DNA from: a virus
Strand: one strand, 5' to 3'
DNA: 31,688 nt
Virus record (IMG/VR): IMGVR_UViG_3300009425_000055
Span: 1-31,688 of that record
Part shown: positions 1 through 31,688 of the stretch, one piece after another
How positions within the stretch are numbered: position 1 is the first letter of the stretch
Layout of the letters: each line of letters opens with the position of its first letter
Program-made: the position numbers and the translations under genes
The notes under the pieces: model-generated
What the model was told of the DNA's origin: nothing
The model's database searches: none
Seen by the model: only the letters and a program-made list of their open reading frames with translations

Positions 1-1
1 C

Positions 2-244
2 AGTACAGATGTACTTGTAGGTTACAAAGGAGCAAGTGAGGCAGACGCACCAGCGTTTTATTGTCCTTACATTCCTTTAATGTCTTCAGGTGTTGTACTA
101 GATCCAGCTACTTTCGAACCAGTAGTAGGCTTCTTAACAAGATACGGTTATGTAGAGTTAACAAACACTGCATCATCTCTTGGTAACGCGGCAGATTACG
201 TTGGAAAAGTTGCGATCACAAGTGCAAACTTAAAATTCAAATAA
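2..244 (+). CDS. gp23: Major capsid protein gp23, C-terminal 80 residues (5' end outside window)
   Basis: This is the last part of the T4-type major capsid protein, which forms the hexamers of the head shell. The open frame enters from the left edge with no start and ends in TAA. The residues GYKGASEADAPAFYCPYIPL and the later DPATFEPVVGFLTRYGY match the conserved C-terminal part of T4 gp23 (FYCPYV..., DP..F.P..GF.TRYG) as I remember it. Most of the protein lies upstream of the window, and gp20, gp21 and gp22 would be expected there. A strong terminator follows 27 bases after the stop, so the capsid transcript ends here. Confidence 0.92.
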   Translation, partial: STDVLVGYKGASEADAPAFYCPYIPLMSSGVVLDPATFEPVVGFLTRYGYVELTNTASSLGNAADYVGKVAITSANLKFK

Positions 245-268
245 GCCCAGCTTATTTTATTTTCAATC

Positions 269-296
269 AAGGGCGGCTTTATGTCGCCCTTTTTTG
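269..296 (+). terminator. Intrinsic terminator after gp23
   Basis: Stem GGGCGGC (271-277) pairs with GTCGCCC (283-289) through one G-U pair and is followed by a run of seven T. It is nearly identical to the terminator at 13240-13267. Confidence 0.85.
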
Positions 297-392
297 TGAC
301 TGAACTTTCTATTAACCACTCTTATTAAAAATTATTTTGGCGTTCATAGTGACCTTAGACCAAATGTGGTAGTTTTACTTGTGTTTTAGACT

Positions 393-400
393 TCTAAATA
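393..400 (+). promoter_or_regulatory. T4-type late promoter motif TCTAAATA
   Basis: This matches the late consensus TATAAATA except at the second base. It lies 45 nt upstream of the ATG at 446. T4 late transcripts start about 6 nt downstream of the motif, which would put the mRNA start near 406, at the first base of the hairpin at 406-423. Confidence 0.5.
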
Positions 401-405
401 ATTGC

Positions 406-423
406 AAGTTTCGAAAGAAACTT
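406..423 (+). promoter_or_regulatory. 5'-leader hairpin with GAAA tetraloop
   Basis: AAGTTTC (406-412), loop GAAA (413-416) and GAAACTT (417-423) form a perfect 7-bp stem closed by a GNRA-type loop. It sits between the late motif and the Shine-Dalgarno sequence of the 446 gene, roughly at the predicted 5' end of the mRNA. A role in mRNA stability is inference. Confidence 0.5.
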
Positions 424-445
424 TTAATCAAAGGGAGGTCCAACA

Positions 446-679
446 ATGGATATCGCAATGAAAATAAAAGGATGGGCAAAAGCTCTTGCTGACGTAGGTG
501 TTTCACTTATAGCGTTAGGAATCGTTTTAGAAATCCTTTTCAAAGGGCAGAACGTTCCGTTCTGGCCAAACGTTTCTGTAATAGGAAACATACAAGGCAT
601 ATTGCAAGGCTTTTCAGATCAAGGTCTGATAGGGTTGGTAGCAGTATGGATTTTATATCATATCTACAATAGAAAATAA
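446..679 (+). CDS. Small two-helix membrane protein of unknown function
   Basis: The 77-residue product has two hydrophobic segments, about residues 13-33 (ALADVGVSLIALGIVLEILF) and 60-74 (GLIGLVAVWILYHIY), joined by a loop of about 27 residues, so it should lie in the inner membrane. A strong Shine-Dalgarno sequence (AAAGGGAGG, 430-438) supports the ATG at 446. It sits directly after the capsid gene and has its own late-type promoter and a hairpin leader. The size and the two helices would fit a holin-like protein, but no lysis gene is nearby and I do not recognise the family. It should be treated as an unknown phage membrane protein. Confidence 0.75.
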   Translation: MDIAMKIKGWAKALADVGVSLIALGIVLEILFKGQNVPFWPNVSVIGNIQGILQGFSDQGLIGLVAVWILYHIYNRK

Positions 680-708
680 TATAGAACTTACATAACGTAA
701 CCTCGAAA

Positions 709-756
709 GAGTGGTGTGTCTGACTTTTTTTGGATTGTGGCACATCACTCTTTTTC
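709..756 (+). terminator. Intrinsic terminator after the small membrane protein
   Basis: GAGTGGTGTG (709-718) pairs with CACATCACTC (741-750) with one G-U pair. The loop is about 22 nt and a T-rich tail (751-755 and beyond) follows. Confidence 0.75.
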
Positions 757-787
757 TTTTTATACACATATAAAACAAAATATAAAA

Positions 788-795
788 TAATAAAT
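788..795 (+). promoter_or_regulatory. T4-type late promoter motif AATAAATA
   Basis: The motif lies just downstream of the terminator at 709-756 and 105 nt before the ATG at 901. It would give a leader of about 100 nt. Confidence 0.5.
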
Positions 796-814
796 ACACA
801 TAGTTCAACACGTG

Positions 815-892
815 CTTTTACATCTCGTAAAAGACTTATGCAGATAACAACTGCGTACCTAGGAGAACTAGGATTGGACTCCTTTAAAGGAG
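815..892 (+). promoter_or_regulatory. Structured 5' leader of the 901 gene
   Basis: Three inverted repeats lie in the leader: CTTTTAC/GTAAAAG (815-833, 5-nt loop), CCTAG/CTAGG (858-872, 5-nt loop) and the perfect 14-nt palindrome CTCCTTTAAAGGAG (879-892). The last contains most of the Shine-Dalgarno AAGGAGG (887-893), so the ribosome site could be partly masked. That effect is inference. Confidence 0.45.
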
Positions 893-900
893 GAAACAAA

Positions 901-1323
901 ATGGGAAGACCCTTAAAAAAAAGTAAAATGTCTGGCGATGCGAATGCATTTGGCGGTAACCTATCAGGTAACATAGCAGTAACGGCTTATAGACCATTAG
1001 GTGGTGCTAAAGTTGATTCAACAGTTGCTTATGTTGTATCACAAAGAGGATCAAGTTTATTCAAGATTCACTTAGAAGATTCAACAGAAGCAGTTTATGA
1101 ATTAAAAGCAGTTGCTCCGGGCTCACTAGCTAACACATCAAATCAATTTTGTGTGCAAGTTATTTTAGATGACTCAACAGTAGGATATGTTGCGAAATTC
1201 TTTAACAACACAGTACACTATGTTACAGCGGCAGGTGCCACAGGATCAGTGAAATTTACACTAGGTGCTGAAGGAACTGACGAAGGTAAAGTAGCAGGAC
1301 TTGGTTCAATAGACGTTAGATAA
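901..1323 (+). CDS. Small beta-rich structural protein (MGRPL type)
   Basis: The product has 140 residues and begins MGRPLKKSKMSGDANAF. The frame is open further upstream to 730, but the ATG at 901 is chosen because AAGGAGG lies 7 nt before it and the upstream residues translate a promoter and hairpin leader. The body is rich in Val, Thr, Ser and Gly and predicts mostly beta strands, with no signal peptide or membrane segment. Proteins starting MGRP are common next to virion genes of marine T4-like phages, and a virion or decoration role is likely. I cannot name it. It is closed by a terminator directly downstream. Confidence 0.75.
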   Translation: MGRPLKKSKMSGDANAFGGNLSGNIAVTAYRPLGGAKVDSTVAYVVSQRGSSLFKIHLEDSTEAVYELKAVAPGSLANTSNQFCVQVILDDSTVGYVAKFFNNTVHYVTAAGATGSVKFTLGAEGTDEGKVAGLGSIDVR

Positions 1324-1341
1324 TAGAACTATACGTGCTTT

Positions 1342-1369
1342 AAGGGGGAGTTTACACGCTTCCCCTTTT
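1342..1369 (+). terminator. Intrinsic terminator between the 901 and 1388 genes
   Basis: AAGGGGGAG (1342-1350) pairs with CTTCCCCTT (1359-1367) around an 8-nt loop and is followed by T residues. A late promoter motif begins three bases later. Confidence 0.8.
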
Positions 1370-1372
1370 CAA

Positions 1373-1380
1373 CATAAATA
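1373..1380 (+). promoter_or_regulatory. T4-type late promoter motif CATAAATA
   Basis: The motif ends 7 nt before the ATG at 1388. There is no Shine-Dalgarno sequence in between, so the transcript should be leaderless or have a leader of about 2 nt. Confidence 0.65.
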
Positions 1381-1387
1381 ATAGCAA

Positions 1388-2230
1388 ATGGCAAAGCATT
1401 TACGTACATCAGGTGATTATACAATTAAAACGGGCACAGGTGCAGGTGGCTCGAATTCAGTAATCTTTGATTCAAAAACAACAAGAGTAAAAGGTGATTT
1501 AATAGTTGATGGTTCCAACACAGTTATTGACACAGCATCATTAACAATCGAAGATCCGATTATAATTTTAAGCAGAAATAATTCAGCACCAAGTGATGTT
1601 GACTCAGGAATTTTAGTAAACAGAGGTGTGGCAAACAATGCGGCACTGTATTGGAATGAAGGTGATGACACATTCAAAGCAGTTACAACAACATCAGATG
1701 GTACAGGTACAGCGATAACAGACACAGCACTTGCAAAAATACAAGTGGCAGAGCCGGCGGCATCATCAGACGCGGCAACAAAAAACTATGTGGACTCGGT
1801 AGGTGGAGCAGTATTAACAGGTTCAACAAACAATCAAGTTACCACTGTGACAGGTGCGAATGCTATCACTGGTGAAGCAAATTTAACATTCGATGGAACA
1901 GTATTAGCAGTTACTGGAAATATTACAGCAACAACTTCAATAGCCAATGATGCTATCAAAATAGACGATCACACAATTACAACTACGAGATCCAATGATG
2001 ATCTTGTATTGAAAGCCAGCGGAACTGGTAACGTGGTTATTGACGATACACTTACATTTTCAGCGATGGCAACAGATCCGACAGCAACAGCACAAACAGT
2101 ATTATATAACAAAACTGCAGGCGGTGGAGGAACAGGATTGTACTTTAGAAATACTGCAATAGGTTCAGGAGCCGTTGGAGAACTGATAAGTAAAAAGAAG
2201 GCTACCGCATTAGCGATTGCACTAGGATAA
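1388..2230 (+). CDS. Fibre-like structural protein with shared GDL-V module
   Basis: The 280-residue protein is rich in Thr, Ser, Ala and Gly. Residues about 35-138 hold a module (GDLIVDG..., LTIEDPIIILSRNNS, ...VNRGVANNAALYWNE, ...EPAASSDAATKNYVD) that recurs in the proteins at 4124, 9784 and 11899. The later part contains 'GNITATTSIANDAIKIDDHT', a pattern usual for trimeric beta-structured fibres. It probably forms part of a tail fibre or whisker. The start lies 7 nt after a late promoter motif. The gene is followed after 3 nt by the next ATG, so the three genes 1388-3032 form one unit. No receptor-binding tip can be recognised. Confidence 0.75.
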   Translation: MAKHLRTSGDYTIKTGTGAGGSNSVIFDSKTTRVKGDLIVDGSNTVIDTASLTIEDPIIILSRNNSAPSDVDSGILVNRGVANNAALYWNEGDDTFKAVTTTSDGTGTAITDTALAKIQVAEPAASSDAATKNYVDSVGGAVLTGSTNNQVTTVTGANAITGEANLTFDGTVLAVTGNITATTSIANDAIKIDDHTITTTRSNDDLVLKASGTGNVVIDDTLTFSAMATDPTATAQTVLYNKTAGGGGTGLYFRNTAIGSGAVGELISKKKATALAIALG

Positions 2231-2233
2231 AAC

Positions 2234-2563
2234 ATGGCGATAACACAAAAAGTAATAGATTCAGACATACAAGCACAAGAATTTGTGTTCAAAGCGGCGG
2301 CTGACACTGCTGTAACATCAATACACTTATGCAACATCACAAGCAATGATGCAACAGTAAATATTTACTTGCTACCAAACGATGGTTCAACAGCAGGACC
2401 AACAGAGAACAACAAAATTTACAACACACTAACTATTCTAGGCACTGACACTTACGTTATTGACACAGAAAAAATGATCATGTCATCAGGAGACAAATTG
2501 TTTATTGAAACTCCTGACTCATCATCTTCAGTAGTAGCAACTGTATCAACTATAGGATTATAA
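2234..2563 (+). CDS. Small beta-rich structural protein
   Basis: The 109-residue product begins MAITQKVIDSDIQAQEFVF and continues with alternating hydrophobic and polar stretches (TSIHLCNITSNDATVNIYLL, TYVIDTEKMIMSSGDKLFI) typical of a small beta sandwich. It has no membrane segment. The gene starts 3 nt after the previous stop, has no clear Shine-Dalgarno sequence, and is probably translated by coupling. The position among fibre genes suggests a small virion protein, for example a fibre connector or decoration protein. The exact function is unknown. Confidence 0.7.
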   Translation: MAITQKVIDSDIQAQEFVFKAAADTAVTSIHLCNITSNDATVNIYLLPNDGSTAGPTENNKIYNTLTILGTDTYVIDTEKMIMSSGDKLFIETPDSSSSVVATVSTIGL

Positions 2564-2567
2564 TCCC

Positions 2568-3032
2568 ATGGGTAGATTTATAAAAAACCCAGTGCTAACA
2601 CAAGGTAGTTCAGTAGAAATTCCCGGTGTATCAACAGCTAACAGACCCACAGGTGCTAACGGTAAAATAATTTTTAACACAACAACTTCAACCTATCAAG
2701 TTTACAACGGTTCAGCATGGTACAACGTATCAGAAGCATCAAGAGAAAAATCTTTAACTGTTGACAAATTCCAAGGTGATGGATCAACAACTGTGTTTGG
2801 TGCAGGTGAAGGTAATACACTAGATGGGTCAACAATGGCAACGTTAAGTGTTGTTCCAACTGACGCAACTGACATGGTTATATTTGTTGGAGGTATATAT
2901 CAAATACCTACTACTAACTACACATACTCCGGTGGGCAAATAACTTTTGGTTCTCCAATTCCTGCTAATGACGGAACTAGTAATGGACACATTGTTACGA
3001 TTATTCACAACTTGCACAAACTGGGCGAGTAA
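2568..3032 (+). CDS. Short fibre-type protein with RFNT-like and GDGST modules
   Basis: The 154-residue protein consists of two modules seen elsewhere in the window. Residues about 22-55 (ANRPTGANGKIIFNTTTSTY... GSAWYNVSE) are an 'RP..G..(R/I)FNT..Y..Y.G..W' fibre module. Residues about 65-154 (DKFQGDGSTTVF... MVIFVGGIYQIPTTNYTYSG... IVTIIHN) match the C-terminal module of the 7789 protein and a middle module of the 9784 protein. Such modules in phage fibres often precede or form the distal end. It is probably a short fibre or fibre-associated protein. It follows the previous gene after 4 nt. Confidence 0.75.
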   Translation: MGRFIKNPVLTQGSSVEIPGVSTANRPTGANGKIIFNTTTSTYQVYNGSAWYNVSEASREKSLTVDKFQGDGSTTVFGAGEGNTLDGSTMATLSVVPTDATDMVIFVGGIYQIPTTNYTYSGGQITFGSPIPANDGTSNGHIVTIIHNLHKLGE

Positions 3033-3189
3033 AACTTTTAAAAAACTTTGGGACTTCAAACTTTCTTTCATTAGAAAGTATCCAATCATATCTGCCTACA
3101 TCGCATTTCTAGAAGGCATAGTCATAGGACTATTACTATATCATTATTTCTTCCAAGTAAGATTTAGTTGTTGTGTTGAACTAGGCTAA
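2983..3189 (+). CDS. Possible small membrane protein overlapping the end of the 2568 gene
   Basis: The open frame from ATG 2983 gives 68 residues with one strong hydrophobic stretch, about residues 32-54 (YPIISAYIAFLEGIVIGLLL), flanked by Lys and Arg. It would overlap the last 50 nt of the 2568 gene in another frame. An earlier in-frame ATG lies at 2968. It fills the otherwise empty 3033-3185. Its TAA overlaps the stop of the minus-strand gene in the 4-base CTAA arrangement used by two other convergent pairs in this window, which supports it being real. No Shine-Dalgarno sequence is evident and the function is unknown. Confidence 0.5.
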   Translation: MDTLLRLFTTCTNWASKTFKKLWDFKLSFIRKYPIISAYIAFLEGIVIGLLLYHYFFQVRFSCCVELG

Positions 3190-4052
3190 TAGATCATTCC
3201 AAATGTTCGCCAACTTCCAGGCTTGCCGCCATTTGTACAAACCCAACCCACAGGTTGATTCAGTGCAGGCTTTTCATTCCATATCACAGAGCCAGTGTCC
3301 CATCTTCCTTCTTTGGGTGCTTGTTCTCCGGAGGCAAAAGTTCTTTCAGCAAATTTAATATTTCCGTCTACGTGCAACGTTTCTTGAGGATACTTAACTC
3401 CTATCCCAACATTGCCATATACATTCAAATTAACAGGCTTGCCAGTTTCAGATCCAACAACTACATCACCGTTTGCTTTACAGGTAAGTCTTGCTGTGTC
3501 ATCTGTTCCAATAGCAAACGCAACGTGAGTGTGTGTACCAACATAAGCATTTGACTCATGCATTCTTGTTATAATTTCATAACCACCAGAGTTAACTGAA
3601 AAGTCTGCACTCGGTGCCGTTGTGTTTACTCCGACTCTGCCATCTGCAACATATAAAGTATTCCTAACTTGTAGATTTTTTAGTACACCCAACTGTTCTA
3701 TATTACTGTTCTTAACACTTTTACCTAGTCTGTCTTTCCAAATAACTTCATTATGATCAACCATTATAGCTTTTTGTACATTAAGTTTTGGAACCTGTGC
3801 TGACACATATTCTAAATTCTCGACCTTAATAGTACCTTTAACATGTAAATCTTTAGCAACTTCTACGGTATCATTTTTTATTGTTAAATTAACCGAATCC
3901 GATGTGTCTATTATACCTGTTGAATTAAAATTTGTTATGGTTCCGCCGTCAATTAAGTCACCACTTAAAGCGTTTTTGTGAAGATCTATTTGGTGTACTG
4001 ATATCTTAGATGCGGATACTTTCTCAGGTTTATTAATGGGTAATAAGCTCAT
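3186..4052 (-). CDS. Minus-strand tail fibre protein with GWVC..GxPGxW tip
   Basis: The 288-residue protein begins MSLLPINKPEKVSASKISVH. The middle has fibre signatures 'VADGRVGVNTTAPSADFSV' (residues about 134-152) and 'YGNVGIGVKYPQETLHVDGN', which are forms of the widespread VGIGT..P...L.V repeat. The C-terminus reads GSVIWNEKPALNQPVGWVCT followed by NGGKPGSWRTFG, a short terminal domain common on phage fibres and spikes. I infer a fibre or adhesin subunit that helps recognise the host surface. It is a single-gene minus-strand cassette, with a convergent 4-nt stop overlap on one side and a divergent late promoter pair on the other. Confidence 0.75.
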   Translation of the reverse strand: MSLLPINKPEKVSASKISVHQIDLHKNALSGDLIDGGTITNFNSTGIIDTSDSVNLTIKNDTVEVAKDLHVKGTIKVENLEYVSAQVPKLNVQKAIMVDHNEVIWKDRLGKSVKNSNIEQLGVLKNLQVRNTLYVADGRVGVNTTAPSADFSVNSGGYEIITRMHESNAYVGTHTHVAFAIGTDDTARLTCKANGDVVVGSETGKPVNLNVYGNVGIGVKYPQETLHVDGNIKFAERTFASGEQAPKEGRWDTGSVIWNEKPALNQPVGWVCTNGGKPGSWRTFGMIY

Positions 4053-4060
4053 ATAACGAA

Positions 4061-4068
4061 TATTTAGT
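4061..4068 (-). promoter_or_regulatory. T4-type late promoter motif ACTAAATA (minus)
   Basis: Read on the minus strand, the motif ends 8 nt before the ATG at 4052. It forms a divergent pair with the motif at 4095-4102. No Shine-Dalgarno sequence lies between motif and start. Confidence 0.6.
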
Positions 4069-4094
4069 ATTAGAAAATACCCGCAGGCATTATT

Positions 4095-4102
4095 GGTAAA
4101 TA
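4095..4102 (+). promoter_or_regulatory. T4-type late promoter motif GGTAAATA
   Basis: The motif lies 21 nt upstream of the ATG at 4124 and faces away from the minus-strand promoter at 4061-4068. The leader would be about 16 nt and shows no strong Shine-Dalgarno sequence. Confidence 0.5.
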
Positions 4103-4123
4103 TGAACGTAGTAGAGTAGTATT

Positions 4124-7100
4124 ATGGCGATAACAAAGATAGCAGGTGAATTATTAGAATCTAACCTGATTCGTACAACGGATCTGGCATTCAATACCAA
4201 TGTATTAGTAGTAGATGCACAGAACGGTAGAATCGGTATAGGTACAGATACACCAGGAAACTTTAAATTAGATGTTGTTGGTAATACAAGAATTGCTGGT
4301 GACCTTACAGTTACTGGTACTACAACCACAGTAGACTCACAAAATTTATCCATAGAAGACAACATGATTGTCTTAAACAGTTCAGGATCAGTGGGTAATG
4401 ATTCTGGTGTAATGATCAACAGAGGTGCGGCAGGAAATAATGCCATGATGCTGTGGGATGAAGACACAACAAAATTCAAATTTGGAACAACAACACAAGA
4501 CGGATCAACCACAACAGATTTTGGTTCTGTTACACTATCAAAAGTAGAAGTAGGCGAACCAGCGGCAAACTCAGATGCATCAACAAAATTATATGTAGAC
4601 AACTCAGTTGCGGCACTGTCAGCTCCTGGTACTCCTATTAATGGTATGACCCAAGAATTATCAACACCAAGTGACTCATCTTTTGGAGATGGATCAGTTA
4701 CTTCATTAACTGCATCAACAAAAGTTACAGAAGCGATAGATGCCTTGAACGAAACAATGGAGAACATACGTCTTAACACCTATGTTAAAAGTGTTGCATT
4801 TGTATCAAGTTCGACATCAATATCCAACGGAGATACAATTACGTTGACAATAACACCAACAGGCAACGCAACCAGATATGACATAACATGGGGAGATGGC
4901 GGAAGTGTACAAACTATAAATGACTCGGGTTCATCTACTACCACTCAGACTCACCAATACAATACAACAGGACAGATTTCAATCACAGTGAGAGCATACA
5001 ATCATTCAGCGGTAGTGACAGGATCATCAGGGTCAGAAGCATCGTTGACTAGAACAAACTACCTTGCCATTGCCACAGAAGCACCAGTAGTTCAATTTGA
5101 AATGTATGCGGCCTCATCAGGAGGTTCGCCAATTACAATAGCCAACACAGGTGCCACAGTGTATCTAAAAAATGTTACTACAAACACTGCAAACACAAAC
5201 ACATTCGATGTTGATTGGGGTGACGGAACAGAAAACACAATAGCAAGTAACTCGGCGGCAGGTGGACAGGCTGGAGCAAGATTGGCACACACTTACACCA
5301 ATGCAGGAGGTGATGACGGATCAACAGTTGCAGGTTCAGGCGCAGGTGATACCAAGTACGCAATCAAATTAAGACTGCTTACACACCCTACTGCGGAAGC
5401 ATCAACGTTCCCACAGACACGAACAAACAATTTTGAAGTTTACTCTACACACACTACGGCCTATGCCGCAAACAGTGTTAGAGGAATCAATGAAGAAAGC
5501 ACATCAGGATTTCCTGTCACATTCACAAACAACACAGCGACACTTCCAGGTGCCGATTCTGCCTTTTCTGCCACACAGCAGTACACTTACAACTTTGATG
5601 AAGGATCAACAGTAACAGTTGCAGTTGGTTCAGGTTCAGCAGGTGATACAGGAAACACAATCAACAACACATTTAATTTGAGTAGCTCACAACAAAATGC
5701 TGGAACAACTGTGACCTACAATACAACACTAACACTAGCAACTGGACACTCGGGTGCCGACAGTAGTGCGGCTATAAACATAATTGTTGAGCCTGATGTA
5801 AGAGCAAACATTGCCGCAACAGCAGACAAGGTGTCAACAGGTGGCGGCAACAACCAGTACACACTATATGATCACACAGACCTAACAGGAGCCAACAGAG
5901 CTTCAGCAACATTTACAAACACCTCTAAAAATGCTGACAACTATGATTACGATTTCTTCAGTGATTCAAGTGCTTTGGTTACTGTTGCAGAAAACGGATC
6001 CAATGCAGGAAGTATTGGAGCGACACTGACAAGAAACTTCACAGGAACAAGTGCAGGAAACTTTACAACAAGATTTAGAGGATACGGTACACCAGACACC
6101 ATCTTCCAAGATGATGAAGAAACAATAAATTGGACCATGAAAGCAGTGCCAAGTGCACCAGCAAACCTATCAACCAAAAGTTTAACAATGAATGACAGTG
6201 CCCAAGGTACTTCACCTAAACTGTGTCACGGATTTACTGACAACACCAGTTCAGCAACCACACTGAACCCAGGAACTGCATTAACTACTACTGTTGCAAG
6301 AAGATATTCAAGCACATCTACTATTGACACAAACACTGTATCAAACGCATATAACGGAGCCGCAGGCACCTTAACAGCGAAGTTAAACGCAACATCAGGA
6401 CAAAGTAGCAGTGTAACATTTTCAGCGTCAGCAGGAGAGAACGGAACGTTCAATCAAAACAATACACAGTTGGTTGTAACAAATCAAAGAGACTATGATG
6501 AAGTTGATTCTGCCTATCCGCAAGACTTTTACCAAGTGTTCACTGCAAAAATTACAAAAACATTGGCGAACTATTCAACGGGTTTAACTGCACAGAGGCT
6601 AGAACATTCAGCAACTGGTAACACAAACTTTGTTCATGTGCTTAAAGATGATATCACAGCAGTACCAACCACTGCAATAGGCACAGTGGCAGAAGGCACA
6701 GCAGGAACTAAACAATATGTGTCAGGTATTCCATACTATGACGCAGGATCACCAACAGTTACAGTTACAGGAACAACTATTGCAAACTTTACAGGTCAAG
6801 CATACCAAGAAACTACTTCACCACACAAAGTTGACAATGACACCAACCAAGAGTCAACATCAGGTGATGTAATAACAAATTCTAACTTTACATATGCCAA
6901 CGTGGACGGGTCAACTACCATGTTAAGTTCGAGTATTCCCAAGTCAGACATTGGTGTTGGCAGTGCTTACACTATAGGAGCCGTGACAGTTCCAATAACA
7001 GGTTCAAGTGTTAAGTCTGTAAAAACAATTAAAGCAATGAGCAAGAACGCAAACGGAGACGGAAGTTACAATTCTAGTTCAACAAAAATTCAAGTGTACA

Positions 7101-7789
7101 CTGCATCAGTATCAGGATTAGATAATGAAGCAGGAGGTATCACAGTATCAGATTCATTAGGGAACGGCAGTACTCACATTGACGATGCTCTAAGGATAAC
7201 AGGATTCGGATCCTCGTCAGACACACCGTCTTTCAATTCGTCCACTAACTACTACACAGGCAATGCTTGGTCTGGTGCTGTTACTGTGGCGGGGACTACC
7301 GAAGCCATATCAAGATTCGGAACAATCAAACATTTTACAACTAATTTAAGCAGTGGATATCTTCCAGCTGGTCCTAACTTAACATCAGGTAGAGATGGTG
7401 GTCAAGCACAGTACTATACCTTTGCATTTAGAAGAACTCCTGTATCACAGTTCTCAATAACGATGTCAGGCAAAGTGTCAGGCATGTTTATTGCTATGCC
7501 AGGAACAGGAGTAGATAGTTCTTCGGGGTCAAATGGCTGGTTAGACTGTTCAACACAGTACAATGGTTCAGGACAACCAGGGTCAGGTGGCGGAGGAAAT
7601 GGTTCTGATGGTTGTGCCAAGACAGGTGGAGACAGGGTAGTTGACAACACTACATATTCAGGAAAAACATTCACGTTCACACTGGGTACAGAAAGTCTAG
7701 CGAACTCGGTAGGTAACACTTGTTTGGTTAGAATAAAATTAAATTCAGGTGATAGTGTAACAGCATTATCAGTAGGAGTAGCAGGGTAA
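4124..7789 (+). CDS. Giant tail fibre protein with PKD-like domains and Gly-rich tip
   Basis: At 1221 residues this is the longest protein in the window. Order of parts: an N-terminal module (MAITKIAGELLESNLIRTTD... RIGIGTDTPG) shared with the 9784 and 13365 proteins; the GDLTV-type module, about residues 57-160; two PKD-like beta domains marked by ITWGDG (about 250) and VDWGDGT (about 363); then a long Thr/Ser-rich beta region. The C-terminus holds FAFRRTPVSQFSITMSG, NGWLDCSTQYNGSGQPG and a run of Gly with NGSDGCA, and ends VTALSVGVAG. PKD domains commonly mediate protein or glycan contacts. I infer a long fibre with an adhesive tip. The last base of its TAA is the first base of the next ATG (TAATG). 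Confidence 0.8.
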   Translation: MAITKIAGELLESNLIRTTDLAFNTNVLVVDAQNGRIGIGTDTPGNFKLDVVGNTRIAGDLTVTGTTTTVDSQNLSIEDNMIVLNSSGSVGNDSGVMINRGAAGNNAMMLWDEDTTKFKFGTTTQDGSTTTDFGSVTLSKVEVGEPAANSDASTKLYVDNSVAALSAPGTPINGMTQELSTPSDSSFGDGSVTSLTASTKVTEAIDALNETMENIRLNTYVKSVAFVSSSTSISNGDTITLTITPTGNATRYDITWGDGGSVQTINDSGSSTTTQTHQYNTTGQISITVRAYNHSAVVTGSSGSEASLTRTNYLAIATEAPVVQFEMYAASSGGSPITIANTGATVYLKNVTTNTANTNTFDVDWGDGTENTIASNSAAGGQAGARLAHTYTNAGGDDGSTVAGSGAGDTKYAIKLRLLTHPTAEASTFPQTRTNNFEVYSTHTTAYAANSVRGINEESTSGFPVTFTNNTATLPGADSAFSATQQYTYNFDEGSTVTVAVGSGSAGDTGNTINNTFNLSSSQQNAGTTVTYNTTLTLATGHSGADSSAAINIIVEPDVRANIAATADKVSTGGGNNQYTLYDHTDLTGANRASATFTNTSKNADNYDYDFFSDSSALVTVAENGSNAGSIGATLTRNFTGTSAGNFTTRFRGYGTPDTIFQDDEETINWTMKAVPSAPANLSTKSLTMNDSAQGTSPKLCHGFTDNTSSATTLNPGTALTTTVARRYSSTSTIDTNTVSNAYNGAAGTLTAKLNATSGQSSSVTFSASAGENGTFNQNNTQLVVTNQRDYDEVDSAYPQDFYQVFTAKITKTLANYSTGLTAQRLEHSATGNTNFVHVLKDDITAVPTTAIGTVAEGTAGTKQYVSGIPYYDAGSPTVTVTGTTIANFTGQAYQETTSPHKVDNDTNQESTSGDVITNSNFTYANVDGSTTMLSSSIPKSDIGVGSAYTIGAVTVPITGSSVKSVKTIKAMSKNANGDGSYNSSSTKIQVYTASVSGLDNEAGGITVSDSLGNGSTHIDDALRITGFGSSSDTPSFNSSTNYYTGNAWSGAVTVAGTTEAISRFGTIKHFTTNLSSGYLPAGPNLTSGRDGGQAQYYTFAFRRTPVSQFSITMSGKVSGMFIAMPGTGVDSSSGSNGWLDCSTQYNGSGQPGSGGGGNGSDGCAKTGGDRVVDNTTYSGKTFTFTLGTESLANSVGNTCLVRIKLNSGDSVTALSVGVAG

Positions 7790-8799
7790 TGGCAATAACT
7801 GACGCAAAAAAAGTAGACTATCTTTGGAAGAAGATTGGATATGGTGCGACTAAAACAGATACCAATGCCAACAAGGCGGCACCCAATGAAGCCATTGCAT
7901 CTCCATTATTATTAAGAGGTGACAAGACTTGGAACCAAGCAAGTAGCATTCCTGCAACCATCCCAGGGTCAAGCTCAGGTGTTGTTACAGTTTATCCTAC
8001 AAGTGCTCCAGACGAAGCTTCGAATGATGCAACCGCGGCAACAAACAGATCATGGAAGACAGGATTAACTGATTGGATTCCGCCAGAGTTTGGTGCAACA
8101 TATGGAGTAAAAGTTTATATATACACCGCAAGTGATGCCGGCAATGCCTCTTCAGGTACAAGAGTATTTGCAGGTGGTTCAGGAAACAATGACGAATGGT
8201 TCTTTGATTATCAATCTGGTGTATTACATTTTATAGGAACAAATTTGCCCAATGGTGTAAACTTTGGAGGCAAGTCGGTTTATGTTTCGGGTGCAAGATA
8301 TTCGGGAACACTAGGATTACAGAACAACGTAGCAGACACAGGTGACTTTGGATTCTCAGGAAATAAAATGTCCACAGGTTCATCTAATGCTGACATGGAA
8401 TTCGACACAGCAGGAACAGGAAAATATTTGTTCAAAGCAGACACGGCTGTTGTACTACCGTCAGGTAACACAGCACAACGACCAACAGCACAAGAAGGTG
8501 TATTAAGATTTAACACACAGACATCAGAATACGAAGTCTCCAAAGACGGAAGTACTTGGTCTAATTTAAGAACCGAAGAAGCAACAGTAATAACCAAAGA
8601 TATTTTTACAGGTGATGGATCAACTACAACTTTTACAATGAGCTTAACACCCACAGATGAAAATACTATTGTTGTCTACGTGGATGGTGTTATGCAAGAA
8701 CCAGATCAAAACTATTCTCTTTCAGGGACAACAATTGACTTTGGTGATGCCGCTCATGTCGGTGCAAGAATTGTTATCATGCACGGCTTTGCTGACTAA
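7789..8799 (+). CDS. Fibre/appendage protein with RFNT and GDGST modules
   Basis: The 336-residue protein starts inside the stop of the giant fibre gene (TAATG), so translation is probably coupled. The N-terminal part (VDYLWKKIGYGATKTDTNAN ... SPLLLRGDKTW) has conserved-looking Trp, Gly and Arg residues and may be the partner- or virion-binding part. Then come an Asp/Trp-rich middle (DEWFFDYQSGVLHFIG), an RFNT module (AQRPTAQEGVLRFNTQTSEY, about residues 226-260) and a C-terminal GDGST module (FTGDGSTTTFTMSL ... VVYVDGVMQEPDQNYSLSG). The latter is shared with the 2568 and 9784 proteins. Coupling to the giant fibre suggests the two act in one appendage. The stop overlaps the convergent 8796 gene by 4 nt. 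Confidence 0.75.
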   Translation: MAITDAKKVDYLWKKIGYGATKTDTNANKAAPNEAIASPLLLRGDKTWNQASSIPATIPGSSSGVVTVYPTSAPDEASNDATAATNRSWKTGLTDWIPPEFGATYGVKVYIYTASDAGNASSGTRVFAGGSGNNDEWFFDYQSGVLHFIGTNLPNGVNFGGKSVYVSGARYSGTLGLQNNVADTGDFGFSGNKMSTGSSNADMEFDTAGTGKYLFKADTAVVLPSGNTAQRPTAQEGVLRFNTQTSEYEVSKDGSTWSNLRTEEATVITKDIFTGDGSTTTFTMSLTPTDENTIVVYVDGVMQEPDQNYSLSGTTIDFGDAAHVGARIVIMHGFAD

Positions 8800-9158
8800 T
8801 CTATTGTTACACCAGTGGGTGTATAAACTATATTAAATGATTGTAACTGACTTGTGATTTCATTCATCACAGATAATTCAGGCATTATCTCCCAAGCAAA
8901 TTCAGGTTGTTTGATTATAAATTCGTAACAGTCTTGTCCTGATTCAAACCATAACCTTATGCCCGACATCATGTGATTAGAATCCACTTGATGACTTTTC
9001 CTACAAATTAATCTCAAAACATTATCTGTCTTTTGTCTGAACTTATTCATTTGATCCACTAGGTCTGGTCTTTCTTTGAGTATTTCTACACTACGATTAC
9101 GACACATGGCAGGCCACATCAGTTTAAGACTGTACTTGTATACTATTGCATTTGCCAT
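8796..9158 (-). CDS. Unknown protein, second gene of a minus-strand pair
   Basis: The 120-residue product begins MANAIVYKYSLKLMWPAMCR. It is rich in charged and aromatic residues and looks like a soluble helical protein (NRSVEILKERPDLVDQMNKF). Unlike its neighbours it has none of the Thr/Gly-rich fibre composition. It overlaps the end of the upstream gene at 9143 by 16 nt, so the two are translated from one mRNA. I do not recognise the family. It may be a small accessory or regulatory protein, but nothing in the sequence fixes this. Confidence 0.7.
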   Translation of the reverse strand: MANAIVYKYSLKLMWPAMCRNRSVEILKERPDLVDQMNKFRQKTDNVLRLICRKSHQVDSNHMMSGIRLWFESGQDCYEFIIKQPEFAWEIMPELSVMNEITSQLQSFNIVYTPTGVTID

Positions 9159-9688
9159 TTGTCTACTAACTCCTGAAATTTTATAAATGTATCACAGAAT
9201 CCGTTTGCTAGATCATCCAGTTGAAAAGTTCTAGGTGGATTACATATGTACATAAATTTTGTGTCTGGGTTTGCCAGTGCAACACTTTTTAATCTTGTAA
9301 GTTCTGTTGGATTTGAAATGTCATATCCTAATAGAAAAATAATTTTTGGTTTGGTATAAACAGCCAACATCAAACTTAATGTCTGTGGTGAGCATTTTGT
9401 AGGATCGATGTCGTAACTGACCAATCCAGGAAAGTCTGGTAAGCAAGTAACACCATCAAAGAACACATACTTCTTGAATAATGGCTCAGGCACCAATAAT
9501 TTTGTGTCATTAAAGTTGGCGGAGTTCAACATGTCCTGAAGATTAAGCTCACTGTTTACGGTGGCATATTCAAAATTTATACTTTTGTTGGAATTGGATG
9601 ATGCTACAACCGACCCAATCTTTTGGGCCTGCTCTAAATCGAACCTTACGGGCAGGTTTCCAACCACAGTTATATACGCACTTTTCAT
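9143..9688 (-). CDS. Unknown 181-residue protein, possibly Rossmann-like
   Basis: The product begins MKSAYITVVGNLPVRFDLEQ and has an alternating strand/helix pattern: a beta strand with VVGN near the start, then LSLMLAVYTKPKIIFLLGYD (about residues 105-124) and PDTKFMYICNPP. The segment with two adjacent strands ending in GYD resembles the core of some glycosyltransferase-like (GT42 or DUF115-type) proteins, where a similar strand ends in GxD. This is only a visual resemblance and the family is not established. It is clearly not a fibre protein. A late-type motif GTTAAATA lies 10 nt upstream of the ATG, and the 8796 gene overlaps its 3' end. Confidence 0.7.
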   Translation of the reverse strand: MKSAYITVVGNLPVRFDLEQAQKIGSVVASSNSNKSINFEYATVNSELNLQDMLNSANFNDTKLLVPEPLFKKYVFFDGVTCLPDFPGLVSYDIDPTKCSPQTLSLMLAVYTKPKIIFLLGYDISNPTELTRLKSVALANPDTKFMYICNPPRTFQLDDLANGFCDTFIKFQELVDKWQMQ

Positions 9689-9698
9689 ATGTTCTTGC

Positions 9699-9706
9699 TA
9701 TTTAAC
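9699..9706 (-). promoter_or_regulatory. T4-type late promoter motif GTTAAATA (minus)
   Basis: The motif ends 10 nt before the ATG at 9688 on the minus strand. It is one half of a divergent promoter pair with 9729-9736. Confidence 0.55.
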
Positions 9707-9728
9707 TCCACAAATAACGAAGAAACAA

Positions 9729-9736
9729 ATAAATAT
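9729..9736 (+). promoter_or_regulatory. T4-type late promoter motif AATAAATA
   Basis: The motif lies 47 nt upstream of the ATG at 9784, with an AAGGGG Shine-Dalgarno sequence in the leader (9770-9775). Confidence 0.5.
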
Positions 9737-9783
9737 CATTAGTTTTGCAAATAAACAATTATTATCGATAAGGGGAAAACACA

Positions 9784-11766
9784 ATGGCAATAGGACGAAT
9801 AACAGGGCAGATGCTTTCAGCCAACCTGGCAAGATCAGGAACGGATTTAGCATTTGAAACAAATTTATTAGCATTAGACGTTAGTAACTCAAGAGTAGGT
9901 ATTGGAACGGCTTCACCGGCAACTACATTACACGTCAATGCAACGGACGCTATAACAATACCGTCAGGAACAACAGGTCAAAGACCAGGCTCAGCGGCTA
10001 ACGGTCAAGTCAGATACAACAGCACACTATCAACAATTGAAGGTTACTCAAACAGTGTTTGGGCTAACTTGGCTTCAGGTGATACAGTTAAAGATGCTGA
10101 TGAAGATACTAAAATACAGGTTGAAGAAGGCACAGACGATGACACGATTAGGATGGACATCGCAGGAGCAGAACTGTTCAAGATGACAGCGGCAGAAACT
10201 GTTATTGGTGTAACGAAAGTTAACCATGCGGCTTCTACTATAACTGGAACTGCTACAAACGGTAACATCACACTTACTCCAAATGGATCAGGTGCAGTTG
10301 CTATACCAAAAATTGACATCGCGGCAGGTGAAATTGATGGAACTGCAATTGGGGCCAACTCGGCTTCAACAGGTGCTTTCACAACGTTAACTGCTTCAGG
10401 AAATGCAACCATCACAGGTGACTTGACAGTAAACGGATCAACAACAACTATTGATTCAACAACATTGACTATTGAAGATCCGATGATCACTTTAGCGAAG
10501 AACAACTCAGGTGGAGATGCTAACACATTTGACCAAGGTTTATTCATGAACAGGGGTTCATCAGCAAACGTTTCAATGATATGGGACGAATCAACAGACG
10601 AGTTTGCTTTTGCAGTAACATCAGGAGAAGACGGAACAACAGCAGGCAACGTAACAATCGACAGTTACGCGGCTTTACACGCAGGCGTTACAACAGTTAC
10701 GGACCTACAGACTCCAACAGTTTCGGCGGCAGACGGTTCATTATCAATGACGATTGCTAACACAACCGGTAACATAACAACCACTGCAGACATCATCACT
10801 TCAGACATACACACGGGTACGGTCAAAGCAAATGACGGAACGGCGGCTATGACAGTTGCTGACTCATCAGGTGCAGTTAAGATTACAACTGCTTTCGAAG
10901 TTGACGGTGCAGGTTTCATCTTTAACGAGAGTTCAGCGTCAGTAGATGCTAGATTTGAATCAAATGATCATGCACACGCTTTATTCATAGATGGTTCAGA
11001 AAACCATGTTGGAATCAAGACGGCAACACCAACTTTTGACTTAGACATCAGTGGATCAACAGACGCAGTTAGATTACCGCAAGGTAACACAGCGGCTAGA
11101 CCAACTGCAGGTACAGGTATCATTAGATTTAACACGCAAACAGGTCAATACGAAGGTTGTCAAGATGGATCAACATATGTTAGCTTTGCGATTGCCGGTG
11201 ATGCACCGACTTTCTCTAAAGTTTCAGCAACTGGTGATGGATCATCTACAACGTTCACAGGTTTCTTTGGATCAGCTCCAGAAAACGTGAACAACGTTTT
11301 TGTTTACATCGACAACGTATACCAAGAGCCAACTGAAAACTACGGCATATCAGGCACTAACATTACATTTACTTCTGCTCCACACAGTGCGGCAAGAATA
11401 TTTGCAATCACAGGTGCTGATAACACTGCATTAGCAACAGGTGGTATTGCTAGATCTGAGACAAGTTCAGTTAACTTTACGTCAACTGCAACTAACATAA
11501 TGACATACAACGGTGCTACTTACAGAAGTGCTGAAGTATTCATTCAGTTAACAGATACAGCAAACACAGAATATGCGGCAATGAAAGGTACAGTGGTACA
11601 TGATGGTACAACTGCATTCATTACAGTTTACGGTATTACTAACAGTGGTTCAGGAGACTTAGCGGCAATTACAGCAAACTACAACAGTGGTACAGTTGAA
11701 ATTAAAGCAACTAGTACTGGCGGTGTAACAGCGGCGAAAGTACAATATTCATTAGCGGCACTTTAA
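9784..11766 (+). CDS. Modular tail fibre protein
   Basis: The 660-residue protein combines most of the fibre modules of this window. Residues 1-50 (MAIGRITGQMLSANLARSGT ... RVGIGTASP) are the shared N-terminal module, likely for attachment to the virion. RFNT-like modules lie near residues 60-95 (QRPGSAANGQVRYNS) and 430-465 (ARPTAGTGIIRFNTQTGQY). A GDLTV module (ITGDLTVNGSTTTIDSTTLT) lies near 211-300, and a GDGST module (TGDGSSTTFTGFFGSA) near 480-540. The last 100 residues are one copy of the roughly 100-residue repeat (VHDGTTAFITVYGI). A Shine-Dalgarno sequence supports the start. It is a probable structural fibre and the receptor, if any, is unknown. Confidence 0.8.
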   Translation: MAIGRITGQMLSANLARSGTDLAFETNLLALDVSNSRVGIGTASPATTLHVNATDAITIPSGTTGQRPGSAANGQVRYNSTLSTIEGYSNSVWANLASGDTVKDADEDTKIQVEEGTDDDTIRMDIAGAELFKMTAAETVIGVTKVNHAASTITGTATNGNITLTPNGSGAVAIPKIDIAAGEIDGTAIGANSASTGAFTTLTASGNATITGDLTVNGSTTTIDSTTLTIEDPMITLAKNNSGGDANTFDQGLFMNRGSSANVSMIWDESTDEFAFAVTSGEDGTTAGNVTIDSYAALHAGVTTVTDLQTPTVSAADGSLSMTIANTTGNITTTADIITSDIHTGTVKANDGTAAMTVADSSGAVKITTAFEVDGAGFIFNESSASVDARFESNDHAHALFIDGSENHVGIKTATPTFDLDISGSTDAVRLPQGNTAARPTAGTGIIRFNTQTGQYEGCQDGSTYVSFAIAGDAPTFSKVSATGDGSSTTFTGFFGSAPENVNNVFVYIDNVYQEPTENYGISGTNITFTSAPHSAARIFAITGADNTALATGGIARSETSSVNFTSTATNIMTYNGATYRSAEVFIQLTDTANTEYAAMKGTVVHDGTTAFITVYGITNSGSGDLAAITANYNSGTVEIKATSTGGVTAAKVQYSLAAL

Positions 11767-11800
11767 TAGTCCGGTATAGAATATACCTTATAGATAATTT

Positions 11801-11843
11801 AAAACGCTCTAATGGTAAATACTACTGTTGGGGCGTTTTTTTT
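11801..11843 (+). terminator. Terminator after the 9784 fibre gene, with a late promoter motif in its loop
   Basis: AAAACGC (11801-11807) pairs with GCGTTTT (11833-11839), extended inward by G-U and G-C pairs, and is followed by a T run to 11843. The loop contains GGTAAATA. A small perfect hairpin, GGTATA-GAA-TATACC, lies just upstream (11773-11787). Confidence 0.65.
11814..11821 (+). promoter_or_regulatory. Late promoter motif GGTAAATA inside the terminator loop
   Basis: The motif is identical to the one at 4095-4102. Transcription would start near 11827, past the left arm of the terminator, so the new transcript could not form that terminator. The ATG at 11899 is 77 nt downstream. A weaker alternative, TATAATAA at 11867-11874, has no clear -35 element. 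Confidence 0.4.
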
Positions 11844-11898
11844 ACGGCAAAAATTCCTTTAACATATATAATAACAATCATACGGGAAAAATGGAACT

Positions 11899-13209
11899 AT
11901 GACAACAAGAAACTTTAGAGTACATAATGGTATCTCAGTTGGTGACATTGTAATCAGTGCATCAACAAATAAAATAACAGGCGGATCAACAGCGGCACCA
12001 AGTGCTGACGGTGACTTTGCCAACAAGAAATACGTTGATGACGGACTAGCAGGTCTATCACAAAACGCAATTTCACAATTAAACACAAGTATTACAGTAA
12101 CTGACTCAGGATCAAACGGAACAATCACGGTTGCGGCAGACGGTAACACGGAACTTGTAATCAATGACACAGCGGCAACATTCTCAGGAAACGTTGTTGT
12201 TACAGGAAACATGACAGTGAATGGTACGACGACTACTATTGCGTCAACTACTACTACTCATGCTGATCCACTAATCGAATTAAACACAGGTGCAGGCTCT
12301 AACGCTAACGACCTTGGTTTTGTATTTGAAAGAGGATCAACTGGTAACAATGCGGCAATCATCTGGGATGAATCAGCAGACAAGTTCACAATGGGAACAA
12401 CAACTGCAACAGGTTCAAGCACAGGTAACATGTCAGTATCAGCAGGTACGTTGGTAGCAAACATTGAAGGTAACGTAACAGGTGCAGTAACAGGTAATGC
12501 TGACACGGCAACTGCTTTAGCAACTACAAGAGCTATTGGTGGCGTTAACTTTAACGGTACAGCGGCAATCAACTTGCCAGGTGTTAACACAGCAGGTAAC
12601 CAAAACACATCAGGAACGGCGGCAGTAGCAACAGCAGTAACAGCCGCAGATGAAAGTTCAGATACTTCTTGTAACTTACTTTTTGTTACAGCGGCAACTG
12701 GAGATTTGGGTCCTAAAACAGGTACTAACTTAACTTTCAACAGTAGTGCAGGTACACTAACAACTACAACGTTTGTAGGTAACTTAACAGGTACAGCAAC
12801 AGCGGCACAGTATTCTGACGTTGCGGAAAGATTCGCATCTGACTCAGCATACACACCAGGAACAGTTGTTGCATTAGGTGGCGCAGAAGAGATCACACAA
12901 GTTAACGAAGAAGGATCAGACGAAGTGTTTGGTGTTATTTCTAGCTTGGATCAAGCGGCATTCAAAATGAACGGCGGAGCAGGTAATGACGACACTCACC
13001 CATACATTGCAATGACAGGTAGAGTAGATGTTAAAGTTATCGGCACAGTGAACAAAGGTGATAGACTTATATCTGCATCAGTTCCAGGTTACGCTAAAGC
13101 GGCTACAAAAGCAGAATGCACAGCATTCAATGTTATTGGTAGAGCTTTAACTGGTAAAACAGAAGCGGGACAAGGTTCAGTATTAGCGGCAGTAAGAGTT
13201 AGTCACTAA
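11899..13209 (+). CDS. Tail fibre protein with C-terminal YSDVAERF domain
   Basis: The 436-residue protein has an N-terminal part (MTTRNFRVHNGISVGDIVIS) different from the MAIGRITG type, followed by the shared GDL/GNMTV module (VTGNMTVNGTTTTIASTTTT ... ADPLIEL, about residues 99-190). The C-terminal domain starts at YSDVAERFASDSAYTPGTVV (about residue 308) and continues with GVISSLDQAAFKMNG and YIAMTGRVDVKVIGTVNKGD. Such C-terminal domains occur on many phage fibres and resemble the Peptidase_G2-like group. Self-cleavage is not shown. The start follows GGGAAAA, a weak ribosome site. An ATG at 11891 is rejected because it stops after three codons. A strong terminator follows. Confidence 0.8.
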   Translation: MTTRNFRVHNGISVGDIVISASTNKITGGSTAAPSADGDFANKKYVDDGLAGLSQNAISQLNTSITVTDSGSNGTITVAADGNTELVINDTAATFSGNVVVTGNMTVNGTTTTIASTTTTHADPLIELNTGAGSNANDLGFVFERGSTGNNAAIIWDESADKFTMGTTTATGSSTGNMSVSAGTLVANIEGNVTGAVTGNADTATALATTRAIGGVNFNGTAAINLPGVNTAGNQNTSGTAAVATAVTAADESSDTSCNLLFVTAATGDLGPKTGTNLTFNSSAGTLTTTTFVGNLTGTATAAQYSDVAERFASDSAYTPGTVVALGGAEEITQVNEEGSDEVFGVISSLDQAAFKMNGGAGNDDTHPYIAMTGRVDVKVIGTVNKGDRLISASVPGYAKAATKAECTAFNVIGRALTGKTEAGQGSVLAAVRVSH

Positions 13210-13236
13210 TAAATAAAATTACTTTTTAATAGAATT

Positions 13237-13267
13237 AAAGGGCGGCTTTTTAAGTTGCCCTTTTTTT
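13237..13267 (+). terminator. Intrinsic terminator after the 11899 fibre gene
   Basis: GGGCGGC (13240-13246) pairs with GTTGCCC (13254-13260), flanked by AAA and a run of seven T. Its sequence closely matches the terminator after gp23. Confidence 0.85.
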
Positions 13268-13274
13268 GTGGCGG

Positions 13275-13282
13275 TATAAATA
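13275..13282 (+). promoter_or_regulatory. Perfect T4 late promoter TATAAATA
   Basis: This is an exact match to the T4 late consensus, 7 bases after the terminator T run. It drives the 13365 fibre gene through a leader of about 77 nt. Confidence 0.8.
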
Positions 13283-13295
13283 CTGTTACTGCTGT

Positions 13296-13338
13296 CAGCC
13301 GGCAATGATATCGAGGCTGTGTGTGGCATATGCTACAC
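13296..13338 (+). promoter_or_regulatory. Two-hairpin 5' leader of the 13365 gene
   Basis: CAGCC (13296-13300) pairs with GGCTG (13315-13319). Next to it, GTGTGGC (13321-13327) pairs with GCTACAC (13332-13338) around ATAT with one G-U pair. Both lie between the predicted mRNA start (about 13288) and the AAGGAG ribosome site. Confidence 0.45.
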
Positions 13339-13364
13339 TAACATTATTATAAGGAGTACCTAGT

Positions 13365-15647
13365 ATGGCCATAGGTCGTATAACTGGGTCAGTACTGAAG
13401 TCAAATTTGACTAGAAACGGTACGGACTTGGCATTTGAAACAAACCTACTGTATCTCGATGTTACAAACAGTCGTGTAGGTATTGGTACTTCAGAACCCA
13501 CAACAGCATTACAAGTAAACGGAACAACAACAACCGCTGGCTTGACTACCAACGGTGCAGTCAACATCGACGGCACAGGCACGTCCAATATGGACAACGT
13601 CATCATCGGTGCCAACACAGCGACGGCCATCACAGGTACAACTATTGCAGGCACAACAGCCACAATTACAAATGCAACAACATCAGACAGTGTGCTGATT
13701 ACAACAACTGAAGACTCAAGCACAGCAGGCCCTGTTCTATCATTGAAAAGGAATAGTTCTAGTCCGGCAGATGCAGACTACCTTGGACAGATCAAATTCA
13801 AAGGTGAAAACGACGCTGACCAAGAAGTAAACTATGCAAAGATCACAGGAAAAATACTAGATGCTTCAGATGGAACAGAAGACGGTATACTAGAATTTGC
13901 ACACATCAAAGCAGGATCACAAAACATTTCAGCAAGATTTAGATCTGACTCACTACAACTTTTAAACGGAACTTCACTTACAGTAGCAGGCGACACAACA
14001 CTTACAGGATCATTAACATTCTCTGGACTATCACTGCCAACAGCGGATGGAAACAATGGACAGGTATTACAAACTGATGGAAATGGTACAATTACTTTTG
14101 CAGAATCAGGCGGAGGAGGTGGTGGAAATAACACAGCAGTTCAGCAGACAAATTATTACAAACTAGGTACAACAACAAAAGTCATTGACGAGTTTGATTT
14201 AACAGAATACAGAGGTGCAGTGTATGATATCTCTATGGACGATCATGTTAATTCGTTGGTGGGACATGTAAAAGTAACTCTGTTGCATGATGGATCAACT
14301 CCGTATATTTCAACTTACGATGTCAACGAAGACAGCACAAATATTTGTATTTTTACAACGGCAATATCAGGAACCAAACTACAATTAAAAGCAAACACAA
14401 ACGGATCAACCAACACAGATCTAAGATTAAGAAGAGTTGCACTAGGTGATCACCACGAAACTGTTGCAAACACAAACTCAAAAATAATAGCAACATCAAC
14501 AGCAATTGGTTCGTCTACAACAACATTAGATCAATTTACAAAAACAGATATACAAAGTGCAAAATATGTTGTGTTGTTTAAAGACTCAACACAAAACGAA
14601 TATCAAATGAACGAAGTTAGCATGGTACATGACGGTACTAATGTGTTCTTTAACTTCTATGGTGGAGTATCATCAAGAGCAGACTTTCCATTTACGCTAT
14701 CAGCGGCCATTTCTGGAGCAACTGTAACTGTTTCTGCTATCAGCACAGGTGGAACAACTGCCACAGCAATACTGTATAGATTAGATCTAGGTACTAAAAC
14801 AAAGTTTGGAAACTTTGACGATACAGAATTTAAGAAAATACATGATCAAGACTCAACGGTTGCAACAATTGACGAGTTTGATGTATTCAAATATGACACA
14901 GCAAGGTATTTTATTTCAATTGCCAACGCAGGAGATACAGAATATCAAAACTCTGAGATAGTGCTAACAACCAACAGTGCTAAAACAGGTGCAACCATAA
15001 GTGAAAGTATTGTGAGAACAGGCACAACCACACTGGCAACATTCACAGCAGACGTATCATCAGGCAAGGCAAGACTGAGAATAGCAGGAACATCAGCAAA
15101 CAATGTGGTGTACGTTGCAAGAACGGCAGTGGAAAAAGAACTAATACATTATGCCTCTGATCATACTAGCAATGATGTGTTCATTAAAGCAAACAACCTT
15201 GTGGTTGATGACACAGCAACAGAATTTAAAGTAGATAAAATTACACAATCTTCACATAGTGACTTTGTAAGTAGACAATATGTATTATTTGGTACTACTA
15301 CCAACAACACAGAAACAGAAATATTTGTTGGTGGCGTAAGTGATTCACGTATACCAGTTACTACCAACAGTACCATGAACTACACACTAGATATCACGGC
15401 AAGACGTACAGATGCAGATGGTTACTCCGCAGGTTACCAACTTAAAGGAGTTGTTGACAACAATTCAGGCACAGTTGCTGACGTGGGTGATGTGTACGAA
15501 ATTATTATTGCAGAAGATGACTCAGATTTGACCATAGATGCAACAGCAGACAACACAAATAAATCATTAAAAGTTACAGTAACTGGACAGTCAGGACACA
15601 CATACAAATGGATGTGTGCGGTCAAAACATATGAGGTTATAGAATAA
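13365..15647 (+). CDS. Large tail fibre protein with three tandem ~100-residue repeats
   Basis: The 760-residue protein begins with the shared N-terminal module (MAIGRITGSVLKSNLTRNGT ... RVGIGTSEP). A beta-rich shaft follows, then a Gly-rich hinge near residue 250 (GGGGGG). Three repeats of about 100 residues lie at about 263-358, 370-472 and 485-588, each with a '(I/L)D(E/Q)F' entry and a '(V/L)(L/V)HDGT..(Y/F)' core. The C-terminal domain (RRTDADGYSAGYQLKGVVDN ... IIIAEDDSDL ... WMCAVKTYEV) looks like a separate globular tip of a kind found on phage fibres. AAGGAG 9 nt upstream supports the start. Its TAA overlaps the next ATG (TAATG), coupling it to the 15647 gene, which has the same repeats. 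Confidence 0.8.
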   Translation: MAIGRITGSVLKSNLTRNGTDLAFETNLLYLDVTNSRVGIGTSEPTTALQVNGTTTTAGLTTNGAVNIDGTGTSNMDNVIIGANTATAITGTTIAGTTATITNATTSDSVLITTTEDSSTAGPVLSLKRNSSSPADADYLGQIKFKGENDADQEVNYAKITGKILDASDGTEDGILEFAHIKAGSQNISARFRSDSLQLLNGTSLTVAGDTTLTGSLTFSGLSLPTADGNNGQVLQTDGNGTITFAESGGGGGGNNTAVQQTNYYKLGTTTKVIDEFDLTEYRGAVYDISMDDHVNSLVGHVKVTLLHDGSTPYISTYDVNEDSTNICIFTTAISGTKLQLKANTNGSTNTDLRLRRVALGDHHETVANTNSKIIATSTAIGSSTTTLDQFTKTDIQSAKYVVLFKDSTQNEYQMNEVSMVHDGTNVFFNFYGGVSSRADFPFTLSAAISGATVTVSAISTGGTTATAILYRLDLGTKTKFGNFDDTEFKKIHDQDSTVATIDEFDVFKYDTARYFISIANAGDTEYQNSEIVLTTNSAKTGATISESIVRTGTTTLATFTADVSSGKARLRIAGTSANNVVYVARTAVEKELIHYASDHTSNDVFIKANNLVVDDTATEFKVDKITQSSHSDFVSRQYVLFGTTTNNTETEIFVGGVSDSRIPVTTNSTMNYTLDITARRTDADGYSAGYQLKGVVDNNSGTVADVGDVYEIIIAEDDSDLTIDATADNTNKSLKVTVTGQSGHTYKWMCAVKTYEVIE

Positions 15648-17200
15648 TGGCTAGAACCAGAGGGTTCCAATGGAACAACAAAACAAAAAAATTATTCAGT
15701 AAAGGTCAAGAGGTTGTTGATAACTCGGCATCCAACTTGGTTAACACACTTAAGAACGTTGGTTCTGCAACAGGTACAGGAGTGGCACTTACTGCACAAG
15801 GTAATGACTCAAACATTGATTTAACACTAACGGCAAAAGGTACAGGTAACGTAACAGTTTCTAGTACTGGAGCCATTGTAGTACCCAAAGGTACAACGGC
15901 ACAAGCACCGACTGGTGCGGCAGGTATGTTGCGTTACAACACAACACTCGCCAGGTATGAAAGATATGATGTAAGTGCAGGAGCCTTCGTTGACATTGCC
16001 ACACAGGCGGCGGCCGCGGCAGAGTCCGATGACGTCTCAATCGGTGAAACACTGTCAGTAGGGACTAGCGTAAAAAATATTGATACATTTGGAACAAGTG
16101 TGTTTGATTCTGCATTTTATCTAGCAATAGCAAAAGATGAAATCAACGAAGAAATAGCGGCACAACAAGTTTCATTGGTGCACAACAATACTAGTGCATT
16201 TGTGTCAGCAGGTGGTGGAGTTAGAACAGGAAGTAATTCACACATATCATACACAGCAGACATTAACTCAGGCACAGTAAGATTAAGAGGAACTGGGTCA
16301 AGCACGGTGAACTCAGTTAAGTTTTACAAAATAGGATTAGGAGATGCCACATCAGAAAGTAGTTCAGGAAACACAGCAACATTAATCAACACAGATGTCG
16401 ACAGTGCTGTTGAAAACATAGACACATGGGCTCATGCAAGTTACAGAGGTGCAAAATATTATATCAGTGCAAACAACACTGGCAAAACAGAACTACAAAA
16501 CATTGAGTGTATGGTCGTCCACAACGGAACTGACGCCTTTATTACAACATACAACGACGTACACACTGGTAATGATCCTTTAATAAGTTTGACCGCAGAC
16601 ATCAGCGGAAGCACTGTAAGACTACGTGCAACAGGAAACGAGCCAAACACAGCAGTAAAAATGTACAGGGTTCTACTGTCAGATGCACAAAGTACGGCAA
16701 CAAGTACCAACACAAGGACAGTGGGTGCAACCACAGTATCAAGCAGTGCCACACAGATAGACACATTTACAACAGACGGTGCAACAGGTTGTCACTATGT
16801 TATCACTGGACACAATGCAGGTGCAAGTGATGATTCTATAGCAGAAGTTTTTGTAGTGTCAGATGGTACAGATGCTTACGTTGCCAGCACAGGAATTAGT
16901 TCTAAAGGTACAGATCAATTAACATTCACAGCATCATTATCAGGCACGACTGTGACATTGTCAGCGTCAAGCACCAGTGGAGGTTCTACAACTGTTAATG
17001 GTTACAGGGTACAGATGTTGAGAACGTCAGGTGGAGCGGCAACTGACTTGCAGGTGTTAACAAGCACAACACAAACTATATCAGGTGCGAAAACATTCTC
17101 GAATGCTGTTGTGATGATGACAAACTTGCCAACAAGTGACCCAAGCAACGCAGGACAACTGTGGAACGATAGTGGTACTTTGAAAATCAGTGCTGGCTAG
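15647..17200 (+). CDS. Tail fibre protein with three tandem ~100-residue repeats, distal partner
   Basis: The 517-residue protein begins MARTRGFQWNNKTKKLFSKG. An RFNT-like module follows (AQAPTGAAGMLRYNTTLARY, about residues 85-120), then three copies of the repeat also found in the 13365 protein, at about 130-231, 244-345 and 358-461 (entries VKNIDTF, VENIDTW, TQIDTF; cores SLVHNNTSAFV, MVVHNGTDAFI, FVVSDGTDAYV). The C-terminus, NLPTSDPSNAGQLWNDSGTL followed by KISAG, is a common short fibre ending. The TAATG junction with the 13365 gene suggests that they form one appendage. The stop overlaps the convergent Nudix gene by CTAG. Confidence 0.8.
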   Translation: MARTRGFQWNNKTKKLFSKGQEVVDNSASNLVNTLKNVGSATGTGVALTAQGNDSNIDLTLTAKGTGNVTVSSTGAIVVPKGTTAQAPTGAAGMLRYNTTLARYERYDVSAGAFVDIATQAAAAAESDDVSIGETLSVGTSVKNIDTFGTSVFDSAFYLAIAKDEINEEIAAQQVSLVHNNTSAFVSAGGGVRTGSNSHISYTADINSGTVRLRGTGSSTVNSVKFYKIGLGDATSESSSGNTATLINTDVDSAVENIDTWAHASYRGAKYYISANNTGKTELQNIECMVVHNGTDAFITTYNDVHTGNDPLISLTADISGSTVRLRATGNEPNTAVKMYRVLLSDAQSTATSTNTRTVGATTVSSSATQIDTFTTDGATGCHYVITGHNAGASDDSIAEVFVVSDGTDAYVASTGISSKGTDQLTFTASLSGTTVTLSASSTSGGSTTVNGYRVQMLRTSGGAATDLQVLTSTTQTISGAKTFSNAVVMMTNLPTSDPSNAGQLWNDSGTLKISAG

Positions 17201-17625
17201 ACAATCAAGTCTAGTATAGTTTGTAACTTACCTTTTATACTTTTATTATTCAGTGTATTTTTAAGACCCATGTGCAAATTCTTGGGCCAACATTCAAACG
17301 CACACCAACAGTATCCTGAATGTTCGTCATTTAGTTTAGGAATAAATTCCCCGTCGATGGCTATGAGATATGTGTGGAAGAAAAACTTCTGATCATTTGA
17401 TGTAAACATTTCTAGAGGAATTATTTTTTTAAACTTGGGCAAGCCACCCACTTCTTCTGTGATCTCTCTTTTCAATCCTTCAAATGCTGATTCTGTGTAC
17501 TTGGCCTGTCCACCGACCAATCCCCACATGCCCTGTGTTTTTTTATCAGTTCTTTGTAAGAATAAGAAACGTTTGGTGCTGGTCGAATAAAACAATGCAC
17601 CAGAACATACTATATTTTTTTCCAT
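17197..17625 (-). CDS. Nudix hydrolase
   Basis: The 142-residue protein carries a Nudix box, the catalytic motif of enzymes that hydrolyse nucleoside diphosphates linked to another group. Gly39, Glu45, Arg53, Glu54, Glu57, Glu58 and Gly60 fit GX5EX7REUXEEXG, and the metal-binding glutamates are all present. The upstream segment FLFLQRTDKKTQGMWGLVGG is the usual strand and substrate loop of the fold. The natural substrate cannot be read; candidates are modified NTPs, ADP-ribose derivatives or capped RNA. It lies downstream of gp15 on the minus strand but has its own sigma70-like promoter ending 5 nt before the ATG. The 3' end overlaps the fibre gene stop. Confidence 0.92.
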   Translation of the reverse strand: MEKNIVCSGALFYSTSTKRFLFLQRTDKKTQGMWGLVGGQAKYTESAFEGLKREITEEVGGLPKFKKIIPLEMFTSNDQKFFFHTYLIAIDGEFIPKLNDEHSGYCWCAFECWPKNLHMGLKNTLNNKSIKGKLQTILDLIV

Positions 17626-17630
17626 GTATT

Positions 17631-17660
17631 ATTATAACAATTATGGAGTAGTTGCGTCAA
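17631..17660 (-). promoter_or_regulatory. Sigma70-type promoter of the Nudix gene
   Basis: On the minus strand, TTGACG (17660-17655), an 18-nt spacer and TATAAT (17636-17631) are followed by AATAC and the ATG at 17625. The -35 element lies in the last codons of gp15. The mRNA start would fall at or within a base or two of the ATG, so no leader is expected. Confidence 0.65.
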
Positions 17661-19083
17661 GGCTTGAATTGTATCCTGGATCTGCTCCACCGTCTAGTAC
17701 TATGCTCCATTTACCAGCGGCATATATTCCTTCATAGGACTTCTTCCATTCGGTTCCGTCCCATCTATACTGTATACCTGTGTTCAAGTTAGTAACATAA
17801 TGTTGTGTTGAGTCTGGATCTGAAGCATCAAAGGCTATGTTCCATTTGCCTGTTGCACTGTTGTACTCTATAATATCGCCAACAGTTGCTACAAGTGTAC
17901 CCCAAGTTGCACTTTGCATGGATGCTGTTGAATCTCCCACATCATTTATAACCAAATATCTGTCACCGTTTGCTGGTGTGCCTGGACTAAATGTTGCAGG
18001 ATTAATAATTTTCTTAACTGCTGTCAGCGTGTTGCTTGGTATGGTATCCGAATCTGGATTGTATAATAATATTGTATCGTCTAGTGTGGTTGTTGCAATA
18101 GTTCCTATAATTTCGTTGCCATTTGGCTGTGTTAATCTAATTTCCGATGTGCCACTTACAACTTTTCCGTACTGTTCTAACAGTGTTTTCCAGTTAACTG
18201 CTGGTCCAAATGTTTCAAACGGATCAAAATTACTTGGCTCATTTGCTCCAGATTGAAATCCAGGACCACCTGACTTAACATTAACGCCTGTGCTACCTAA
18301 CAATCTTAACTGATTACCTGTTACTAACAATCCAAAATTGTTTGGTGTTATGAAACTTCTTGATGTTAATTCTCCATCTATTAAACCTTTTGCTATTCCG
18401 CCGTCGTCATCATATATGCTCATTATAATTTTTTGTACAACACCTAGCTTCTTAACCTTAACTGGAGGTGATAGCCAAATAGGCATTGAGAAAGTTAATG
18501 TTGCAACATCTATTTCTGAGTCTGCACCCACTGGTATCGTTCTACTACTAAAGGTGATGTTCTGTAATTCAACATAACTTAAACTGGTCCAGTCAATATA
18601 GTTGTCTGATTTTTGTATTTCAAAGTCTGGATTAAACAGATATAATATCTGTTCCATAATTTGTAGTTTTTGATCTGTGTTTGTTGTCCATATATCAGCT
18701 GACACTTCCAATCTAAAAGGAGATGGCATAACTTTTTCAACAGTATATCCAGCACCTAATCTATCACTGTAACTTCCGTCTGCTAATACATCACGTTCTT
18801 TTAAATGTTGTTTTTCAATATGATAAGGATTTTGCATTCTTTCTCTATCATAATTTAATTCTCTAACATATGCGGCAATTCTTGGGGCATACTGTAAAGC
18901 GTTCTCACTGTTGTTTCTAATAATACTTGCAACCTGTCTTGTGGGATCTCCGTATACAACAGGCACTGCTCTTAAATTTACTTCGCCATCTTTACCTCTG
19001 CCTGTCTCCACAGAAAAGTTACTCAAAATTCTAATGAATTGAGTTAAAAATTTTCTAACCTGTCCTTCGTAAAAGTGTAACAT
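17641..19083 (-). CDS. gp15: Proximal tail sheath stabilisation protein gp15
   Basis: The N-terminal 240 residues match T4 gp15, the tail terminator that caps the tube and sheath and binds the neck: FYEGQVRKFLTQFIRILSNF at the start, then NLRAVPVVYGDP, YAPRIAAYVRELNYDRERMQ, SPFRLEVSADIWTTNTDQKL, IMEQILYLFNPDFEIQ and a late MPIWLSPPVKV. T4 gp15 has 272 residues and this one has 480. The extra C-terminal part contains short 'P..GD.Y....W.....Y....W' segments (PANGDRYLVI, YNSATGKWNIAF, GIQYRWDGTEWKKSYEG) like those in gp14 and in the gp18 insertion. It lies 2 nt downstream of gp14 in the same minus-strand unit. Confidence 0.85.
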   Translation of the reverse strand: MLHFYEGQVRKFLTQFIRILSNFSVETGRGKDGEVNLRAVPVVYGDPTRQVASIIRNNSENALQYAPRIAAYVRELNYDRERMQNPYHIEKQHLKERDVLADGSYSDRLGAGYTVEKVMPSPFRLEVSADIWTTNTDQKLQIMEQILYLFNPDFEIQKSDNYIDWTSLSYVELQNITFSSRTIPVGADSEIDVATLTFSMPIWLSPPVKVKKLGVVQKIIMSIYDDDGGIAKGLIDGELTSRSFITPNNFGLLVTGNQLRLLGSTGVNVKSGGPGFQSGANEPSNFDPFETFGPAVNWKTLLEQYGKVVSGTSEIRLTQPNGNEIIGTIATTTLDDTILLYNPDSDTIPSNTLTAVKKIINPATFSPGTPANGDRYLVINDVGDSTASMQSATWGTLVATVGDIIEYNSATGKWNIAFDASDPDSTQHYVTNLNTGIQYRWDGTEWKKSYEGIYAAGKWSIVLDGGADPGYNSSLDATTP

Positions 19084-19085
19084 TC

Positions 19086-20255
19086 TTAATTGTCAGCCTT
19101 TGGTTTTAATGCATTAGTTAAAGACTGTCTTTGTTTTGTTGTTAATCCGTTTATTGTTGATTCTGTTGCATTGTTAACAAAATTAGTTTTAAAGTTGCCT
19201 CTAGAATCATTGTTTGTTGTAGTTATTCTAACACTATCTTCAATTTTAATCCATCTGGCACCATCATAACGGAACAATCTGTTTGGCAAGTAATCTGTTC
19301 TCAAGAAGTAGTCGCCTTTGTCCACATTCGAAGTAGGAAAATTTATACCAAATCCTGCAGGTGCTCCGTTTGGTGCAACGCCATCTCCGTCCAAATAAAA
19401 TCCATAGTGTGAACTTGCTGGTGTGTCTATTACTGCGTTAACTTTCCTTGACGAACTTGCTCTACTTTGTGCAGAGTTTACATTGTCAGTTCTAATATTT
19501 CCTCTTTCGTCTATAGGTGCAACATAGTATTGCTTGTAGTTAAATCCTGCCTTGGGTGCATCTGATTCTGCTTGAGCAACTATTTGCTCGTTAATTGTTT
19601 TTTCTCTGTTATAAGTTGACATATAACTTGCAAGTGATCCAGTTGTTGTTGCATCACCTAGTATGTCTTTGTATTCTTGTGAATCAACTAGTGATTTCAT
19701 TTTTAATCTTAACAAGTGTGGCCACCAAGTTTGTGAAAATCCTTCTGCGGCTCTGTTTACATCTTCTACCACGTAGTATCTTTTCAGTGCAATTGGTATA
19801 CTTTCGTCCAATGAATAATCTTCTTTCATGTGCGGTAACTCTATTACATCACCACTCATGGGTTTTCTTCCTATTCTTTCAACTATGTCATTTAGATGTA
19901 CAGTTAAAAAAAGTGTGTCGTTGGATAAAAACATTCCAAATTGTGATAGATTAAAATCTTGATCCTGTACATTGTATATGCCTCTAATAACATACACATC
20001 GTCTGCATATTTTCTGTCTCTATTTTCTAAGAATAGTAAATCTTGTATGGTTCTTTCATTCAGACTATCACCTGAATATTGCGGATTTGTTGGAGATGCC
20101 GCTCCGTCTTTGTTCTCGTCACCTTGATCGTATGGCCCTAGGTATTTGTGAAAATGAAGGTCAGTTCCACCCACGATAAACATCTCTTTGATGTTACGAT
20201 CGAAGAACTTATAGTCATTACCTTTCTCGGGCTTAAAAATGGACAATCTTGGCAT
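19086..20255 (-). CDS. gp14: Neck protein gp14
   Basis: The 389-residue protein begins MPRLSIFKPEKGNDYKFFDR. It looks like the neck/head-completion protein gp14 of T4-like phages: FFDRNIKEMFIVGGTDLHFH, then a repeated pattern YNVQDQDFNLSQFGMFLSND, and RKPMSGDVIELPHMKED, comparable with the 'P..GD.IY.P' region of T4 gp14. The position before gp15 and divergent from gp13 agrees. The C-terminal half contains GDYFLRTDYLPNRLFRYDGA with RW following, a short module also seen in gp15 and gp18. The frame is open to an ATG at 20264, but that codon starts on the last base of the late promoter motif, so the ATG at 20255 (8 nt past the motif) is chosen. Confidence 0.7.
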   Translation of the reverse strand: MPRLSIFKPEKGNDYKFFDRNIKEMFIVGGTDLHFHKYLGPYDQGDENKDGAASPTNPQYSGDSLNERTIQDLLFLENRDRKYADDVYVIRGIYNVQDQDFNLSQFGMFLSNDTLFLTVHLNDIVERIGRKPMSGDVIELPHMKEDYSLDESIPIALKRYYVVEDVNRAAEGFSQTWWPHLLRLKMKSLVDSQEYKDILGDATTTGSLASYMSTYNREKTINEQIVAQAESDAPKAGFNYKQYYVAPIDERGNIRTDNVNSAQSRASSSRKVNAVIDTPASSHYGFYLDGDGVAPNGAPAGFGINFPTSNVDKGDYFLRTDYLPNRLFRYDGARWIKIEDSVRITTTNNDSRGNFKTNFVNNATESTINGLTTKQRQSLTNALKPKADN

Positions 20256-20263
20256 ATCATACA

Positions 20264-20271
20264 TATTTATT
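20264..20271 (-). promoter_or_regulatory. T4-type late promoter motif AATAAATA (minus) for gp14-gp15
   Basis: The motif ends 8 nt before the gp14 ATG at 20255. It is part of a perfect 11-bp inverted repeat with the gp13 promoter (ACATATTTATT 20261-20271, AATAAATATGT 20286-20296). Confidence 0.7.
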
Positions 20272-20285
20272 GCACAGGCAAAGGT

Positions 20286-20293
20286 AATAAATA
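20286..20293 (+). promoter_or_regulatory. T4-type late promoter motif AATAAATA for gp13
   Basis: The motif ends 5 nt before the gp13 ATG at 20299. With the T4 spacing, the first mRNA base would be the A of the start codon. Confidence 0.7.
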
Positions 20294-20298
20294 TGTGT

Positions 20299-21060
20299 AT
20301 GTCAGAACTTCAAACAGGTCAACAAGAGATATATGATTACGTTAAGAACAGCCTAGGTGATGGCATGATTGACGTTGAATTAGACCCTAAACACTACGAA
20401 ACTGCTCTAACTAGAGCACTTAACAAATATAGACAGAGATCATCAAATGCTGTGGAAGAATCTTATGCTTTTCTTAAACTTAAGAAAAATCAAAACGAAT
20501 ATATTCTACCAGATGAGGTTATCAACGTAAGAAATTTAAACAGAAGAACTGTTGGATCAAGAACTGAAGGTGGAGAAGGTGGTACATTGTTTGAACCTTT
20601 CAACTTGGCCTACACAAACACATACTTGTTGAGAGCAGGTGCAACAGGTGGACTAGCAACTTACTATGCTTTTGCATCATACCAAGAAATGGTGGGGAAA
20701 ATGTTTGGAAGTTTTATTCAATTCCATTTTGATGTAGCAACAAAGAAATTAACAATGACACAAAGACCTAGAGCTGACAACGAAACAGTTCTTATGCACA
20801 CTGACAACTATAGACCAGACATAACACTGTTCAAAGACATATATTCTAAGCCATGGATTAGAGATTATACACTTGCAGTATCTAAACTTATGTTAGGTGA
20901 AGCAAGGGGAAAATTTAATACCATTGCTGGCCCGCAAGGCGGAACAACGCTTAACGGTGATGCGTTAAAACAAGAAGGCCAAGCAGAAATTGAAAGACTT
21001 GAAGGCGACATAGGTAACTTCCAAGAAGGCGGCACTCCACACAGTTTTGTTATTGGTTAA
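20299..21060 (+). CDS. gp13: Neck protein gp13
   Basis: The 253-residue protein matches T4-type gp13, which with gp14 forms the neck that seals the filled head. The N-terminal GDGMIDVELDPKHYETALTR and ALNKYRQRSS correspond to the conserved '(I/V)(N/D)VEL.P......I.RAL..Y' start of the family. FLKLKKNQNEYILPDEVINV corresponds to the strand region. The C-terminal LMLGEARGKFNTI...GGTTLNGDALKQEGQAEIERLE corresponds to the helix that ends gp13. The frame is open upstream to 20239, and an ATG lies at 20293 on the promoter motif, but the ATG at 20299 is the first fully downstream of the late promoter. It is divergent from gp14, whereas in T4 genes 13-14-15 run together. Confidence 0.8.
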   Translation: MSELQTGQQEIYDYVKNSLGDGMIDVELDPKHYETALTRALNKYRQRSSNAVEESYAFLKLKKNQNEYILPDEVINVRNLNRRTVGSRTEGGEGGTLFEPFNLAYTNTYLLRAGATGGLATYYAFASYQEMVGKMFGSFIQFHFDVATKKLTMTQRPRADNETVLMHTDNYRPDITLFKDIYSKPWIRDYTLAVSKLMLGEARGKFNTIAGPQGGTTLNGDALKQEGQAEIERLEGDIGNFQEGGTPHSFVIG

Positions 21061-21093
21061 CTTCTAGTACTAGATTGCTCTACCACAAAGTGT

Positions 21094-21101
21094 TTTAAAT
21101 A
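21094..21101 (+). promoter_or_regulatory. T4-type late promoter motif TTTAAATA
   Basis: The motif ends 8 nt before the ATG at 21110. No Shine-Dalgarno sequence is present. Confidence 0.5.
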
Positions 21102-21109
21102 GTAGTATC

Positions 21110-21292
21110 ATGATAGATTCCAAATATAAAAAACTTACCAAATGCACGATAGATGAATTAGCCGATATGGTGGACGATTTAGAAAACATCTCTATTCATT
21201 GCCTAAAAGAAAAGAAACTGAGTATGCGTAGACTGGTATTGACACAGATTCATGATGTCAAAAAAGAGATTGAAAAACGTTTAAAAAAATAG
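21110..21292 (+). CDS. Small charged helical protein of unknown function
   Basis: The 60-residue product is rich in Lys, Glu and Asp (MIDSKYKKLTKCTIDELADM ... VKKEIEKRLKK) and predicts two or three helices, possibly a short coiled coil. It has no membrane segment. It lies between gp13 and the dNMP kinase and has a late-type motif 8 nt upstream. Its last codons contain the -35 element of the kinase promoter. The function is unknown; DNA or protein binding would fit the composition but is not shown. Confidence 0.65.
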   Translation: MIDSKYKKLTKCTIDELADMVDDLENISIHCLKEKKLSMRRLVLTQIHDVKKEIEKRLKK

Positions 21293-21298
21293 TATAAT
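21270..21298 (+). promoter_or_regulatory. Sigma70-type promoter of the dNMP kinase gene
   Basis: TTGAAA (21270-21275), a 17-nt spacer and TATAAT (21293-21298) are followed by AAATCT and the ATG at 21305. Spacing and sequence are near ideal for a host housekeeping promoter, and the predicted first base is the A of the ATG. Confidence 0.7.
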
Positions 21299-21304
21299 AA
21301 ATCT

Positions 21305-21940
21305 ATGTTAATAGGTGTAGTAGGTTTAATAAGTTCTGGTAAAGGCACAGTCGCAGATAGACTGGAGCAAAAACACAACTTCCGTAAAGATTCATTTGCA
21401 AAAAGTTTAAAAGATGCTGTAAGTTCCATGTTTAATTGGGACAGAGAAATGCTGGAAGGCAAAACTGAATCAAGCAGACACTGGAGAGAAACTCCTGATA
21501 AGTTTTGGAGTGAACGATTTGGCAAAGAAGTAACCCCTCGTTGGGTACTACAATACTTTGGCACAGAAGTCATGCGTCAAAACATGCATGACGCTATATG
21601 GATCGACAGTTGCTTGATGAGATACAACGGTAAGCCAACTGTGATTGCTGATACTAGATTTCAAAATGAACTTAAAATGATACGTAAATCCGGCGGAAAA
21701 TTAATATTAGTCAAAAGAGGTGAATTACCCACACGAGAAGAAATGCAACAAAAAGGTGCACATCAATCAGAATGGGATTGGATGGGTTGGGACTTTGATT
21801 TTACTATTGACAATGATGGTACAAAAGAAGAATTATATGCAAAAATTGACGACCTAGTCATCAGCAACAAGATCACCCAAACGCCAGCCGAGACGCTTGA
21901 CCCCTTGCAACCTTTGGCAATTGGCGCAAACAGTTTTTAA
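21305..21940 (+). CDS. Deoxynucleoside monophosphate kinase (T4 gp1-like)
   Basis: The 211-residue protein has a P-loop at residues 7-15 (GLISSGKGT) directly after a hydrophobic strand, as in kinases that phosphorylate nucleoside monophosphates. The following KDSFAKSLKDAVSSMF, then WVLQYFGTEVMRQNMHDAIW and PTVIADTRFQNELKMIRKSG, match the order in T4 gp1 (SGK, IKDA, ALGTD, DTRQ.HE). T4 gp1 makes dNDPs for phage DNA synthesis. It is the only clear DNA-metabolism gene among virion genes here and has its own sigma70-type promoter. The last 29 codons overlap the minus-strand HNH-like gene by 87 nt, and the terminal 20 or so residues have no counterpart that I recognise in T4 gp1. Confidence 0.85.
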   Translation: MLIGVVGLISSGKGTVADRLEQKHNFRKDSFAKSLKDAVSSMFNWDREMLEGKTESSRHWRETPDKFWSERFGKEVTPRWVLQYFGTEVMRQNMHDAIWIDSCLMRYNGKPTVIADTRFQNELKMIRKSGGKLILVKRGELPTREEMQQKGAHQSEWDWMGWDFDFTIDNDGTKEELYAKIDDLVISNKITQTPAETLDPLQPLAIGANSF

Positions 21941-22213
21941 ATTAGTAACAATAGTATTCCTCAAATTTCCGTCCACAAAGAACACATCTAATTGACTTTG
22001 ATTCTGTGCTTTGAACCCGCACAATTCACACTTGTTTTTCTTTTTATATCCTGAACGTTGCAGTGCTGTGATTCCGCCTACTTTCTTATTACGCTTCTTT
22101 CTATTACAGGTATCACACAGTCTACGCCAATAGATCTTGTCACCTTTCTTATAGGCATATGCTCTAGGTTTGGATCTACATTCTACACATAAGGGTCTAA
22201 CTGTATTGTTCAT
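21854..22213 (-). CDS. HNH-like zinc protein with altered active site
   Basis: The 119-residue protein starts at MNNTVRPLCVECRSKPRAYA. Four CxxC pairs (Cys9/12, 33/36, 62/65, 96/99) suggest two zinc sites. The C-terminal half has the outline of an HNH endonuclease (CELCGFKAQNQSQLDVFFVD, GNLRNTIVTNLKTVCANC), but the usual His-His before the VDGN is Phe78-Phe79, and the His after the last CxxC is Gln100. Nuclease activity is therefore doubtful, and it may be a DNA-binding remnant or a regulator. The frame is open to 22258, but ATG 22213 lies 7 nt after a late promoter motif. It overlaps the kinase gene by 87 nt on the opposite strand. Confidence 0.75.
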   Translation of the reverse strand: MNNTVRPLCVECRSKPRAYAYKKGDKIYWRRLCDTCNRKKRNKKVGGITALQRSGYKKKNKCELCGFKAQNQSQLDVFFVDGNLRNTIVTNLKTVCANCQRLQGVKRLGWRLGDLVADD

Positions 22214-22220
22214 ATACAAG

Positions 22221-22228
22221 TATTTACG
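22221..22228 (-). promoter_or_regulatory. T4-type late promoter motif CGTAAATA (minus)
   Basis: The motif ends 7 nt before the ATG at 22213 and is divergent from the perfect late promoter at 22285-22292. Confidence 0.6.
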
Positions 22229-22284
22229 TTGCCTATATAGGCACCACAGTTTTAGCAAATTACGTATCGAATTACCTAGTTTCT

Positions 22285-22292
22285 TATAAATA
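22285..22292 (+). promoter_or_regulatory. Perfect T4 late promoter TATAAATA for the tail genes
   Basis: This is an exact late consensus, 41 nt upstream of the gp18 ATG, with AAGGAG (22318-22323) in the leader. It should drive gp18 and gp19. Confidence 0.8.
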
Positions 22293-22333
22293 CTTCAGTA
22301 TATACGTACAAACTTGCAAGGAGAACACATAAC

Positions 22334-25300
22334 ATGGCATTAACAGCACCAGGAGTAGAAGTAAGTGTAATAAACGAGAGTTTTTATGTACCTTCAGATG
22401 CAGGTACTACACCACTTTTTATAGTAGCATCATCACAAGACAAGAAGAACGGAGCAGGCGATAGCACGGCATCAGGAACACAAACTACAAATGCCAATAC
22501 TGCTTATTTGATTTCTTCTCAAAGAGAATTAACAGAAACTTTTGGCGATCCAAAATTTTATCAAGACGCATCAGGCAATTCATTACAAGGTTATGAATTA
22601 AATGAATGGGGTCTACAAGCGGCATACTCTTTCTTAGGAGTTGCCAACAGAGCATACGTTTTAAGAGCAAATGTTGACACTAGTGAATTACTAGGAAGTG
22701 CATCGGCTCCAACTGCTAAACCAACAGATGGTACATACTGGTTTGACCTTGCATCAACTAGCTTTGGATTATTCGAGTGGTCAAAAACAGATCAAGCATT
22801 CACAACAATAACACCAACACTTATTACAACAGTTACTGATTTAGTTGGAGGAGTTTCAACTGGAGCACCTAAAACTTCAATTGGTATCACAGGTGATTAT
22901 GTAATTAATACAACACACGTTACTAACAAGATTTACAAAAAAACTGAATCAAATACTTGGGTACAAGTTGGATCAAGTGCATGGCACTTATCACTACCTG
23001 TAGTTTCAGTAGCGTCTGGAACAGCAGTAACAAACAGTCAGAACATGTCTATTAATGGCATAACAGTTGCGACAGGTGGAACTGCATTATCAAATGTTAA
23101 CTCGGCAATTAATGCGGCAAACATTCCAGGTGTAAGTTCAAGCATTAATGCTACAACAGGAAACTTAGACATCTTCCACGATGGTGGTGAGCTTGGCGAT
23201 TCTACAAACAGAGAAATACTTGACTTTGAAGAAGGTACAGGTTTATTAGCTGGTTTGGGAATTACAGCAGGAAACTTTAGAGCTCCTAAATTTTTACAAG
23301 ACAAACACACAAACAGACCTACTTGGAAAACTGCAGACGAAAACAGACCAACAGGTTCAATTTGGTTCAAAACAACTTCAGCAAACTCAGGAGCAAACAT
23401 TGTTACTAAACTGTACAGTTCAGCAAGTGCAAGTTTCTCAGCAGTAGCGGCTCCATTATATGCAACACACAACTCTGCGATCTACAACTTAGATGCAGGA
23501 AACGGTGGAACTGCATTAACAGTTGGAACTTTATACTCACAGTACAACATAACTGAACAAAAAATTGTTACAACAGACGGTTCACAAGTTGATACTACAA
23601 ATAACGTTGGTGATTTCCAACTGTTTAGATATGAGGGCGGAAAAACAGTTATTACTACTAGATTAACTGCACACTCATTTACAGGTTCAGAAACATTTAC
23701 AATAAGTGAAAGTAGAAAAAATCAAGCGGCAATGAGTACACCTATTACAATTACAATGAGTGGTACAACTGCTGACACATTTATAGCAGACATTAATGGT
23801 AAGGTTGACGCAAGTGCGGCGGCTAACTCCACTACAAAACTTATTAACATTAAAGCTTCTAAATTAGCAACTGGTGAAATTGTTATTGAACATGCACTAG
23901 GCGGTGACTTTAGAATGAACAACACAGGAACTGGCGACGTATTAGGTGATGCTGGTTTTGGAACTTCTCAAGCACATCCATATGGTGGATACACTGCGAA
24001 CAGTTCAACTTTAGTGGACAACTTATATGTTGCACCAGCAGGTGACACAGAAGATTCTTCAACAGGATCAGAAGTAGTTGCTTCTAACTGGAAAAGATTA
24101 TCATACACAGCAAGTACAAACGCACCAAACAATGAACCATCAGACGGTACATTATGGTATGACACAAACATTGATGTTGCAGACATTATGGCACACAATG
24201 GTACTACTTTTGTTGGATATGCAACAGCATACTCAAGCACAGATCCAAATGGTCCACAGTTTAGTGCAACAGCACCAACTACACAATCAGATGGTACTGC
24301 ACTTGTAACTAATGACTTATGGATTGACACTGCAGATTTAGAAAACTATCCAAAACTTTACAAATACAACACAGCGGCAACGTTGAGTTCAACTAACACA
24401 GCCAACCAAGTAGCAGTAACTACATCAGGTGCGGCTTGGGAATTAGTTGACAAAAGCGATCAAACAACAGAAGACGGTATTGTTTTTGCAGATGCAAGAT
24501 GGCACACGTCAACTGACAAAACAGCAGGAACTAGCACAGCGGCAGGAACACCTTCAACAATTAAAAACTTGTTGAGCAACGGTCATTTAGATCCAGATGC
24601 TCCAGATCCAGCGGCATTCCCACAGGGTATATTGCTTTGGAACACTAGACGTTCAGGCTACAATGTTAAAGAATACAAAAACAGTTACATTACAACTGCA
24701 AAATATCCAGGAAGTGGATCAAGCGGTTTAGGTAACGTTAGAGCAGGTAATGAATCTGTTGCAACTTACTATCCAGACAGATGGGTTACTAAATCAAGCA
24801 ACAATGCAAACGGTTCTGGTGCATTCGGAAGAAAAGCACAGAGAAAAGTAATTGTTGAACAGTTAAAATCAGAAATGGACACTAACCAAGCAATCAGAGA
24901 AGACCAAAGAGGATTCAACGTAATTGCTACACCTGGTTACCCAGAATTGATTGCAAACATGATCAACTTAAACACAGACAGAAACAACACAGCATTTGTA
25001 GTTGGAGATACTCCATTAAGATTAGCGGGTACATCAACTGCAATTACTAACTGGGCTAACAACTCATCAGCGGCACTAGACAACGGTGAAGACGGTTTAG
25101 TAAGTTCAAGTGATTATTTGGGTGTGTTTTATCCATCAGGTTTAACAACTGATAACACAGGAAAATCAATTGTTGTTCCAGCATCACACATGATGATGAG
25201 AACACTAGCAAACAACGATAACATAGCTTTCCCATGGTTTGCACCAGCAGGAACTAGAAGAGGTATTGTTGATAATGCAACAGCAGTTGGTTACATAGAT

Positions 25301-25774
25301 TCAAAAGAAGGTGAATTTAAAACAATATCTGTAACGGAGTCAGTGAGAGATTCAATGCATGAAGTTAAAATTAACCCAATTACATTCTTCTCAGGAGCAG
25401 GAATTGTTAACTTTGGTAACTTAACTAAAACACCATCAAGTTCAGCACTAGATAGAATTAACGTTTCTAGATTAGCAGTGTACTTGAGAACACAATTAGA
25501 TGCAATTGGAAAACCATTTATTTTTGAACCAAATGATGAACTAACAAGAAATGAAATCAAACAAGCAGTTGAATCATTCTTATTAGAACTTGTTGGTCAA
25601 AGAGCATTGTACGATTTCTTAGTAGTTTGTGATGACACAAACAACACACCTACGAGAATAGACAGAAATGAACTTTATGTAGACATAGCAATTGAGCCTA
25701 TTAAATCAGTTGAATTTATTTACATACCGTTGAGAATCAAAAACACAGGAGAAATTGCAAAATTAGGAAACTAA
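22334..25774 (+). CDS. gp18: Tail sheath protein gp18 with a large insertion
   Basis: This is the contractile tail sheath subunit. The N-terminus MALTAPGVEVSVINESFYVP and the C-terminal region (PWFAPAGTRRGIVDNATAVG, NPITFFSGAGIVNFGNLT, INVSRLAVYLRTQLDAIGKP, PFIFEPNDELTRNEIKQAVE) match the core of T4 gp18. T4 gp18 has 659 residues and this one has 1146. The extra length lies between about residues 120 and 770 and contains repeated 'P..G.(L/Y)W(F/Y)(D/K)....L(Y/F)....W' segments (TDGTYWFDLASTSFGLFEWS, RPTGSIWFKTT, PSDGTLWYDTN, TNDLWIDTA). The insertion probably faces outward, as in other variable sheath domains. AAGGAG and a perfect late promoter precede it. Confidence 0.92.
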   Translation: MALTAPGVEVSVINESFYVPSDAGTTPLFIVASSQDKKNGAGDSTASGTQTTNANTAYLISSQRELTETFGDPKFYQDASGNSLQGYELNEWGLQAAYSFLGVANRAYVLRANVDTSELLGSASAPTAKPTDGTYWFDLASTSFGLFEWSKTDQAFTTITPTLITTVTDLVGGVSTGAPKTSIGITGDYVINTTHVTNKIYKKTESNTWVQVGSSAWHLSLPVVSVASGTAVTNSQNMSINGITVATGGTALSNVNSAINAANIPGVSSSINATTGNLDIFHDGGELGDSTNREILDFEEGTGLLAGLGITAGNFRAPKFLQDKHTNRPTWKTADENRPTGSIWFKTTSANSGANIVTKLYSSASASFSAVAAPLYATHNSAIYNLDAGNGGTALTVGTLYSQYNITEQKIVTTDGSQVDTTNNVGDFQLFRYEGGKTVITTRLTAHSFTGSETFTISESRKNQAAMSTPITITMSGTTADTFIADINGKVDASAAANSTTKLINIKASKLATGEIVIEHALGGDFRMNNTGTGDVLGDAGFGTSQAHPYGGYTANSSTLVDNLYVAPAGDTEDSSTGSEVVASNWKRLSYTASTNAPNNEPSDGTLWYDTNIDVADIMAHNGTTFVGYATAYSSTDPNGPQFSATAPTTQSDGTALVTNDLWIDTADLENYPKLYKYNTAATLSSTNTANQVAVTTSGAAWELVDKSDQTTEDGIVFADARWHTSTDKTAGTSTAAGTPSTIKNLLSNGHLDPDAPDPAAFPQGILLWNTRRSGYNVKEYKNSYITTAKYPGSGSSGLGNVRAGNESVATYYPDRWVTKSSNNANGSGAFGRKAQRKVIVEQLKSEMDTNQAIREDQRGFNVIATPGYPELIANMINLNTDRNNTAFVVGDTPLRLAGTSTAITNWANNSSAALDNGEDGLVSSSDYLGVFYPSGLTTDNTGKSIVVPASHMMMRTLANNDNIAFPWFAPAGTRRGIVDNATAVGYIDSKEGEFKTISVTESVRDSMHEVKINPITFFSGAGIVNFGNLTKTPSSSALDRINVSRLAVYLRTQLDAIGKPFIFEPNDELTRNEIKQAVESFLLELVGQRALYDFLVVCDDTNNTPTRIDRNELYVDIAIEPIKSVEFIYIPLRIKNTGEIAKLGN

Positions 25775-25796
25775 TTTTCGATAAAGGAGAAAATAT

Positions 25797-26417
25797 ATGG
25801 CAATATCAACATTATCAAAATTTACAGTACCTTTAGCAAACGATCAGAGTTCAGCATCACAAGGTTTGTTGATGCCAAAACTTCAATATCGTTTCAGAGC
25901 AATACTTGAAGGTTCTGGAGTATCAACACCTAGATCAGAATTAACAAAACAAGTGGTAGACATTACTAGACCTAACTTGACTTTCGATAACGTAACACTA
26001 GACGTTTACAACTCAAAAGTTTACGTTGCTGGTAAACACACTTGGGAGCCAATTACAATCACATTAAGAGATGATGTAAACAACTCAGTTACTAAACTTG
26101 TTGGCGAACAAATTCAGAAACAATTTGATTTCTTTGAACAAAGTTCAGCGGCATCAGGTATTGATTACAAATTTACAACTAGAATTGAAATGTTAGACGG
26201 TGGTAACGGTTCAAGCACACCAAATGTATTAGAAACATTTGAACTATATGGTGCTTATGTTGAAAACGTTAACTACAACACACTAGCATACGCAACTTCA
26301 GATCCAGCTACAATCACAATGTCAATTAGATATGACAACTGTATACAAACACCACAAGGAACAGGTATTGGTACAGCAGTTGCAAGAACAATTGGTACTT
26401 TGAGTACTGGTGGTTAA
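25797..26417 (+). CDS. gp19: Tail tube protein gp19
   Basis: The 206-residue protein is the inner tail tube subunit. MPKLQYRFRAILEGSG, LTKQVVDITRPNLTFDNVTL, VYNSKVYVAGKHTWEPITIT and LRDDVNNSVTKLVGEQIQKQ follow the tube pattern of a 'Y.(F)R' strand, 'V...P.L.F...', 'NSK.Y.AGK..WEP..I..RDD'. T4 gp19 has 163 residues. It follows gp18 after 22 nt, with a strong AAAGGAG ribosome site 9 nt before the ATG. A terminator follows, which fits the high copy number needed for sheath and tube. Confidence 0.9.
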   Translation: MAISTLSKFTVPLANDQSSASQGLLMPKLQYRFRAILEGSGVSTPRSELTKQVVDITRPNLTFDNVTLDVYNSKVYVAGKHTWEPITITLRDDVNNSVTKLVGEQIQKQFDFFEQSSAASGIDYKFTTRIEMLDGGNGSSTPNVLETFELYGAYVENVNYNTLAYATSDPATITMSIRYDNCIQTPQGTGIGTAVARTIGTLSTGG

Positions 26418-26449
26418 TAAGAATTAGAATTAGCATTTATAATACAAGA

Positions 26450-26476
26450 AAAGCGTCTTTATATGGCGCTTTTTTT
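26450..26476 (+). terminator. Intrinsic terminator after gp19
   Basis: AAGCGTC (26451-26457) pairs with GGCGCTT (26465-26471) with one G-U pair and is followed by T residues to 26476. A perfect late promoter begins six bases later. Confidence 0.8.
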
Positions 26477-26481
26477 GTGGC

Positions 26482-26489
26482 TATAAATA
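26482..26489 (+). promoter_or_regulatory. Perfect T4 late promoter TATAAATA
   Basis: The motif ends 7 nt before the ATG at 26497, and no Shine-Dalgarno sequence intervenes. It is probably the start of the 26497-28705 unit. Confidence 0.8.
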
Positions 26490-26496
26490 CAAGTAT

Positions 26497-27888
26497 ATGC
26501 CAAAGATAAATGATTTTTTAAAAGGTATCCAAAACGGCCAACCCGGCATGAAGGACTTCCGTCACGCATCTAGATTGTACATAGACGACAACTACAGATT
26601 GATGCCGAAACAGAAGTTTATGTTTCATGTGATGATTCAGACTGATGAATCAATGTTTATAAACGGATATAATCCACAAGAAGACGCACAATTAGATATG
26701 TTAGTTAAATCGTGTGACTTGCCTAGATACGGAATGAATCTAGAAGAACTTGTACAGTACAACAAAAAGGCTTATGTGGCAACACGTATTCAGTACGAGC
26801 CAGTTAACATAACGTTTCATGATGACCATGCTGACACTGTAAATGCTTTTTGGAAAAAATATTATGAATATCACATAGCAGATTCAGTTAATGCTGGAAC
26901 AAGTGATATGACTATATCAGATACAAAAGACAATGCGTATGATGATATAAGCTGGAGCAGAAAGATTTCAAAATTTGGATTAGATACTCCAAAAGCAAGA
27001 AAGAAGCCATACTTAAAAAGTATAATAATTTTTTTATTACACAAAAAAAGATTTACATCCATGCAATTAGTAAATCCAGTTATAGGATCTTTTGCACATG
27101 ACTCTGTAGACAATGCCGATGGTGCTGGAACACTATCAAATGTTATGCAGGTATACTACGAAACAGTAACATACGATTCAGGTACAGTAAACAAAACTGA
27201 TATGCCTGGATTTGCTACATTAAATTATGATCATGAACCGTCACCTTTAACAGTTTTTGGAAGAGGTACAAATTCTATATTTGGACCTGGCGGAGTTGTA
27301 GACGGCATAGGCTCTGTTATGAAAAATATACAGGGCGGAAATATACTAGGTGCAATATTAGGTGCATCAAACACCTACAACAATGCTAAAAAGATTGGTA
27401 AAAAAGGGGCCAAAGAAGAATTAAAAGGTATGGCAAAGAAAGGTGTGTTAGAAGTTGCCAAACAAGCAGGAACAATTTCTAGTCCAGTTGCACAATTTGG
27501 TGTTGGGGTACTTGGAGCGGTGGCAACTTTAGCCACAGCAAAAGGATTGTCGGATAATAAAAATACAGCAAACACAACTGTAATAACAATGCCAACTTTT
27601 GACAGTGTTAACTTTCTTACAGCCAATGAAGCATACAATCTAGTTACAACCAACGACGGAATAAAAGATATTATTGCAGGACATATATATTATAAAGATA
27701 TAGGTTCAAGAACAGGACAATCAGTTGCAGTAAGCGATGTTGCTTACACTAATTCAACAGACGCAACCAAGAGAGTTTATAGAGCTAAAACAGTTACTGA
27801 CATAAGAAAACTAGTTACTGATGGGTTTATAAAAATTGATAGAAAAACACAAAACATAACAATTAGCATAGAGAAAGCAAACTTATAA
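26497..27888 (+). CDS. Tail-tube-fold structural protein (gp54-like)
   Basis: The N-terminal half of this 463-residue protein has the tube pattern: KQKFMFHVMIQTDESMFING, LVKSCDLPRYGMNLEELVQY, NKKAYVATRIQYEPVNITFH and DDHADTVNAFWKKYYEYHI. This is the order of T4 gp54, the baseplate protein that starts tube assembly, and of gp19. The rest includes a Gly/Ala/Lys-rich stretch (about residues 265-370, GGNILGAILGASNTYNNAKK, VGVLGAVATLATAKG) with membrane-like hydrophobic runs, and a short C-terminal mixed domain. I infer a baseplate hub, tube initiator or other tube-like part. The exact T4 match is uncertain. The stop overlaps the next ATG (TAATG). Confidence 0.6.
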   Translation: MPKINDFLKGIQNGQPGMKDFRHASRLYIDDNYRLMPKQKFMFHVMIQTDESMFINGYNPQEDAQLDMLVKSCDLPRYGMNLEELVQYNKKAYVATRIQYEPVNITFHDDHADTVNAFWKKYYEYHIADSVNAGTSDMTISDTKDNAYDDISWSRKISKFGLDTPKARKKPYLKSIIIFLLHKKRFTSMQLVNPVIGSFAHDSVDNADGAGTLSNVMQVYYETVTYDSGTVNKTDMPGFATLNYDHEPSPLTVFGRGTNSIFGPGGVVDGIGSVMKNIQGGNILGAILGASNTYNNAKKIGKKGAKEELKGMAKKGVLEVAKQAGTISSPVAQFGVGVLGAVATLATAKGLSDNKNTANTTVITMPTFDSVNFLTANEAYNLVTTNDGIKDIIAGHIYYKDIGSRTGQSVAVSDVAYTNSTDATKRVYRAKTVTDIRKLVTDGFIKIDRKTQNITISIEKANL

Positions 27889-28265
27889 TGACTGAATTTT
27901 ATACAAATCTACCACCTAAAGAAAGCGATGGTCTAAACGACACCATACAGAAGTTAACAACAACAAACTATCAATCAGATTTCGAGATGAATCCAGCTGA
28001 TTATGATGCCTGTATTGCATTTTTTGTTAGGAGAGGATTTAAAAGAGTATCTGCAGAATCTACTGCATACGTAATAATGTCACAGGCAAAAATAGACAGC
28101 ATAAGTCCACAAGAGATATTGGACAAACTAACTAGTGCTTCAGATGTACAATTATCAGAACTAATAACACTAATATTAAATGCTAACAGGTATAAGTCAA
28201 GTAGACTAGGTGTTAGACAGACACTAGCAACTAAAGAACTTGTATCTAGAAACATTCTAGATTAA
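27888..28265 (+). CDS. Conserved unknown protein between tube-like gene and gp4
   Basis: The 125-residue soluble protein begins MTEFYTNLPPKESDGLNDTI and is mainly helical (DYDACIAFFVRRGFKRVSAE, AYVIMSQAKIDSISPQEILD, LSELITLILNANRYKSSRLG). Similar small proteins occur beside virion genes in marine T4-like phages, so a virion assembly role is likely, but I cannot name a T4 counterpart. It is joined to both neighbours by TAATG junctions (27886-27890 and 28263-28267), so the three genes are translated as a coupled set. Confidence 0.7.
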   Translation: MTEFYTNLPPKESDGLNDTIQKLTTTNYQSDFEMNPADYDACIAFFVRRGFKRVSAESTAYVIMSQAKIDSISPQEILDKLTSASDVQLSELITLILNANRYKSSRLGVRQTLATKELVSRNILD

Positions 28266-28705
28266 TGCTACCAAGATTTGCAAGAGGAAAATTTTCACCA
28301 AAAAATGGCGACAAGTATGTTGGCTTAAAAACCCCGACATACAGATCAAGTTGGGAACACGCTTTCATGAGATTGTGTGACGAACATCCTAGCGTCTATC
28401 AATGGGCTAGTGAATCAATCAAGATTCCATACAGAAATCCTTTCTCAGGCAAGTACACTGTGTATGTGCCGGATTTTTTTATTGTGTATCAAGATAAGAA
28501 TGGAAAGAAACATGCAGAAATGGTAGAAGTTAAACCTGCTGATCAAACAACAATGGAACGTGCTGGAAAAAGTCTAGCAAAGAAAAAACAGGTTGTGTTA
28601 AACATGGCCAAATGGGAAGCCGCCAGTGCTTATGCCAAACAAAAAAAAATAAGATTCAGAGTAGTTTCAGAAGAAGACCTTTTTCACAACGGCAAACGTA
28701 AGTAA
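28265..28705 (+). CDS. gp4: Head completion protein gp4
   Basis: The 146-residue protein matches T4 gp4 (gp50/65), which joins the head after packaging: FSPKNGDKYVGLKTPTYRSS, WEHAFMRLCDEHPSVYQWAS, ESIKIPYRNPFSGKYTVYVP and DFFIVYQ. The residues Glu31, Asp70, Glu88 and Lys90 (SWE, PDF, EVK) form a PD-(D/E)XK nuclease-like set as in TnsA-type enzymes, so it may trim or bind DNA ends. It is coupled to the previous gene by TAATG. Its stop TAA is part of the late promoter motif of gp16. Confidence 0.88.
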   Translation: MLPRFARGKFSPKNGDKYVGLKTPTYRSSWEHAFMRLCDEHPSVYQWASESIKIPYRNPFSGKYTVYVPDFFIVYQDKNGKKHAEMVEVKPADQTTMERAGKSLAKKKQVVLNMAKWEAASAYAKQKKIRFRVVSEEDLFHNGKRK

Positions 28706-28708
28706 ATA
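28701..28708 (+). promoter_or_regulatory. T4-type late promoter motif AGTAAATA
   Basis: The motif contains the gp4 stop codon (28703-28705) and ends 5 nt before the gp16 ATG at 28714. Confidence 0.55.
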
Positions 28709-28713
28709 CGCAG

Positions 28714-29235
28714 ATGACAAAAAAATTAGAAGACATTCTCAATTTACCAAATGTCAAAGAGGCATTTAAAGAGGTAGATAAAAAAGAACAAGCCAAAGCC
28801 AACAAAGAACAAACAGGCAAAGTGATGAAAAACGTTGATCCTAAAACAGCAGAGGCACTTAAAAAATCTTATGCAGAGTTTGACAAGATAGCGGCCGCAC
28901 TACCACAAGTAAAAGGACTGGGAGAACTGGGAGATTTAGAGCTAGACAAACTAGCAGTTGAATCAGAAGAGAGTTATAAAAATTTAATGGACTTGGGCAT
29001 GAACGTTGATTCTCGTTATTCAGGACGTATATTTGAAGTTGCAAGTAATTTCCTTAAAAATGCCATAGATGCCAAGAGTTCAAAGATAGATAAAAAGCTA
29101 AAAATGGTTGATTTACAGCTTAAAAAAATGAAGTTAGACCAGGGCAACAAAGACGGTGGCACTGTAGAAGAAAGCGACGGATTTGTTATATCAGACCGTA
29201 ATGAATTAATGAAGAAACTACTTAAAAAAGACTAA
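28714..29235 (+). CDS. gp16: Terminase small subunit gp16
   Basis: The 173-residue protein resembles T4-type gp16, which forms a ring that recognises phage DNA and stimulates gp17. The N-terminus MTKKLEDILNLPNVKEAFKE has the 'L..(I/L)L.(I/L)P' start. The central region ESEESYKNLMDLGMNVDSRY with SGRIFEVASNFLKNAIDAKS corresponds to the conserved 'DY...R.N...........A..FLE.AK....PR..EV...L' helical pair of gp16. The C-terminal VISDRNELMKKLLKKD resembles the T4 end 'GS..ELM..I'. It lies in the segment before gp17. A late motif ends 5 nt before the ATG. Confidence 0.75.
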   Translation: MTKKLEDILNLPNVKEAFKEVDKKEQAKANKEQTGKVMKNVDPKTAEALKKSYAEFDKIAAALPQVKGLGELGDLELDKLAVESEESYKNLMDLGMNVDSRYSGRIFEVASNFLKNAIDAKSSKIDKKLKMVDLQLKKMKLDQGNKDGGTVEESDGFVISDRNELMKKLLKKD

Positions 29236-29238
29236 ATA
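29231..29238 (+). promoter_or_regulatory. T4-type late promoter motif ACTAAATA
   Basis: The motif contains the gp16 stop codon (29233-29235) and ends 6 nt before the ATG at 29245. Confidence 0.55.
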
Positions 29239-29244
29239 TTGCAT

Positions 29245-29868
29245 ATGAGCACTTTTACACAGTATCTAGCAGAATCTAGCAAGTCATATGACTACAAAGT
29301 TAAGGTAGCAGGTGACATAAGCGATGACTTTGCATCTAGAATGGAAACGGCACTAGCAAAATTTGAAGTTGCTAAAATGTCAGCTGGTAAGAAGACACCT
29401 ATAATGACTATGCCTTTAGATTTTCCTGCATTAAGCAATGAGTCAGTTACTATTTTTGATGTTACAACAAACTATCCTGTAACAGCAAATGTAATGAAAG
29501 AATATCTATCAGACTACATGAACATAAATGCTTCAATGATCGTTGTTAGAAAGCCAGGTGAGCCAACAGAAGAATATCAAGCAAACATGCAGATAGGTCA
29601 AAAGTCAGAATATGCAAACAAATTACAAGATGTTGAAATGAAAGATGCACCTAAACATAAAGCAGAAGAATTTTTTGGTGACAAATACAACATGAGCTTA
29701 ATGAGAGAATTATTAAAATCTAAAAAAGATAAAGATCAAGTTCCAGCTATGCCGGATGAAGATTCAAAAAACAAAGCAGAGAAGAAATTACAAGACAAAG
29801 AAGAAAAAGGTACACCGAGTCCTCTTTCAAAAGCAACTAACAAACACCCGGACCCAAAGAGGAAGTAA
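29245..29868 (+). CDS. Possible internal head protein with capsid-targeting-like N-terminus
   Basis: The 207-residue protein begins MSTFTQYLAESSKSYDYKVK. This resembles the capsid-targeting leader of T4 internal proteins (MKTYQEFIAE), and Leu8-Ala9-Glu10 fits the (I/L)xE site cut by the T4 gp21 prohead protease. A mixed domain follows (DFASRMETALAKFEVAKMSA; SVTIFDVTTNYPVTANVMKE), with a hydrophilic Lys/Glu-rich C-terminus (residues about 165-207). The family is unknown to me and the internal-protein role is inference from the N-terminus. A TTG at 29239 would add two residues but lies too close to the promoter. The gene sits between gp16 and the acidic protein. Confidence 0.7.
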   Translation: MSTFTQYLAESSKSYDYKVKVAGDISDDFASRMETALAKFEVAKMSAGKKTPIMTMPLDFPALSNESVTIFDVTTNYPVTANVMKEYLSDYMNINASMIVVRKPGEPTEEYQANMQIGQKSEYANKLQDVEMKDAPKHKAEEFFGDKYNMSLMRELLKSKKDKDQVPAMPDEDSKNKAEKKLQDKEEKGTPSPLSKATNKHPDPKRK

Positions 29869-29871
29869 ATT

Positions 29872-31092
29872 ATGGAAATGATCGATGTACTATCAAAATT
29901 AAAAGAAATTGCAGAGTCTAAACCAGATTTAGTAGCAGACGCAGTTGCGAATGTTCAAGCAACTAATCCACAAGCTGTTGTACAGAATGCAGTTCAAAGT
30001 GAACCAGCATTAAAAACAGATGAGGGTGGAATGTCAGATGTACATATAGGAGCTCAAGAAGCTCTTGGAGAATTTCAAGATGAAGACGGTAACTTAAAAG
30101 GACCAAAAGCACAGGTAGTTGCGGCACTTACACAAAAAGCAAAAACAATGCCTTTCCCGGATAGTTACGAATATGAAATGGCATCACAAATGGCGATAGA
30201 TGATTTCGATGATGCAGGTCAAAGAAATCCAGACATGGACATGAATTCAGAACAACCCACAGACGAAGGCAATGCGTTTGCACAAGCAGTGCAACAAGCT
30301 AAATCTTCAGGCATGAAAAAAGGCGACAAATTTAAAGTTGGTGATGAAGAACACACATTAAGAGATAGCGATTTTGAAGGGGAGAGTACAAGAGATATGA
30401 AAACAGAAAAAACAGAAGGTAAAATTCCAGCAGGCTTAAAAGCATATCAAGATAAAAAAGCAGGCAAAGAAGAGAAAAAAGAAACTGTAAAAGAAGCAAT
30501 ACAAATATCAGCTGATTCTCCACAAGAAGCAAGTATGATGATGCAAATTTTAAAATTAGCAGGTGTTAAACCTGTTGATGATGCTATGATTGGTGCAGAG
30601 CCAGAACATGATCACGAACACACTCACGGAGATGACAACGAAGGTTGTGGACCATCTTGTGCAGAGCACGGTTGCGATTGTGAACACGGCAGAGCAGGTC
30701 AAGACGATGCAATGGGTTCACAGGAAATGGGCAGAATGAGAGACATGATGACTGCTCCTGAAGAAGAAAAACAAGAAGAAACTTTCGACAACGAACCAGA
30801 CGTAAAAGTACAAAATACAGACACATTGGTTAATACTATGTCAGGTGGTTTAAACAGACAAAAGAAAACTTTCCCAAAAGTTGCTAGTGGAGACAATCCA
30901 ATGGCGGCGGAAGACACTGTTACTGAAGATGATTTAGCAAACAGTCTTAGAGCACAATACGAAGGCTTCAAAGAAGCATATCAAAAAGAGGCAAAAATTG
31001 CAGAAGCAAAACCAGACTTTTTAGATATGGACAAAGATGGCGACAAAAAAGAACCAATGAAAAAAGCCATCAAAGACAAAGAAGCAAAGTAA
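29872..31092 (+). CDS. Long acidic protein with His/Cys cluster and DxDxDG motif
   Basis: The 406-residue, Glu/Asp/Lys-rich protein is probably largely disordered. Three segments stand out. The N-terminal region is helical (MIDVLSKLKEIAESKPDLVA). Near residues 243-275 a cluster of His and Cys (PEHDHEHTHGDDNEGCGPSC, AEHGCDCEHG) could bind zinc or other metals. Near the C-terminus PDFLDMDKDGDKKEPMKKAI has the DxDxDG outline of a calcium loop. It lies between gp16 and gp17, where packaging and head genes cluster, and may be an internal head or assembly protein. An AGAGGAAG ribosome site precedes the ATG. The function is unknown. Confidence 0.7.
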   Translation: MEMIDVLSKLKEIAESKPDLVADAVANVQATNPQAVVQNAVQSEPALKTDEGGMSDVHIGAQEALGEFQDEDGNLKGPKAQVVAALTQKAKTMPFPDSYEYEMASQMAIDDFDDAGQRNPDMDMNSEQPTDEGNAFAQAVQQAKSSGMKKGDKFKVGDEEHTLRDSDFEGESTRDMKTEKTEGKIPAGLKAYQDKKAGKEEKKETVKEAIQISADSPQEASMMMQILKLAGVKPVDDAMIGAEPEHDHEHTHGDDNEGCGPSCAEHGCDCEHGRAGQDDAMGSQEMGRMRDMMTAPEEEKQEETFDNEPDVKVQNTDTLVNTMSGGLNRQKKTFPKVASGDNPMAAEDTVTEDDLANSLRAQYEGFKEAYQKEAKIAEAKPDFLDMDKDGDKKEPMKKAIKDKEAK

Positions 31093-31116
31093 TACTTTTC
31101 CAAGCACCTAAACAGC

Positions 31117-31124
31117 GTTAAATA
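31117..31124 (+). promoter_or_regulatory. T4-type late promoter motif GTTAAATA for gp17
   Basis: The motif ends 7 nt before the gp17 ATG at 31132, with no Shine-Dalgarno sequence. Confidence 0.55.
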
Positions 31125-31131
31125 CTACACC

Positions 31132-31688
31132 ATGGCGTATGTATCACTAGATAGCGACCAAATTAAAAAGGCGCACAAGAAACACAAATATACCAAAACT
31201 CAAGTTGAACAACTTGAACAGTGTATGGATACAAAAACAGGACCTTTATTCTTTATGAGAACTTTCATGAGAATACAGCACCCAGTGAAAGGATCAATAC
31301 CTTTTGATCCTTTTCCATATCAAGAAAGATTAATCGAAAGTTATAATGACCATAGATTTTCAATTGCTATGCTACCTAGACAGACTGGTAAAACTACCTG
31401 TGCATCAGGTTTCCTTATTTGGTATGCCATGTTTAGACCAGATTCACAGATACTAATTGCGGCACACAAATACGCAGGTGCATCAGACATCATGTCAAGG
31501 GTGCGTTATGCCTATGAGATGTTGCCAGCATGGATCAAAGCAGGCGTAACACAGTACAACAGAAACAGTATAGAATTTGACAACGGCTCAAAGATATCAG
31601 CAACTACAACAACTGAAAACACAGGGCGGGGTATGTCACTTACACTTGTTTATTGTGATGAGTTTGCATTCGTGCAACCACCAGAGAA
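31132..31688 (+). CDS. gp17: Terminase large subunit gp17, N-terminal 185 residues (3' end outside window)
   Basis: This is the ATPase part of the DNA packaging motor. Residues 55-66 (SIPFDPFPYQER) hold the adenine-binding Q region, residues 82-89 (LPRQTGKT) are the classical terminase Walker A, and residues 172-177 (LVYCDE) are Walker B with the catalytic Glu. TTTTENTGRGMSL just before Walker B matches the conserved 'S.....RG.S' segment of gp17. The frame is open to the right edge, so the nuclease domain is missing only because the window ends. A late-type promoter 7 nt upstream and the absence of a ribosome site suggest leaderless expression. Confidence 0.95.
   Translation, partial: MAYVSLDSDQIKKAHKKHKYTKTQVEQLEQCMDTKTGPLFFMRTFMRIQHPVKGSIPFDPFPYQERLIESYNDHRFSIAMLPRQTGKTTCASGFLIWYAMFRPDSQILIAAHKYAGASDIMSRVRYAYEMLPAWIKAGVTQYNRNSIEFDNGSKISATTTTENTGRGMSLTLVYCDEFAFVQPPE

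Follow-up and report, generated by a model that had tools for sequence, protein, structure and literature searches.

Members of the BisI family, in the available parts of two reports, cleave DNA according to how many of the four cytosines in a pair of GC steps are modified (PMC4926085, PMC11347163). As far as the first of these sources extends, BisI homologues cut GCNGC with 2-4, 3-4 or 4 m5C, some of them better at GCWGC; Esp638I, a distant relative, cuts GCN/NGC that carries four or more m5C and prefers GCS/SGC, and GlaI (RmCGY) might be placed next to it (PMC4926085). M.BatI, a Bacillus prophage C5-methyltransferase, is described in the accessible part of its report as methylating the first C of GCDGC, so that both strands of GCWGC but a single strand of GCSGC are marked (PMC8936443). 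In the available portion of a phage survey, restriction-site avoidance appears as genome-wide counter-selection of a short word, and avoidance of modification-dependent enzymes is only weak (PMC6286503). The avoidance described here is likewise genome-wide, and differs from the usual kind, so far as that portion describes it, in being near-absolute, clade-wide and spread over several words under one half-site rule (PMC6286503).

The window, the whole stretch of DNA that was analysed, is positions 1-31,688 of IMG/VR virus record IMGVR_UViG_3300009425_000055 (31,688 b, 38.8% GC). Exact counting gave GCAGC 0, GCTGC 0, GCGGC 69 and GCCGC 10 (GCSGC 79). A highest-order Markov null predicted 43.2 GCWGC sites (z = -8.1), the lowest rank among all 1,024 5-mers, and in the ORFs, which were called by a simple longest-first procedure, 0 sites compared with a mean of 59.1 (sd 4.1, minimum 47) in 500 synonymous shuffles that preserved protein and codon usage. 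The original prediction that GCAGC and GCTGC are absent while GCGGC is plentiful is borne out by these counts, and both of its alanine examples, GCG-GCA and GCG GCG GCT, are correct; its guess of about 30 expected sites was too low, so that the absence had been understated.

Table 1. Features of the window, with the basis of each assignment
Feature	Position	Strand	Basis or remark
Whole window without GCAGC/GCTGC	1-31688		Counts and codon shuffle
Example Ala-Ala written GCG-GCA, not GCW-GCN	1757-1762	+	In frame with ORF 1388-2230
Example Ala-Ala-Ala written GCG GCG GCT	2294-2302	+	Sequence check
NUDIX hydrolase	17197-17625	-	PF00293, 3.3e-14
gp15-like tail sheath stabiliser	17641-19083	-	PF16724, 2e-27; puts the record among T4-like phages
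Deoxynucleotide monophosphate kinase	21305-21940	+	PF21448, 7.3e-13
Small HNH/zinc-ribbon-like protein, opposite sheath	21854-22258	-	By eye; without Pfam match
Tail sheath	22334-25774	+	Nearest annotated: SCTP-2, Atu_ph07, PA5oct group, all <60% identity
Tail tube protein (probe and tree)	25797-26417	+	Related to T4-like/PA5oct group
TnsA-like nuclease domain	28265-28705	+	PF08722, 9e-22
Terminase large subunit, 5' part (probe)	31132-31686	+	Related to T4-like/PA5oct group

The avoiding phages are a large, mostly marine, T4/PA5oct-like group: the sheath, tube, gp15 and terminase are related to those of T4-like/PA5oct myophages in similar gene order, and the deoxynucleotide monophosphate kinase gene adjoins the sheath gene in PA5oct too. 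A check of relatives, as the original prediction had proposed, found 1 GCWGC in 38 long avoiding records including the window (2.04 Mb), and 791, the chance level, in a nested group of closely related phages (11 records, 0.38 Mb); the latter may be freshwater, to judge by sample numbers that play no part in the evidence. PA5oct does not avoid the word (61 sites, 51.1 expected). With the codon-shuffle null applied to 36 avoiding records including the window (1.83 Mb of ORFs), GCWGC occurred once against 2076 expected, irrespective of flanks, and hundreds of loci hold none. GCSGC was about 2-fold enriched (2415 vs 1110 expected), as would be expected if Ala-Ala and similar pairs were pushed out of GCWGC. 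The avoidance is genome-wide, near-absolute and beyond codon or amino-acid choice. Mutability of 5-methylcytosine can deplete words, and the loss of these might be put down to biased mutation or to the choice of codons and amino acids; we regard this as extremely improbable, since the shuffle retains proteins and codon usage, the one-step neighbours GTAGC (1256/1324) and GCAAC (3606/3549) are near expectation, and mutation by itself would not be expected to reach zero.

In the same 36 records the avoided object was found to be two GC steps spaced 0, 1 or 2 bases apart, neither of them within GGC or GCC. At spacing 0, HGCGCD was observed 35 times against 752.5 expected (observed/expected 0.05), rising to 0.52 with one bad outer flank and 0.59 with both bad; at spacing 2, HGCDHGCD was observed 63 times against 646 (0.10), rising to 0.40 and 1.25, with GCCNGC (1.05) and GCNGGC (1.02) spared. 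Spacings 3-6 gave 0.85-0.98 with both flanks good. Because W is the exact overlap of D and H, one half-site rule accounts for both the loss of GCWGC and the retention of GCSGC. The specificity for W that had been noticed within GCNGC therefore stands, GCSGC being enriched, but the avoided set in the clade is wider and takes in GCDHGC and HGCGCD; depletion is not limited to the GCWGC word, as it would be for a classical type II site. Star activity of a GCWGC enzyme was also considered and ruled out, since the nearest neighbour GCSGC is enriched rather than depleted. These counts, with their D, H and flank grammar, are the established part of the case.

The reading we tentatively prefer, and consider quite possible though somewhat short of probable, is that GC steps are marked and that a BisI-like nuclease which counts modifications explains the avoidance; we infer the modification, the nuclease, and the side (phage or host) that would encode each. 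In DNA of the clade, GC steps would bear a modified base unless they lie within GGC or GCC. The modified base would be the top-strand C of GCD or, at the same base pair, the G of HGC on the complementary strand, and the opposite strand would be marked likewise. A BisI-like nuclease met during infection would cut wherever sufficient marks crowd together. In the window's clade two inner marks would be enough at spacing 1 (GCWGC), while at spacings 0 and 2 all four would have to be present for avoidance to be complete; in several side lineages all four would be required at spacing 1 as well. GCSGC, with at most one inner mark, would escape cutting. A retained site would presumably be lethal, so that the phages would have purged such sites, and the nested group may have been freed through loss of the nuclease in its host or by a host switch.

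The targets GC-N-GC, GC-NN-GC and GCGC predicted in this way resemble those of the BisI family (BisI, NhoI, Eco15I; Esp638I; possibly GlaI), as far as the available sources describe them, and the putative cleavage would vary similarly with the number of modified positions among the four. BisI members, however, are known to read 5mC or 5hmC and not 7-deazaG. Esp638I prefers GCS/SGC in the accessible part of its description, but GCCNGC and GCNGGC are spared here, and the match is one of spacing and mark number only. As with M.BatI, in the portion of its report at hand, a D rule would apply and the first C of GCCGC would never be marked (PMC8936443). The M.BatI motif includes a second GC, however, whereas the predicted mark follows single GC steps and is blocked by GGC too; and M.BatI is a C5-methyltransferase, whereas a PF00145 protein was found in 0 of 45 phage record fragments. 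PF01555 methyltransferases were likewise found in 0 of 15 records, and no GCD-specific marking enzyme emerged from the fragments scanned with these two models. No BisI-like nuclease was identified in phage or host by scans whose models did not include that family.

Outside the window's clade the flank rule changes. In 13 side-lineage loci, GCWGC with neither outer 5' base a G was observed 3 times against 170.5 expected, compared with 72/95.0 for one outer G and 26/15.7 for two (together 98/110.7), so that these lineages avoid mainly HGCWGCD, whereas in the window's clade GCWGC is missing with any flanks; six fully non-avoiding loci gave 1.14, 1.15 and 0.89 for no, one and two outer G. In the 13 side-lineage loci, avoidance at spacing 1 thus depends on how many GC cytosines are open to modification, while the pattern requiring all four marks at spacings 0 and 2 is seen in the window's clade, the spacing 0 effect being missing in the side lineages. 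Avoidance at the three spacings does not move together across lineages, which counts against the mark-counting model. The L147 clade gave 0/21.8 at spacing 0, 0.31 at spacing 1 and 0.68 at spacing 2, and side group A (L904, L911, L909) gave 1.19 at spacing 0. Side group C (L874, L877) was low also with one bad flank (3/8.3), and in a near-zero exception set, mostly L432, good flanks (0.18) and one bad flank (0.16) made no difference.

The hosts are probably SAR11 bacteria, as suggested by one phage tRNA. GCWGC restriction systems include BbvI, TseI and ApeKI, and the original prediction was that a classical host restriction-modification system of this type selects against the site. A DNA-cutting activity is the right kind of explanation, but such a host system fits poorly and is unlikely. 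In the HTVC008M stretch (40 of 147 kb) 45 GCWGC were counted against 38.1 expected, and in that of HTVC010P (34 of 34.9 kb) 57 against 65.5; depletion is thus not common to other phages of the same host, as judged from two cultured pelagiphages and a host assignment from one tRNA. A check of host DNA, also proposed originally, found a normal content in SAR11 (612 vs 649 expected, 0.94), and these two observations together make an ordinary host GCWGC system unlikely. The search for host methyltransferases found C5-methyltransferases only patchily, in 7 of 49 SAR11 genomes over the cut-off, and a patchy system would hardly give zero across hundreds of loci; the spacing 0 and 2 words and the avoidance of HGCWGCD alone would also be left without a reason. 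These points outweigh the fact that, in the available parts of the sources, phages avoid type II sites (PMC6286503) and a GCWGC methyltransferase, M.AbaBS3I, is described (PMC6329791), and the fact that C5-methyltransferases do occur in some SAR11 genomes. At other spacings the two pelagiphages are low, in small numbers: 0/6.1 at spacing 0 and 1/8.8 at spacing 2 in HTVC010P, and 1/5.2 at spacing 2 in HTVC008M; here too, against the mark-counting model, the spacings do not move together.

The main rival is a phage-encoded plain endonuclease that would cut unmodified GC(N0-2)GC, destroying host or rival DNA while its own genome is site-free, with a specificity that varies by lineage and was lost with the enzyme in the nested group. 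This is a serious alternative, yet on balance unlikely. It would suit a near-absolute, clade-wide loss among phages whose hosts must vary, the target density of 1.01 GCWGC per kb in SAR11 DNA, the undepleted pelagiphages, and the few R-M genes reported in SAR11, the available part of one study giving none for eight Pelagibacterales genomes (PMC9516812), which also counts against a classical host system and against our preferred reading. Such an enzyme must, however, have D and H rules at several spacings and a flank-rule switch in side lineages, and no gene tracking avoidance was found in the genome parts compared. Of the gene clusters of 90-480 aa, 115 of 171 shared ones and 103 of 226 confined to a single record went through the family scans, the first 25 of 67, 100 and 32 families being considered, so that a nuclease may have been missed. 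A SegE-type GIY-YIG endonuclease, which would favour this alternative, is encoded in 4 of 39 records, the four whose gene order reaches its locus. SegE was rejected as the determinant: the loop contrast (3 avoiders vs 1 non-avoider) fails in a wider set, the three avoiding loci L858-L860 carrying the non-avoider loop, and SegE relatives occur in 525 annotated phage records. The HNH-like protein of the window was also rejected as the cutter, as both avoiding and non-avoiding phages have it and the window's clade has another residue in place of the first motif His (VFFVDGN, vs FHVDGN/YHVDGN in sister groups); HNH PF01844 gave only matches below the family cut-off, in 6 of 20 records. The TnsA-like domain, which we take to be of the head-completion type, is found in avoiding and non-avoiding relatives alike.

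A candidate for the marker in our preferred reading is a DpdA-type transglycosylase, which would exchange a G of HGC. The phages encode a DpdA-like (TGT-fold) protein together with FolE and QueE, and in avoiders its gene directly follows the pol-B and clamp genes, among 7-deazaguanine genes; a precursor transporter lies nearby in 3 of 4 marine records compared. The protein (L452:12396-13844) has no match among Pfam, PHROGs and NCBIfam models, being too divergent, and a profile search of PDB sequences gave no relative. Its AlphaFold2 model has a predicted TGT fold (pLDDT 88.7; a fold without alignment, pLDDT 31, was discarded), and the 50 best-listed PDB matches were all of the TGT family with probability 1.00 (best E 2.7e-9; TM 0.42 by query and 0.53 by target). 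D109, in DSGG(F/Y)Q, and D290 are invariant in 32 sequences and are presumably the two catalytic aspartates, with roles as in TGT. In these respects, and in the nearby FolE and QueE-like genes, the phages resemble DpdA systems with 7-deazaguanine in phage DNA; unlike those systems, the protein lies beyond sequence models and occurs with and without avoidance, and the modification and its motif are putative. DpdA, FolE and QueE are also present in the non-avoiding record G065, which weakens the case for a modification-counting cutter, and a DpdA homologue is present in the non-avoider PA5oct; DpdA alone is thus insufficient as the cause. The same two occurrences, and the fact that we know of no report of paired-lesion breaks in DpdA phages, argue against a further alternative requiring no nuclease, that transient HGC lesions made by base exchange on both strands, 1-3 bp apart, would break the DNA, for which reason such pairs would have been purged. 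In its favour are the gene order in avoiders and the avoided geometry, in which the inner target guanines of the two strands would be separated by 1, 2 or 3 bp. We judge it quite unlikely, even more so than a classical host system.

It is possible, if on balance doubtful, that the genome sequences by themselves reveal an undescribed pair: widespread SAR11-type phages would carry a modification at GC steps, and marine SAR11 cells would contain a nuclease that counts the marks. If so, how many marks a cut requires would vary by lineage and be readable from the tolerated flanks, and SAR11, reported to be nearly without restriction systems, would hold such a nuclease; were the mark a DpdA-placed 7-deazaguanine at HGC, the nuclease would to our knowledge be the first known to count modified guanines. 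In SAR11, which are among the most abundant bacteria and whose defence is poorly known, this would point to DNA defence that depends on modification, or else to a phage weapon. Site avoidance is usually faint statistically. In these phages it is near-absolute across the clade, disappears in one nested group and varies in degree with the flanks, so that the pattern can serve as a footprint assay of an enzyme never isolated and yields sequence rules, exact and falsifiable, for both mark and cutter.

In the pol region, genes for three proteins that the non-avoider G065 lacks are shared by the four marine records under comparison (G053, G060, G061 and G062, of which G053 and G061 are near-identical there): an AhpC-like protein (below cut-off), a SET-domain-like protein (by eye) and a 388-aa glycosyltransferase-like protein (by eye). 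Four other words outside the proposed rule are depleted as well and count against it: AGCT (0.26), AAGCTT (31/452), ACGCGT (2/96) and GGGCCC (6/69). GANTC has been reported to be scarce in some pelagiphages; here a crude comparison (5262 vs 5875 GTNAC) shows no marked shortage of it.

The exact count over the 31,688 b of the window gave no GCAGC and no GCTGC, with 69 GCGGC and 10 GCCGC, as the original prediction had claimed, and its two codon examples were both correct. When 5-mers were set against a maximal-order Markov null, as it had proposed, 43.2 GCWGC (GCAGC plus GCTGC) were expected in the window (z -8.1, bottom rank among all 5-mers), and 500 synonymous shuffles of the window's ORFs averaged 59.1, the lowest reaching 47. 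In both-strand counts, in which palindromes are counted twice, GGTACC (0/17.4, observed/expected) and TAATTA (2/30.5) were also low in the window; in the pooled clade GGTACC was near expectation (196/238.5) and TAATTA mildly low (370/535).

The window is an entire IMG/VR virus record; going by its gene contents, we would say that it is a fragment of a genome. It encodes sheath, tube, gp15-like stabiliser, dNMP kinase, TnsA-like nuclease and terminase, and these genes place it among the T4-like myophages. The best terminase and sheath matches in 50,697 phage records were PA5oct-group, Phosso, Atu_ph07 and SCTP-2 phages, none reaching 60% identity; no near DNA match to window bases 1-25,000 was found. 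Gene order around the sheath resembles that of PA5oct. An HNH-like protein is encoded opposite the sheath gene, in relatives as well; the window's clade has Phe in place of a motif His that sister groups keep.

The depletion proved to be clade-wide. Terminase and tube probes, with the best 80 matches listed for each, gathered 153 loci; leaving out four overlapping loci and the window's own piece, 135 of 148 contained no GCWGC, and pooled with the window these zero-site loci held none in 1,384,826 b (1457 expected). Replication-region probes added a further 142 loci, of which 140 had no site (some of the 142 lie on contigs included above), and all 80 loci listed for a pol-B probe were empty (551 expected). 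Across 38 long avoiding records including the window, not all independent since near-identical sequence recurs among them (over part of G053 and G061, for example), there was one GCWGC in 2,042,234 b. Errors of sequencing or assembly could account for the rare single sites, seen in L003, L095, G015 and L441.

Some relatives nevertheless carry GCWGC at chance level. With the terminase of one of these, L128, as probe (best 80 of 592 matches, including L125 and L135, both previously zero-site), all 25 listed loci at 91% identity or above had near-expected GCWGC, whereas 51 of the 53 new listed loci from 86% down had none, the exceptions being L432 (15 sites) and L441 (1). In a tube-protein tree of 110 sequences, the non-avoiders L128, L134, L138 and L143 lay deep among avoiders, and the deep branch L368 was also an avoider. 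Avoidance has thus been lost, or made unnecessary, at least once. A single loss appears clean by terminase sequence but not by tube, since on that tree the avoiders L139, L145 and L357 branch in between the four. The L147 group is partially depleted.

The avoided words were resolved in 1.83 Mb of ORFs (simple longest-first calling) from 36 avoiding records, against a null keeping proteins and codon usage. Spacing is the number of bases between two GC steps, and a flank is bad if the outer base makes GGC or GCC and otherwise good. At spacing 1, GCWGC was observed once against 2076 expected regardless of outer bases, and GCSGC 2415 times against 1110. At spacing 2, HGCDHGCD stood at 63/646, rising to 0.40 of expectation with one bad flank and 1.25 with two; GCCNGC (1.05) and GCNGGC (1.02) were not depleted. 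Since W is the exact overlap of D and H, a single half-site rule covers spacings 1 and 2. At spacing 0, HGCGCD stood at about 35/752, with 0.52 and 0.59 for one and two bad flanks; spacings 3 to 6 with good flanks gave 0.85 to 0.98. Spacing 1 was empty in 35 of 36 records (one site, in G015), and the strength at spacings 0 and 2 differed from record to record. The non-avoiding group (11 records, several overlapping or near-identical) gave 1.13 for GCWGC, 0.83 for GCDHGC and 0.66 for HGCGCD.

The flank rule was recovered independently in 13 side-lineage loci, found by a pattern scan for pol-B genes containing GCWGC and by a SegE probe. These were the five GCWGC-lowest of 79 pol-bearing loci and the eight lowest non-zero of 80 listed SegE loci; they were picked for low totals, the flank split not being a criterion, and some may be close relatives. 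GCWGC stood at 3/170.5 without an outer G on either strand, 72/95.0 with one and 26/15.7 with two. With good flanks and one bad flank respectively, group A (L904, L911, L909) gave 0/73.3 and 0.58, group B 3/54.7 and 0.93, group C (L874, L877) 0/18.3 and 0.36, the pol set 0/23.0 and 0.94, and the L147 clade 0.31 and 0.90. The flank effect was absent from six full non-avoiders (1.14, 1.15, 0.89) and from the near-zero exceptions, mostly L432 (0.18 good, 0.16 one bad).

GC steps in the phage DNA may carry marks, and a nuclease would count these and cut where there are enough, the usable positions out of four setting the outcome: all four when the flanks are good, and three or two when they are not. 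This proposal draws on the dependence on a count of four at spacings 0, 1 and 2, which resembles that of BisI-type enzymes on the number of marked positions, and on a known marker with the D rule. According to PMC4926085, cleavage needs two to four m5C for BisI on GCNGC, three or four for NhoI and at least four for Esp638I on GCN/NGC, and GlaI (RmCGY) may be placed with these enzymes; PMC11347163 also treats such enzymes, and PMC8936443 describes M.BatI, the marking enzyme with a D rule. The nuclease would work like the BisI family, of which it may be a member. However, Esp638I prefers GCS/SGC, which the avoiding phages spare, and this mismatch lowers our confidence slightly; marks plus a counting nuclease might well explain the avoidance, but we hold this tentatively. 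Among the open-licence PubMed Central papers searched, none was found that reports avoidance of these words or describes phage genomes with a BisI-type footprint.

Beside pol-B, a methyltransferase-like protein and a clamp (by eye), avoider G053 encodes FolE, a QueE-like protein, a transporter and a 482-aa protein with no match to Pfam, PHROG, NCBIfam or PDB sequences. The AlphaFold2 model of the latter (32 relatives aligned, pLDDT 88.7) had only tRNA-guanine transglycosylases among all 50 PDB hits listed (E 2.7e-9, TM 0.42/0.53), and two aspartates are invariant among the relatives. By its predicted fold it is a DpdA/TGT relative, and a candidate marker of GC steps. The family adjoins pol-B and clamp across this phage supergroup, to which PA5oct belongs; the PA5oct protein carries the annotation hypothetical. 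Since the protein also occurs in non-avoiding G065 and, at 40% identity, in PA5oct, it cannot by itself cause avoidance and was ruled out as sole cause; the difference between avoiders and non-avoiders would lie in the nuclease, not the marker.

Several results speak against the model. A nuclease accounting for avoidance was looked for and not found among the gene clusters scanned; C5-methyltransferase was found in 0 of 45 and PF01555 in 0 of 15 phage record fragments. Nor do the three spacings vary in step across lineages: spacing 0 is undepleted in group A, whereas the L147 clade has no sites at that spacing and is only partly depleted at 1 and 2, and HTVC010P is low at 0 and 2 but not 1.

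A 43-nt piece of tRNA-Asp from avoider G031, one of several phage tRNAs, matched at least 120 genome contigs; among the 80 matches listed, 79 were SAR11 (Pelagibacteraceae, Pelagibacter, Pelagibacterales) and one an unclassified alphaproteobacterium, which points to SAR11 as the probable host. GCWGC was near expectation in these 79 SAR11 stretches (605 kb; 612 found, 649 expected). Nor were the stretches examined of cultured SAR11 phages HTVC008M and HTVC010P depleted; SAR116 phage HMO-2011 had 98 against 145 expected. PMC9516812 reports R-M genes absent from eight Pelagibacterales genomes, which also speaks against the model, although C5-methyltransferase exceeded the cut-off in 7 of 49 SAR11 genomes, which are incomplete.

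Against the codon-shuffle null, AGCT stood at 0.26 in avoiders and 0.70 in the non-avoiding group, AAGCTT at 31/452 in the 36 pooled avoiding records and 27/94 in the non-avoiding group, and ACGCGT (2/96) and GGGCCC (6/69) were low in the pooled records. These words are unexplained by the model and may be the trace of another cutter or mark.

The SegE-type endonuclease occurs in 4 of 39 records searched (G053, G062, G063 and G045), the four that reach the SegE locus by gene order. The phages carrying pieces that look like a split DNA polymerase III alpha subunit, or some other polymerase, also encode a family B polymerase. A tRNA-Arg with anticodon GCG, unusual for bacteria, is present in two phage records. 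Between terminase and helicase, L156, L162, L178, L180, L182 and L185 carry host-like genes (asparagine synthase, epimerase, FkbM methyltransferases, radical SAM protein, glycosyltransferase, a weak 2OG-oxygenase match), and AOX, SufBD, SufE and UvdE were also among the scanned phage proteins.

Features of the window and related phages
Feature	Record	Coordinates	Strand	Basis
HNH-like protein	window	21854-22258	-	by eye
DpdA/TGT-fold protein, 482 aa	L452 (G053)	12396-13844	+	AlphaFold2 model and fold match
FolE	G053			PF01227, 6.7e-47
QueE-like radical SAM protein	G053			phrog_2076, 8.5e-53
Queuosine-precursor transporter	G053			TIGR00697, 1.5e-25
SegE-type GIY-YIG endonuclease	G053	97442-97912	-	PF19835
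Piece like split DNA polymerase III alpha or other polymerase	L181	5761-7452
Same	L173	11080-11670
Same	L819	2823-3350		by eye
tRNA-Arg, anticodon GCG	L342 (G019)	5413-5489
tRNA-Arg, anticodon GCG	L348 (G021)	14366-14442
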